From Paragyromitra xinjiangensis (lineage: Eukaryota > Ascomycota > Pezizomycetes > Pezizales > Discinaceae): a stretch of 64,000 bases of DNA. Under the pieces are notes generated by a model, which made no database searches, was not told where the DNA came from, and worked only from the letters and a program-made list of their open reading frames with translations. Where the stretch lies: assembly GCA_038503065.1 (NCBI GenBank), contig JBCAMK010000008.1, positions 806,001 to 870,000 on the forward strand, given 5' to 3'. Every line of letters begins with the position of its first letter. Position 1 is the stretch's first letter. Of this stretch, positions 1-64,000 are shown piece after piece. The translations under genes were made by a program, and so were the position numbers.

Positions 1-852
1 GAAGCCACCGCCCAACAACATAATTCCTGGATAGGCTCTCTCAACGATGCATGGCTACTGTACTCTGACGGCTCCCAGCGAGAAGATGAGCACACTTCCG
101 CAGCAGCACACATTATTCACATCAGACATGGCATTCCCACACAAACCTTTCAACATTCATGCGCCTTCGGCTTTCATGCTGAAAACGAAGATGCAGAAAT
201 CCACGCCATACAAAAAGCTCTCACCCTACTGTTACAAAACATCATCTTACCCGCAGACATTTACCTCTGCGTAGACAACCAAAATGCACTACGCGCCCTA
301 TTCGGAGGACCCACGCAAAACAAGGAACACTTATGGCACGCCCTCAACGCCTGCAAAACCCTCACTGATATTGGATGCACCATATGAGGCATCTGGACAC
401 CATCGCACACCAAAATTCCCGGTAATGAGGAAGCTGACCGCCTCGCCACACTAGCCCACAACAAATCTCCCTGCTCATGGCAACGCCTCACGCTAGGACA
501 TCTTTCACTCCTTCCACGCAAACATCTTCTTCAACAATGGTCAATGAAATCTATTTATCCCACCGCTCTGAAAATTTCAAAGCATCTAACACATTTATCA
601 CGCAAACACTGCTCTAAACTCATGCAAATACAAAACCATCTACACCACATTGATCCCACCACGTTCACCGATCCTAAACATTGCAAATGTGGGGAACTCG
701 ATTCATCTCATCATCGCATCATGCTTTGCAAATTACGAACAGCCGAGCGTCAGGAATTTTTCAAAGATTCCAACATAGATTGGAATCTTTTCTTTTCATC
801 TCGGTTAAATTTGTCAGAATTTTTTTCTTTTATCGGAAAACTTGAATTATAA
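1..852 (+). pseudogene. LINE-C ORF2 C-terminus: RNase H and zinc-knuckle tail, one nonsense codon
   Basis: Read in frame 1, the translation shows an RNase H domain: YSDGS (first Asp) around residue 22, the ENEDAEIHAIQ block (Glu), the CVDNQNA block (Asp), then WTPSHTKIPGNEEADRLA (last Asp). A C-terminal CxCGxxxSxxHxxxxC zinc motif follows. This order is normal for the end of Tad/I-type LINE ORF2. A TGA at 385-387 stands just before the WTPSH block, so the copy is dead. The reading frame otherwise runs to the TAA at 850-852. The endonuclease and reverse transcriptase parts lie left of the window. The protein is clearly related to LINE-B ORF2 at 42.8-46.5 kb but well diverged from it. Confidence 0.8.
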
Positions 853-1049
853 AAACAGCGCGTCATAGTAAGAAACTTGGTCGGGAATTTTCTTTGATTT
901 ATGTCTTCTTTATTCCTTTATGTTATTAAGTTTTGATTGGAAAGTTAGTACTTTTTTTTTTTTGGGGAGGAATTATGTAGTATGACGGGGGATGAGGCGA
1001 TATACTTTAGTATCAGGGCCGTAGAATAAAAACACTAAAACACTAAAAC
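1..1049 (+). mobile_element. LINE-C, 3' end of a Tad-like non-LTR retrotransposon
   Basis: This is the 3' end of a LINE cut by the left window edge. It holds the end of ORF2, a T-rich 3' UTR with a poly-T run near 950, and a tail of short repeats of the type AAAACACT up to about 1049. The UTR contains a GATGAGGCGATATACTTTAGTATCAGGGCCGTA-like end block (described here by its start GATGAGGCGAT) that resembles the end of LINE-B at 46.6 kb. ORF2 is nevertheless far from LINE-B in protein sequence, so I treat it as a third family. It lies inside an inverted LTR end at 1050-1079. Confidence 0.75.
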
Positions 1050-1079
1050 ACTAGAGGCAGTAACGGCATACCCGTTACA
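1050..1079 (-). repeat. Inverted LTR end of the gypsy-1 family
   Basis: These 30 bases are, in reverse complement, nearly identical to the first 29 bases of the gypsy-1 LTR that begins at 40753 (TGTAACGGGTACGCC...); I count one mismatch. An LTR of the same family therefore lies here in the opposite orientation. It ends at 1079 and is followed at once by gypsy-1 reverse transcriptase codons. CCAGG at 1080-1084 is the likely 5-bp target duplication, but its partner would lie left of the window. LINE-C is inserted about 30 bp from this LTR end. Confidence 0.6.
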
Positions 1080-1080
1080 C

Positions 1081-2450
1081 CAGGCTATGATTAATGAGGT
1101 GTTGCATGACCTATTGGATCTGGGCGTGATAGTATACTTAGATGATATACTTATCTACACAGAGACAATTGGGGAGCATCAACGCCTCGTTCAGAAGGTG
1201 CTGCAGAGGCTTCGAGAGGCAAGTCTGCATGCACACATAGACAAGACCTTCTTCCACTTGAAGGAGGTTGAGTACTTGGGATACCAGATCTCCGAGCGTG
1301 GCATCTCTATGTCAAAAGAGAAGGTCAACGCCGTGAAGGACTGGCCAGTCCCTAGGAACGTGAAGGATGTGCAAGCCTTCCTAGGCTTTGCCAACTTCTA
1401 CCGCAGGTTCATCGCCGGGTTTAGCAAGGTGTACAAACCATTGACTGACCTGCTGAGAAAAGAAGGGAAGTGGCACTGGACCGCTGCCTGTGACAGGGCT
1501 TTCGAGGAACTCAAGCAGCTGTTCACCAGCGAGCCTATCTTGGTCCACTTCCACCCACAAAGACGCAGAGTTGTAGAGACTGATGCTTCTGACTTTGCGA
1601 AGGGAGCTGTGATGTCCCAGTATGGCGAGGATGGCAAGCTGCATCCTGTTGCTTTCTATAGCAAGAAGCACTCGCCAGCTGAGATCAACTATGACATCCA
1701 TGACAAGGAAATGGGTGCCATAGTAGCTGCGTTCCGGGAATGGGAGCACCTTCTTAAGTCCGTTAAGGGAGAGGTTGTGGTCTTCACCGATCATAAGAAC
1801 CTAGAGTACTTCAACAGTAGCAAGGTTTTGACCTGCCGGCAGGCCAGATGGGCTGAGGACCTGGCGGGGTTTGATTTCAAGGTCATCTACAGACCCGGTG
1901 AACGGAATGGCAAGCCTGATGTCCTATCTAGACGTTGGGATCACCGTCTGGGAAAGGGAGGTGAACCTGCTGCCCAACAGCCGCAGTTGTTTTTCCGTCC
2001 TGGACAGCTTGTCATGAACTCAGCCAGACTCAGTGCTGTGAGAGTTCACCAGCTGCAATCGCCGTTCCTGCAGAAGCTGAGAGATGCGTCGTTAGGAGAT
2101 GAGCAGTGGCAAGGGATCCGTAAGGCTTTGGAGGAGAAGAAGACTGGACTCGACCAGGCGTTGTCCCTTTCCGAGGGACTGGTGTTCTTCAAGAACCGCT
2201 GGTATGTCCCGGAAGGCAGAGACCTCCGGCAAGAGATCTTCTCTGAGAACCATGATAGCAGGATCGCCGGGCACTTTGGGCAGTACAAGACCGCTGAAAG
2301 GATCAAGGCGAACTTCTACTGGCCCAACATGGACAAGGACATAGAGGAATACGTCCGCAGCTGTGATAGCTGTCAGAGGAATAAGACAGCTCGCCACAAG
2401 AAGTATGGAGAGCTGCTTCCCTTGGAGATTCCCTATCGCCCTTGGGCCTC
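1081..2450 (+). pseudogene. gypsy-1 pol, part 1: RT (from YLDD), RNase H, integrase zinc domain
   Basis: The frame starts inside the reverse transcriptase, just before the VYLDDILIY catalytic block. It continues through the RT thumb and the Ty3-type RNase H (ETDASDFA, HDKEMGAI, TDHKNLEY, GKPDVLSRR). It then enters the integrase with its HHCC zinc-binding region (H...H near GHFGQYKT, then CDSCQR). The frame stops being gypsy at P-W-A-S (2442-2450), where the LINE-A array is inserted. Beyond that point the open frame runs only a short way into LINE 5' UTR. The stretch has no nonsense codon. It is a fragment of a retroelement polyprotein, not a host gene. Confidence 0.9.
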
Positions 2451-2762
2451 ATCCTGCACGCGAAAAAGATCCCTGCAAAACTCCAAAAGCTACGTTGCAA
2501 CGGCGTTACACACTGCAAAAAGTCTCTAAATCTTCGGCTTCATTTCTCACCACTTCCCCGCTCTCGAAACCTTTCATCGGGCGCATCGCCCCAACTCATC
2601 CTGGATCCGCCCCAAACTCCTCCCAGGAGATCCCGCACACCCTCCCCATCCCCTGTGAAGCTGGTGACCTTTGGCACCAACTTCACCCTCCCCCTCATCG
2701 GCAAGAAGCGCACCCTCTCCAACCCCTCACCAGCCCCCGCCCGCTCAGGATCACCAACTAAA

Positions 2763-4178
2763 ATGGCGACCCCTGGACCTTCCACCGGACAATCTCTCTT
2801 CGTTTCAGCAGCTCCTGCTGGACCCTCCACTGATTCCCAGTACATCGACGAAGCTCTCATGCAAGAACTTCCCGACGATTCTACTCCCAACTGGCTCAAA
2901 GACTTCAGCAAACATGAAGACTACATGCTAGATGTGGACCATGAAGATTCCACCGAACAATACCTCGCCTGGCTCTCCAAATCCAGCTTTGCTCGACTCC
3001 ACTCCCAAGTGGAGGAAAATAACACCCACCTCCTCGCCAAAGTAGCCATGCAGGAGAATGATATCCTCAGGCTCACGGATCAGACCAAGATCCTTCAAGA
3101 AATGGTTGGAAAACTTTCAACTACCCTTAACAACATGGCCAGATCCCTACAAACCATCGACAAGAACACCAGCCAACCCTCTCGCACCCCGGCACCAGCC
3201 AGCAACCAGCAGCAAAAACCGCCTGCACAAAAACCGCAAACTCCTCTCCTAAATGACGGAAAACCAATGACCTACGCACAAGCTGCGAATGCTCCTGGTG
3301 CTCCCTTCACCAAGGTCAACAAAGGCAACAAGAAAAAGAAGCCACTTCCTCCCAAGCTTTTCCAACCGCAGTTTACCACCATAAACCGCCAAATCATCCT
3401 AGAAACCTCTGCCGACGTCCCAGCTTCCATTGACAATTCCTCCCTCCTGGCCGCTATCAATAAGGAACTTGCCCCCCGCAACACTTCCATCCTCATGTGC
3501 ACCAAAACCGCCAGACACAACTTCGTTCTGACCACTCGCCCCGACGAATCCGCCGAACAAATCTGCCAAGCATACCAAAAGGAAATAGAAACGGCGTGCA
3601 CCCTACTCAAGATCCCTCTTGGCGAAGCCAGACCTAACTCCAAATGGTCCAAATTCATTGTCCATGGCATCCCCACCAAAGCAACGATGGCAGAAGTTAC
3701 AGAACAAATGTCCATTTCAGTACCCACTTTTACCCTCGCCCAAACCCCCAGATGGCTCACCACCCCAGAGGCAAGAGCCAGCAAAACTCACTCAGCAATT
3801 GTCATCTCCCTGCCGCAAAAATTCACTATGGAAACACTCGGCCTCTCCCAAATCCCCCTCTTCAATTCCTTCTGCCGTGTACAAGAATACATCGCAGTTT
3901 CCCCCACCACGCAATGCAGAAGATGCCAAGAATACGGCCATCACCAACAAACATGCAAAAAGGATTTCAAATGTGCAGTATGCGCGGAAACCCATGAAAC
4001 TTCCAAACACCCTTGCACCACCGCTGGATGCCCCGCAGGCACTAAGTGTACACACCCCCCAATCCGCTGCGCCAACTGCAACCAAGGGCACAAAGCCTAT
4101 GAACGAAAAGTTTGCATTGCCTACACCAAGCTCACTGAGAGCCTCAAATCCTCCCGAATCAACACCAACCCTGCTTAA
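2763..4178 (+). CDS. LINE-A F1 ORF1, gag-like nucleic-acid-binding protein
   Basis: This is the first protein of a Tad-like LINE, 471 aa from the ATG at 2763. The frame is open about 107 codons further upstream without an ATG, so the true start is not certain. The N-terminal part is rich in Pro, Ser and Thr, and a helical stretch follows near residues 60-140. A central RRM-like region comes next, and the C-terminus has three CCHC-type knuckles: CRRCQEYGHHQQTC, a Cys-rich middle block, and CANCNQGHKAYERKVC. ORF1 proteins of this group coat the LINE RNA and act as chaperones; that role is inferred from the family. The stop TAA overlaps the ORF2 start as TAATG, which suggests termination-reinitiation. 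Confidence 0.85.
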   Translation: MATPGPSTGQSLFVSAAPAGPSTDSQYIDEALMQELPDDSTPNWLKDFSKHEDYMLDVDHEDSTEQYLAWLSKSSFARLHSQVEENNTHLLAKVAMQENDILRLTDQTKILQEMVGKLSTTLNNMARSLQTIDKNTSQPSRTPAPASNQQQKPPAQKPQTPLLNDGKPMTYAQAANAPGAPFTKVNKGNKKKKPLPPKLFQPQFTTINRQIILETSADVPASIDNSSLLAAINKELAPRNTSILMCTKTARHNFVLTTRPDESAEQICQAYQKEIETACTLLKIPLGEARPNSKWSKFIVHGIPTKATMAEVTEQMSISVPTFTLAQTPRWLTTPEARASKTHSAIVISLPQKFTMETLGLSQIPLFNSFCRVQEYIAVSPTTQCRRCQEYGHHQQTCKKDFKCAVCAETHETSKHPCTTAGCPAGTKCTHPPIRCANCNQGHKAYERKVCIAYTKLTESLKSSRINTNPA

Positions 4179-7100
4179 TGCAGCCACACCCGACATTACC
4201 AGGCATAGCCATGGTGCAGCAACTGAACTGCGCCAAAGGACAGGCCTCCACCCTTTCAGTAATCCGCGACATAGATTCATCAAACAACATCCTCATTGAA
4301 ATGCTACAAGAACCCTGGCTGGATCATAATGGACTACCACCAGCAGCAAATAATTTCGACGCATACTTTCCTTGTGTTTTTCCTAAAGTTGTTACTTATA
4401 TACGAAAGAACTTAAATATCAAAACAATCGTCACACTAAAACCCAATCCACACATGATTGCGGTCACACTCCAAACTGCACACATCAAATTAGAAGTATG
4501 CAACCTATACCTCCAACCTCGAGCCAACGATAACCACCACCTACCACTATTATCACACCCCTTCCACACCAACGCCATACTAGCAGGTGATTTCAACCTA
4601 CACCACCCATGGTGGTATGGAGCAGAAGCCGAGACATCTCATCGATACTTCTCCAGACACCTACACCTCACTGAAACAATGACGGAATGGCTGGAAAACA
4701 ACAACTTCAGACTCCTCAACAAACCGGGCATCTTCACTCACTTCCCAAGAAACGGAAGCTCCCCCTCCATAATTGATCTCACATTCGCGAGGGGCCTCAC
4801 CGACACACAAGGACCATGGTCAGCTCCCCCCTCAGATGGACACAATTCAGATCACACCACAACAAAAACAATCCTATACCTTCACCCCCCTTCCTACATT
4901 CCCCAACTCCTATATTCAAAAACCAATTGGCCCGCCTTCCACAAAATCATCCAGGAAGGAGCGATTCCCCTTGATTACAGAAACACACAAACAACGGAGA
5001 ACACCCTCAACCACATCGAAAATCTAATCAACAGGGCCATCCAGAACACGGTTCCCCTTTCCAATCCAAAAATTGGAGCCAAAAGCTGGTGGACACCTCA
5101 GTTATCCACCCTCAAACGAAAACTAGCCTGGCTAGAGAAACAACGACGCAAACCCAACTCTCCTCCCAACATCCGACAACAAGCCAACCAAGTGAGACAA
5201 ACGTGGAAAGCCAAAATCACCATAGCCAAATGGAATCACTGGCACCTCACCCTCAAAGGCTTAAACCCAGGCGCAGCATGGAACTTACTGAACAAATCCT
5301 CCGCCCGAAACAAATCCACAATCCCATCCATACAAGGCAATTCAACCAACGAAGAAATAGGCACATCGTTTCGCCAAACTTTCTTCCCGCCTCAAAATGA
5401 ACCTCCTCCCCTTCCAAATAGCTTTCTTCCCCCCCCTCTCATGGACACCAGCCACTTCATACACATCATCACCCCTCATGAAATAGAAAACCTGCTCCAA
5501 CATTCAAACATGCGCACAGCAGTGGGCGCAGACGGCTTCAACTACCTGACACTTAGAGAAACACACAGAGCCCGCCCAGCCCTCCTATCCACCCTCTTCA
5601 ACAACCTCCTCCAATTAGGACACATGCCTGACAGATGGAAAATCACACATTGTGTCCCCATCCCCAAATCAAACAAAGCGGATTATTCGGACCCCAAGAG
5701 CTATCGCCCAGTGTCCCTACTATCATGCCTAGGCAAACTCCTGGAAAAAATAATAGCAAAAAGACTGGAACAATACGCCACCCTCAACGGAGCTATCCGT
5801 TCTCATCACACAGGTGCCAGAAGGGGTGTGTCTGCAATAGATTCGCTACACCTAATACTTACCCCAGCGCAAAAGCAGCTCCTCATACCAATCACCAACA
5901 ACGATCGGAAGACACAGCGCTTACCACTCCGACCCACTCTCCTGGCCACAGACATAGATGGTGCATTTAACTGCGTTTCACACCCCCACCTAACGCAAAT
6001 TCTACAACACTTTCAATTTCCAAACTGGTGCATCAAATGGATGTCCAGCTTCACAACCAACCGCACCCTCGCCTTCAGGATAAATGGGAACCTGGAAACA
6101 CCACTTCCGCTCAAAATTGGTCTCCCACAAGGATCACCACTGTCATCAATAGCCTTTGTCATTTATGCAGCGGCTCTCGATTGCTCCTATACCTCCCCAA
6201 ACGAATCCTCCACTATCTACATTGACGATGACACAGCCCTCCAGCTAGCAAAAACTCCGCTCTTCGCCACCAAGAGACTCACGGAAAGACATGAGAACAA
6301 GACACAAAGAGCCGCCTTCCTTAACATAACCTTTTCGGAACCCAAAACCGAACTGCTCCATCTAATCCCTTCCAGCAGCAGCCTCACGATCAAGCAAGGC
6401 ATCCATCTCTTCAATAAAACTATTAATCCATCTCCACAAATCAAGATCCTAGGAATTATCTTGGACCAACGATTAAATTTCCATACACACTGCCAAAAAG
6501 CAGCCTCCAGACTTCGAACATCAATATTTTTAGTCAACAACCTTGTCAAGAGCAAGGGCCCAACACCACACCTCCTACACCAACTAGCCCTCACCATCAT
6601 CCTCCCAGCAGCCCTTTTCGGCTCTGAGGTATGGTGGACTGGCACCTCAGACATCCTCAATCGCCTCGCCCCCACCTACCACAGAGTAGCCCGACTCATA
6701 ACTGGCCTCCCCAAATTTACCCCCATCAATAAACTCCTACCAGAAGCAGGCCTACCCCCCCTCAACTTATTATTGGATATGCGCACACAGTTATATGCGA
6801 TACGCATATTACGCAACCCCAATAACCCCATCCATCACACCCTACAACAGCACATACACCATAACAGCTTCATAGGTACAGGACTACAAAGAGTGGGCAG
6901 CGTCCTCTCCAAACTCCTCCGCGGTCCCCCACTTGAAACTCTATCCCTACCCACACACCCATTCCTCCCACAGAATAACGTCCACATAGCTGGCACCAAA
7001 CAATCAGCAACACTTTCACACACAGACTGGATAAATTCCCTCAACGACGCCTGGGTAGTCTATTCAGATGGCTCCAAATCCGAAACTGGCATCACCGCAG

Positions 7101-7906
7101 CAGGCTGGAATATCCGCCACATTTTCGCCGGAACCACCCTCCAATCATACACAGGCAATTGCAACCTGGGACACCACTGCGAAAACGAAGACGCTGAATT
7201 GCACGGAATTCAGGAAGCCACTTCATACCTTATCAAAAATCTACCAATAGACAACGCTGACATTTACCTGTGCATCGACAATCAAAACGCGATCAAGGCA
7301 TTAACCGGAGGACCTACATCCAACAGACAATTCCTAAATGACGCCCTAGCACATATCCACACCTTACACAATCTCAATTGCTCGGTAACTGCACGCTGGA
7401 CCCCATCTCATATGGGCATAGAAGGCAACGAGGCAGCAGATCGTATGGCCAAAGAGGGCCTAATATAACGTCCATGCAAACATACGTGCACAACCTTGGG
7501 TTGGCTCTGCCTTCAACCCAAAATACAGCTCTTAACACAATGGCAACAAGAAACACCCATTTCAGTTTCCTTAAAACCCCCCACGGTCATCAGATTCCTC
7601 CGACGATCCCAAGCACGAGCCATCTCTCTGCTACGCACAAATCAAACCAAAGCGGATCCAAATCCACTAATCCCTCCATCGACATGTGCATGTGGTGAAA
7701 TATCGTCATCAGTTCACTTAGCCCTACACTGCCCACTACACACCACCTCACGCCCTCAATGGGGAAATGACTGGCACACTGCGATATTGAACAATACCAA
7801 CGCAACCGACCTACTCCATTTTATCCGAATGAATAATCTGGTCCAATTATCCTCGAATTCATATTTAGACGCAATTTCTAATTGCAATTTGCTTGATCAA
7901 GAATGA
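4178..7906 (+). pseudogene. LINE-A F1 ORF2 (endonuclease, RT, RNase H), one nonsense codon
   Basis: The frame would encode 1242 aa, the same as intact F2. The endonuclease carries MLQEPW, AGDFNLHH and NSDH. The reverse transcriptase carries GADGFNYL, SYRPVSLLS, TDIDGAFN, GLPQGSPLS and YIDDD. RNase H carries YSDGS, DAELHGI, CIDNQ and WTPSHMG...EAADR. A CACGE...H...C zinc motif closes the protein. A TAA at 7466-7468, right after RNase H (F2 has Lys here), cuts off the last 146 residues including the zinc motif. The codon before it also differs by C to T (Thr to Ile). The copy may make a truncated protein, but I call it broken. Confidence 0.85.
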
Positions 7907-8187
7907 AAACTGGTAAACCGGGCGGAGGAAGCTTTTCTTTTGTTTCCGGTTATTGGATATTTCATTTAAATATGTTATAGTTATGATGTTTGTTTGTTGT
8001 TTGTTTTCTTTGGTTCGAAATGTTATTTTGTTATGGGTTTTCTTTTATTTTGTTGGTTGTGTATTACGGGGAAGAGAGAGTGGCGGTGGATGAGGTCATG
8101 TATTCTTATACGCGTACCATTCGGGTAGCTAGTTAGGTTAGCGACCGTCTAAAATTAAATGAAATTGGAAATTGGAAATTGGGCCTC

Positions 8188-10265
8188 ATCCTGCACGCGA
8201 AAAAGATCCCTGCAAAACTCCAAAAGCTACGTTGCAACGGCGTTACACACAGCAAAAAGTCTTTAACTCTTCGGCTTCATTTCTCACAACCTTTACCCCG
8301 CTCTCAGTTTTCACGGTCGCAACCCGTGGAAATCACACTGGATCCTCCACAAACACCTCCTAGACGTTCAGCTTCACCCTCCCCATCACCTGTCAAGTTG
8401 GTGGACGTGCGCCTGCCACCCATCTTCACCAAAGGGAACGGCCGCAAGAAAGGCCCCATCCCCAGGAAGCGCCAGCTCTCCGACCCTTCACCCCAACCAG
8501 CCAGAACCCCATCTCCCTCAAAAGAGATGGCTCTCTTTGGCTCCACTGCATTGTCTGCCTTCGCAGAAGATCTCGACATGGGGGAATCTTCCTCCTCAGC
8601 CCTCCCACCCCAGCAAACCAGCGCCCCCCCCTCCCACCTCCCTTTCTCCCCTGAACAAGACTACGCTCCGGAAGTCCCAGCAGAAGAGGATGGCAAAGAC
8701 GTCCAGCAATACATGCTCTGGACCATCCAGAACAGCTTCGCAGCCTTAATGGAGCAAATGCAACTCAACCAGCAAGCACTCATCAACAGACTGGAGCACC
8801 AGGCATCCGACATTCTCACCCTCACCTCCCGCATCAACGAGCTCTCTAGAGCCAACAATGCCCTCTCCTCCCTGGTTAGAGACATCTCTACCAAACCCAA
8901 CACCCCTCTCGTCCCACACCCAGCTCCTGTTTCCCCACAGGCTCCTGGTCCAAAAGCCACCACATATGCGCAAGCCGCTGCTGCTCCCGCCATCACTACC
9001 ACGAACAAGACCAAGAAGCCTAAGGTCACCCCCCTCTACAACCCCGAGTACACAAAGATCAATCGCGAGATCATTGTGGAAACCTCAACCTCCTCCCACG
9101 AAATCACTAGTGATGCCCTTTTGAAGGCCATCAACATCACTCTCTCCCCTCGCAATTCTTCCATCCTTATGTGCACCAGAACAGAAAGATACAATTTTGT
9201 TCTCCTCACCCGACTCACAGAATCTGGCGAACAAGTCTGCTCTCTTTATCAGAGAGAGATTGAAGAAGCCTGCAACCTCCTCCACCTACCCATCTCCGAT
9301 GTGCGACCCAACTCCAGATGGTCTAAGTTCATCATCCACGGCGTTCCCACTACCACCACCATGAAAGAGGCACAGGAGGCCATTGCCACTGCCGCACCTT
9401 CCCTCACTCTTGCCCAAATCCCACGCTGGCTCACAACTGAAGCCCAGAGAGCCGGGAAAGCAGCCTCAGCCATTGTTATCGCCCTTCCCAAAAAATATAC
9501 CATGGCAACCCTTGGATTAACTTATATCCCCATGTTCAACAAATCCTGCCGCGTCCAGGAATACTTTTCAATTTCTCCCACCACACAATGTCGGAAATGT
9601 CAGCAATATGGTCACCACCAGCAGACTTGCCACAACACCATTGCCTGTGCCATCTGCGCTGAGCCCCATCCAACGGCCCAACACCCATGCAGTACCAAAG
9701 GATGCCAAAAAGGAGCCAAGTGCACCCATCCCCCTATCAGATGTGTCAACTGCAAACAGGGACACCGCGCCTTTGAGCGTTCCTCCTGCACTCACTTTGC
9801 CAAACTCAATCTGGCAAAACGCACCCCTCATCCGGCAAACGCCTGATCTGCTTATTTTGCCCACCTCTCATACCAACAACAACGATTTCCTGCCTGTAAA
9901 AAGGATGTGCGGTTGGTAAGAGACCATACTTACTGATTTCTTGTTGCATTGTTTTTATATTTTCATTTGGCAAGTTTCGTTTACCTTGATCAAGTTTTCT
10001 TTTTAGCCTACCTGTTGTCTTATTTTCTTACTCGCTAAGCTTGAACTTCCCCTTGTGGTGTTCTTGTACGTTTTCTTTTGTGCTTCCTAGTGGCCTGTCC
10101 TGTAACGGAACGTGCGGTTGGTCTCGTACCATAGAGACTGTAACTTTGGAGTGTAGGGGTTGTGAGGTTGGCGGTGGATGAGGCAATGTATTCTTATACG
10201 CGTGCCATTCAGTAGCTAGTTAGGTTAGCGACTGTCTAAAATAAATTGAAATTGGAAATTGGAAA
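8188..10265 (+). mobile_element. LINE-A short unit S1 (ORF1-only half-LINE)
   Basis: The unit is 2.08 kb, flanked by TTGGGCCTC on both sides like the full units. Its first hundred or so bases and its last hundred or so bases match the full LINE-A, including the GTGGATGAGG...CGCGT block and the GGAAATT tail. The middle encodes only a diverged ORF1. After the ORF1 stop at 9846 come about 420 bp of 3' UTR with repeats of TGCGGTTGG and GTAACGGAACG, and no trace of ORF2. It must therefore borrow endonuclease and RT, most simply from the F units. Confidence 0.85.
8527..9846 (+). CDS. S1 ORF1, diverged LINE-A gag-like protein, intact
   Basis: The protein is 439 aa from the ATG at 8527, and the frame is open 116 codons upstream without an ATG. 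It has the same plan as F ORF1: a Ser/Pro-rich N-terminus with acidic patches, a helical segment, a central RRM-like region with the shared SILMCTRTERYNFVLLTR and RPNSRWSKFIIHG blocks, and C-terminal knuckles starting CRKCQQYGHHQQTC and ending CVNCKQGHRAFERSSC. It is well diverged from F ORF1 but nearly identical to S2 ORF1. The intact frame in both short units suggests that the protein is needed in cis for their own movement. No ORF2 start overlaps its stop. Confidence 0.85.
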   Translation: MALFGSTALSAFAEDLDMGESSSSALPPQQTSAPPSHLPFSPEQDYAPEVPAEEDGKDVQQYMLWTIQNSFAALMEQMQLNQQALINRLEHQASDILTLTSRINELSRANNALSSLVRDISTKPNTPLVPHPAPVSPQAPGPKATTYAQAAAAPAITTTNKTKKPKVTPLYNPEYTKINREIIVETSTSSHEITSDALLKAINITLSPRNSSILMCTRTERYNFVLLTRLTESGEQVCSLYQREIEEACNLLHLPISDVRPNSRWSKFIIHGVPTTTTMKEAQEAIATAAPSLTLAQIPRWLTTEAQRAGKAASAIVIALPKKYTMATLGLTYIPMFNKSCRVQEYFSISPTTQCRKCQQYGHHQQTCHNTIACAICAEPHPTAQHPCSTKGCQKGAKCTHPPIRCVNCKQGHRAFERSSCTHFAKLNLAKRTPHPANA

Positions 10266-10586
10266 TTGGGCCTCATCCTGCACGCGAAAAAGATCCCTCC
10301 AAAACTCCAAAAGCTACATTGCAACGGCGTTACACACTGCAAAAAGTCTCTAAATCTTCGGCTTCATTTCTCACCACTTCCCCGCTCTCGCAAACTTTCA
10401 TCGGGCGCATTGCCCCAACTCATCCTGGATTCGCCCCAAACTCCTCCCAGGAGATCCCGCACACCCTCCCCATCACCCGTGAAGCTGGTAACCTTTGGCA
10501 CCAACTTCACTCTCCCCCTCATCGGCAAGAAGCGAACCCTCTCCAACCCCTCACCAGCCCCCGCCCGCTCAGGATCACCAACAAAA

Positions 10587-12002
10587 ATGGCGACCCCTGG
10601 ACCCTCCACCGGACAATCTCTCTTCGTCTCAGCAGCTCCTGCTGGACCCTCTACCGATTCCCAATACATCGACGAAGCTCTCATGCAAGAACTTCCCGAT
10701 GATTCTACTCCTAACTGGCTGAAAGACTTCAGCAAGCATGAAGACTACATGCCAGATGTGGACCATGAAGATTACACCGAACAGTACCTCGCCTGGCTCT
10801 CCAAATCCAGCTTTGCTCGACTTCACTCCCAAGTGAAGGAAAACAACACCCACCTCCTCGCTAAAGTCGCCATGCAGGAGAATGATATCCTCAGGCTCAC
10901 GGATCAGACCAAGATCCTTCAAGAAATGGTTGGAAAACTTTCAACCACCCTCAACAACATGGCCAGGTCCCTTCAAACCATCGACAAGAACACCAGCCAA
11001 CCCTCTCGCACCCTGGCACCAGCCAGCAACCAGCAGCAAAAACCGCCTGCACAAAAAACACAAACTCCTCTCCTAAATGACGGAAAACCAATGACCTATG
11101 CACAAGCTGCAAATGCCCCTGGTGCTCCCTTCACCAAGGTCAACAAAGGCAACAAGAAGAAGAAGCCCCTTCCTCCCAAGCTCTTCCAACCGCAGTTTAC
11201 CACCACAAACCGCCAAATCATTTTGGAAACCTCTGCCGACGTCCCAGCTTCCATTGATAATTCCTCCCTCCTGGCCGCTATCAACAAGGAACTTGCCCCC
11301 CGCAATACCTCCATCCTTATGTGCACCAAAACTGCCAGACACAACTTCGTTCTAACCACTCGCCCTGACGAATCCGCCGAACAAATCTGTCAAGCATACC
11401 AAAAGGAAATAGAAACGGCGTGCACCCTACTCAAAATTCCCCTTGGTGAAGCCAGACCAAATTCTAAATGGTCCAAATTCATTATCCATGGCATCCCCAC
11501 CAAAGCAACGATGGCAGAAGTCGCAGAACAAATGTCCATCTCAGTACCCACCTTTACCCTCGCCCAAACCCCCAGATGGCTCACCACCCCAGAGGCAAGA
11601 GCCAACAAAACCCACTCAGCAATTGTCATCGCCCTGCCGCAAAAATTCACCATGGAGACACTCGGCCTCTCCCAGATCCCCCTCTTCAACTCCTTCTGCC
11701 GTGTACAGGAATACATCGCAGTCTCTCCCACCACGCAATGCAGAAAATGCCAAGAATACGGCCACCACCAGCAAACATGCAAAAAAGATTTCAAATGCGC
11801 AGTATGCGCGGAAACCCATGAAACCTCCAAACACCCTTGCACCACCGCTGGATGCCCCGCAGGCACTAAGTGCACACACCCCCCAATCCGCTGCGCCAAC
11901 TGCAACCAAGGACACAAAGCCTACGAACGAAAAGTTTGCATTGCCTATACCAAGCTCACTGAGAGCCTCAAATCCTCCCGAATCAACACCAACTCTGCTT
12001 AA
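10587..12002 (+). CDS. LINE-A F2 ORF1, gag-like protein, intact
   Basis: The protein is 471 aa from the first ATG at 10587; the same frame is open upstream to 10266 with no ATG. It differs from F1 ORF1 at only scattered residues. Features are a Pro/Ser-rich start, a helical stretch (residues about 60-140), a Lys-rich linker near residue 190, a central RRM-like fold region, and three C-terminal CCHC knuckles from CRKCQEYGHHQQTC onward. It is expected to bind LINE RNA in the cytoplasm and nucleus as part of the ribonucleoprotein. Its TAA overlaps the ORF2 ATG (TAATG at 12000-12004). Confidence 0.88.
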   Translation: MATPGPSTGQSLFVSAAPAGPSTDSQYIDEALMQELPDDSTPNWLKDFSKHEDYMPDVDHEDYTEQYLAWLSKSSFARLHSQVKENNTHLLAKVAMQENDILRLTDQTKILQEMVGKLSTTLNNMARSLQTIDKNTSQPSRTLAPASNQQQKPPAQKTQTPLLNDGKPMTYAQAANAPGAPFTKVNKGNKKKKPLPPKLFQPQFTTTNRQIILETSADVPASIDNSSLLAAINKELAPRNTSILMCTKTARHNFVLTTRPDESAEQICQAYQKEIETACTLLKIPLGEARPNSKWSKFIIHGIPTKATMAEVAEQMSISVPTFTLAQTPRWLTTPEARANKTHSAIVIALPQKFTMETLGLSQIPLFNSFCRVQEYIAVSPTTQCRKCQEYGHHQQTCKKDFKCAVCAETHETSKHPCTTAGCPAGTKCTHPPIRCANCNQGHKAYERKVCIAYTKLTESLKSSRINTNSA

Positions 12003-15000
12003 TGCAGACACACCCGATATTACCAGGCATAGCCATGGTGCAGCAACTGAACTGCGCCAAAGGGCAGGCCTCTACCCTTTCAGTAATCCGCGACATAGAC
12101 TCATCAAACAACATCCTCATTGAAATGCTACAAGAACCCTGGCTAGATCACAATGGACTACCACCAGCAGCAAATAATTTCGACGCATACTTTCCTTGCG
12201 TTTTTCCTAAAGTTGTTACTTATATACAAAAGAATTTAAACATCAAAACAATCGTCACACGAAAACCCAATCCACACATGATTGCGGTCACACTCCAAAC
12301 TGCACACATCAAATTAGAAGTATGCAACCTATACCTCCAACCTCGAACCAACGATAATCACCACCTACCATTATTATCACACCCCTTCCACACCAACACC
12401 ATACTAGCAGGCGACTTCAACCTACACCACCCATGGTGGTATGGAGCAGAAGCCGAAACATCTCATCGATACTTTTCCAGACACCTACACCTCACTGAAA
12501 CAATGACGGAATGGCTGGAAAACAACAATTTCAGACTCCTCAACAAACCGGGCATCTTCACTCACTTCCCAAGAAACGGAAGCTCCCCCTCCATAATTGA
12601 TCTCACATTCGCGAGGGGCCTCACCGACACACAAGGACCATGGTCAGCTCCCCCCTCAGATGAACATAATTCAGATCACATTACAATAAAAACAACCCTA
12701 TATCTCCACCCCCCTTCCTACACTCCTCGACACCTATATTCGAAAACCAATTGGCCCGCCTTCCACAAAATAATCCAGGAAGGAGCGATTCCCCTCGACT
12801 ACAGAAACATACAAACAACGGAGAATACCCTCAATCACATCGAAAACTTAATCAACAGGGCCATCCAGAACACGGTTCCCCTTTCCAAACCAAAAATCGG
12901 AGCCAAAAGCTGGTGGACACCTCAGTTATCCACACTCAAACGAAAACTAGCCTGGCTAGAGAAACAACGACGCAAACCCAACTCCCCTCCCAACATCCAA
13001 CAACAAGCCAACCAAGTGAGACAAACGTGGAAAGCCGAAATCACCATAGCCAAATGGAATCACTGGCACCTCACCCTAAAAGGCTTAAACCCAGGCGCAG
13101 CATGGAACCTACTGAACAAATCCTCCACCCGGAACAAATTTGCAATCCCATCTATACAAGGCAATTCAACCAACGAAGAAATAGGCACATCCTTTCGTCA
13201 AACTTTCTTTCCACCCCAAAATGAACCTCTTCCCCTTCCAAACAGCTTTCTTCCCCCCCCTCTCATGGACACCAGCCACCTCACACACATCATCACCCCT
13301 CATGAAATAGAAAATCTGCTGCAACATTCAAATATGCGCACAGCAGTGGGCGCAGATGGCTTTAATTACCTCACACTTAGAGAAACACACAGAGCCCGCC
13401 CAGCACTTCTATCCACCCTTTTTAACAACCTCCTCCAATTAGGACACATGCCCGACAGATGGAAAATCACACATTGTGTCCCCATCCCCAAATCAAACAA
13501 AGCGGATTATTCGGACCCCAAGAGCTATCGCCCAGTGTCCCTACTATCATGCCTAGGCAAACTCCTGGAAAAAATAATAGCAAAAAGATTGGAACAATAC
13601 GCCACCCTCAACGGAGCTATCCGTCCTCATCACACAGGAGCCAGAAGGGGTGTGTCTGCAATAGACTCGTTACACCTAATACTCACCCCAGCGCAAAAGC
13701 AACTCCTCATACCAATTACCAATAACGATCGGAAAACACAGCGCTTACCACTCCGACCCACTCTCCTGGCCACAGACATAGATGGTGCATTTAACTGCGT
13801 TTCACACCCCCACCTAACGCAAATTTTACAACATTTTCAATTTCCAAACTGGTGCATCAAATGGATGTCCAGCTTCACAACCAACCCCACCCTCGCCTTC
13901 AGGATAAATGGAAACCTGGAAACACCACTTCCGCTCAAAATTGGTCTCCCACAAGGATCACCACTATCATCAATAGCTTTTGTCATTTATGCAGCGGCCC
14001 TTGATTGTTCCTATACCTCCCCAAACGAATCTTCCACCATTTACATTGACGATGATACAGCCATCCAGCTAGCAAAAACTCCGCTCTTCGCCACCAAGAG
14101 ACTCACGGAAAGACATGAGAACAAAGCACAAAGAGCCGCTTTCCTCAACATAACCTTCTCCGAACCCAAAACCGAACTGCTCCATTTAATTCCTTCCAGC
14201 AGTAGCCTCACGATCAAGCAAGGCATACACCTTTTCAACAAAATCATCAATCCATCCCCACAAATCAAGGTCCTAGGAATTATCCTGGACCAACGATTAA
14301 ACTTCCACACACACTGCCAAAAAGCAGCCTCCAGACTTCGAACATCAATATTCCTAGTCAATAACCTTGTCAAAAGCAAGGGCCCAACACCACACCTCCT
14401 ACACCAATTAGCCCTCACCATCATCCTCCCAGCAGCCCTTTTCGGCTCTGAGGTATGGTGGACTGGCACCGCAGACATTCTCAATCGCCTCGCCCCCACC
14501 TATCATAGAGTAGCCCGACTCATAACTGGCCTACCCAAATTCACCCCCATCAACAAACTTCTACCAGAAGCAGGCCTACCCCCACTCAACTTATTGTTGG
14601 ATATGCGCACACAGCTATATGCGATACGCATATTACGCAATCCCAATAACCCCATCCACCACACCCTACAACAGCACATACACCACAACAGCTTCATAGG
14701 CACCGGATTACAAAGAGTGGGCAGCGTCCTCTCCAAACTCCTTCGCGGCCCCCCACTTGAAGCCTTATCCTTACCCACACATCCATTCCTTCCACAGAAT
14801 AACATCCACATAGCTGGCACCAAACAATCAGCAACACTTTCACACACAGACTGGACAAATTCCCTCAACGACACCTGGGTAGTCTACTCAGATGGCTCCA
14901 AATCCGAAACTGGCATCACCGCAGCAGGATGGAACATCCGCCACATTTATGCCGGAACCACCCTCCAATCATATACAGGCAATTGCAACCTGGGACACCA

Positions 15001-15730
15001 CTGTGAAAACGAAGACGCAGAATTGCACGGAATTCAGGAAGCCACTTCACACCTTATTAAAAATCTACCAATAGATAACGCTGACATCTACCTGTGCATC
15101 GATAACCAAAATGCGATCAAAGCATTGACTGGAGGACCCACATCCAACAGACAATTCCTAAATGACGCCCTAGCACATATCCATACCTTACACAATCTCA
15201 ATTGCTCGGTAACTGCACGCTGGACCCCATCTCATATGGGTATAGAAGGCAACGAGGTAGCAGACCGCATGGCCAAAGAGGGCCTAACAAAACGCCCATG
15301 CAAACACACGTGCACAACCTTGGGTTGGCTCTGCCTACAACCCAGAATACAGCTCTTAACACAATGGCAACAAGAAACACCCATTTTAGTTTCCCTAAAA
15401 CCTCCTATGGTCACCAGATTCCTCCGACGATCACAAGCACGAGCTATTTCCCTACTACGTACAAATCAAACCAAAGCGGACCCGAATCCACTAACCCCTC
15501 CATCAACATGCGCATGCGGTGAAATATCATCATCAGTTCACTTAGCCCTACATTGCCCACTAAACACCACTTCACGCCCTCAATGGGGAAATGACTGGCA
15601 CACTGCGATATTGAACAACAACAACGCAACCGACCTACTCCATTTTATCCGAATGAATAACCTGGTACAATTATCCTCGAATTCATATTTGGACGCAATT
15701 TCCATTTGCAATCTGCTTGATCAAGAATGA
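12002..15730 (+). CDS. LINE-A F2 ORF2: AP endonuclease, reverse transcriptase, RNase H, intact
   Basis: The protein is 1242 aa. The endonuclease has MLQEPW (Glu45), AGDFNLHH (Asp138, Asn140), SIIDLTFARG and NSDH. The reverse transcriptase has GADGFNYL, KSYRPVSLLS, TDIDGAFN, GLPQGSPLS and the catalytic YIDDD near residue 681. RNase H has YSDGS (Asp964), DAELHGIQ, CIDNQNA and WTPSHMGIEGNEVADRMA, so all four acidic residues are present. A CACGEISSSVHLALHC zinc motif lies near residue 1170. This is the standard Tad-clade layout for target-primed reverse transcription. The ATG at 12002 is chosen because it overlaps the ORF1 stop; Met12, just before VQQLNCAKG, is an alternative start. Confidence 0.92.
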   Translation: MQTHPILPGIAMVQQLNCAKGQASTLSVIRDIDSSNNILIEMLQEPWLDHNGLPPAANNFDAYFPCVFPKVVTYIQKNLNIKTIVTRKPNPHMIAVTLQTAHIKLEVCNLYLQPRTNDNHHLPLLSHPFHTNTILAGDFNLHHPWWYGAEAETSHRYFSRHLHLTETMTEWLENNNFRLLNKPGIFTHFPRNGSSPSIIDLTFARGLTDTQGPWSAPPSDEHNSDHITIKTTLYLHPPSYTPRHLYSKTNWPAFHKIIQEGAIPLDYRNIQTTENTLNHIENLINRAIQNTVPLSKPKIGAKSWWTPQLSTLKRKLAWLEKQRRKPNSPPNIQQQANQVRQTWKAEITIAKWNHWHLTLKGLNPGAAWNLLNKSSTRNKFAIPSIQGNSTNEEIGTSFRQTFFPPQNEPLPLPNSFLPPPLMDTSHLTHIITPHEIENLLQHSNMRTAVGADGFNYLTLRETHRARPALLSTLFNNLLQLGHMPDRWKITHCVPIPKSNKADYSDPKSYRPVSLLSCLGKLLEKIIAKRLEQYATLNGAIRPHHTGARRGVSAIDSLHLILTPAQKQLLIPITNNDRKTQRLPLRPTLLATDIDGAFNCVSHPHLTQILQHFQFPNWCIKWMSSFTTNPTLAFRINGNLETPLPLKIGLPQGSPLSSIAFVIYAAALDCSYTSPNESSTIYIDDDTAIQLAKTPLFATKRLTERHENKAQRAAFLNITFSEPKTELLHLIPSSSSLTIKQGIHLFNKIINPSPQIKVLGIILDQRLNFHTHCQKAASRLRTSIFLVNNLVKSKGPTPHLLHQLALTIILPAALFGSEVWWTGTADILNRLAPTYHRVARLITGLPKFTPINKLLPEAGLPPLNLLLDMRTQLYAIRILRNPNNPIHHTLQQHIHHNSFIGTGLQRVGSVLSKLLRGPPLEALSLPTHPFLPQNNIHIAGTKQSATLSHTDWTNSLNDTWVVYSDGSKSETGITAAGWNIRHIYAGTTLQSYTGNCNLGHHCENEDAELHGIQEATSHLIKNLPIDNADIYLCIDNQNAIKALTGGPTSNRQFLNDALAHIHTLHNLNCSVTARWTPSHMGIEGNEVADRMAKEGLTKRPCKHTCTTLGWLCLQPRIQLLTQWQQETPILVSLKPPMVTRFLRRSQARAISLLRTNQTKADPNPLTPPSTCACGEISSSVHLALHCPLNTTSRPQWGNDWHTAILNNNNATDLLHFIRMNNLVQLSSNSYLDAISICNLLDQE

Positions 15731-16017
15731 AAACTGGTAAACCGGGCGGGGGAAGTTTTTCTTTTGTTTCCGGTTATTGAGTATTTCATTTAAATATGTT
15801 ACAGTTATGATTTGTTGTTTTGTTTGTTTGTTTTTTTTGGTTCGAAATGTTATTTCGTTTTGTTTTTCTATTTTAGTTTGTTGGTTATTTATTTATTACG
15901 GGGAAGAGAGAGCGGCGGTGGATGAGGTCATGTATTCTTATACGCGTACCATTCGGTAGCTAGTTAGGTTAGCGATCGTCTAAATTAAATGAAATTGGAA
16001 ATTGGAAATTGGGCCTC

Positions 16018-18095
16018 ATCCTGCACTCGAAAAAGATCCCTGCAAAACTCCAAAAGCTACGTTGCAACGGCGTTACACACAGCAAAAAGTCTTTAACTCT
16101 TCGGCTTCATTTCTCACCACCTTTACCCCGCTCTCAGTTTTCACGGTCGCAACCCGTGGAAATCACACTGGATCCTCCACAAACACCTCCTAGACGTTCA
16201 GCTTCACCCTCCCCATCACCTGTCAAGTTGGTGGACGTGCGCCTGCCACCCATCTTCACCAAAGGGAACGGCCGCAAGAAAGGCCCCATCCCCAGGAAGC
16301 GCCAGCTCTCTGACCCCTCACCCCAACCAGCCAGAACCCCATCTCCCTCAAAAGAGATGGCTCTCTTTGGCTCCACTGCATTGTCTGCCTTCGCAGAAGA
16401 TCTCGACATGGGGGAATCTTCTTCCTCAGCCCTCCCACCCCAGCAAACCAGCGCCCCCCCTTCCCACCTCCCTTTCTCCCCTGAACAAGACTACGCTCCC
16501 GAAGTCCCAGCAGAAGAGGATGGCAAAGACGTCCAGCAATACATGCTCTGGACCATCCAGAACAGCTTCGCAGCCTTAACGGAGCAAATGCAACTCAACC
16601 AGCAAGCACTCATCAACAGACTGGAGCACCAGGCATCCGACATTCTCACCCTCACCTCCCGCATCAATGAGCTCTCTAGAGCCAACAATGCCCTCTCCTC
16701 CCTGGTTAGAGACATCTCTACCAAACCCAACACCCCTCTCGTCCCACACCCAGCTCCTGTTTCCCCACAGGCTCCTGGTCCAAAAGCCACCACATATGAG
16801 CAAGCCGCTGCTGCTCCCGCCATCACTACCACGAACAAGACCAAGAAGCCTAAGGTCACCCCCCTCTACAACCCCGAGTACACAAAGATCAATCGCGAGA
16901 TCATTGTGGAAACCTCAACCTCCTCCCACGAAATCACTAGTGATGCCCTTTTGAAGGCCATCAACATCACTCTCTCCCCTCGCAATTCTTCCATCCTTAT
17001 GTGCACCAGAACAGAAAGATACAATTTTGTTCTCCTCACCCGACCCACAGAATCTGGCGAACAAGTCTGCTCTCTTTATCAGAGAGAGATTGAAGAAGCC
17101 TGCAACCTCCTCCACCTACCCATCTCCGATGTGCGACCCAACTCCAGATGGTCTAAGTTCATCATCCACGGCGTTCCCACTACCACCACCATGAAAGAGG
17201 CACAGGAGGCCATTGCCACTGCCGCACCTTCCCTCACTCTTGCCCAAATCCCACGCTGGCTCACAACCGAAGCCCAGAGAGCTGGGAAAGCAGCCTCAGC
17301 CATTGTTATCGCCCTTCCCAAAAAATATACCATGGCAACCCTTGGATTAACTTATATCCCCATGTTCAACAAATCCTGCCGCGTCCAGGAATACTTCTCA
17401 ATTTCTCCCACCACACAATGTCGGAAATGTCAGCAATATGGTCATCACCAGCAGACTTGCCACAACACCATTGCCTGTGCCATCTGCGCTGAGCCCCATC
17501 CAACGGCCCAACACCCATGCAGTACCAAAGGATGCCAAAAAGGAGCCAAGTGCACCCATCCCCCCATCAGATGTGTCAACTGTAAACAGGGACACCGCGC
17601 CTTTGAGCGTTCCTCCTGCACTCACATTGCAAAACTCAATCTGGCAAAACGCACCCCTCATCCGGCAAACGCCTGATCTGCTTATTTTGCCCACCTCTCA
17701 TACCAACAACAACGATTTCCTGCCTGTAAAAAGGATGTGCGGTTGGTAAGAGACCATACTTACTGATTTCTTGTTGCATTGTTTTTATATTCTCATTTGG
17801 CAAGTTTCGTTTACTTTGATTAAGTTTTCTTTTTAGCCTACCTGTTGTCTTATTTTCTTACTCGCTAAGCTTGAACTTCCCCTTGTGGTGTTCTTGTACT
17901 TTTTCTTTTGTGCTTCCTAGTGGCCTGTCCTGTAACGGAACGTGCGGTTGGTCTCGTACCATAGAGACTGTAACTTGGGAGTGTAGGGGTTGTGAGGTTG
18001 GCGGTGGATGAGGCCATGTATTCTTATACGCGTGCCATTCAGTAGCTAGTTAGGTTAGCGACTGTCTAAAATAAATTGAAATTGGAAATTGGAAA
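16018..18095 (+). mobile_element. LINE-A short unit S2 (ORF1-only half-LINE)
   Basis: This is a second 2.08-kb short unit, nearly identical to S1 in sequence and length. It has the same 5' end, the same diverged ORF1, the same 3' UTR and the same tail, and TTGGGCCTC on both sides. Small differences (for example CTGCACTCG against CTGCACGCG at the 5' end) show that it is a separate copy. It sits after F2 just as S1 sits after F1. Confidence 0.85.
16357..17676 (+). CDS. S2 ORF1, diverged LINE-A gag-like protein, intact
   Basis: The protein is 439 aa from the ATG at 16357, almost the same as S1 ORF1; one example of a difference is Ala to Glu in the TTYxQAAAA stretch. It has the same domain order, with an RRM-like centre and C-terminal zinc knuckles that begin CRKCQQYGHHQQTC. 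No frameshift or nonsense codon is seen, and no ORF2 follows. The protein is expected to package the short-unit RNA. How it cooperates with F-unit ORF2 is inference. Confidence 0.85.
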   Translation: MALFGSTALSAFAEDLDMGESSSSALPPQQTSAPPSHLPFSPEQDYAPEVPAEEDGKDVQQYMLWTIQNSFAALTEQMQLNQQALINRLEHQASDILTLTSRINELSRANNALSSLVRDISTKPNTPLVPHPAPVSPQAPGPKATTYEQAAAAPAITTTNKTKKPKVTPLYNPEYTKINREIIVETSTSSHEITSDALLKAINITLSPRNSSILMCTRTERYNFVLLTRPTESGEQVCSLYQREIEEACNLLHLPISDVRPNSRWSKFIIHGVPTTTTMKEAQEAIATAAPSLTLAQIPRWLTTEAQRAGKAASAIVIALPKKYTMATLGLTYIPMFNKSCRVQEYFSISPTTQCRKCQQYGHHQQTCHNTIACAICAEPHPTAQHPCSTKGCQKGAKCTHPPIRCVNCKQGHRAFERSSCTHIAKLNLAKRTPHPANA

Positions 18096-18416
18096 TTGGG
18101 CCTCATCCGGCACGCGAAAAAGATCCCTGCAAAACTCCAAAAGCTACGTTGCAACGGCGTTACACACTGCAAAAAGTCTCTAAATCTTCGGCTTCATTTC
18201 TCACCACTTCCCCGCTCTCGCAAACTTTCATCGGGCGCATTGCCCCAACTCATCCTGGATCCGCCCCAAACTCCTCCCAGGAGATCCTGCACACCCTCCC
18301 CATCCCCCGTGAAGCTGGTGACCTTTGGCACCAACTTCACCCTCCCCCTCATCGGCAAGAAGCGCACTCTCTCCAACCCCTCACCAGCCCCCACTCGCTC
18401 AGGATCACCAACTAAA

Positions 18417-19828
18417 ATGGCGACCCCTGGACCCTCCACCAGACAATCTCTCTTCGCTTCAGCAGCTCCTACTGGACCCTCTACTGATTCCCAGTACATC
18501 GATGAAGCTCTAATGCAAGAACTTCCCGATGACTCTACTCCCAATTGGCTCAAAGACTTCAGCAAACACGAGGATTACATGCCTGATGTCGACACCGAAG
18601 ACTCCACCGAACAATATCTCGCCTGGCTCTCCAAATCCAGCTTTGCTCGACTTCACTCCCAAGTGGAGGAAAACAACACCCACCTCCTCGCCAAAGTAGC
18701 TGTGCAGGAGAACGACATCCTTAGACTCACGGATCAAACCAAGATCCTCCAAGAAATGGTCGGAAAACTTTCCACCACCCTCAACAACATGGCCAGGTCC
18801 CTTCAAACCATTGACAAGAACACCAGCAAACCCACTCGAACCCCGGCACCAGCCAGTAACCAGCAGCAAAAACCACCTGCTCAAAAACCTCAAACCCCCC
18901 TCCTCAACGACGGAAAGCCCATGACATACGCGCAAGCTGCAAATGCCCCCGCAGCCCCATTCACCAAAGTCAACAAGGGCAAGAAGAAGAAGGCCCTCCC
19001 CCCCAAGCTCTTCCAACCCCAATTCACCACCATCAACCGTCAAATCATTCTGGAAACCTCTGCCGATATCCCACCATCAGTAGAAACCTCTTCCCTCTTA
19101 ACAGCAATAAACAAGGAGCTGGCCCCACGCAACACCTCCATCCTCATGTGCACCAAAACTGCCAGGCACAACTTTGTCCTAACTACCCGCCCTGATGAAT
19201 CTGCCGAACAAATCTGCCATCTTATCAAAAGGAAATTGAAACGGCATGCACTCTGCTCAAAGTCCCCCTCGGCGAAGCCAGACCAAATTCCAAATGGTCC
19301 AAATTTATCATCCACGGCATCCCCACCAAGGCAACAATGGCAGAAGTCACAGAACAAATGGCCATTTCAGTACCAACTTTTACCCTTGCCCAAACCCCCC
19401 ATTGGCTCACAACTCCAGAAGCAAGGGCCAACAAAACCCATTCAGCTATTGTCATCGCCCTGCCACAAAAGTTCACCATGGAAACACTTGGTCTTTCCCA
19501 GATCCCCCTTTTCAACTCTTTCTGCCGCGTACAGGAATACATTGCAGTCTCTCCCACCACACAATGCAGAAGATGCCAAGAATACGGCCACCATCAACAA
19601 ACATGCAAAAAAGAGTTCAAGTGCGCGGTATGCGCGGAAACTCACGAAACCTCCAAACACCCGTGCACCTCCGCTGGATGCCCTGCAGGCACCAAATGCA
19701 CACACCCTCCAATCCGCTGCGCCAACTGCAATCAAGGACACAAGGCCTATGAACGCAAAGTTTGCATTGCCTACACCAAGCTCATCGAGAGCCTTAAATC
19801 CTCCCGAATCAACACCAACACTGCTTAA
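18417..19828 (+). pseudogene. LINE-A F3 ORF1, frameshifted
   Basis: The frame from the ATG at 18417 matches F2 ORF1 up to about 19218 (ESAEQIC). There one base is missing relative to F1 and F2, within the stretch that reads CAAGCATACCAAAAG in F2. After the shift the rest, including all three C-terminal knuckles, continues in another frame to the TAA at 19826-19828. The unshifted frame stays open to 19937 by chance and encodes nonsense. The copy is dead unless recoded. Confidence 0.85.
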
Positions 19829-22800
19829 TGCAGCCACACCCGATCCCATCAGGCATAGCCATGGTGCAGCAACTGAACTGCGCCAAAGGACAGGCCTCCA
19901 CACTTTCAGTCATTCGCGAAATAGATTCATCAAATAACATCCTCATTGAAATGCTACAAGAACCCTGGCTAGATCATAACGGCCTACCCCCAGCAGCAAA
20001 TAACTTCGACGCATATTTTCCTTGTTCTTTTCCTAAAGTCGTTACATATATTCGAAAGAACCTAAATATTAAAACAATCGTCACACTCAAACCCAATCCA
20101 TATATGATTGCGGTCACCCTACAAACCGCACACATCAAATTAGAAGTGTGCAATTTATACCTCCAACCTTGAGCCAACGACAATCATCACCTACCTTTAC
20201 TTTCACATCCCTTTCACAACAACGCCATAATAGCAGGAGACTTTAACCTACATCACCCCTGGTGGTACGGGGCAGAAGCCGAAACATCCCATCAATAATT
20301 TTCCAGACACATACACCTCACCGAAACAGTGACAGAATGGCTAGAAAACAACAATTTCAGGCTCCTTAACAAACCAGGCATCTTCACTCACTTCCCAAGG
20401 GATGGAAGCTCCCCTTCCATAATTGATCTCACCTTCGCTAGGGGACTCACCGACATACAAGGACCATGGTCAGCTCCCCCTTCAGACGAACACAATTCAG
20501 ATCACATTACAACAAAGACCACCCTATACCTCCACCCTCCCTCCTACACACCTCGACGCCTTTATTCAAAAGCCGACTGGCCCTCCTTCCACAAAATCAT
20601 CCAGAAAGGAGCAATCCCCCTTGATTACAGAAACACACACACAACCGAGAATACCCTCAGCCACATCGAAAACCTGATTAACAGGGCCATTCAAAACACA
20701 GTTCCCCTTTCCAAGCCCAAAATCGGGGCCAAAAGCTGGTGGACACCGCAGTTATCCACCCTCAAACACAAATTAGCCTGGTTAGAGAAACAACGACGCA
20801 AGCCTAATTCCCCACCCAACATTAGACAACAAGCCAATCAGTTGAGGCAAACGTGGAAAGCCGAGATAACCATAGCAAAATGGAACCATTGGCACCTCAC
20901 CCTCAAAGGACTAAACCCAGGCGCAGCATGGAACCTACTAAATAAATCTTCCGCCCGGAACAAATCCACAATCCCAGCCATAAAAGGCAATTCAACCGAT
21001 GAAGAAATAGGCAAATCCTTCCGTCAAACCTTTTTCCCTCCCCAAAACGAACCCCCTCCCCTCCCAAACAACTTTCTACCTACTCCCCTCTTGAACACCA
21101 GCCACCTCACACACACCATAACCCCTCACGAAATAGAAAACCTACTGCAACATTCAAACATGCGCACAGCAGTGGGCGCAGACGGTTTCAACTACCTCAC
21201 CCTCAGAGAAGTTCACAGAGCCCACCCTGCACTTCTATCCACCCTATTCAACAATCTTCTCCAATTAGGACATATGCCTGACAGATGGAAAGTCACTCAT
21301 TGTGTACCCATCCCTAAATCAAACAAAGCGGACTATTCAGATCCCAAAAGTTACCGCCCGGTATCTCTTCTATCATGCTTAGGCAAATTACTCGAAAAAA
21401 TAATGGCCAAAAGACTAGAACAATATGCTACCCTTAATGGAGCTATTCGTTCTCACCACACAGGCGCTAGAAGGGGTGTATCCGCAATAGATTCACTCCA
21501 GCTAATAATAACCCCCGCACAAAGGCAACTCCTCATACCAATCACCAACAACGACCGAAAAACGCAACGCCTACCACTCCGACCTACTCTCCTAGCCACA
21601 GACATAGATGGCGCGTTTAACTGCGTTTCTCATTCCCACTTAATACAAATTTTACAACACTACCGATTTCCAAACTGGAGCATCAATTGGATGTCCAGCT
21701 TTACCACCAACCGCACCCTTGCTTTCAGAATCAATGGAAATCTAGAAACACCACTTCCGCTTAAAATCGGTCTTCCCCAAGGGTCACCACTATCGTCGAT
21801 AGCTTTCGTCATTTACGCAGCCGCCCTTGACTGCATATATACTTCTCCAAATGAATCTTCCACCATCTACATTGATGATGACACTGCCCTCCAGCTAGCA
21901 AAAACCCCCCTTTTTGCCACCAAAAGACTCACGGAAAGACATGAGAACAAGGCACAAAGAGCTGCCTTCCTCAATATAACCTTCTCTGAACCCAAAACTG
22001 AACTGCTCCATCTAATCCCCTCCAGCAGCAGCCTCATAATTAAACAAGGCATACACCTTTTCGACAAAATCATCAATCCATCCCCACAAATCAAAGTACT
22101 AGGAATCATCCTAGATCAACGATTAAATTTTCACACACACTGCCAAAAAGCAGCTTCCAGACTCCGAACATCATTATTCCTAGTCAACAACCTTGTCAAA
22201 AGCAAGGGTCCAACACCTCACCTTTTACACCAATTAGCCCTCACCATAATCCTCCCCGCAGCCCTTTTTGGCTCAGAGATATGGTGGACCGGCACCTCAG
22301 ACATACTCAACCGTCTCACCCCCACTTATCACAAAGTTGCCCGACTCATAACCGGCCTCCCCAAATTCACCCCCATCAATAAACTCCTACCGGAAGCAGG
22401 TTTACCCCCCCTCAAACTACTACTGGACATGCGCACACAGACATATGCAATACGCATCCTACGCAATCCAAACAACCCCATTCACCACATCCTACAACAA
22501 CACATACAGCACAACAGCTTCACGGGCACAGGATTACAAAGAGTTGGCAGCGTTCTATCCAAACTCCTCCGCGGCCCCCCACTCAAAGCTCTTTCACTAC
22601 CCACACACCCATTCCTCCCACATAACAATATCCACATAATGGGCACCAAACAATTGGCAACCCTATCACACACAGACTGGATAAACTCCCTCACCAACGC
22701 CTGGGTGGTTTATTCAGATGGATCCAAATCCGAAACAGGAATCACCGCAGCAGGCTGGAATATCCGCCACATCTTCGCCGGAACCACTTTACAATCATAC

Positions 22801-23550
22801 ACAGGCAATTGCAACCTGGGGCATCATTGCGAAAATGAAGACGCCGAGCTACATGGAATCCAGGAAGCCATATTTCACCTTATCAGAAATTTACCAATAG
22901 ATAACACCAACATTTACCTCTGCATCGACAACCAAAATGCAATCAAGGCATTAGCCGGTGGACCAACATCTAATAGGCAATTCCTAAATGATGCCCTCGC
23001 ACACATCCACACTTTACATAACCTCAACTGCACAGTAACTGCGCACTGGACCCCATCTCACATGGGCATAGCAGGCAACGAAGAGGCAGATCGTATGGCC
23101 AAAGAAGGCCTAACTAAAAATCCCTGCAAACACACATGCACGACTCTAGGATGGCTTTGCCTTCAACCCAAAATACAACTTTTGGCACAATGGCAACAAG
23201 AAACGCCCACCTCGGTTTCCTTACACCCCCCCACAGTAATCAGATTTCTCCGACGATCTCAGGCGTGAGCCATCTCTCTACTACGCACAAATCAGACTAA
23301 AGCGGATCCAAATCCACTTATTCCTCCATCAACATGCGCATGCGGTGAAATATCATCATCAGTTCACCTAGCATTACACTGCCCATTAAATACAGATTCA
23401 CGTCCTCAATGGGGAGACGACTGGCACACAGTGATACTGAACAATACCAATGCAACCGACCTACTCCACTTTATTCGAATGAACAATCTGGTCCAAATAT
23501 CTTCGAATTCACATCTGGACACGATTTCTAATTGCAATTTGCTTGATTAA
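19828..23550 (+). pseudogene. LINE-A F3 ORF2, several nonsense codons
   Basis: This is the full endonuclease-RT-RNase H frame with four changes to stop codons relative to F2. There is a TGA at 20170-20172 where F1 has CGA. There is a TAA near 20296, next to a CGA to CAA change. There is a TGA at 23266-23268 where F2 has CGA, and an early TAA at 23548-23550 where F2 has CAA near the normal end. The long middle part (20329-23265) is open and keeps YIDDD and the RNase H acidic residues. Three of the changes are simple C to T. Confidence 0.85.
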
Positions 23551-23583
23551 GAATGAAAACTGGTAAACAGGGCGGGGGAAGTT

Positions 23584-23828
23584 CATCAGCAAAAACAAAC
23601 GACATTCCTCTGTGGCCTATTTGACCTCTGTGGCCTATTTGGCTCCTATTTGGCCTCTGTGGCCTCTGCAGAGGTCAACATTCCTCTGTGGAGGTTTCCG
23701 AGGAAATTTTGATATTTTCCTCTGCAGAGGCCACAGAGGCCACAGAGGTCCAAATAGGAGCCAAATAGGTCACAGAGGTAAGAACATGATCCTAATTTCA
23801 AATAGGTCATTTTTTGTTCTTGCTGATG
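23584..23828. mobile_element. MITE with CATCAGCAA termini, a long hairpin (Plavaka-like family)
   Basis: This 245-bp element sits in the F3 3' UTR. It starts CATCAGCAAAAACAAA and ends TTTGTTCTTGCTGATG, with TT at 23582-23583 and at 23829-23830. The same place in F2 reads GGGGGAAGTTTTTCTTTTG without the insert, which fixes the 2-bp duplication. It has no coding capacity. Its arms, about 23610-23670 and 23717-23780, are inverted repeats built of the words CCTCTGTGG, CCTATTTGG and CCTCTGCAGAGG, so the single strand could fold into one hairpin. Its ends match E1 and E2, which could mobilise it. Confidence 0.88.
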
Positions 23829-25330
23829 TTTTTCTTTTGTTTCCGGTTATTGGGTATTTCATTTATAAGATTATTTTATGATGGTTATTTGTTTTCTTTG
23901 GTTCGAATGGTTATTATTTTTATTTTTCTTTATTTTGTAGGTTGTTTATTACGGGGAAGAGAGAACAGTGGTGGATGAGGTCATGTATTCTTATACGCGT
24001 ACCATTCGGGTAGCTAGTTAGGTTAGCGACCGTGTAAAATTAAATGAAATTGGAAATTGGAAATTGGGCCTCATCCTGCACGCGAAAAAGATCCCTGCAA
24101 AACTCCAAAAGCTACGTTGCAACGGCGTTACACACTGCAAAAAGTCTCTAAATCTCCGGCTTCATTTCTAACCACTTCCCCGCTCTCGCAACCTTTCATC
24201 GGGCGCATTGCCCCAACTCATCCTGGATTCGCCCCAAACTCCTCCCAGGAGATCCCGCACACCCTCCCCATCTCCTGTGAAGTTGGTAACCTTTGGAACC
24301 AACTTCACCCTCCCCCTCATCGGCAAGAAGCGCACCCTCTCCAACCCTTCACCAGCCCCCGCCCGCTCAGGATCCCCAACCAAACAAATGGCGACCCCTG
24401 GACCTTCCACCAGACAATCTCTTTTCGCCTCAGCAGCTCCTGCTGGGCCCTCAACCGATTCTCAATATATCGACGAAGCCCTCATGCATGAACTCCCGGA
24501 TGATTCCACTCCCAACTGGCTCAGAGACGTCAATAAACATGAGGACTACATGCCCGACGTTGATACAGAAGATTCTACCGAACAATATCTCGCCTGGCTT
24601 TCTAAGTCCAACTTTGCCCGTCTCCACTCTCAAGTGGAGGAAAACAACACCCACCTCCTCGCCAAAGTAGCCATGCAGGAAAACGACATCCTCAGGCTCA
24701 CGGATCAAACCAAGATCCTTCAGGAAATGGTTGGAAAACTCTCCACCACACTCAACAATATGGCCAGGTCTCTCCAAACCATTGATAAAAACACCAGCCA
24801 ACCCACTCGTACCCATATACCAGCCAGCAACCAGCAACAAAAACCACCTGCACAAAAACCCCAAACCCCGCTCCCCAACGACGGAAAGCCCATGACATAC
24901 GCACAAGCTGCAAATGCCCCCGCTGCCCCATTTACTAAAGTCAACAAGGGCAAAAAGAAGAAGGCCCTTCCTCCCAAGCTCTTCCAACCCCAATTCACCA
25001 CTATTAATCGACAAATCATCTTGGAAACCTCCGCCGACATTCCTTCAACAGTTGAAACTTCTTCCCTCCTAACCACAATAAACAAGGAGCTTGCTCCACA
25101 CAATACTTCCATTCTCATGTGCACCAAAACTGCTAGACATAATTTCGTTTTAACTACTCGCCCTGACGAATCTGCTGAGCAAATTTGCCAAGCCTACCAA
25201 AAGGAAATCAAAATGGCATGCGCCCTACTCAAGGTTCCTCTCGGTGAAGCCAGACCAAATTCAAAATGGTCAAAATTCATAATACACGGAATCCCTACCA
25301 AAGCAACAATGGCAGAAGTCGCAGAACAGA

Positions 25331-25920
25331 CATCAGCAAGACCACACAATTCCGTCAGACGTATAGGGCGCTCCTAGCGCCCCTAGCGCTTGTGACGGAA
25401 ATCAATGATCAGGAGATTACGCTGCGTGCGCCAGGTGCGCCAGGTGGAAGTTCGCTGTGCCTGGTGTGCCAGGACGCATCCTGACATTATTTTGATAGCT
25501 TCCTGACCCATCCTGATAGCTCCTGAAGCTTTCGCGAAGGCCTCCGGAGCTCCTCTGGTCCGTCTTGATCATATTGTGCAATAATCGTGATACCTCTGGA
25601 GGATACTGATATGTATCCAGAGCTAATCTGACACCCCTGATGCTCTGCGGAGGACTCGTGAAGATGAGCCTATTGTGTCTGGATCCAGTCAGACGCCTAT
25701 AATTTTACCTCCCAAAGTCCTGATTTGAGCTCCGCGTCTGAAGACCTCGCTAGAAATCATGGTGATAGCTTATTGCGTCCTGGTGAATGCTCCTGAAGCC
25801 TCCTTGCATATCCTTATATTGGGATCTTTGATTTGTGGAAAATATTCCGTATATTACTGCTATTACTATTACCAACTAGCTACAACAAAAGAACTATCAA
25901 TTCCCCTCCATATCCTGTGC
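25331..25920. repeat. E1 left end: TIR and subterminal word repeats
   Basis: After the 13-bp TIR come GC-rich small palindromes (for example around GGGCGCTCCTAGCGCCCC) and direct repeats of GTGCGCCAGGTG. Then come E1 words such as AGCTTTCGCGAAGGCC near 25525, and looser copies near 25600-25800. No gene is seen. Such subterminal repeats usually bind CACTA-type transposases. Confidence 0.7.
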
Positions 25921-26300
25921 ACCAAAGGGTTTGCCTTGATTCGCGAATAAGCCACCGGTATTCTGTGCCTGACCACTTCCAAAGAGCCCATTCGCTTGCT
26001 ACAGTCTTCATAACAGCCCCCGAAGCATTCTCCAACTCCCTTACCGTACCAAAGGTTTTGCCTTGATTCGCGAATAAGCCACCGGTATTCTGTGCCTGGC
26101 CACCCCCAAAGAGCCCATTCGCTTGCTGCAGTCTTCATAACAACCCCCGAAGCATTCTCCAACTCTCTTACTGCACCAAAGGTTTTGCCTTGATTCGCGA
26201 ATAAGCCACTGGTATTCTGTGCCTGGCCACCCCCAAAGAGCTCACCTTGAATAGCCATAGTCTTCACGACAACCCCCAAAGCATTCCCCTAGTCCCTTAA
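25921..26300. repeat. E1 three-copy tandem repeat, 127-bp period
   Basis: Three copies begin at 25921, 26048 and 26175, each with ACCAAAGG...TTGCCTTGATTCGCGAATAAGCC. The copies are highly similar, and the third diverges near its end. Each contains E1-like words. On the minus strand the unit can be read as a Gly/Asn-rich peptide (…NTGGLFANQGK…), but 127 is not a multiple of three, so the frame changes from copy to copy. It is more likely a structural or binding repeat than protein. Confidence 0.8.
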
Positions 26301-26469
26301 AGCATCCTCTCTATCCTCCTCCTGAACCTCGCTGCTATCCACCGTTTCTCCCTCTCCCCCCCCTCCCCCCCCTCCCTCCACGTCACCCTCGCTATTTGAA
26401 GGTGCCGAGGTCTCTACTCCTGCTAGCCATGCGAGGAGTGTCAATCCCGAATGATCTGGAGTGGGAGAC

Positions 26470-28217
26470 CGCTCCCGGCTTGGTGTAGGTGGAGGAATTG
26501 TGGTCTTTCCTCTTCAGAAGGCCTCCAGAGCTTTCGTGAGAGCAAGATTATCTACGCGGAAGGCTTCCACAGCTATAACTTCCTCAGTACCATTTGCCCT
26601 CGAAATCTATAAAGTCAGCAAGCGGAAAAATAAATCCGGATCGTACATACCAGCATTCGTAGCCGTTCCTTCAACACCTCCATCGTGCCCTGCTGATTTT
26701 CAAGGCTAGGACTCCTCCAAGTGTTCATCATTCTCGTGAAGGTTCCTAGAGTGATCACGAGATTTAGTCAAGCTCTCTAGATGGCTCTTAGGATACTCAC
26801 GCATGACGCTTTGATTACTCCCTGTGAAGTCGTCCGGCTTGACATAGATCCCACTGCTCCAAGCCCGCAAACAGTGCCATATCCCAGTGGCTACTAGACA
26901 CACGAAGACTGGGTTGATCCTTTCTAGGAATTCGGGATCTTTGGAACCCAACATCTTTACCCCTTGGAAGTATTTGGCGAATATGACGCTTGTGATTTCG
27001 GGCGCCCAAAAGTGGCATGAGCAGTCCTAATGGCTGTCAGAGTATTCTAGATAGCTTCTGGGGCATTGCTTGTGCTACTTACTGTGTAGTTGTCGGAATG
27101 GCTTAAAAACCTATCGTTCTCCAGGAGATATTCGATTCTGGCAACTATCTCCGCCCGACTTGTGCATTGACGGAGCTTATATAGAACCCCCGCCTCAACC
27201 TTCTCCTTGATCAAATAAATCAAGTGCGATCTGGCCCGAGAATGGAAACTCTTTATCTATTATGTTGGTAGTTAGCAGGGGCTTATAGGGCTCTCGTGAA
27301 GGTTGATGGAGCATTCACTTGAGCCTGGCTGTCAACGCACATGATCACACTCAATAGTAGTTCTTCATTCGCCCTATTCCAGAGTTCGGTTACTATGGCC
27401 AACAGACGGGCAGCAGAAGGTAAAGGCTCCTGAAGCAGTGTATGCTGCTTCATGAGCTCTGCGCAATGCACAACAACCATTTGTGCTGGCCCCATAATCC
27501 TCGAGACACTTCTGCGACCTACATGCCTGGCCGGGATACTCTCATTGCTGGAATCGGACACTGGAGAGGATGGAGAGGGGGGGGTGGGGGGGGGGTTGGA
27601 GGGGAGATGAAGCAGAAGAATCGAAGGTTGCTGTGGCTCTGTGGAGTGCTCTAGGAGCTCTCGATCCAGCTCTTTTAGCCGAGAGTTTAGGCGGGATCCG
27701 ATTGCCATGCTGCCACGTCAGTTCTTGTGGGTCAATAAAAGGGAGTGCTTCCTACCTTCACAACGTGCAACCGCACATCAGAGGCAGCTATTACCTCCGA
27801 GGCTTTCTTCTTGATTGCTGCCAGAGCCTTCGTCGAAACCTGCACAGCTTTCCTCGATCTCTTCCTTCCTAGCTTGCTAGTGGTAATACGTGTCTTTGGA
27901 GGAGGGGGAGCAACTTCTTCATAGTCTTCATCTCCCTCGCCCTCCGAAGTTAAATATTCTTCATTCTCACGATCACCGAGTTCGTCATCCGAATCCAGGG
28001 GCGTGCGTTGCCCCAAAGGAAACTCGATATCGGAAAACTCCTCGGAGCCTTCACGGAGGCCCTGGCGGCTATCTTCATTGCTATCAACGTCTTCTTCGGT
28101 TGTCCCCTCATTGAACTCAAGATAATCTGGATGGGGAGGATCAAGCCTGGCTTTCTTTGTAGCTGATGATTTGGATGCTGGAAAGGCTCTGGAGGAGCTT
28201 CGCTTGTGAGATGACAT
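26470..28217 (-). CDS. E1 cargo gene 1, multi-exon, DUF6532-like
   Basis: The gene starts with the ATG at 28217. Supported exons are 28217-27756, about 27669-27319, 27256-27083 and 27026 to about 26780. The small introns are GT-AG (27257-27318 and 27027-27082, both phase 0). The first acceptor and the exons left of 26780 are uncertain; a further GT-AG intron around 26610-26650 is likely. Exon 1 is basic then acidic (Ser/Lys-rich start, many Asp/Glu). Exons 2-4 resemble the fungal DUF6532 domain: EPLPSAARLL...W, SRARSHLIYLIKEKV, ARIEYLLENDRF, IFAKYFQG and FVCLVATGIWHCLRAWSSG. E2 has a homologue with the same order, phases and orientation. Function is unknown. Confidence 0.65.
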
Positions 28218-28984
28218 AGTATGACAAATGGAAGATAAGGAACGTGGATATAGAAGGTGAATAGGAGAATGTAATATTACGCTGTAAAGACTGAATATAA
28301 GAAGACAATGTGTGCAGAGAGCTTAGAGAGCTTTGGCGAAGGTTGAGGGGGCATTCACCCCTTTATTTGGTGCTTTGATACTCGTAACCCTAAACCACCA
28401 CAATACGTGTCACTTCGGATGACGTCAAAGCTCGTGAGACAATATCAATTTCCTCCTATCAGCCACTAGCTATGAATGGAAGCAGCCTGGATCATACTCC
28501 TGAAGAATAGCTTAGAGAAATGAGCTATAGAAAATAATGCTCTACGAGTACTCGCGACAGCTCTCTCAACCCTCTCCAAAGCCCAAAACATATGCCCGAA
28601 ACTGATACGAGGTAATAATAGTAACAAATAAATAGATAAGGAAATGATATCAATAAGCCCCCAACCTAACGTGGACGACATCTGTAGCCCATCAAAATCC
28701 TCCGTACAACCCTCAGAATACTCGCGAATACCCAAATCCAGACGTAAATAGAAAAGAGAAAGAAGAAAGAAAGAAGAAACCAAAAGATATATAAAAAAGT
28801 AATACTAGCTCCCAAAACCTTCACCATAGCCCCCAGAGCACTCACGAAAAGCCAGATCCAGACGTATATGGAAGAAAAATATGGAAGGAAAATAGAAGAA
28901 ACCAAAAGATATGGAGAAAAAAAAAAACCTGGCCCCCAAAGCACTTACCATAGCCCCCATGGCTCTCACAAGAGCTTGCCTAAT
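28218..28984. other. E1 spacer between the two cargo genes
   Basis: No gene is seen. The stretch near 28320-28360 holds a long copy of the E1 word that is also found in an intron of cargo gene 1 (GTGAATGC...TCAACCTTC...). From 28690 to 28980 there is an imperfect tandem repeat containing CTCAGAATACTCGCGAATACC-like blocks, CCAGACGTA and A-rich runs. It would include the promoter of cargo gene 1 and the terminator of cargo gene 2. Confidence 0.5.
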
Positions 28985-30400
28985 TCAAGCTGCACCACCA
29001 GCGCCAGCATCAGCTCCGCCGCCAGCATCACCACCACCGTCGGTATTCTCACCTCCAGGCGGAGGCCCTGGAGGAGGTGGTGGAGGAGGAGGAGGAGGAG
29101 GAGGAGGTGGTGGTGCCTCAGCTCCGCCGCCAGCATTACCATCATCGTTGGTATTCTCGTCATCTTCAGGCAGAGGCCCTGGAGGTGGTGGTGGAGGTGG
29201 TGGAGGTGGTGGAGGTGGAGGGGCTGGTAGCCCAGCGAGATACTCAGCCCAGTCTGCCGCAGTCCAGATCTTGTCATCCCTCCAATGAGGACTGTTTGGA
29301 GTGAAGCCAGTAGGGTATTTCCTGAGGTAGGCATTGCTCACTCGAGTAAGTGCAGCTTCCTGGCGGTCCCTCCTTGCGACGAGTTTCCTGAGGAGCCTCT
29401 GGAAGGATGCGTCAGCTCTGGGCATTGCCACCTTTTCCCCGGTCTTAGTGACGCGAGCATTGTCGTCGTGCTCAGAATCCTCCGCAGGAAGGTCAAGCAT
29501 ATCATAGTCTTGGTCCTGAACGTACACAAAGCCATCTGGAGGGGGTGTCTGGGCGTCTCTCTCGGCTCTGTGGAGAACCACCAGGACTCTCAGCGGCTTT
29601 GCATTGCTACTGCAGACCCAAGCTTCGACCTCTTCTGCATCTGTGAGGAGTGAATAGCTAGGATTGCCAAAATTCACATCTGCAGAGGCGCCAGCTGGTG
29701 CAGGTCCAGGGTTCTCGGTAGCTCCGTAGAGAGCTCGGAGAGCTCTCCCGACGGGCATATGCTTTTTTGCTAGATTAACCATCTCACGCATGGTGGTATG
29801 GGCAAGGACTCCAGTATAGACTGGCCGGGTCAGAACGCCAAACCATGGATAGGGTACACCAATTGGAGGGAAGCCAATGTTATCCGGATCAACCATATGA
29901 ACGTGAACCACAGGCCGAGGCGGCGGCTGGATGATTGCGGGGATCATCGCGGCGGCTTTGAGAGCAGTCCTCTTGCGCTTTTTGGGCCTGGCCTCCTCCT
30001 CCTCGTCGTCGTCGTCCTCCTCCTCCTCGTCGTCGTCGTCCTCCTCCTCTTCTTCGGGGTTCTCTACCTCAAAATGGCGATCACCAGCACCGGCAGATTT
30101 CTTTTCCTTGGCTCCGACGTCAGCGATGAGAGCCTGGAAAGCCTTCTGGATGTTCTCAGAGGCTCTCTGGTTCTTTTTATACTTATCCTTCCAGGTGGCA
30201 CGCAGTGGTTTGATATAAGGGTGTTTGGAGATCCAGTTGCAAAGCTCATCAAACGCCGCCTGGCCAGAAGCAGTCTCATTAATCCAGCCAGAAGACGTCA
30301 TTTCGGCGGCGAGCTCCTTGCGCAGCCGGCGGTAGGATGAGTCCTTGCCCGTAAGCTGCAAAGTTGCCTTGATATCGGCTACTTTGATACTAGGAGCCAT
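28985..30400 (-). CDS. E1 cargo gene 2, acidic/proline-rich protein of unknown function
   Basis: A single open frame of 471 aa. Residues 1-95 look helical and Lys-rich and could be a small DNA-binding fold. Residues about 112-137 are nearly all Glu/Asp, followed by a KKRKR nuclear-signal-like stretch. A core at about 184-280 (PYPWFGVL, MPVGRALRAL, RVLVVLHRAE) is shared with the homologous gene of E2 at 51.3-52.8 kb. The C-terminus has two runs of 13 or more prolines with Gly/Asp-rich linkers, encoded by triplet repeats. I do not recognise the family. Position and orientation are conserved between E1 and E2, divergent from the transposase. Confidence 0.7.
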   Translation of the reverse strand: MAPSIKVADIKATLQLTGKDSSYRRLRKELAAEMTSSGWINETASGQAAFDELCNWISKHPYIKPLRATWKDKYKKNQRASENIQKAFQALIADVGAKEKKSAGAGDRHFEVENPEEEEEDDDDEEEEDDDDEEEEARPKKRKRTALKAAAMIPAIIQPPPRPVVHVHMVDPDNIGFPPIGVPYPWFGVLTRPVYTGVLAHTTMREMVNLAKKHMPVGRALRALYGATENPGPAPAGASADVNFGNPSYSLLTDAEEVEAWVCSSNAKPLRVLVVLHRAERDAQTPPPDGFVYVQDQDYDMLDLPAEDSEHDDNARVTKTGEKVAMPRADASFQRLLRKLVARRDRQEAALTRVSNAYLRKYPTGFTPNSPHWRDDKIWTAADWAEYLAGLPAPPPPPPPPPPPPPPGPLPEDDENTNDDGNAGGGAEAPPPPPPPPPPPPPPPGPPPGGENTDGGGDAGGGADAGAGGAA

Positions 30401-31635
30401 TCTATATTAGATTTTATTCGGTAGAGTGTAACGGAGGTTCTAGGAGCTATGTTGAGTGCTTGTAGGGTATTCAATAATTACTTATTTGCCTGCAAATAAG
30501 TATTAGTAAACGAGTGAATAAGTAAACGAATAATTGAGTATATTGATAAGCGAGTGAATGTATGTCTGGGAATGAGAGGAGTAGGGTGCTGTAAGGGCAT
30601 TATATAGAGGGATAAAAACCTTTGGGCTTTCGCAGCTTGCGTCGGATGCAACATGAGACATGACTGGCCTATAGCTTGAAACACCTGCTGAGCTTAAGAA
30701 GCATTAGCGAGAGCTCTTACAGCCATCTCGAAACCTCTCAAAGCTTTTGTAGGCTTACCGATACTAATTTGAACTCTTCCGTCGAATGGTCAACTTGAAA
30801 CAGCACCTTCAAAAAACTTGAGGCTCCACCGAATAGCTAATTCAAGTTCCCAAATCAAGCATTAGCCAGAGCTCACAAAGTCATCTTCAAAGCTTCATTA
30901 GCCTGCGATCGGAGCTTACTGTATTGTGCCGAGTGCTTGTAGAGAGTATTGCTTGGTAGGATACAGGAGTGGTCCAGAAAGCCTCTCGCGGAGCAGAAAA
31001 CTCTGAATATATAACCTCTGCTAGAGTTTGCTCAGGCTATTCTGACGTAGTTTGCCTGCTATCAGGATCCAGCCCGTGTCTCAGGAGCTTTGACCTGTTG
31101 ATGGCTCACAAATCATCACTCGCTCCATGAGTACTGTATTCAGCTCTCATTTAGTTCGTTGCAGCCTAGAAAGCATTCGTGAAGGCTTTCTGAGCACTGA
31201 CAGGATCTTTGTCTGTTTTTAGATCAGCTCCCGCTTCCATTTCATGAGTTGTTGGTTTGTCGGAGGAATACCGTTGGTCGAGCCATTTTGATACCATACC
31301 TCGACAAAGGAGGAAAGGAAATATTCCGCTAGCTCTGAGAGTTATCCTCAAGGCTTCCAAAGCCTTGAAGAGTGCTTTAGGTGGTGGATAAAGACCACTC
31401 CCACCATATGGGGTGGGAGTGGTCGAGGTTGAGGTTGAAAGCGGGGCTTGTTTGAGGTTGGTTTTGTTTGCGCTGGCAGGGGTGGTTGGCAGGGATCCTG
31501 CCAAGGAACTATGCCAAGGAACTATGCCAAGATATATCCCTGGTATGGGCGGCACGTGTTTTTGTTTACATCCCCCTGAGCTCTCAGCATTATCGCCAAA
31601 GCTATCGCCAAAGCTCATCAAGCAACTCCGGAAAC
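30401..31635. promoter_or_regulatory. E1 divergent intergenic region with word repeats
   Basis: This 1.2-kb gap separates the minus-strand cargo gene 2 from the plus-strand transposase and must hold both promoters. It contains many E1 words, for example near 30700-30760 (GCGAGAGCTCTTAC), 30860 (AGCCAGAGCTCAC) and 31370, plus short repeats of AAGTAAACGA. No further gene is seen. An open frame runs upstream of the transposase ATG from 31468, but the C2H2 motif and the homologue in E2 favour the start at 31636. Confidence 0.45.
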
Positions 31636-34600
31636 ATGTCGACTAAGTGCCCTTATTGCCGCAAACGTTACAAATATTCTACCAGCTTTGAAACCCACCT
31701 ACGAGAAAAGCATCCCCTCATTGCTCAGTCATTTCTTGCCTCTCTAACGATCCAAAGCTCATCCAATATTGGCGAGAGCTCTCAGAGCTATGATGGCAAC
31801 TTTCTTCTCAATGGCGATGATGATTTTGACACTTACGAAGCTAGGAGCAATAGTGATGGGGATGATTCCGATCAGGAGTCAGATTCAGATTTCAACCTCC
31901 ATAATACAGATCAGCCCCAGCGAGAGACAACTATTCCATACGAAGGTGCTGGACGACCTCTTCAGAGCTCCCAAAGCTATCAAGAAGAGCAAAATGTGTT
32001 GCTCCAAGATCCCTGGGCACCATTCTTGTCGGTGGAAGAATTCAAACTCGCTCGTTGGTTCATACGCGCTCAGGTCTCGCAAAGAGCCATTGATGACTAT
32101 TTCCAAAGCTCTCTAGGCCTTCCTGACTGCTCTTTCCGCTCCGGAAAGAGCTTCACGCGCAAAGTTGAAGAAATGCACACGACATTAGGCCGGGCTAGCT
32201 GGCACCTCTCGGATATAGAATTGGGTGGGAAGCAGATTCGCTATTACTATCGAGATCCTATAACCTGTATACGCTATCTGCTTAAGCAAAGGGCATACAC
32301 AAAGGATATGGTATATGCTCCTACGATGGAGTATAATAGCGCAGGGGAGCGAATGTACGGGGAAATGCATACCGCAGACTGGTGGTGGGAGACACAGGTT
32401 TGTGAAGCACTCTGGAGTACTCCTAGAGCCTTGACCAATGCGCTAACAGCTACTCTAGAACACACTGCCGGAAGGCGCTACAGTGGTCCCTGTAATTTGT
32501 GCTTCGGATGGAACACAGCTGACCAACTTCAGCGGCGACAAAAAAGCATGGCCTATCTATATCACTATCGGCAATATCAAATCAACAACTCGAGGCAAAC
32601 CTTCCAATCTCGCGATTATACTCCTGGCGTTGCTGCCGGTACCCCCGAAGCTTGGGAAGGAGTCTGCTTTCTCGAAAGTCCAGCGGCGGCAGAGCCAACA
32701 AGCTATACACAAGGTCCTGGAAGAGATTCTCGAAGGCCTTCAGAGCCCTGGCGAGAGCGGAGAACTTATGGACTGTGCAGATGGTCACCAGCGTCTCTGC
32801 TTCCCTATACTATGTGCTTGGATTGCAGATCAAGAAGAGCATGCCACCCTCCATAATATTCAAAGCCAGGCGTGTGCAAAGTGTGAAGTTGATTTTGATA
32901 GCCTTGGGGACTTTGCCGAATTCCCTCCGCGCAATCACCCAATCTATCGAGCTAAGATACAGCAATTCCGCCAGGACCCTACAAACACAGCTCCAATTAA
33001 ATACCTCGTCTCGAAGTCCGTCAAAACTCTCTACAATGCTCTCTGGGCTTTCCCCAATGTCCTCGTGCACGAGTTGCATAAGCCTGACCTGCTGCACAAT
33101 ATTTATTTGGGAGTATTGAAGCATATGATGGAATGGATCCAGTCGTTTTTAGGGAAGTATGGTCGCCTAGCGCAATTTGACGAAGCATGGCGATCGATGC
33201 CACCATATCCAGGATTTTCAGTCCCTACGAAGGCTTATAGGGAGGTAACGCAGTGGCAGGGGAAGGAGATGCGTAATCTTGGGAGGATAGTCCTGGGAGC
33301 CTTTGCCATAGCTCTCAGGGATCCCCCGAAAAAGTACAAAGATATCTTCAAGAAGGCGCTGATATGTGTTCGCTCATTTGTGGACTTTCACCTTATGGCG
33401 CAATACAACACCCACACCTCGGAAACGTTGGGATATATGAAGGGGTATTTGGAGGATTTCCACGAGCATAAAGATGTGTTTCTGGAATTCCGAGCATACA
33501 AGAAGACGAAGAAAGCAGCAAAGGAACGAACAAAGGCACTAATGGATGCTCTGCAGGCTCCTTCCACCTCTGCGTCGGCCGCAACCAACACAGCCCAAGG
33601 CAACAAGCGGAGGAAGACCCAGGATGGCTCAGGGAGCCTTGACCGCAGCCTTGAGGAGCTTCAGGAAATCCGTCAAGCCTCTCATTTCAACTTTATCAAG
33701 ATGCATCTCCTCACGCACTTCTGCCAGCATGTGGAACAATTTGGTAACATACCCATGTTCTCTACTGATATTAGCGAGCTTGCACACAAAGAGCAAATCA
33801 AAGATAGCTATAAGGCATCCAACAAAGTTGATGCCACGCTCCAGATCCTCGATATATATGCCCGTCGTCAAGCCTTCGAGATGCGATTGCTAAACCTGAA
33901 AGCAATTGTAGAAAGCTCTGAGAGTTATGCTGAGAGCTCTCTTGGCTCTGCAAAGACTTTGCAACAGTTGTTTGGTATAGGCAAAGAACGGGCACCGAAT
34001 ATCAAGGCATTACATCCGGAAAGCCTGCCGCAGCGCAACCTTAAAAACCGGGATCGCGACTGTTGCTTCCTCGCAGATGTCGCTGAGGCACTCGAACTGG
34101 ACCGATACAACCTTGGAAAAAGTATCCTGGAGTGGGCAAAGAATGTAGAAGGCTCTGAGGGCTTTGGCGAAGACCCACAAAACCTTCTCCACTATCCGGC
34201 AGAACGATTTGAATGTTTGCAAGTTCCCATCCCGACTTTTCAAGAAACTGATCTATACGAGGTCCATAACCTTCGCTGCACAGGGCGGAGGAAGTTTAGG
34301 AATAGAGCGCCACGAAATGACTGGGTCTGGATACAAGCAGGGTCGGAGGAGAATTGGGGGGCATTCCGGGGGCGCCTGCCAGCTAGACTTCAGGCATTAT
34401 TTAAGCTTCGCAATCCCATAAGCAGCCATTGGCACAGGTTGTGCCTAGTGGAGGTTTTAGAGGCAGCCAATAGGGGATCAGTAGATAGCTCCCATGGCCT
34501 TCTCAAAGCCTCTAAGCGCTCTCCAAGGAAGCTGTGGGTAGTGGATATCAGGAGTGTATTAGGAATGGCACATTTGATGCCGCTAGGGCAAAATGATTGG

Positions 34601-34648
34601 CTTGTAAATACACAAATAGATCTTAGAACATGGAACGAGCTATACTAG
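31636..34648 (+). CDS. E1 transposase, Plavaka-like, two exons
   Basis: Exons 31636-32397 and 32459-34648 give 983 aa. The 61-bp intron is GT-AG with GCTAAC near its end and joins WWWETQ to NTLPEGA. A C2H2 finger lies at the N-terminus (Cys5, Cys8, His21, His26). The core matches fungal Plavaka transposases (CACTA superfamily): a GERMYGEMHTADWWWE block, TNFSGDKKAWPIY, CFPILCAW, CxxC in CAKCEV, KPDLLHNIYLGVLKH, TQWQGKEMRNL and FNFIKMHLLTH. The enzyme should cut at the CATCAG ends. The frame is intact. Word-encoded inserts such as ESSQSYD, QSSQSYQ, ESSESYAESS and EGSEGFGE fall between conserved blocks. The start was chosen by the finger and by the same layout in E2. Confidence 0.85.
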
Positions 34649-34983
34649 GAGTAAGAGCTAGCTTGATTAATAAAGCATGTTTGATAGAAAGCGTCAGAAG
34701 CCTTCGCGATGATCTCCAGAGCAAGAAAGAATGATCCAATAGCCATCAAGTCTCCGATATACCATGATTACCCGCGTCAATCTCAGTGACTTCAGAGCCT
34801 GCGTTGCAGCATATGGAGAACCTGACGCAAGCAAATAAGCCTCTGATAAACAGGGCGCAGCTGGCTCCCAGAGCATCCGTCAGAACGCTGCAGGCACTCG
34901 GGACGCTCCAGATTCGCATGACGAAAATAGTGTGTCCTGACGCAGCAGCGAAGTATCAGGGCGAAATTTCGGTCTTGCTGATG
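34649..34983. repeat. E1 right end: subterminal words and TIR
   Basis: This is a non-coding stretch after the transposase stop. It includes E1 words such as AAGCCTTCGCGATGATCTCCAGAGC-like sequence near 34696-34720 (core AGCCTTCGCGA) and CCAGAGCATCCGTCAGAACG near 34868. It ends in GGTCTTGCTGATG at 34971-34983, the exact inverse of the left end. Confidence 0.75.
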
Positions 34984-35454
34984 GATGTCAATTTTAGTAC
35001 CAACCTTTACCCTCGCACAAACTCCCAGATGGCTCACAACCCCAGAGGCAAGAGCCAACAAAACCCATTCAGCAATCGTCATTGCCCTACCACAAAAATT
35101 CACCATGGAAACACTCGGCCTCTCACAAATTCCCCTATTCAACTCCTTCTGTTGAGTATAGGAATATATTGCCGTTTCCCCCACCACACAATGCAGAAGG
35201 TGCCAAGAATATGGTCACCATCAACAAACATGCAAGAAGGACTTCAAATGCGCAGTATGCGCGGAAGCCCATGAAACATTCAAACACCCCTGCACCACTT
35301 CCGGCTGCCCAGCAGGCACCAAATGCGTCCACCCCCCAATCCGTTGCACTAACTGTAACCAAGGACACAAAGCCTACGAACGTAAAGTTTGCATTGCCTA
35401 TACCAAGCTCACTGAGAGCCTTAAATCCTCCCGAACCAACACCAACACCGCTTA

Positions 35455-38400
35455 ATGCAGTCACATCCAATTTCATCAGGCATAGCCATTGTGCAGCAAC
35501 TGAACTGCGCCAAAGGACAGGCCTCTACTCTTTCAGTAATCCGGGACATTGACTCATCAAACAACATCCTCATCCAAATGCTACAGGAACCCTGGCTAGA
35601 TCATAATGGCCTACCCCCAGCAGCAAACAACTTTGACACTTATTTTCCTTGTATTTTTCCTGAAGTTGTTACTTATATTCGAAAAAACCTCAACATAAAA
35701 ACTATTGTTACACTTAAACCGAATCCACACATGATTGCGGTCACCCTCCAAACTGCACACATCAAACTGGAAGTCTGCAACCTATACCTCCAACCTCGCA
35801 CTAACGACAACCATCACCTTCCTTTATTATCGCATTCCTTCCATACAAATTCCATTTTAGCCGGAGACTTCAATCTACACCACCCGTGGTGGTATGGAGA
35901 AGAAGCCGAAACTACACACCGATACTTTTCTAGGCACTTACACCTTACAGAAACAGTAACGGAATGGTTAGAGGAAAACAACTTTAGACTCCTCAACAAA
36001 CCGGGTACATTCACACATTTCCCAAGAAATGGAAACTCCCCTTCCATCATCGACTTAACCCTCGCTAGAGGTCTTACAGACACATTAGGCCCATGGTCAG
36101 CACCTGCCGCAGATGAACACAATTCCGACCACATTACATTAAAAACCGTCTTATATCTGCACACCCCCTCCTACGTACCACGTCTCCTCTATTCAAAAAC
36201 CAATTGGCCTATTTTCCACAAAATTATACAGGACGGAATCATCCCACTCGATTACAGCCACACACAGGCAACTGAAACCACTCTCAATCATATCGAGAAC
36301 CTAATCAACAAAGCCATACAAAATGCAGTTCCCTTATCCAAACCCAAAATACAAGCCAAAGCCTGGTGGACACCTCACCTTTCCACTCTCAAGCGTAAGC
36401 TAGCCTGGCTAGAAAAACAACGACGAAAACCAAATTCCCCACCCATTATTCAACACCAAGCAAATGAAATGAGACGCATATGGAAAGCCGAAATCATTCA
36501 AGCAAAATGGAATCACTGGCACCTCACCCTCAAAGGCATGAACCCAAGCGCGGCATGGAACCTATTAAATAAATCCTCCGCCCGCAACAAATCCACAATC
36601 CCAGCCATACGAGGCAACATAACTAACGAAGACATTGGGGCATCTTTCCGCCAAACCTTCTTCCCTCCCCAGAACGAACCTCCACCCCTCCCGAATGATT
36701 TTTTACCCCCTCCCCTCATAGACACCAGCGAACACATGCACATCATCACATCCCAGGAAATAGAAAATTTACTCCAACATTCCAATATGCGCACAGCAGT
36801 GGGAGCGGACGGCTTTAACTACCTCACCCTCAGGGAGGTACACAGAGCCCGGCCAGCACTCCTTGTCGCCCTGTTCAATAATCTCCTACAGTCAGGCCAC
36901 ATGCCTGACAGATGGAAAGTCACACACTGCGTCCCCATCCCTAAGTCGAACAAGGCAGACTACTCAGACCCCAAAAGTTACCGCCCAGTATCCCTACTAT
37001 CTTGCCTAGGGAAACTCCTTGAGAAAATAGTAGCAAAAAGCCTGGAACGTTACGCCACTCTCAACGGAGCCATCCAACAACACCACACAGGAGCCAGAAC
37101 AGGTGTATCTGCCATCGATTCACTCCACTTAATACTCACTCCCGCACAAAAACAACTCCTCATACCAATCACCAATAATGATCGGAAAACCCAGCGCCTA
37201 CCCCCTCGACCCACCCTCCTAGCAACAGACATAGATGGAGCCTTTAACTGCGTTTCCCACCCCCATCTAATTCAAATTCTGCAACACTACCGATTCCCAA
37301 ACTGGTGCATCAAATGGATGTCCAGCTTCACTTCCAATCACACACTTGCCTTCAGAATAAATGGCAATCTAGAACCACCACTCCCGCTTAAAATTGGTCT
37401 CCCTCAAGGTTCACCATTGTCATCAATCACATTTGTCATCTATGCAGCCGCATTGGACTGTCCAAACGCTCCTGCTAATGAATTGTCAACCATATACATT
37501 GACGACGATACTGCACTCCAACTCGCAAAAACCCCATCATATGCCACAAAGAGGTTGACCGAAAGACATGAGGCCAAAACCCAAAGGGCAAACTTCCTCA
37601 ACATATCATTTTCCGAGCCCAAGACCGAGCTGCTCCACCTAATTCCGTCTAGCAGCAGCCTGTTAATAAAACAAAGCATACAGTTATTTAACAAAACCAT
37701 TAATCCATCTCCGCAAATCAAGGTCCTAGGCATCATATTGGATCAAAGATTGAATTTTCACACACACTGCCAGAAAGCAGCTTCCAGATTACGAACATCG
37801 CTATACCTAGCCAACAACCTTGTTAAGAGCAAGGGTCCAACACCACACCTCCTACATCAACTAGCCCTCACCATCATCCTCCCAGCAGCCCTTTTTGGCT
37901 CAGAGGTATGGTGGACAGGCACGTCAGACATCCTCAATCGACTCAACCCCCCTTATCACAGGGTCGCCCGATTCATAACCGGCCTCCCCAAATTCACCCC
38001 CATCAATAAACTTCTGCCAGAAGCAGGATTACCTCCCCTCAATTTACTATTGGACATGCGCACACAGCTCTATGCGATACGCATCCTACGCAACCCCAAT
38101 AATCCACTTCACCACATTTTACAACAACACATACAACACAACAAATTCGTAGGCACAGGCCTACAAAGAGTTGGCAACATCCTCTCCAAACTCCTCCAAG
38201 GACCTCCACTCGAAGCCCTATCCCTCCCCACACATCCATTCCTTCCACACCATAACATCCACATAGTAGGCACCAAACAATCGGCAACCTTATCCCACAG
38301 AGATTGGATAAATTCCCTTACCAACGCCTGGGTAGTCTATTCAGATGGATCTAAATCCGAAACAGGCATTACCGCAGCAGGCTGGAACATCCAACATATT

Positions 38401-39177
38401 TTCGCCGGAACAACCCTGCATTCATATTCAGGCAACTGCAACCTCGGACACCAATGTGAAAACGAGGATGCCGAACTCCACGGCATACAGGAAGCCACTT
38501 CATATCTTGTCAAAAACTTACCAATCGACAATGCCGATATTTTCCTCTGCATTGACAATCAAAACGCAATCAGAGCCCTAGCTGGAGGACCTACATCTAA
38601 CAGACAATTCTTAAATGACACCCTATCACACATCAAAACTCTCCACAATTTAAATTGTTCGATCACCACACGCTGGACCCCATCCCACATGGGTATAGCA
38701 GGCAACGAAATAGCAGATCGCCTGGCCAAAGAAGGGCTAACAAAACATCCATGCAAACATACCTGCTCGACACTGGGCTGGTTATGCTTACAACCCAAAT
38801 TGCAACTTTTAAGAGAATGGCAACGGAATGCCCCCACTTCAGTTTCTTTACACCCTCCTCCTGTCATCAGATTCCTCCGACGATCACAAGCGCGAGCCAT
38901 TTCCCTACTACGTACGAATCAAACCAAAGCGGATCCGAATCCACTGATTCCCCCAACGACATGCGCATGCGGGGAAATATCATCATCAATCCATTTGGCC
39001 TTACACTGTCCGCTAAACATTTCTTCACGCCCACAATAGGGAAGCAATTGGCACACAGCAATATTGGATAACACCAACGCTACTGATTTACTCCATTTCA
39101 TTCGTATGAATAATTTGGTTCAACTTTCTTCAAATTCATATTTGGATGCAATTTCTAATTGCAATTTGCTTGATTAA
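35455..39177 (+). pseudogene. LINE-A F4 ORF2, near complete, late nonsense
   Basis: The frame is open for 1194 aa from the ATG at 35455 to a TAG at 39037-39039, where F2 has the Trp codon TGG. About 46 further codons follow to a second stop at 39175-39177. Endonuclease (MLQEPW, AGDFNLHH, NSDH), reverse transcriptase (YIDDD) and RNase H (YSDGS, DAELHGI, CIDNQ, ADR) are all kept, as is the CACGE...HC zinc motif. Only the C-terminal tail is lost, so the enzyme could still be functional. The ORF1 of this unit is destroyed. Confidence 0.82.
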
Positions 39178-39458
39178 AAGAATGAAAACTGGTAATCCGG
39201 GCGGGGGAAGCTTTTCTTTTGTTTCTGGTAATTGGGGATTTTTCATTTACTTTTCATTTGATTTATAAGGCGTGTTTATGTGTGTTTGTGTTGTTATGTT
39301 TTGTTTTGTTTTGAGTTTTCTTTATTATGTTTGATGTTTTTATTTAACGGGGAAGAAGAGGTTGGTGGTGGATGAGGTCATGTATTCTTATACGCGTACC
39401 ATTCGGTAGCTAGTTAGGTTAGCAATTGTCTAAATTAAATGAAATTGGAAATTGGAAA

Positions 39459-40563
39459 TTGGGCCTCGATTTCTATGGACTTCATTGTGGGACTACCTGA
39501 GTCCAATGGGTATACCAAGGTGTGGGTCATAGTTGACCGCTTCTCCAAGATGGCTCACTTCATTCCGCTGCCAACGCTGAATAAGACTGAGGACATGGCG
39601 AAGCTCTTCCTTACTGAGGTATGGAAGCACCACGGGCTCCCTGAGGACATAGTCTCGGATAGAGACAGCAAGTTCCTTTCCCATTTCTGGCAATCATTGA
39701 TGGACCTCCTCTCAGTTAAGCTGAACCTATCGATGGCCTTCCACCCACAGACAGATGGCCAAACGGAACGGGTTAACCAGACGCTGGAGCAGTACATGCG
39801 TACATACTGCTCCTATCAACAGGACGACTGGGCAGAGTCACTACCTCTTGCGGAGTATGCCTATAACTCTGCCATCTCGGAGGCTACTAAGTACTCACCG
39901 TTCTACGCCAACTATGGGTTTGAAACTAGAACCAACTGGCCCAAACCGAAGCCGTCTACTGAGTGGAGCAATCCAACGAGCGAGGTGATCATTTCACAGT
40001 GGGAGACTATCTGGGGACACATGAACGCAAACCTGGCAAAGGCAAGACTCTGGATGGCCTGGTGGTATGATAAACACCACATGAAGGCGCCAGAGGTAAA
40101 GCCTGGGGATGAAGTGATGCTTGATTGCCGCAATGTGCAAACAAAGCGGCCGATGAACAAGCTGGACCGCAAGAAGCTTGGTCCCTTCAAGGTTGTGAAG
40201 GCTGTAGGCAAGCGTGCTTATTAGCTAGACCTACCCCCGCAGATGAAGATTCATCCTGTGTTCCATGTCAGCCTACTGGAGCCATACAAAGCTCCTGCAG
40301 ACCCGCTGAGAAGAGTGCCCCCACCGGAGCCAGAGGAGATAGAAGGCCAGGAGAACTGGGTGGTCAACGAGGTGGTGGATTCGAGGGTGAACAGGCAGGT
40401 GAAGAGGGTGGAATACCTAGTGCTCTGGGAAGGATTCGAGCAGGAGGACGCTACTTGGGAACCATGGGAGAACCTGAAGAGGACTGTGGAGGATGCACTC
40501 CTGGACTTCCACAAACGCTACCCCAAGAAGCCTAGGGAGGCTCGAGTGAAGGGGCTATCGTAG
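39459..40563 (+). pseudogene. gypsy-1 pol, part 2: integrase core and chromodomain, one nonsense codon
   Basis: The frame resumes at W-A-S and continues I-S-M-D-F-I-V-G-L-P. The DDE residues are visible as Asp in SMDFI, Asp in VSDRDSKF and Glu in DGQTERVNQT. The C-terminal integrase region and the FHVSLLEPY block follow, then a chromodomain (WVVNEVVDSRV, VEYLVLWEGF, DATWEPWENL) at the end. A TAG at 40222-40224 stands where a Gln is expected (R-A-Y-stop-L-D-L-P), so this copy is dead. Chromodomains of this class direct integration to heterochromatin; that role is family knowledge. Removing the LINE array would restore the frame at the insertion point. Confidence 0.88.
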
Positions 40564-40752
40564 CCATGCTTCTTTTGTCTTTATTTCCTATCAACGATAC
40601 AAGCTATCTTTCCTGCATCTCAATCATTTCCTATCGGCGGTATTCTTTCTTCATTCATTTCACTTGTACAACATCATCATAAGACCAAGACCTAGACAAA
40701 GAACGAGTATTGTAACTAGACCCTGAGGGCAGGTTCTTGGAGAGGGAGGTAC
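40564..40752 (+). other. gypsy-1 3' untranslated region and polypurine tract
   Basis: This is a short non-coding stretch after the chromodomain stop. It ends with GGAGAGGGAGGTAC, a typical polypurine tract, directly before the TG of the LTR. Confidence 0.65.
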
Positions 40753-41352
40753 TGTAACGGGTACGCCGTTACTGCCTCTAGTATGCGTAGTAGATCAGGG
40801 CTGGACTGATGGGACTGTAGGAGCCTGCATCGGTGGGGTTGCTCCCACATGCAGAGAGCTACCGCATCCCACTGATCTGATTGATACAGAGGAACCGCAT
40901 GTGCGTAAGCTGACGAGCTGACAGCACATAGACGGCTGCATCTACCACTCCGAGGAAGTGGTAGAGTTCTGAATCAACCTGTGCAGTATGCATCAGCAGA
41001 AGCTGATAGGCAACGCACTGGCAGCGCTATCTACAGGTAATACACATACCCCGACATCGCTGATTGAAATAGCCGAAAACACCAAATTCTGCGTTGCAAC
41101 CGCGTTACACACAGCAAAAAGTCTTTAACTTTACTGCTTCCTTTCTCACCACTTTTACCCCGCTTCAGGAAATTTACCTCCTCCTGCATCGGAGCCATCA
41201 CTCTGGATCCCCAAACTCCCCCCAGGAGATCCCCCTCACCCATCGCAACCCCAGTGCATTTTGTCCGCGTCCAAACAACCCCACCAAAGGTTGCTGGCCG
41301 CAAACGAACTTCCTCTCACCTTTCCCCTCCCACCCAACCCAAAACAGCCCCA

Positions 41353-42795
41353 ATGTCCTAAGCCGAAGGCTCCACTGCGCTCTCTGCCTTTGACGCAGCA
41401 GACCTCCCCATGATGGACAAACCTCCCTCCCACCACAGCAGCTCCTCTAGTGAAGCCGACGAAGATGAAGAAGACATTGGAGGACAGGACTACAACTCCG
41501 ACATGAACTTCACACAATTTGCACCCGAAGAACTCCAAAACCTCAATCACGGCAAAGCAACAAACTACCTCACATGGCTCATCCAAAGCCAAATTGCAGA
41601 CCTTAAGCAAGACTTCGAACAACAGCTAAGCAGTCTCAAAACCCAGATTTAGTTCAGCCATAAACAGCACGAATCTTCCCTCACCAAACTTGCCGATATC
41701 AAGGCACAAAATATCAGGCTTCAAAATGATGTTCGCACGCTGGATAACAGACTCCACAGTCTACAAACAGCAAAAACCACCCCAACCGCTCCCATCATAC
41801 CAACCATCCAAGCTCCCCAACTCACAAACACAACCAACCAAACCAAACCCAAACAAGGAGCCCAAACCTCCTACGCCAACATCACTGCCCCAGCACCAGG
41901 CGAACCCTCATTCCAACAAGTCAACAACAAAAAGGGCAAAAAACCCACACTTCAACCCCTATATAAACCAGACTACACCACAGACAAAAGAGAAATAATT
42001 CTCGAACTCACTGAACCCCTCTCAACATCCATCACCCCCGATGCAATTCTCGACGCCATAAATAACAAGCTAGGAGCACAAAACACTTGCATCCTCGCAG
42101 TCAAAAAAACCAACGGAGATAATCTAATGCTCCTCACACGCCCCAACGAACCAGCCGACACATTCCTCACACAATACCAACATGAAATCACCGCTGCCTG
42201 CACACTACTCAAAATCCCCGTCACTAACACAAGAGTTAACAGCAGATGGTCCAAATTCATCCTGGACAGCGTCCCCACCCACTTCAACGACAAGCCAATC
42301 CAAACCACAGACATCACCAACGCACTCAAAGCAGCTCTCCCCGAAGTTGAACTCGCACAAGCACCCAGATGGCTCAGCACGGAAGAAGGCCGCAAAGGGA
42401 AAAAACACTCTTCCATCGTCATCGCCATACCCGCCAAGCACACCCTCAAATCACTTGGATTCACATACTTCAACCTCTTCAACGCCACATGCAAAGCAAG
42501 AGAATACCACCCCATCAATCCCACCACCCAATGCCGCAACTGCCAGAAACTTGGACACCATGACGCAACATGCAAAAGCGACACCGCCTGCGCCATATGC
42601 ACCCAACCCCACCACACCAAAGACCACAAATGTTCCACTCCCACTTGCAAAGGAGGAGCCAGATGCACCCATATGCCTCTCCGCTGCGCCTGTTGCGATA
42701 CCAACCAACACACAGCCATCGATTGCCCAGAAAAAGCCAAAACCAGAGCACTATATCCAGTAAATCGCTCTAAAAAGCTCATCACAAAAAATTAA
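41353..42795 (+). pseudogene. LINE-B ORF1, gag-like protein, two nonsense codons
   Basis: The likely original start is the ATG at 41353, in a context (GSTALSAF) shared with the start of the short-unit ORF1. A TAA follows as codon 3 (41359-41361), and a TAG at 41650-41652 interrupts T-Q-I / F-S-H-K. The rest of the frame is open: an acidic N-terminus, a coiled-coil-like stretch, a Thr/Pro-rich linker, an RRM-like centre (VNSRWSKFILDSV), and C-terminal knuckles (CRNCQKLGHHDATC, CAICTQPHHT, CACCDTNQHTAIDC). The TAA at 42793-42795 is followed directly by the ORF2 ATG. A shorter protein could start at 41410 but would still meet the TAG. Confidence 0.78.
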
Positions 42796-45700
42796 ATGAC
42801 AACCAAATCATCAGGCATAGCCCAGGTACAGCAACTGAACTGTGCCAAAGGAATGGCCTCCACCTATTCAGTAACCCAACACGCCGCATCAAATAAAAAT
42901 TTAATAGCACTCCTACTACAAGACCCCTGGTGCTTACCAACTGGTCTACCACCTCAAATCCCAAACTTCACCTTATTCGCACCTTTATCACCAAATCCCA
43001 AATGCGTCACCTATATCAAGTCACATCTTGATCCAATACAAAAATCAACATACTTCAACAACTGCTTAACAGTACAAATTAAACTCCCAAATTTAATAAT
43101 CGACATAACCAACATCTACGCAAACCACTTACCCTCGTCACACAATTATTTATCCACCAACACCTTTCTACCCAACCACATCATCTGTGGAGACTTCAAT
43201 CTCCACCACACATGGTGGTATGGCAGCAAAACACACCTACACTTCTCAACCATCAACAGGACCAGACCAATATCCAACCTCCTGGTCTCCTGGTTAGAGG
43301 AACAAGCATACCGCCTCTACAACCACCCGGGAACATACACACACTTTCCACGCAACGGCAACAACCCTTCCATAATTGATCTCACATTATCCAAGGGCAT
43401 CGAGCACCTCGCCCAATTATGGGAAAGCAACTCAGGACTCAAAGATGGCTCGGATCACGCAACCATCACCACAACATTCGTTTTAAATGCACATACCCAC
43501 ACTCGCCCCAAAAGGGACATCCACAGAGCAGACTGGGACAAATTCCATTGCATAATACAAAACCACCCCATTCACAAGATGCCACTCACAACCAAAGCAC
43601 AAACCACTCTAGCATGCGAAACCCTGACTCTCTTGCTACAACAAGCAACAGAAGCCGCAATCCCCCTTTCCAAACCCTCTCAAAAATCCAAATCATGGTG
43701 GACGAAAGAACTTACCAAACTGCGGAAGGCCCTCAGCGCCACAAACAAATATAGCAGATCACACCCCACACCAGAAAACAAACTTACCGCCAAAAACCTA
43801 CACAAAAAATGGCAAAAAGAAGTTAAGCTCGCTAAAGAACATCATTGGCAACAAAGACTTAACACCAGCGATCCCAACACCTTATGGAAAACTATCAAAC
43901 AATCCAAAGGACGCACCCCCCCCACCAACATCCCCTCACTCGAAAACAAATCCGAATTCCAGGACAAATGCCAAATTTTCACAAAAGCATTCTTCCCCCC
44001 CAACAATTCCACCCCACAACCAATACCACCCCAATGGCTACAATCCCTGTATACAAACATCACACATGAACTCCCACACATCACATCGAACCACATCAGC
44101 AAACTCCTCACCAAAACCAACAACAATTCAGCCCCAGGCGCAGACGGCATAACGTACCCAATCATCATCCAAGCACACCTCGCCGACCCCAACCTCATAC
44201 CCAAAATTTTCAACCAAGCATTACTATTCTCAGTCATGCCATCCTGTTGGAAACATGCCCTCATCACCCCAATACCCAAGGCATCCAAACCCGACTACTC
44301 CACACCTAAAGCCTACCGCCCCATCTCCCTACTTTCCTGCTTAGGCAAACTCATGGAGAAATGTGTAGCCAAAAAACTAGAAGCCTACGCAATCGCCACA
44401 GGCGCGATCAATTCCCAACACACAGGAGCAAGAACCTCCATATCTGCCATAGATCCCCTAGCCAACCTACTCACTACAGCTCAAGAATGGCTCGACAGGA
44501 AAATCATTAGAAGCAAAAACAAAAGCGGCAACAGAGAAATTAGACCATCCCTCCTCACCTCGGACATAGAAGGAGCATTCAATTGCGTAATTCATTCACA
44601 AATGCTCCGCATCCTCCAACACTACACATTCCCCAATTGGATTACCAATTGGTACAAAGAATTCAACAACAATCGCACAATTTCTTTTTCCTTTAATCAA
44701 CAAAAAGAAAATCCCAAACCATTCCCGCAAGGCCTCCCACAAGGCTCACCAATTTCATCAATCGCATTCACCATATACAGTGCAGCTCTAGACGCTGCAC
44801 CCTCTCCCTCAAACCTCCAACATTCTTCCATTTACATAGACGACGACGCCCTTTTACAGGGAGCCTTCAGCACCAAATTCGCCAACATCACCCTAATAAA
44901 CAGATTCACGGATAAAATCGATAGGGCCAAATATCTTAACATCAATTATTCACCCCCCAAAACAGAACTTATACACTTTCTTACAAAAACCACGGTCAGA
45001 AAACTGGACACCCCATTTATCATACCATCAATCAACCTCGAAATATTACCCTCACAAGTAATCAAATCACTTGGCATATATATTGATGATAAACTCTCCT
45101 TCCTTCCACAAATAGATAAAGCTTCCAACCGACTCAGAGCGATCACACAACGCCTCAGCACCATGGCCAAAGCACATAACCTCACCCCATCTAATCTTCA
45201 CCAACTTACCAACGCCCTAGCCATACCCAACTTCTTATGGGGCTCGCCCATTTGGTGGACAGGCAAACACAACCTCCTGGAAAGAATCAAACCAGCTTAC
45301 CATTCGCTCGCCAGATTAATCACAGGACTTCCACGGCGAACCAAACTCGAAAAGCTACTTGCGGAAGCCGCCCTCCCACCATTAAATCTCTTATTAGACA
45401 TGTACACACAAAAATATGCAATCAGAATCATGAAGACAGGACCCCACAATCCAGCCTTCCTTCCCCTGATCAAATTACTACCACAAAACCAAGAGTACCA
45501 AGGTACTGGACTCAAACACATCGCTTCACTTCTCACACCTTTGTACCCACAATCTCCACCCCTCAAAAATCTCCTCCCTCCCTCCCTACCAACTTATCTC
45601 ACATCCGAAAACATTCACATATCCTCCAAATCAAAAGAAGAAACAGCCCAAGAACACAAATCCTGGATTGGCACATTGGAAAACGCTTGGCTTCTATACT

Positions 45701-46482
45701 CCAACGGCTCCAAAGCCGAAGATGGAACCACATCGGTAGCAGCACACCTAATTCACATCCACTACGGAATCGAAACGCAAAATTTTTCACATCAATGTAA
45801 CATCGCACACCACGCCGAAAATGAAGATGCAGAAATCCATGGCATACAAGAAGCCACTCATCTACTCGTCAATCACATCATACACCCCACTTCAGTCTTC
45901 CTTTGCGTAGACAATCAAAATGCCCTATTGGCGCTAACAGGCACAACCACAGCCAACAGAGAATACCTCTGGCACACCCTCACCAGTATCCAAACCTTAC
46001 AATCAATTGGCTGCCAAGTAATGGGCAAATGGACTCCATCACACACAGGCATCACGGGAAATGAAACGGCAGATCGCCTAGCCAAAGAAGCTTACCACTT
46101 ACCACCATGCAAATGGACGCGAATCACATTAAATTGGTTATCCCTCCAACCACGTAAAATCCTAAATCAAAAATGGGCCCCCCCACACCCCCATTCCAAA
46201 CGATTAAATTCAAAAATCGCCCAGCTACCCTTACATCGCACAAAAAGAATCTGGAAAGTCAGAAACGAACTTTCCAAAGCCAATCATCTACCAGGGCAAC
46301 CCCCCACCACCTGCCAATGCGGAGAAGAAGGTTCTACCAAACACCGCATCCTTTTCTGTCCACTATACATTACTGAAAGAGCATTATTTTTCGAACAACG
46401 GGATATCAAATGGGATTTTCTTTTCGGAAATGATTTAAATATTGCAAATTGTTTTTCTTTTATGGATGCGCTTGATATTTGA
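42796..46482 (+). CDS. LINE-B ORF2: endonuclease, reverse transcriptase, RNase H with altered active sites
   Basis: An unbroken frame of 1228 aa. The endonuclease has LLQDPW (Asp43 where LINE-A has Glu45), CGDFNLHH and GSDHATI. The reverse transcriptase has GADGITYP, YRPISLLSC, TSDIEGAFN, GLPQGSPIS and YIDDDA, all as expected. RNase H begins LLYSNGSKAED, with Asn970 in place of the first catalytic Asp seen as YSDGS in LINE-A and LINE-C. The other acidic residues (DAEIHGIQ, CVDNQNA, TADRLA) are kept. A CQCGEEGSTKHRILFC zinc motif closes the protein. The frame is intact, but the Asn should disable RNase H and the Asp may weaken the endonuclease. Confidence 0.88.
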   Translation: MTTKSSGIAQVQQLNCAKGMASTYSVTQHAASNKNLIALLLQDPWCLPTGLPPQIPNFTLFAPLSPNPKCVTYIKSHLDPIQKSTYFNNCLTVQIKLPNLIIDITNIYANHLPSSHNYLSTNTFLPNHIICGDFNLHHTWWYGSKTHLHFSTINRTRPISNLLVSWLEEQAYRLYNHPGTYTHFPRNGNNPSIIDLTLSKGIEHLAQLWESNSGLKDGSDHATITTTFVLNAHTHTRPKRDIHRADWDKFHCIIQNHPIHKMPLTTKAQTTLACETLTLLLQQATEAAIPLSKPSQKSKSWWTKELTKLRKALSATNKYSRSHPTPENKLTAKNLHKKWQKEVKLAKEHHWQQRLNTSDPNTLWKTIKQSKGRTPPTNIPSLENKSEFQDKCQIFTKAFFPPNNSTPQPIPPQWLQSLYTNITHELPHITSNHISKLLTKTNNNSAPGADGITYPIIIQAHLADPNLIPKIFNQALLFSVMPSCWKHALITPIPKASKPDYSTPKAYRPISLLSCLGKLMEKCVAKKLEAYAIATGAINSQHTGARTSISAIDPLANLLTTAQEWLDRKIIRSKNKSGNREIRPSLLTSDIEGAFNCVIHSQMLRILQHYTFPNWITNWYKEFNNNRTISFSFNQQKENPKPFPQGLPQGSPISSIAFTIYSAALDAAPSPSNLQHSSIYIDDDALLQGAFSTKFANITLINRFTDKIDRAKYLNINYSPPKTELIHFLTKTTVRKLDTPFIIPSINLEILPSQVIKSLGIYIDDKLSFLPQIDKASNRLRAITQRLSTMAKAHNLTPSNLHQLTNALAIPNFLWGSPIWWTGKHNLLERIKPAYHSLARLITGLPRRTKLEKLLAEAALPPLNLLLDMYTQKYAIRIMKTGPHNPAFLPLIKLLPQNQEYQGTGLKHIASLLTPLYPQSPPLKNLLPPSLPTYLTSENIHISSKSKEETAQEHKSWIGTLENAWLLYSNGSKAEDGTTSVAAHLIHIHYGIETQNFSHQCNIAHHAENEDAEIHGIQEATHLLVNHIIHPTSVFLCVDNQNALLALTGTTTANREYLWHTLTSIQTLQSIGCQVMGKWTPSHTGITGNETADRLAKEAYHLPPCKWTRITLNWLSLQPRKILNQKWAPPHPHSKRLNSKIAQLPLHRTKRIWKVRNELSKANHLPGQPPTTCQCGEEGSTKHRILFCPLYITERALFFEQRDIKWDFLFGNDLNIANCFSFMDALDI

Positions 46483-47061
46483 TATTATTTTATATATTGT
46501 TAGTGTTGTTTATTTTTGTTTTGTTATTTTGTTTTGTTTTATTTTTTGTTTTGTTTTGTTTTGTTTTTTTTTGGGGGAAGTTTAGCGGAGGAAGTTGAGG
46601 CGATATACTTTGTATCAGGGCCGTATAAAAATAAATAAATAAATACACATGCGGATTAGACTGAATTGCGCCGTGCATGTAGGACTGCAGTGTGCAGGAC
46701 TATGCCGGTGGTTCATAGAGTCTAGAGTGGTCAGATTGCTAATGGAGGTGCGGCAGCTCTAGGAGCATAGCCCCCGGAAGTACGGAAGGTCTTCCGGAGT
46801 AGAACACCAGTCCATTTGGCAATGGGACTCCGGGTCAAACCCAGTCCCCCACTAGAGCACGGCAGAGCGAGGACTGCGGAACGCAGGTGTTAAATACATC
46901 ACGAATGCTCCACCCTGCTGCTCTTTCTTCAGCGATAATTGAGCCCTTAAGATTCTTGAGTAGTTTGCACGAAAGAATCGGATTCTGAACTTGATCTATA
47001 TCCATTTCGCAACGGCCGTACACCTAGCTTATCTACCTAGGCCTACCCCCGTTACAGCGGT

Positions 47062-47740
47062 AGTCAACACACAGACGGAGAGATCCATTGGCCTTTTTAA
47101 TGAAGAGGACCGGGGACCCAGCTGGTGATGAGCTGGCTTGGATGAACCCTTTTCCGAGGTTGTCTTCTATGTATTCTTTTAGTACTCGAAGTTCCTCTCA
47201 GGACATACCATATAATGGTCCAAAGGGGGGTTCCTTTCCATCGAGAAGTGGTATCTTGTGATCGTAAGGGCGGCGTGGGGGGAGTCCATTGGCTTTGGTT
47301 TCATCAAACATGTCCAGGAACCCGTGGTACTCCAGGGGGATTCGTTTTTTCCATTCCTCCTTGGTAATTTTCTTATCGAGGATCTTGTTAATTTCGTACA
47401 AAGAGAAGGCATAAATTTGGGAAGTCCGTTTCCTAGCTAGCCGGCTAAAAGCTGCGGCTCCAATGAAATGAACCCTGAGTTTTTCTGGAAGCTGGATGCC
47501 ATGAGCGATGACAGGGGGTGCAGTGGGGGTGCAATGGGTATGGCAGCGGCTGGATCCAAAGGTTATTTTGTTGGCCGCAAATTGTAAAGAAATATCATGG
47601 TGCTTCATCCAAGGGATTCCCAGGACCAGCAGGTAGTGACCGAGTTGTGTCACAAAGAATGGGGCTTTTTCTTGGTGATCCTGAATATACAGCCCGCAAT
47701 GTACAAGGTGGGTGATGGCACCTGAGGAAATGGGTCTTCC
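47062..47740 (-). pseudogene. gypsy-2 pol fragment: end of protease to start of reverse transcriptase
   Basis: The minus-strand frame starts at the solo-LTR boundary (R-P-I-S-S-G-A-I-T-H) and contains HYLLVLGIPWMKHHD, the protease C-terminal block of this family. A linker follows, then the RT N-terminus (EYHGFLDMFDE, LPPRRPYDHKI, GPLYGMS). A TGA at 47198-47200 replaces the expected Trp codon. Past it the frame goes on through the conserved block with [24 protein letters not shown] and CVDYR, where gypsy-1 is inserted. It is part of a dead retroelement. Confidence 0.85.
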
Positions 47741-47951
47741 TGTAAGACCGGTACTTCGCACCACTACTGAATTCTAAGTGAAGCTTTAGATAGCTCTCTA
47801 GACTCTGTAACTCGACCGGCTACTATCCGTAGCACAATACCCGAGCGCACGTCCTGACAACTTCTTATGAACCGCACAAAGGCAACAATAGTTTAAGCGA
47901 GATAAGGGTCGGGGCTGTTCCGTTGAAAGAACTTTCTCAATAGGAAGGACA

Positions 47952-48946
47952 CATCAGCAAAAATAATTATTTCCTCCCTCAGCTCCAGGAGGCTCGGGAG
48001 GCTCGGGAGGCGCTGGAGACTCCTGGAAAAAATGTGCCTACCTGGAGGAGCGAACGATACTCCACATCCTCGTGGAGACCCTGGGAGTCGTCCGCACCTG
48101 CTCCCCGAGTCTCCACGGAGATGCTTAGGCTCCTCCAGGTGTCTCCATAATGGGCAAGTATTAGTCAATATCCTGTGGAGAATCGTCGCATGGCTGCTTC
48201 CTTCATGGAGTACACGATATTGAGCTTCCTCCCAGGGAGAGCAGCAGCACGACTACGTCCTCCCTGAAGCATACGAACGTTTAGTGTTCTCCTGGGGAGC
48301 GCAGAGGCATGACTACTTCCTCCGAAGGATACGCGATATCGTGCTTCCTCCCATGGAGCAAGCGTTCTTTACTTTACAACTCCATACCATTGCATTTATA
48401 CCTCCTGGAGATATCCTGAATCGTCTCGGAGGTCCTTTGAATCCTCCTGAGCTCTCCATAATCGCTATGGCATCCCACATCCTCGCTCAGGAGGTCCTTG
48501 CTTCAAATCACACTTAAAGCCATTCACATGATATCACTCGGACCTGAGGAATTGAGTGCAGAAGAATTGAAATTACTATTATAGCGAGAATCCTCCAAAA
48601 TGATATAGATAATCCTTCGCATATCGAGACCAATCAACAGACAGATTAAACAGCAAACAAATCGAAAGATGAGGCGTATCCTCCACAGCGCAATCTAAAA
48701 AAACGAACTAAGGAAAAGATGCAGTGTATCCTCCACTGACCCCGAGACTAACCAAAAGACAGACAAAAACAAACGAAAAGAAAGATGCAGCGTATCCTCC
48801 ACAGACCTCAAGACCAACCAAAAGACAGACAGAAACAAACAAAAGGAAAGATGCAGCGTATCCTCTACGGCCCCCTAAGACTAACCATAAGACAGACAAA
48901 AACAAACGAAAGATACAGTGTATCCTCCATGGCTCCAAACATCCCT
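47952..48946. repeat. E2 left end: TIR, subterminal words and a tandem repeat
   Basis: After the TIR come dense words such as CTCCAGGAGGCTCGGGAGG and GGAGACTCCTGG, then looser TCCTCC/GGAGG copies. From about 48660 to 48940 there is a tandem repeat of about four units, near 62-65 bp each, with AAGATGCAGCGTATCCTCCAC and ACCAAAAGACAGACA. No gene is seen. Small open frames across the repeat come from its periodicity. Confidence 0.7.
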
Positions 48947-50870
48947 TCAAAGATCCTCAGCCTCCCTCTCCTGCTCGAAGCTTGCAACAGCCCCAGCAAG
49001 GTCAACCTGCATATCATCAGTAGTTGGAGGAGGGGTATCGACCTCAGTTTCGATCTCGCTCTCGTTTTCTCGCTCTAGGAAAAGGGTAGGAATATTGACA
49101 GGTCCTGGTGCCTGCTCCTGATCCTCAGGATGAGGAGACTCCGAACCCTTTCGCCTAGCTTTGCTGCGAGTATCCTGATAACCTCCCTTCTCAAGGTCCC
49201 GTTTCCGCTTGCGATTCCGTAACTCACCCATATGATCGTCATCGTCGTCATCGCTCCAAGGATCAGCTGACTCTTCCACAGGCCTCCTAGTCACCTTGGA
49301 AACCTTTCTCTCTACTTCATGCCGAATTGCACTGAGAATTTCCCCTTCCCATTCAGGAGCTCTGAGTGCTATGGCATTCCACGTCCTGCAGTGCCTGTGC
49401 CAGACCGCTATCAAGGATGTCAGTCTTCCTAGGAGAGATATAGTAGGATCTGGGGAGGGGGGAGTGGTACGATGACAGGTATCCCGAGTGAAGTCCACAG
49501 GCTCCACATACATGCCAGTCCTCCAGGCCTTTAGCCCATACTGAAGCGCTGCTGTGATAAAACAAATGAACTCCTTATTGATCAAGGAGCTAAACGCGGC
49601 ATCGGAGCGTCCCCTCATCCTTCTCCCTTTATAGTACCGGAGGAAGATGAGCTCAGCAATCGCATCATTGAGAAAGCGATTCTTATAATCCTAGTAGGAT
49701 GGTCAGCTTCCTACTCCTATTGCTCCCGAATTCGACATACCGCCATGGTAGATTCAAGGCACATAAACCTATCCTTGACTAGCAAATACTCCACCTTGTT
49801 TCAGATACTCTCAGGATTTTGCTCATCCAACTCATAGAGATGGACAATGCTCGCCTTGGCTGCGCCAACGAGGTGAGAGCGCACCCGGCAGTGCTGTTGG
49901 CTAATCTATATCTCGTGTGAGGATATGCAGTATCCTTAAAGGAAGGGGTAATTACCTGGACGTGGTTTTCTTTGGTCAGTTCCAAGCTCTCCAAGGCAAG
50001 CAATTCGGACAAGCTGTAGGTGGTTTGTGGATTGGGAATGAATACCTGACGAGTACAAGCTGCCTCCAGAGGAGCCTGACGCTCCATATCCTCCGAAGCC
50101 TTTGCCCAAGCAGCACGTATCCACCTGAGCAATGTGTCGGGGGATGGCAGGGGCTCACAAAATAGGGTCTTCTGGAAAATATTCTCCTGGCATGCATGGA
50201 CCAAGGCGCGGATAGGGTCCCCCAGCAGATATATGCTTCTGCTACTCCTTCTATGGAGGTCTCCCCCGAGACGACTCTCTGTATCGTCCATGGGAGATAC
50301 AGACCTTCCACTGCTACGACTCTCACCAGATAGACGATTAGGGGAGTTGGCAGGAGTTGCCGGAGGGCGCCCTGGCCTAGCTTGCCGAGCTGGTGTTTGC
50401 TCTAGAGATTCAGGAACACGCTATTTTGCAGTTAGAAAGTACTGAATATTTTAGGATTCTCAATACCTGACGATTCTCAGTATCCCTAGGGTTCCTACCA
50501 AGTGAGCTCGCCCTCGATAGCTGGCATTACGGGCCATTTCTGCTGCTGCTGCCTGTATCTTCGTCTGCGATTTTCTAGTCCGGTTCTGACTTGGAGGGGG
50601 AGCTTGCTCATCCTCATAGAAGTCCTCATCTGCCGAATCTCCTTCATCTACTTCCTCCTCTGCCTCCTCCTCTACCTCCTCCTCGAATTCCTCTCCTTCC
50701 TGCGATGCTGGTCCTCTTTCTCTTTCTTTGCCACGTCGGGTATAATTAAGAGGCTCAGCTTCCGGATCAGCGATACGCCTTCTCCTTCCTTCGGAGGGTC
50801 CAGGTGCGTGGCGAGAGGGAGGTGGCATTCGTTTAGCTGCTTCATGGCTTCTCTTGCTGATGCCTGCCAT
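48947..50870 (-). pseudogene. E2 cargo gene 1, DUF6532-like, four exons, one nonsense codon
   Basis: Exons are 50870-50499, 50420-49956, 49893-49741 and 49690-48947, with introns of 78, 62 and 50 bp, all GT-AG and phase 0; the protein would be 577 aa. Exon 1 is basic then Glu-rich. Exon 2 has LGDPIRALVHACQ and CEPLPSPDTLLRW. Exon 3 has HCRVRSHLVGAAK and KVEYLLVKDRF. Exon 4 has DYKNRFLNDAIAELIFLRYY and INKEFICFITAALQYGLKAW, then an acidic tail. These blocks align with E1 cargo gene 1 and resemble fungal DUF6532. A TGA at 49801-49803 in exon 3 (S-I-stop-N-K) breaks this copy. Function is unknown. Confidence 0.75.
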
Positions 50871-51319
50871 CCTTCAATGGATAATGGATGATTTGGAAGG
50901 ATAATAGAAGGCGATATAGTATTGTATGAGAGAGAATAGCGTATGGAGGAGAATAGCGTATGGAGGAGAATAGCGTATGGAGGAGAGAGAGAATCCTGAG
51001 GAGAACCTCTGGGGGTGACAATTATAAGGAGTGTGGTCTATCCTCTAAGACATATTTGAATTAACTCTAGTCCTAATATAATACTACTGACGCAGCGCTT
51101 CGACCCCCCCCCAAAATAAACAAAATACACGGATAGCAAATATCAAAGGATGTCCTGCATCCTCACGGTAATCCCCATAAAGCTCCCCTAATCCCAATCC
51201 TAATCCTTATACCCGATACCCCTAATCCCAACATCCCTAATCCCACCCTTCCGACCTGTTTAATATTATAAGCATTCGCTGATCTAGTGATAGCAGTCAG
51301 AAGGGAGTATACCAATCGT
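50871..51319. other. E2 spacer between the two cargo genes
   Basis: No gene is seen. The sequence holds a perfect short tandem of about three 20-bp units (ATAGCGTATGGAGGAGA type) at 50930-50995 and further E2 words. It should contain the promoter of cargo gene 1 on the minus strand. Confidence 0.5.
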
Positions 51320-52832
51320 TCAAGAAGGACCTGCTTCATCAGTATCATCCACTTCCTCCGTATCCTTCACTTTCCCTTTCCCCTTATCCTTCGCTTTCCC
51401 CTTATCCTTCGCCTTCCCCTTATCCTTCGCTTTCTCCTTATCCTCCGCTCCCTTCACTGCAGCCAAGGCTTTGGCAAGTGCCTCAGCTGTAAAATAATCA
51501 GGGTCCCCTGACGCAGGTGGCGTATCTGAGCCATCATACTCTTCCGCAGGCTCCCCCTTGGGGCCCGGGCCATCGTATGGGGCTCGATGAAGGACGACCA
51601 GCATCCTCGGAGCGGTTAGACTCTGTATCTGAGCTAGCCAGCCAGCAACATCTTCATCGTCGGCAAGAATAGTAGAGATTGGGTAAGTCGTAGAAAGCTC
51701 TCCAGGAACAGCATCCATAAGGGCTCCTAGCATCCTTCGAGGAGTACGGCCCACAGGTAATCGCCTCGTGGCTACACGAAGGCACTCGTTAAGGGTAGGA
51801 GCACTAATTACGGCAACCCAAGACTTGGTTAAACCCCAATTGGCCTCAGCCGGTGCTTCCCAGGGATAACGAGTCTCCTTGGTGGAAACCCTCCACCAGG
51901 CATCCGGGTCACAGAGTATCACTCGGACTGCGACTTCCTTGAAACCTGAATCACCCACACGATAGTAAGCATCCTTCAGTCAAACAAATAGAGACCATAA
52001 ACAGAATCTTACCTTCCACATCTTTTTCCGTTGCCTTGATCATACCAGTAGCCTCTAGCTCCGCACGGATCTTGGTATCCGTCTGCTGCACCTGATGCAA
52101 GCAATCGCGGAGGAGACTCTGCATCGCTTGATCTACCTGCTCCTGATCCTCCGCATGCCTTGAGCGGTAGGTTACAATAGAATGGTGCTCTGTCGCCCAT
52201 GCTGTTAATAACTCCCATGCATCTACGGTAGGATTAGCAATGCCTCGGATACCATGCATCCTCAAATAGGATACGACATCACTCCGAAGGACGGTATAAT
52301 GATGAGGATTATCCTCTCTAAACCCAAGGAGTGGCTTATAGTCAGTGGCTTTCATGAGCTTTTTCTTTGGCGTTTCCTTCTTTGGCGCCTTTTCCTTTAT
52401 TACCACTTTCTTCGGCGTTTCAGGCTTCTTTGGAGGTTTTGGGTCCTTCTTCGGAGTCTCCGTATCCTCCTTCGGGGTTTCCGGATCCTCCGATGGTTCC
52501 TTAGCTTTGCCTTTACCTTTATCTAAAGCAGCCATGGAGGGGGATGGAGTCTGTGAATCCTTCTTGGATGTTATAAGTACCTGGTCCAAAAAGAGGCGCC
52601 AACCTATATTGTCGGAGGGAGCGGTTGGGATATCAGTCCTCCGAGCACGAGGAGTAGGAGTTGAAGAAGTTGGAGTTGAAGGAGCTGCGGCGCGGCGGGC
52701 AAATTTTCTTTGTGTATAGTCGTCGCTGCTGGACAGGCGTTTTCGTTCGTTCGAGGGAGTCTCTGTATCTTTCGCAGGATTCTGAATAGCACTTGGTTCT
52801 GGTTCTTGATTTGATTTACTGGGAGTATTCAC
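51320..52832 (-). CDS. E2 cargo gene 2, unknown function, two exons
   Basis: Exons 52832-52013 and 51945-51320 are joined across a 67-bp GT-AG intron that splits a Gly codon (…KDVE-G-FKEVAV…); the product is 481 aa. The N-terminus is Ser/Pro/Thr-rich. A basic TPKK-type repeat region follows (EDTETPKKDPKPPKK), with similarity to histone-H1-like tails. Next is a helical segment (residues about 165-265). A core (RYPWEAP, LPVGRTPRRMLGAL, RMLVVLHRAP) matches the core of E1 cargo gene 2. The C-terminus has KDKGKA repeats and an acidic end. The frame is intact. A nucleic-acid-binding role is possible from charge alone. I do not recognise the family. Confidence 0.7.
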
Positions 52833-53628
52833 CGCCTATTTATATCAGTATCAACGTATCAAGATACTCCCCACCATGGAGTTTGCTTACCGCCCAACTT
52901 GAGCGCTGAATTTCCTCCGCGGAGTCTACTGCTGATTTGAGGATATTGGGCATCTTGAAACAGTAATATCAAGTTGGTTTAGGAAGGATATATAGTATCG
53001 CGAGCTTAGGCAAGCTAGGAGAGAAGGTTGCAGAGGATGGAGGAGAGCGAGGAGGAAGCTGAAGAGGAAGCTGAAGAGGAGGAGAAGCAGGATTTGTTTG
53101 CCCTGGCAGCGTTTATGAGGTCATATGTGAGGTATTGATAGGATCTGTGCGCAGGCCAACCCTAACCCACCTCGAAACCACTAAGCGACGCCTACACCTC
53201 CTATTTTGGGATTAGCCTGCTCCCATATTTCAACCTCATATCAACACCCCCTGAACTCCAACGAGCAGCAGCAAGAGCTTCCTACCTTTACGAGTAGTAG
53301 ACTCCTACTCTAGCGACCAATATCACTCCACTTCAGCGAGTTACAGCATCCTACTCCTTTCCAGCATCCTACTCCCTCTCAGCGTTCTACTTCTCCTCGG
53401 CATTAGCATCCCCGAGGCTGATTTCCAGCGATCGCCGCAAATCCTCCACGGGGCAACATTCCGCTCCCACGCAAGCTCTAGCCTGGATCCTCCCAATAGT
53501 GAGCAAATATCCTACTTCCTATCAGCGAGTGTCAGCATCCTAATTTCTCTTAGCGAGTATTGATATCATACTTTCTCCCGGCAAGGGCATTCTACTGCCA
53601 AGTGAGTTCCAGCATCCTTCAAGTTGAT
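52833..53628. promoter_or_regulatory. E2 divergent intergenic region with word repeats
   Basis: This 0.8-kb gap between cargo gene 2 and the transposase must hold both promoters. From 53320 to 53620 the repeat CAGCATCCTACTCC occurs many times with small changes, along with GGAGGAGAG-type repeats near 53035-53095. No additional gene is seen. The open frame extends upstream of the transposase ATG to 53560. Confidence 0.45.
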
Positions 53629-56600
53629 ATGGAGGTTTCAAGATCCCGTTGCCCACTGTGCCGCCGCACCTACAGCTCAGCTATATCATTACATACCCAC
53701 ATGGCGGATATCCACCCTAAGCATACCTCCATCGTATTTGGTCAAGGAGGCTCCCAATCCGAAGAGGATAATCAGGATGGTGCAACAGTTGGTTCGTGGC
53801 GCAAAAAGAATCCAGACAGTGACTGGGAAGATATCTGCTCTGACTCAGAAGGAGGCACATCGTCAAATGGGAGCACTGCAGGCGGAAGTGAGAAGGATGA
53901 CGAGAATCCTTCCGATACGGAGGATAATGACGTAAATACTAGTATAGGGCCCATGCAGCTGTCTGGCCCAGGGGTAATTCAATTTGCCGATGCAGCAGGC
54001 TCTTTGGGGGATGTGGAGGATCATCAGGAGGTTGTCGAATTCCTCCTTTCAAACCCATACACTCCATTTGAGACGGCTTTTGACTTCAAGCTCGCTAGGT
54101 GGATGATGGAGAGCGGAATAGCAAAAACCCGTATCAACGAGTATTTCAACGAGGAGCTCTGTACTCCTGTGCCAGGATTTAGGTCTGCCCATACGATGTA
54201 CAGACTCCTTGATAGGATAGATCCTGATTTAGGCCAAGCGCACTGGCAGCGAGGGAGTTGTGAAGTCATGGAGGGGACGAGGAAAAGAGTGACGTGGTAT
54301 TACTTCAGGCCAATACTGGCCTGTATCCAATACTTGCTCAAACAGCCGGCATATGCCAAGGATATGGTCTATCGTCCAATCCGAGAATACAACAACAGCG
54401 GAGAGAGGATGTATTCTGAGCTGCATACAGCAGACTGGTGGTGGGAAATACAGGTTAGCTATTCCCTCCTACGTATCCATTATTCTGCTAATTCTCGTGG
54501 CTAGGAAAGCTTACCTCGCGGAGCCACAGTGATTCCAGTCATCTGCACATCGGATGGCACACATCTTACCAATTTCTCAGGCGACAAGAAGGCTTGGCCA
54601 ATCTACTTGACGATAGGGAATATCCCTTCTGAGATTAGAAATAAGCCAACGAATATGGCCATGGTCCTTGTGGCACTCCTCCCGATCCCTCCAAAGTTTA
54701 CCAAGGACAATTCAATCAATAGGCTCCGCCGGGAAGCCAATAGAGATATATTGTACGAGGTTCTAAGCATCCTTTTGAAGGATATGAGGGAGGCTGGGAT
54801 GATCGGAATCCGATTAGCATGTGCGGATGCTCAGTACCAAATGTGCTATCCAATCCTTTGTGCTTGGATGGCTGACCACGCAGAGCATTGCCAACTCCAC
54901 AACCTGCAGCAAAACGCCTGCCCAAAGTGCGAGGTCAGACCAGACCAACTTGGTGAGCTAGTCAGCAGCCCGAAGCGAAACGATAAGGAGTATCAGGAAG
55001 TGGTGCAATCCTTCGCCGATACTGGAGATCCTCAGGAATTGGAGTATCTCGTCGAACAAGGGCTGAAAGCGCCATTCAACGTCTTTTGGGGGATGCCACA
55101 CCTCCCTCGCGCTGGGGACCTTCACAAGCCAGACCTCCTGCATAATATATATCTCGGTTTATTGAAGCATTTGATGGAGTGGATAGAGAGCTTCCTTGAG
55201 AAGCACAAGAGGCAGCAGGCATTTGACGAAGTCTGGATGTCAATACCCCCCTTCCCAGGCCTGACTAGGCCAACAAAGGCCTATCGAGAGGTCACCCAGT
55301 GGCAGGGCAAGGAGATGCGCAATCTTGGCCGTATCCTTCTCGGAGCGTTTGCAGTTGCGTTGCTCAATCCTTCGAAGGATGAGCTATATCCTTTCAAGCG
55401 AGCTATCCTTTGCGTGCGGAGTTTTATCGATTTCCACCTTATGGCACAGTATCGGAGCCATACACCTGAAACCTTGCGATATATGGATCAATACCTTGCC
55501 GACTTCCACCAGCATAAGGATATCTTCCTAGAATTCAGAGCTTCGAAGAAAGCAGGCGCCAAGGCACGAGCAACAGTCAAACGCTTGAAGTTATCTCAGG
55601 ATGCCCAGCATCCTTTTACAGGATCAAGAAAAAGGCGACAGGAGGATGCTGATAGGCTCGAAAGGAGAGAGCTACTCATTGAAACGCGGCAGGAAGAAAG
55701 CCACTTCAACTTTCCAAAGATGCACCTCTTAACGCACTTCCATGAGCACGTTAAGCAGTATGGAGGGATCCCCATGTTTTCTACTGAGGCGGGGGAGACA
55801 GCACATCGGCAACAGATCAAAGAAGGATATCGGGCATCCAATAAGAACGATTCGACGAAGCAAATCCTGCACTACTACGCACGTCGACAAGCATTGGGTA
55901 TGCGTATATTGAACCTCCGGGCCCTTTCGAGGGATGCTGAGCCTCCTAATTACGAGGATGCTGAGCCTCTCAATCCCGAGCTGCAGGATATTCTTAGGCC
56001 TAGACGATCCGAGGTCCAGCATACAGGAGAAAGGGCATCCCTCCGGCGATTGTGTGGTCGACAAGCAAAGATCTCCCTTCTGCATGACATCATCTCCCAG
56101 ATCAATATGCCTGATCTACCGGAACGAATACTATACTATAGTAGTCAGAATTTGAAGGATGAGCGTCGTCTTGAGGAGGATACAGAGGCTCTTCTCACAT
56201 ACCCAGCTGAGATGTTCTCTCACCTTCGAGTCCCTGTGCCGAAGTTCCAGCAACCTGAGGAGTTTGAGCTTCATCGTGTGAGATGCACAGGGGAGCGAGC
56301 GTTTAGGAGTCAGGCTCCACGGAACGATTGGGTGTGGGTCCAGGTAGGGGATGAGAGCCAGTTTGGCGCTCTTCGAGGACGCCTTCCAGCCAAAGTGCTT
56401 TGCCTCTTCAAGATTCGGGATCCTCATACCCAGTATACTCATCGGCTAGTCCTTGTGAGGATGCTACGAGCCTTTCCAGGTGGAGGCAGGATTACTGACA
56501 TCCATGGGATGGTGAGAGTATCTACAAGGCTGGCGGACGATCGATTCGTTGTGGGGATAAAGAGTATCATGGGAATAGCACATCTCATTCCCGAGCACCC

Positions 56601-56688
56601 GGAGCTCCAAGAGAATAATACTAAATGGCTGGTCAACAACCGAATTGATCTTACAACGTTTAATGAGATCTATACTTTAGAGAATTGA
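53629..56688 (+). CDS. E2 transposase, Plavaka-like, two exons
   Basis: Exons 53629-54453 and 54505-56688 give 1002 aa. The 51-bp GT-AG intron is at the same place as in E1 (after WWWEIQ). The N-terminal C2H2 finger has Cys8, Cys11, His24 and His29. The shared core has GERMYSELHTADWWWE, TNFSGDKKAWPIYLTIGN, CYPILCAW, CPKCEV, KPDLLHNIYLGLLKHLMEW, TQWQGKEMRNLGRI and FNFPKMHLLTHF. The frame is intact. Between conserved blocks the E2 word is encoded as DAEPPNYEDAEP and as EEDTEALL, where E1 encodes its own word. The ATG at 53629 was chosen because it precedes the finger closely; an in-frame ATG at 53560 is the alternative. Confidence 0.85.
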
Positions 56689-57397
56689 GGATACTGAGTA
56701 TCCTCGTAGGACCAAGAACGCAGGAATATGTGTGGATTAAGGAAACTGAGAATCCTCGAGGATTGCGAACTCTACGAACTTGTGCGGAGTGGGCGAAGGA
56801 TGGGAGAGGCAAAGAATGAGAGTACTAGTAGGCGTGAGATGGGAGTAGGCGTAGGATGCTTGATATCCTACGTGGCAACACTATCAATCGACTCAAAGAA
56901 TGTGGGGTAGGCGAAGGATAGGAAAAGGCGAAGGATAGGAGTAGGCGAAGGATAGGAGTAGGCGAAGGATAGGAGTAGGCGAAGAATGAGAGTCCTAGTA
57001 GGCGTGGTATGGGAGTAGGTAGAGGATGCTTGATATCCTACGTGGCAACACTATCAATTGAACAAATAAAAGAATAGAACCAATCAAATCTGAATATCAC
57101 GTGCTGAGCTGCAATTACTAAGCAAAACACCTGAAATTTTGCGGGGAAGAGAAGCATTATCCTCCTAGAGATATGAAGGAGTTGCTAGGTGCTCCACGAG
57201 CGTACATCAGTGATGAAGAGCAGCCATTTCCTCCAGGAGATTAAAAGGAGTCAAAAGGATAAGGTATATCCTCCAGGAGGAAGTAGTAGCGTGACCACTC
57301 CTTATGGAGGTCAGGGAGCACGTGGAGGTCAGGGAGGAAATTGCCTCCCCGGGAGACATGCCCAAACTCCTGGAGGCGATAATTATTTTTGCTGATG
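56689..57397. repeat. E2 right end: nested tandem repeats, words and TIR
   Basis: A short unit, GTAGGCGAAGGATAGGA, is repeated about five times at 56906-56985. It lies between two copies of a longer block, near 56812 and 56981, that contains GATGCTTGATATCCTACGTGG. Nearer the end are TCCTCCAGGAGG-type words, then the TIR. No gene is seen; short open frames are repeat-derived. Confidence 0.75.
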
Positions 57398-58239
57398 CAC
57401 GAGTGTTGAAGCGCGAAGCTATGCTAAACAACTCGATACAATGGAGAATTTATCACGGAACAAAGTATGTTGGTAACAAAATAATATTGATAAGGCTCGT
57501 TCTTCCTCGATGATGATCGACTCAGAATTGACGTCCAATGCAAGAGTATTTATATCCCGTCCTCTGTACTACTGTGTGTTCTTTGTAGCTTGGGTCGACA
57601 GACTAAACTATCTACTCTTACAAATTGAACTAACTCGCTTATTCATTTATCTGACATCCTATCGGCGAAGCCGATATCTCCAACTTCCGACGCTTACCCC
57701 TTGTTCAGTAATCCTCAGATCGCCTCGGTTCAACATGGCGATGATACGGTTGCGACGGTTGCGTTCGCCCAATCGAGTAGGTGGTTACACGATATTGTTT
57801 TGTTGCAACAGCTGGTGTTTGGAGCCCCGTAGCGCGGGCAGGAGACCTCTGATGACTAATCCCAATAGCCCACGTGACTCGGCATCCCAAGTTGCCCTCT
57901 GAAGACCTCTCATACATACCCTCCGGGTCACGTTCCGCGGGAAGGGCGCCGTTGACGACCAAAGGGTTACTTTTAGTCTCCGGGACGCGGATATTTTGCG
58001 GGTGTCCCCCTTCTCGATCCAGCGCTGCCAGCAGCGCAAGCGATGGCAGGGTAACGGCCGGGTAACCGGGGAAGGCAGGGTAACTGCCTGGGAATAGGCA
58101 GCGAAGGCCAATATCGCAACAGGCAGCCACAGAGGGGTCCAACGAAGACGGGAAGGTGACCAAATGGAAGGTAGGGTAACTCCCTACGTAGGTAGGGTAA
58201 CAGGGAGACCACTGCACGCCTATAGCCATAGGTATAACA

Positions 58240-58690
58240 CTTCCATCGATGACTTCAAGTTGACGTGAGTTTTTGAGAGAAATAAGGGGGAAATTATGGT
58301 GACGCGTGAATTCTTCGTCCATGAATGCAAATCCTGAGGCTCCAGTGTCCAATAGTGCGTGAGTTTGTATGGTTTTATTGTTACTCGAAAGGCTACATGA
58401 AATAACAAAATGATCCCCATCCAATTGATCCTCCACACACACATCAGATACTGAAAAACCCGAAATAGAAAATGCAGACAAAGGAAAAGAAGAAGAAGCA
58501 GAAGAAACCAGAGCAGGGTCACAAAGTAACTCTGGTTTTAAGAGTTTAAAGACCGGGAGACATCCGCAGCCATGAACGAAGGTAACGGGTCAATAAACCC
58601 GGAAGAAGAAGAAGAAGCAGCAGGAGCAGTGTTGACTAAAGCTCCCCTCATTGCCGGTTTCTTTGGCGCTGAGGGGCAGTTGGCGTAGGA
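58240..58690 (-). pseudogene. gypsy-2 protease
   Basis: On the minus strand a retroviral-type aspartic protease is visible: HALLDTGASGFAF carries the D-T-G-A-S active site, preceded by DQLDGDHFVISCSL and followed by FTRHHNFPLISLK and LEVIDG. The frame ends at the solo LTR boundary. Upstream, at about 58500-58570, it is out of frame with the gag knuckle, so at least one more indel exists there. It would process the polyprotein of gypsy-2, but this copy is dead. Confidence 0.82.
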
Positions 58691-59837
58691 ATGGTTTTCA
58701 CCTGCGCAGAACATACATTTGCCAGTGGAACGACGCCACTGTTTTTCGAGGTCCGAGAGCTTCTTTCATCCATTGACCATGGTGAATTGTTGGTCCGGTG
58801 GAGGGCGCAAAAGGTTACTTGTTCTGCCAAAAGAAAGATCCATGGGGGCAAGTCCACCAGGAACGTGGGATGGGTGAGAGGTGAAGGTGGCAGGTACAGG
58901 GGCAATGAATTGTCCCATGTTGCTCCGGTTGGTCCCTTCTTTTCTTCCTTTCTTGCCCTGATGCAATTATCCAGACAAAGTAGATGGGTGGTGAGGGTGT
59001 TGAAAGTGGTGGGGGGATCCGGAAGGATGACCATAACTTCCTTGAGTTCTTCCGACATTCCATATTCCAAAGCATCCATTTTTGCCCTTTCCTCGTACAT
59101 CAAGCAGCCCATGATACGTTGGAAGTCCACCAAATAAGCGGAAAATTCACGCTTACCTTGCCGAAGTTGATGGAGTTCTCTTCTTGCTGTACCCATAGGG
59201 TCGGGGTCACCAAAAGCTGTTTCCAAGGCGGTGATGAGTTCGGCAGTGGATGCCCATGTGGTTAGGCCAGGGGGGAGGACAGTGTGGTGGATCTGCTCAA
59301 GAGCAGCCCCTTCCAAATGGTTGATGGTGTACAGAATCTTATTGTTCTCATCGGTGAATCTGTCATGGTTGACCGAGAGCTTGGAGCGGAGTTGGAGCAC
59401 AAAGCTGGGGAGCTTCTCACAAAACCCGTCAAATTTTTCTGGGTCTGGCATTTTTTCAGATCAGTGGGAGGCAGGGTGTAGGTTCTGATCAGGTGGGGGG
59501 AGCGCTGGGGTCGCCACACATGGGCTTGGCCAAGTTGAGTGCGAAGGTTATTTCGCTCTTGACGAAGTCTGTTGCTGGTGGAGGTGGCTTGGGTGTAATT
59601 CTCGGTTAAATTGGTAAGCTGGAGCCGGGTGGTGTTGGCTGCAAGCTCCGCCTGTCCCCTCTCGTCTTCCAGGAGGTCGACCTGGGCCTCTAGTCCTTGA
59701 ACATAACTTAATAGCTGTGCATAAAGGGCGCTGAGGTCCGCTTCTGCTAGTGATTCAAAACGGGTTTGGGTAGGGAAGATCCAGACTTCCGGAGCTGGAT
59801 CGTTGGTCTGTGGTGCAGGGTCAGGTACTGCTGCCAT
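58645..59837 (-). pseudogene. gypsy-2 gag with CCHC knuckle, frameshifts and nonsense
   Basis: The ATG is at 59837 (MAAVPDPAPQ). A coiled-coil-like stretch (ALYAQLLSYVQGLEAQVDLLEDE) follows. A frameshift lies in the A-run near 59452-59457. After it comes the conserved gag core (PEKFDGF, KILYTINHLEGAAL, FGDPDPMGTARRELHQLRQG, FSAYLVDFQRIM). A second frameshift lies near 58950, and a TGA at 58766-58768 replaces a Trp. A CX2CX4HX4C knuckle (CMFCAGENHSYANC) follows. This is the usual Ty3/gypsy gag layout. The lesions are in line with a long-dead element. Confidence 0.82.
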
Positions 59838-60229
59838 GGTGAGGTGGGTAGGGGTGGATCTCTAGATGATTTTGGAAATTGTGGAGGGGATCGAGTTGGT
59901 CCGTAAGTATTCGTCGTCAAGCCAGTAAGGTACTACCAGTAAAGGTTCAGGTGATTTTAAGGTTCGTTTTCGGGGTGCAGCACAGGGAAATAATTGAGCG
60001 ACGAGTTGGTAACTCCAAGAGGCTAAGGTCATGAAGAGATCCCGAGTTTAGGGATCACTGGTGAGGGGTGTGGATGAGGAAGCAACGTAATCTCAAGGCG
60101 CGAGATCTTATCAAGCCCTTTGGTATCCCCGAAGGTGAGCAGTGCTACTTGAAGGGGACTTTCGCTACGATGATAGTACAGTGTTTTCCACAGGCCTCAC
60201 GGTGTGTAAGAATCGAGGTGATTCTAGGG
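59838..60229 (-). other. gypsy-2 5' leader
   Basis: This is non-coding sequence between the LTR-like repeat and the gag start. No clear tRNA primer-binding site (TGG...) is seen next to the LTR, so the priming mode is unknown. No other gene is seen. Confidence 0.5.
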
Positions 60230-60490
60230 TGTGACAGTGACAGCGACGGCGACGTTTCTGAGGTAGAAACAAAGATGTTTTTATAGCAGTACAGTAGAAG
60301 TAAAGTAAGAAACGTTGCTTAACAAAAGAAAGAAAGAAAAGAACAGAACAACGGAAATCCATCGCTTATATACCCCACTTTCCATTCTATGACTAAGCCA
60401 TACCACACTCCTTCTATCAAGTGCAACCGAAACCAAAAGAAAGAAGAAGAAAACATACACTGCCTTGGTTGCAACCAAACCACAATCACA
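60230..60490 (-). repeat. Probable gypsy-2 5' LTR
   Basis: This is a 261-bp block that on the minus strand starts TGTGATTGTGG and ends CACTGTCACA, so its termini are short inverted repeats. A GGGTATATAAGCG TATA-like site lies near 60365-60377 (minus strand). It sits at the expected place upstream of gag. TGCCC at 60491-60495 would be the right target duplication. There is no second LTR in the window to confirm the ends. Confidence 0.55.
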
Positions 60491-62094
60491 TGCCCACCCT
60501 AATCCTCTGACTTCATTTCATCCGTAAAAACTTTATCAACAGCTTTATATTTAATAAAATTTACTAGTAGTACTAGTAGGATAAGTCACCATTATTGTAT
60601 CTAATTTATAGTCCTGTAGCGTAGTTATAGTTCTGTACCCTACTGATAACTTGTTTTCATGTACAAATTTAGTTTTATATACCTTATTTATAGTTCTGTA
60701 CCCTACGTGTAGTCCAGCCCTTTATTTTACATACTTTAAACTTTTTTATTCAGTACCATATTTATAGTCCTGTACTTTGACAATAGTTCTGTGTTTGTTG
60801 CTTGATACCCTATCAATAGTCCTGTACCTTTCCGCTAGTCTTGCCTTAAACTTAGTACCCTACTTATAGTCCGTTACCCTGACTTCAACTTATGTACCCT
60901 AACAAAAGTGTGTTCCCCTTTATTTCCTCCATTCCTCTACCATCACCTCCACTCTCTACCATGGCCACCAAAAAAAAACCCCTCTAATAAAACAAAATCT
61001 TCTACTAGAAAGTCTTCTTCTACTACTAAAAGAAAAGTGCCACCCCCACCACCCTCCCCACCCAAAAAAACCAGAAGAACCCATGTTACAGTCAATCCCC
61101 TTACCCTCTCCTGCACTGCCATAAGTTGCAATAAAGCCTTTCAAGCTGAGACCCAGCAGCTACTGAGGAAGGCTTTAATGAGGCATCTCTACAGATACCA
61201 GAAAGCTGGCAGTGAGGTTTCATCTAATGCTGCAGAACCTGATTTGACTGCCAAACAAATCATGGATAGAGCACATTATTTAGCTTACCAAGCTGAGGTC
61301 TCAACCTATTTTAATTATTATTAATAATTAGTAGAAACCTCAGAAGAGAAGCAAGTAACTTCCAGAGCTAAATACAAGGCAGCCAATGCAGAAAAAGTGG
61401 CTAGAGTATCTAGGATATCCAACTACAGGGCACAAGCCAAAAAAATCCCGGAGATAGTTGAACAAGGGAAAGAGGCTGTGCACAGATGGGCAAAGGAGAA
61501 GGAGGTAAAGAGGCAAGAGAAGTTGGATATGAAGGAGTCTGATTAGTTCTTAGTATCTCTGATTTTTGTTGATTTTTTTTTAATTTTTTTAATTTTTACT
61601 CAACGCATTTTTTCTATTATTTTATTTTGTATCGACAGCGAAGTACCCTATCAATAGTCCTGTACCCTACCGGTAGTCCTAAGCCAAGCCGAGCCCCTGT
61701 CCGTCATCCGCCCGTGTCCGTCATGCGCCCGTGCCACACAGTACATGTAGTGACTGTAGCTTCCAGGTTTGCGAAACCATACTTGAGCCAGGAATGATGT
61801 GAGACCCAACGCTCATGGAACTAAATATGGGAACACTTGGGAAGAGTAATATCAACTAATGCGCAAAATACTTCCAGTTCACTTGGTCATAGGGTGTCCT
61901 TTTTTTTAACTCATAGTTTCATTGTTATAGGGTACAAGAAGGGTCATAGGGTGTTCGTTCGTGGGAGGCTTAATATATACTAGTCCCTGGAAACGAACCC
62001 TGCAAGAATAAACCTAACCGATAGCTTAAGAAACATGGTTATACGTGCATCTAAGAGGAACAAAGAAAAACCCTCTGGGTACCCGAATTAATAC
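60491..62094. repeat. AT-rich region with interspersed TACCCTA...TATAGTCCTG repeats
   Basis: From about 60600 to 60900 and again at 61640-61680 the words TAGTCCTGTACCCTAC and TACCCTATTTATAG recur ten or more times in loosely spaced copies. They surround a small coding remnant (60961-61545). Reverse-complement words (TATAGGGTAC) occur near 61930. Two copies of TGTCCGTCAT(C/G)CGCCCG lie at 61690-61730. The region may be another non-autonomous DNA element or a decayed gene. The part from 61690 to 62094 contains no gene I can support apart from the 3' flank of the BRCT gene. Confidence 0.5.
60961..61545 (+). pseudogene. Remnant of a small basic protein gene inside the repeat cluster
   Basis: A good start context, ACCATGGCC, at 60961 opens MATKKK. 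The next frame (NPSNKTKSSTRKSS...) is reached only by a slip in the A-run at 60970-60978. The product would be Lys/Ser/Pro-rich, then helical (AETQQLLRKALMRHLYRYQKA). The frame stops at 61324. From about 61335 to 61545 another open stretch (ETSEEKQVTSRAKYKAANAE...) continues with similar charge, perhaps a second exon. I do not recognise the protein. The frame slip and stops suggest decay. Confidence 0.4.
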
Positions 62095-64000
62095 TTAATT
62101 TAATGTGAAAGTAGCGAATCTGCGTAGCGGGCTCCCAATTTTGGGCGCAAATTGCATGCTCTTCCTCCGTGCCATCAAGAGATTCTGCATAACAAGCGGA
62201 TTGTAGTCCATTTTCTGCTTTTGCTGCTCCGTTTGAGGGAAAATCGATCTTCTCGGAGTTGGATGTGGTGTTTTCTGGGGATCGGAGGCGCAAGGCGGGG
62301 GATCGGAAGCAGCGCCCAAGCTCGAATCATCGATGGGTATTCCAATTAGAAGCTTTGGTTCCATAGATTTACGTCGCTGGAACATGTTAGCAGCGTCAAA
62401 GGTTTCCAGTTCTATTCGCAAGTACAACAGAACCCACCCTATGGCCACCTCTTGGGATATGATCCAAATCCACTGGATAGATACTCTCGTCAATCCACGC
62501 TTGCTCTTCCTCGCAGGAAGTTACCCATCCAACACCAACACATAGCACCACTCCCTTGCTATCTTTAATCTTCTGAAGCGTTCTGGGACTTCCATCCTTA
62601 AATACCACATGCGTAATTCCAATTTTACGTTCCCTTTCTCCCAGAGGGCTAGCCGAATTTGGGTTCCAATTCCAGCTCTTTAAAACTTTTGCTCCAAGTC
62701 TCCGGAGTGCTTCCGCGAAAGTCGAGCTGGCATCTACACCCTCGACAGTGTACACATCCAGAAATACAACCGCGCCAGCAAGGACACCCGATGTACGGGC
62801 AACACTATTAGAACAGCTTAAGGAGCTATCGTGGTTGTTCCTAGTCGAAGTTTTCACTGTGCCCGAGAAATGATTTTCTTGGTCGTCACTATCGTCACTC
62901 TCATTCATAATATCGTCGATAGAATGTAGTTTGACAGGAACGGTGATCTTTTGTATTGGGCTTTCGATAACCCCCAAGAAATGATCCGGAGCATCGAAGG
63001 TCAACAAAAACGGATCAATTGGTATCTTGTCTTCTCGTTGGTTTTTAGCGGCGCTGGGAGGGAACAAATTTCTTCTCTCGGATTGTAATTCCGTCCCCAG
63101 AGATGGCGAAAAAGAGGTTACAGTCGTCGGGTAATTGAGGAATTCGCATTCGTCGGCTTCGTGATCTAAAAAGCAATGGCCTCCTGTTCCTTCTGTCCAA
63201 CCCGTGCTCTTCACTCCTGCTGGAGTCACACTACTTCTCGCGTGGTCTGCATAACCCGAACGCTTGGCTGGTGCATCGTTTTTTGAACTAGCGTCTCTTT
63301 CCTGACGTTCCTGTCCTGCTTTCGCGCCAGACACACAGCTATTGATTCCATAGTGTATAGCGATAGGAACCGTAATTGATAGGTTTGGAGTACCTGACAG
63401 TACCGACGCATCTTTCTCCGATTTTTTGTTTGTGCTGTTGCCGGAATTTTTCTTCAAGTCCCGAATACCCTTATCCTCGCCTACAAGCCTCGATGTTGAT
63501 CGACCCAATACGCGATCATCCAGGTCCATACCTAACTCATCTTCCATCTCATCGGTTTTGATGGGGCACCGTGCCCTAGCTCTCTTCGGGGGACTCCTAA
63601 AACCAGTGTTGGAAGAATCCGGCTGTAAAGCTGCCTTAAGCTCATTGCGGATATCATCCTTTCTTGGACTGCCTAACATAGCTGCCGAAAGCAGACGTTT
63701 AGCGGGTGAAGCAAGTGACGATCCCAAGGCAGTATTGGAGACCTCAGCGTTGTGCTTCAAAAACGGAGCGCTCGTTGCTTCCTGATTGAAGGAATACAAC
63801 ATGGGTCTTCTTGCGGGTGTGGTGAGCAAAGAGGCAGATAAATCCAGAGGTTTCCTAAGTTCCAGTGCTCCGGTCGTTTCTGTATGCCCTTGGGAGAATA
63901 AGGAGGCGGCTCGTTCCCCCCGTTTGGGTTTGGCTGCAAGTTTGAGCGCGGGGGACATTGGGCTCGACAACTCATCCTCCATTTCATGATCAGCTATGGT
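62095..64000 (-). CDS. BRCT-domain protein, host gene, 5' end outside the window
   Basis: Two exons are seen: 64000-62438 (open to the window edge, first in-frame Met at 63982) and 62376-62095. The 61-bp intron at 62377-62437 is GT-AG with a CTAAC branch site and joins PRGGHR to RRKSMEP. From the Met at 63982, residues 1-390 are low-complexity and Ser/Lys-rich. A BRCT domain lies at about 399-508, with GVDASSTFAEALRRLGAKV, THVVFKDG and the GWVTSCEEEQAWIDE tryptophan block. The C-terminus has a conserved ARRKSMQFAPKIGSPLRR tail. Fungal proteins with a single BRCT and this ending are known; a role in DNA damage or chromosome maintenance is likely by family only. The true N-terminus lies to the right. 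Confidence 0.85.

Follow-up and report, generated by a model that had tools for sequence, protein, structure and literature searches.

Clade-specific imperfect dyads tile Plavaka transposons over their whole length, including their exons

Introduction

In the VANDAL transposons of Arabidopsis, the element-encoded VANC protein binds a family-specific short motif, and this effect extends along the entire element. The relevant sections of these studies describe a motif that is dense, differs in related families and diverges together with the protein; those of VANC21 lie mostly in noncoding DNA, as tandem repeats that share one orientation, and motif-free exon probes were bound much less well (PMC5735166, PMC10398659). 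CACTA/EnSpm elements carry family-specific subterminal repeats that can form palindromes and are bound by a second element protein, TNPA, which varies with them; in the element described in the pertinent part of that report, the repeat stretches are subterminal and span 159 bp and 732 bp (PMC2613891). PlavakaB has CATCA..TGATG termini, 2-3 bp duplications and a Plavaka transposase (PMC12730594, section 3.2.2). The terms "subterminal" and "DUF6532" are absent from the main text of that paper, and its relevant sections describe neither word arrays nor the cargo A gene considered below.

Here we analyzed a 64,000-nucleotide stretch (the window) of Paragyromitra xinjiangensis (GCA_038503065.1, contig JBCAMK010000008.1, positions 806,001 to 870,000), along with Plavaka elements elsewhere in this one genome.

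Results

Two complete Plavaka elements

The window contains two complete Plavaka elements, E1 and E2 (Table 1). Their Plavaka transposase domains (PF18759) scored 192.3 and 189.3 bits against a cut-off of 26.3, and both elements have PlavakaB-type CATCA...TGATG termini and a target duplication within the 2-3 bp range (GA/GA in E1, CA/CA in E2). E1 is inserted within a LINE, as called by eye, and related copies are present elsewhere in the genome. The E1 exon 1 splice boundary was inferred from GT-AG and homology. Each element also encodes two cargo proteins. Cargo B contains DUF6532 in Pfam searches for which the exon pieces were run separately, the exon joins being predicted; cargo A matched no Pfam family above cut-off, and E1 cargo A has homologues in all six other complete elements. 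Five of these six (F2c, F2d, F3, F5 and F6) were obtained from nine element regions, some of which were joined to known loci, while F2b (L042), F4 (L040), L046 and L047 had no recognized end and were left out as whole elements.

Table 1. Elements, genes and word sites of E1 and E2 (positions within the window).
Feature	Position	Strand	Details
E1, complete Plavaka (CACTA-like) transposon	25331..34983	+	ends CATCAGCAA...TTGCTGATG; 2-bp GA duplication
E1 transposase exon 1, C2H2 finger and start of Plavaka domain	31636..32397	+	PF18759 2.8e-17
E1 transposase exon 2	32459..34648	+	PF18759 1.7e-56
E1 cargo A, predicted five-helix N-terminal domain, candidate word reader	28985..30400	-	homologues in other elements
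E1 cargo B, putative multi-exon, DUF6532	26709..28217	-	PF20149 2.3e-10 on 26709-27026
E2, complete Plavaka (CACTA-like) transposon	47952..57397	+	ends CATCAGCAA...TTGCTGATG; 2-bp CA duplication
E2 transposase exon 1	53629..54453	+	PF18759 7.1e-17; splice boundary inferred
E2 transposase exon 2	54505..56688	+	PF18759 1.4e-55
E2 cargo A, exons, with an approximate 5' end	51320..52955	-	
E2 cargo B, exons, DUF6532	48947..50870	-	PF20149 6.9e-6 on 48947-49690
E1 word pair, 21 bp apart, exon 1	31761..31805		12.3 + 12.8 bits
E1 word within E2-conserved block LGAFAIALR	33294..33317		19.0 bits
E1 word pair, 21 bp apart, exon 2, peptide AIVESSESYAESS	33898..33942		6.6 + 17.1 bits
E1 word pair, 21 bp apart, exon 2, peptide NVEGSEGFGED	34135..34179		6.7 + 17.7 bits
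E2 word, exon 1	53892..53912		21.1 bits
E2 words, exon 2, RDAEPPNYEDAEP	55929..55973		19.0 + 15.0 bits
E2 words, exon 2, KDERRLEEDTEA	56154..56195		9.5 + 15.9 bits
E2 exact dyad GAGGATACTGAGTATCCTC, overlaps transposase stop codon	56687..56705		

Each element carries its own dyad

The initial annotation of the window had proposed that each element is written in its own recurring word. K-mer counts and word densities bear this out, with the form of the word refined from a single string to an imperfect dyad that tiles its element end to end. The E1 dyad is about AGAGCnnTCnnGAnnGCTCT, with pairs at exactly 21 bp frequent, and the E2 dyad is AGGATRCnnnGYATCCT. AGAGCTC occurs 15 times in E1, three times in E2 and twice in the other window DNA (43.3 kb), and ATCCTTCG occurs 14 times in E2 and in neither E1 nor the other window DNA. 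At a cut-off of ≥7 bits, E1 exons contain 6.9-9.2 sites per kb and E2 exons 7.3-10.1, and both words are rare in the other window DNA (0.47 per kb for the E1 word and 0.35 for the E2 word). All ten coding places originally cited overlap matches of ≥6 bits (six of six in E1 and four of four in E2, one by just 8 bases).

Two further Plavaka clades of the same genome have dyads different from these. Matrices were constructed for E1, the E2 clade (pooled E2, F2c and F2d), F3 and F6, from starting points chosen by eye, one source list of which included exons. No dyad was found when one was sought in the fifth clade, F5, for which there is no matrix, and the trait may not be universal among Plavaka clades; F5 vocabulary is still common to exon and remainder (K=9, z 3.7). 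Exact E2 and F3 dyads number 44 and 22, respectively, in the 48 Mb genome, all of them within or ≤9.5 kb from Plavaka genes, with transposase places being a typed selection from genome search results, and reversed controls gave 0 in each case. An exact genome search with the full E1 consensus gave no match, and one with the F6 dyad gave 6 matches versus 10 for its reversed control; neither result supports such an association with Plavaka genes.

Words extend along the whole element

In four clades, units recur about every 110-240 bp along all 8-10 kb of the element, with mean spacings of 184-239 bp in E1, F3 and F6. The spacing is more even than random, most clearly in E1 and F3; in F2c, F2d and F6 this evenness weakens as the cut-off becomes stricter. 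Words are also found in 5' and 3' flanks free of predicted genes and in genes of both strands. Rather than mainly noncoding tandem repeats in one orientation, as for VANC, the sites are dyads whose density in exons is of the same order as in noncoding DNA.

In six elements, no 1-kb bin is without sites, which are thus not confined to subterminal regions in the CACTA manner. They could still be extended CACTA-type transposition sites, that is, TNPA-like accessory sites that join the ends and have spread further inward: Plavaka elements are CACTA-like, words occur close to either end, and their density peaks in the first 1-kb bin in E1, E2, F2c and F3, with a tie for first in F2d. However, the internal bins, exons included, remain populated (4-13 sites per kb for E1 and the elements of the E2 clade, 3-5 for F3) and evenly spaced, and end pairing should need no selection kilobases inside, making this account unlikely. 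Even, whole-length coverage would fit target immunity or self-avoidance, in which a coating protein prevents insertion into the element itself or its own kind, as well as it fits anti-silencing, but Pfam scans of the exon pieces revealed no ATPase partner and we consider such a function improbable.

Candidate readers of the words

Because the dyads have fixed letters, the simplest reading is that they would be binding sites for a protein. The initial annotation had suggested as much, naming as reader either the C2H2 transposase or a cargo protein. Binding sites are consistent with the element specificity of the words, their excess in exons and the constraint on their letters (below), but the transposase finger helix does not follow the word: judged by eye, F3 and F4 have the same word yet different finger helices, and the helices of E1 and F4 (L029) are almost identical yet their words differ. 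A cargo protein is a possible reader. The best candidate appears to be the cargo A N-terminal domain, the sequence identity of which is 66-90% between elements with the same word and 22-39% between elements with different words (five elements). None of the fold matches obtained for models of this domain supports DNA binding; these matches were weak and carry little weight either way.

A host DNA-binding protein might read the words instead, either for defense or exploited by the element. This is very improbable because a different word in each clade would need several host readers; in addition, the elements appear to retain the sites rather than lose them.

Words in exons and constraint on synonymous positions

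In the exon test, matrices fitted outside the transposase gene only were scored on exon 2 against protein-preserving codon shuffles, a control that the initial annotation had put forward. The own word exceeded the shuffles with z of 7.1 in E1 and 11.4 in E2 (0/400), and with z of 4.1 and 7.9 when codon-junction dinucleotides were also kept (0/1000). In each of six elements, 0/1000 shuffles were as high as the own-word score in exon 2, and the exons of foreign clades were hardly matched; clade specificity together with exon enrichment was seen in four clades. The E1 cargo A coding DNA scored z 4.8 with its own word (0/300). Own-word scans of further loci covered eight of the 30 transposase loci L009-L038. 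Some foreign words scored mildly above the shuffles: the E1 word in the F3 exon (z 2.3), the F6 word in E2 exon 1 (z 2.2) and, under dinucleotide-keeping shuffles, in the F3 exon (z 2.4), and the F3 word in L053, an exon of the F5 clade (z 4.5). In the reverse test, exon-fitted matrices, both begun from the same typed seeds as the matrices fitted outside the transposase gene, gave a site density in the remainder of the element of 9.5 per kb for E2 and 7.8 for E1, compared to 1.0-1.4 per kb in the other element and other window DNA.

The proposal that words enter exons at matched positions held in part. Clades 1, 2 and 3/4 have word matches in the two slots named, ESSESYAESS/DAEPPNYEDAEP and EGSEGFGED/EEDTEA, but a conservation-matched test of all slots on 11 sequences gave p values of 0.077, 0.051 and 0.026 (0.159, 0.062 and 0.032 for ungapped columns only), with clade 6 showing no excess. 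Similarly, word coverage near alignment gaps is clearly raised in two of four clades, but words are not confined to gaps.

In both clades tested, the third positions of codons show ~60% fewer differences in word columns of high information than in the same codons elsewhere. In clade 2 (five of 14 loci, one per subfamily), synonymous third-position differences number 162/1741 (9.3%) in word columns, compared to 3566/14542 (24.5%) outside words and 501/1924 (26.0%) in spacer columns, and 0/200 rotations were as low as the word columns. Pairs of families 3 and 4 (two of six family-3 loci plus both family-4 loci) gave 53/238 (22.3%) versus 1841/3453 (53.3%), again with 0/200 as low; a further synonymous comparison within family 3 drew on four of its six loci. 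The codon-matched ratios were 0.41 (0.22-0.62) for clade 2 and 0.39 (0.20-0.59) for families 3/4, with control words at 0.94-1.06; in families 3/4 some conservation extends to the spacer columns (ratio 0.61), and the column contrast is weaker than in clade 2. The measurement was made in these two clades and not in the E1 clade because E1-clade copies are too alike (~99%). These comparisons support the conclusion that, where divergence suffices, the DNA letters themselves are constrained beyond the protein.

An RNA-level signal, with the dyads working as hairpins or protein-binding elements of the transcript, would accord with their potential to pair as hairpins and their presence in exons, but is highly improbable given letters fixed per clade and sites that lie outside predicted genes and in genes of both strands. 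Slippage, gene conversion or codon bias spreading functionless words would fit the direct repeats in the elements, which have constant steps of 17/34 bp in E2 and 59 bp in F3, but such a relic, the least probable alternative, is disfavored by a clade 2 constraint limited to informative columns and absent from spacer columns of the same words (the contrast being weaker in families 3/4), by an exon excess that survives fixed protein, codon usage and codon-junction dinucleotides and by word positions that families 3 and 4 still share at a protein identity of 71%.

Discussion

Our data suggest that at least four of five Plavaka clades have their own imperfect-dyad array over the whole element and that selection maintains these dyads even in exons, where they limit synonymous codon choice. 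The words are very probably selected, clade-specific DNA sites, and their reader is likely encoded by the element. We envisage that a dimeric, clade-specific element protein, most likely cargo A via its fast-diverging N-terminal helical domain, binds the dyads and may cover the element at about nucleosome scale. Such coverage might keep the element's own kind clear of silent chromatin or DNA methylation while leaving other families untouched, and word and reader would switch together when clades split. A VANC-like anti-silencing task, proposed by analogy, is a tentative assignment. For the explanation as a whole, in which a clade-specific element protein, perhaps a VANC-like anti-silencer, reads selected dyad arrays along the entire element, we judge the chances to be even on the sequence data.

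A bolder and rather doubtful formulation is that two codes overlap in these elements: besides the genetic code there would be a ruler of dyads particular to the clade, about one per nucleosome and running through exons, by which a private protein coats and marks the whole element; new clades would then arise as the reader and dozens of sites switch alphabet, with many sites unmoved. Were the explanation to hold, the DNA-binding partner of a transposon would be able to subject its genes to a second, overlapping code across the whole element, and one genome would hold a natural series of word-reader pairs for studying the joint change of a protein and dozens of sites. It would also offer a possible route by which, in hosts that methylate their DNA, fungal DNA transposons remain active and leave the rest of the genome undisturbed.

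Bacterial Chi, KOPS and DUS are words that impart chromosome architecture or serve in uptake, are recognized at the DNA level and run across coding DNA; however, they are chromosome-wide, with one alphabet per species, rather than particular to a mobile-element clade, and do not tile a transposon with dyads. E1 and E2 share termini, duplication size and transposase with PlavakaB. CACTA/EnSpm, a related superfamily, likewise has family-specific repeats able to form palindromes, but these are subterminal, whereas the Plavaka words extend over the whole length, exons included. As in VANDAL elements, a family-specific short motif is present at high density in Plavaka elements; here, in contrast to the VANC motifs, the sites are evenly spaced dyads that also lie in exons of three genes and are under synonymous constraint.

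Two Plavaka elements and their surroundings

The genome around the window spans 48.2 Mb in 22 contigs, and in addition to E1 and E2 we compared five of its complete Plavaka elements, F2c and F2d, which belong to the E2 clade (clade 2), F3, F5 and F6. Both E1 and E2 encode a Plavaka transposase (PF18759, E values of 1.7e-56 and 1.4e-55, respectively) with a C2H2-like finger at its N-terminus; together with their ends and duplications, this fits PlavakaB as defined in PMC12730594 (section 3.2.2). Two further genes, cargo A and cargo B, are matched by homologues in each of the seven complete elements compared. A Pfam scan of cargo A gave nothing above cut-off. Among its four relatives in the databases are two Maublancomyces gigas proteins and one from Morchella snyderi, which points to a Pezizomycete host. 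Judged by eye, E2 apparently sits within an LTR retrotransposon.

Features of E1, E2 and the neighboring window DNA
Feature	Position	Strand	Description
E1	25331-34983		Ends CATCAGC...GCTGATG; 2-bp duplications
E2	47952-57397		Ends CATCAGC...GCTGATG; 2-bp duplications
Cargo A (E1, E2)		Opposite to transposase	
Cargo B (E1, E2)		Opposite to transposase	DUF6532
Poly-C/G tract in E1 cargo B	27560-27610		Open frame shifts nearby (by eye)
LINE interrupted by E1	24172-25377, 35425-39039		ORF1 left, endonuclease/reverse-transcriptase-like ORF right (names by eye)
Second LINE	41653-46482		Name by eye
Protease/gag-like pieces flanking E2	47198-47773, 57705-59861	Minus	By eye
Short non-autonomous element	23584-23828		Ends CATCAGC...GCTGATG; first bases found also in locus L044 and in the region of transposase locus L029

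At least four clades carry words of their own

The initial annotation held that each element is written in its own nucleotide word, and k-mer counts bear this out: AGAGCTC is frequent in E1 but rare in E2 and other window DNA, and ATCCTTCG is frequent in E2 but rare in E1 and other window DNA. With half-sites joined by hand, the words are imperfect dyads, AGAGCnTTCGCGAAnGCTCT-like in E1, AAGGATRCnnnGYATCCTT in E2, TGACGACCTn5AGGTCGTCA in F3 and AAGGACGAnnTCGTCCTT-like in F6. An unsupervised count of spaced 4-mers recovered GGATN7ATCC in E2 (14 versus 0.86 expected), ACCTN5AGGT in F3 (7 versus 0.31), GACGN5CGTC in F6 (9 versus 0.33) and, in E1, AGCT repeated in steps of 21 bp (8 versus 0.84). 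This count gave no comparable dyad in F5 (L044 clade), whose exon and rest nevertheless share vocabulary. Relative to synonymous-codon shuffles, the transposase exon of each element reuses the 9-letter vocabulary found elsewhere in that element, with z values of 3.1 (E1), 3.1 (E2), 1.0 (F2c), 4.1 (F2d), 3.8 (F3), 3.7 (F5) and 3.1 (F6). The best sharing of F2c is with its clade-mate F2d (z 3.9), and values across clades reach 2.3.

Words within coding exons

Matrices scoring the words in bits were fitted solely outside the transposase gene, from seeds picked by eye, one source list of which covered whole elements. The claim that words enter coding exons withstood protein-preserving shuffles in both E1 and E2. 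Against 400 shuffles that preserved protein and codon usage, the own word in transposase exon 2 scored z 7.1 (E1), 11.4 (E2), 11.9 (F2c), 11.1 (F2d), 17.9 (F3) and 5.5 (F6), with 0/400 reaching the real score in each, while foreign-clade words ranged from -0.8 to 2.3. When every codon-junction dinucleotide was also preserved, the values were 4.1, 7.9, 7.8, 7.6, 11.4 and 4.6, respectively (0/1000 in each; top foreign z 2.4). Own words also scored in exon 1 (z 4.8 in E1, 6.6 in E2), in the coding part of E1 cargo A (z 4.8, 0/300) and in four cargo exons of E2 (z 1.6-3.1, 0-16/300). Matrices built from exon 2 only detected 9.5 sites per kb in the remainder of E2 and 7.8 in that of E1; in the other element or in window DNA outside both, the density was 1.0-1.4 per kb.

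The own-clade word scored in 8/8 further loci scanned (z 6.9-19.2). These eight include L028 and L029 of family 4, whose word is that of F3 (z 15.9 and 16.7). In a further set of five exons, two from F6 relatives gave z 2.7 and 3.3 with the F6 word, and the other three, from F5 relatives, had no known word; one of these three gave z 4.5 with the F3 word, an exception to clean clade specificity.

Word letters are constrained beyond the protein

For five clade 2 subfamilies, one sequence served to locate the sites, and third positions were then compared among the others wherever the amino acid was the same. High-information word columns differed at 162/1741 positions (9.3%), versus 3566/14542 (24.5%) outside words and 501/1924 (26.0%) in low-information columns within words; rotated sites gave 0.233 (sd 0.017; 0/200 as low), and the E1 and F6 words, as controls, 0.243 and 0.266. 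Within family 3 the differences were 36/482 (7.5%) in word columns, 912/7034 (13.0%) outside and 50/298 (16.8%) in spacers (0/100 rotations), and between families 3 and 4 they were 53/238 (22.3%), 1841/3453 (53.3%) and 60/150 (40.0%), respectively (0/200 rotations), where the E2 word as control had no effect. Matched by reference codon, the ratio was 0.41 in clade 2 (bootstrap 0.22-0.62, 85 codon columns) and 0.39 in families 3/4 (0.20-0.59, 36 columns), with low-information columns at 1.11 and 0.61 and control words at 0.94-1.06, one from 21 cells only. Thus, the DNA letters of the words are under constraint beyond the protein, the column contrast being weaker in families 3/4.

Layout along elements and across the genome

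At 7 bits or more, site density is 4.2-11.4 per kb over eight regions of E1 and 7.3-12.1 by region in E2, and no 1-kb bin lacks sites in any of the six elements for which a matrix was fitted. By comparison, the other window DNA, 42.7 kb in all, holds 20 matches to the E1 word and 15 to the E2 word. With sites <30 bp apart merged (7 bits), units are spaced more regularly than at random: E1 has 52 units (mean 184 bp, CV 0.43 versus 0.81 random) and F3 44 (mean 211 bp, 0.37 versus 0.83; 0/4000 as even), with a longest F3 gap of 409 bp versus 812 expected. CVs in E2, F6, F2c and F2d were 0.51 versus 0.73, 0.57 versus 0.84, 0.56 versus 0.71 and 0.59 versus 0.73; evenness weakens at stricter cut-offs in F2c, F2d and F6, and the F2c longest-gap test was not significant at any cut-off. 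Among 84 E1 sites, 27 pairs lie exactly 21 bp (two helical turns) apart. The extended F6 motif, written in different letters, shows a 21-bp repeat as well.

Across the 48.2 Mb, the exact E2 dyad was located 44 times and its reversed control not once. Of the 44, 41 lie no more than 9.5 kb from a Plavaka transposase match in the list used, zones that by arithmetic cover ~3% of the genome, and the remaining three lie within E2-clade sequence. All 22 exact F3 dyads (control, 0) lie within such zones. The full E1 consensus had no exact genome match and the F6 dyad had 6, versus 10 for its reversed control; exact-match specificity is thus demonstrated for two words only.

Shared positions are suggestive

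Within clade 2, 17/22 exon 2 sites of subfamily 2a occupy the same column in 2e, and sites of 3a recur in 4b (9/9) and 4a (7/9). Clades 1, 2 and 3/4 share positions near alignment columns 201, 490, 580 and 687, the last only in subfamilies 2a-2c within clade 2. Columns 490 and 580 are the two peptide examples from which words at matched positions had been proposed. Rotation tests over all slots support coincidence (p 0.0082, 0.0164 and 0.0000). However, p values were 0.077, 0.051 and 0.026 with local conservation matched and 0.159, 0.062 and 0.032 in ungapped columns, and clade 6 showed no excess; we regard shared positions across clades as suggestive. Around alignment gaps, word coverage is elevated in E2 and F3 (rotation fractions 0.017 and 0.009), with no clear rise in E1 or F6.

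A candidate reader and comparison with known systems

Of the proposed readers, the transposase C2H2 finger is not supported, as its helix, compared by eye, does not change in step with the word. Among five elements, the cargo A N-terminal domain shares 66-90% identity between word-sharing elements but 22-39% across word boundaries, where transposases share 49-54%. This divergence makes cargo A the best candidate for a putative word reader, but not more. The domain is modeled as five helices (mean pLDDT 76), and fold comparison gave no recognizable relative.

In the accessible part of the open-licence PubMed Central literature, we found no earlier account of such word arrays in Plavaka or transposon exons. 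As a combination, these features resemble the VANC/VANDAL anti-silencing system more than CACTA subterminal repeats. The spread of the words through coding exons and along whole elements differs from both the noncoding motif placement of VANDAL (PMC5735166, PMC10398659) and the subterminal placement of CACTA repeats (PMC2613891), as the available parts of these papers describe them.
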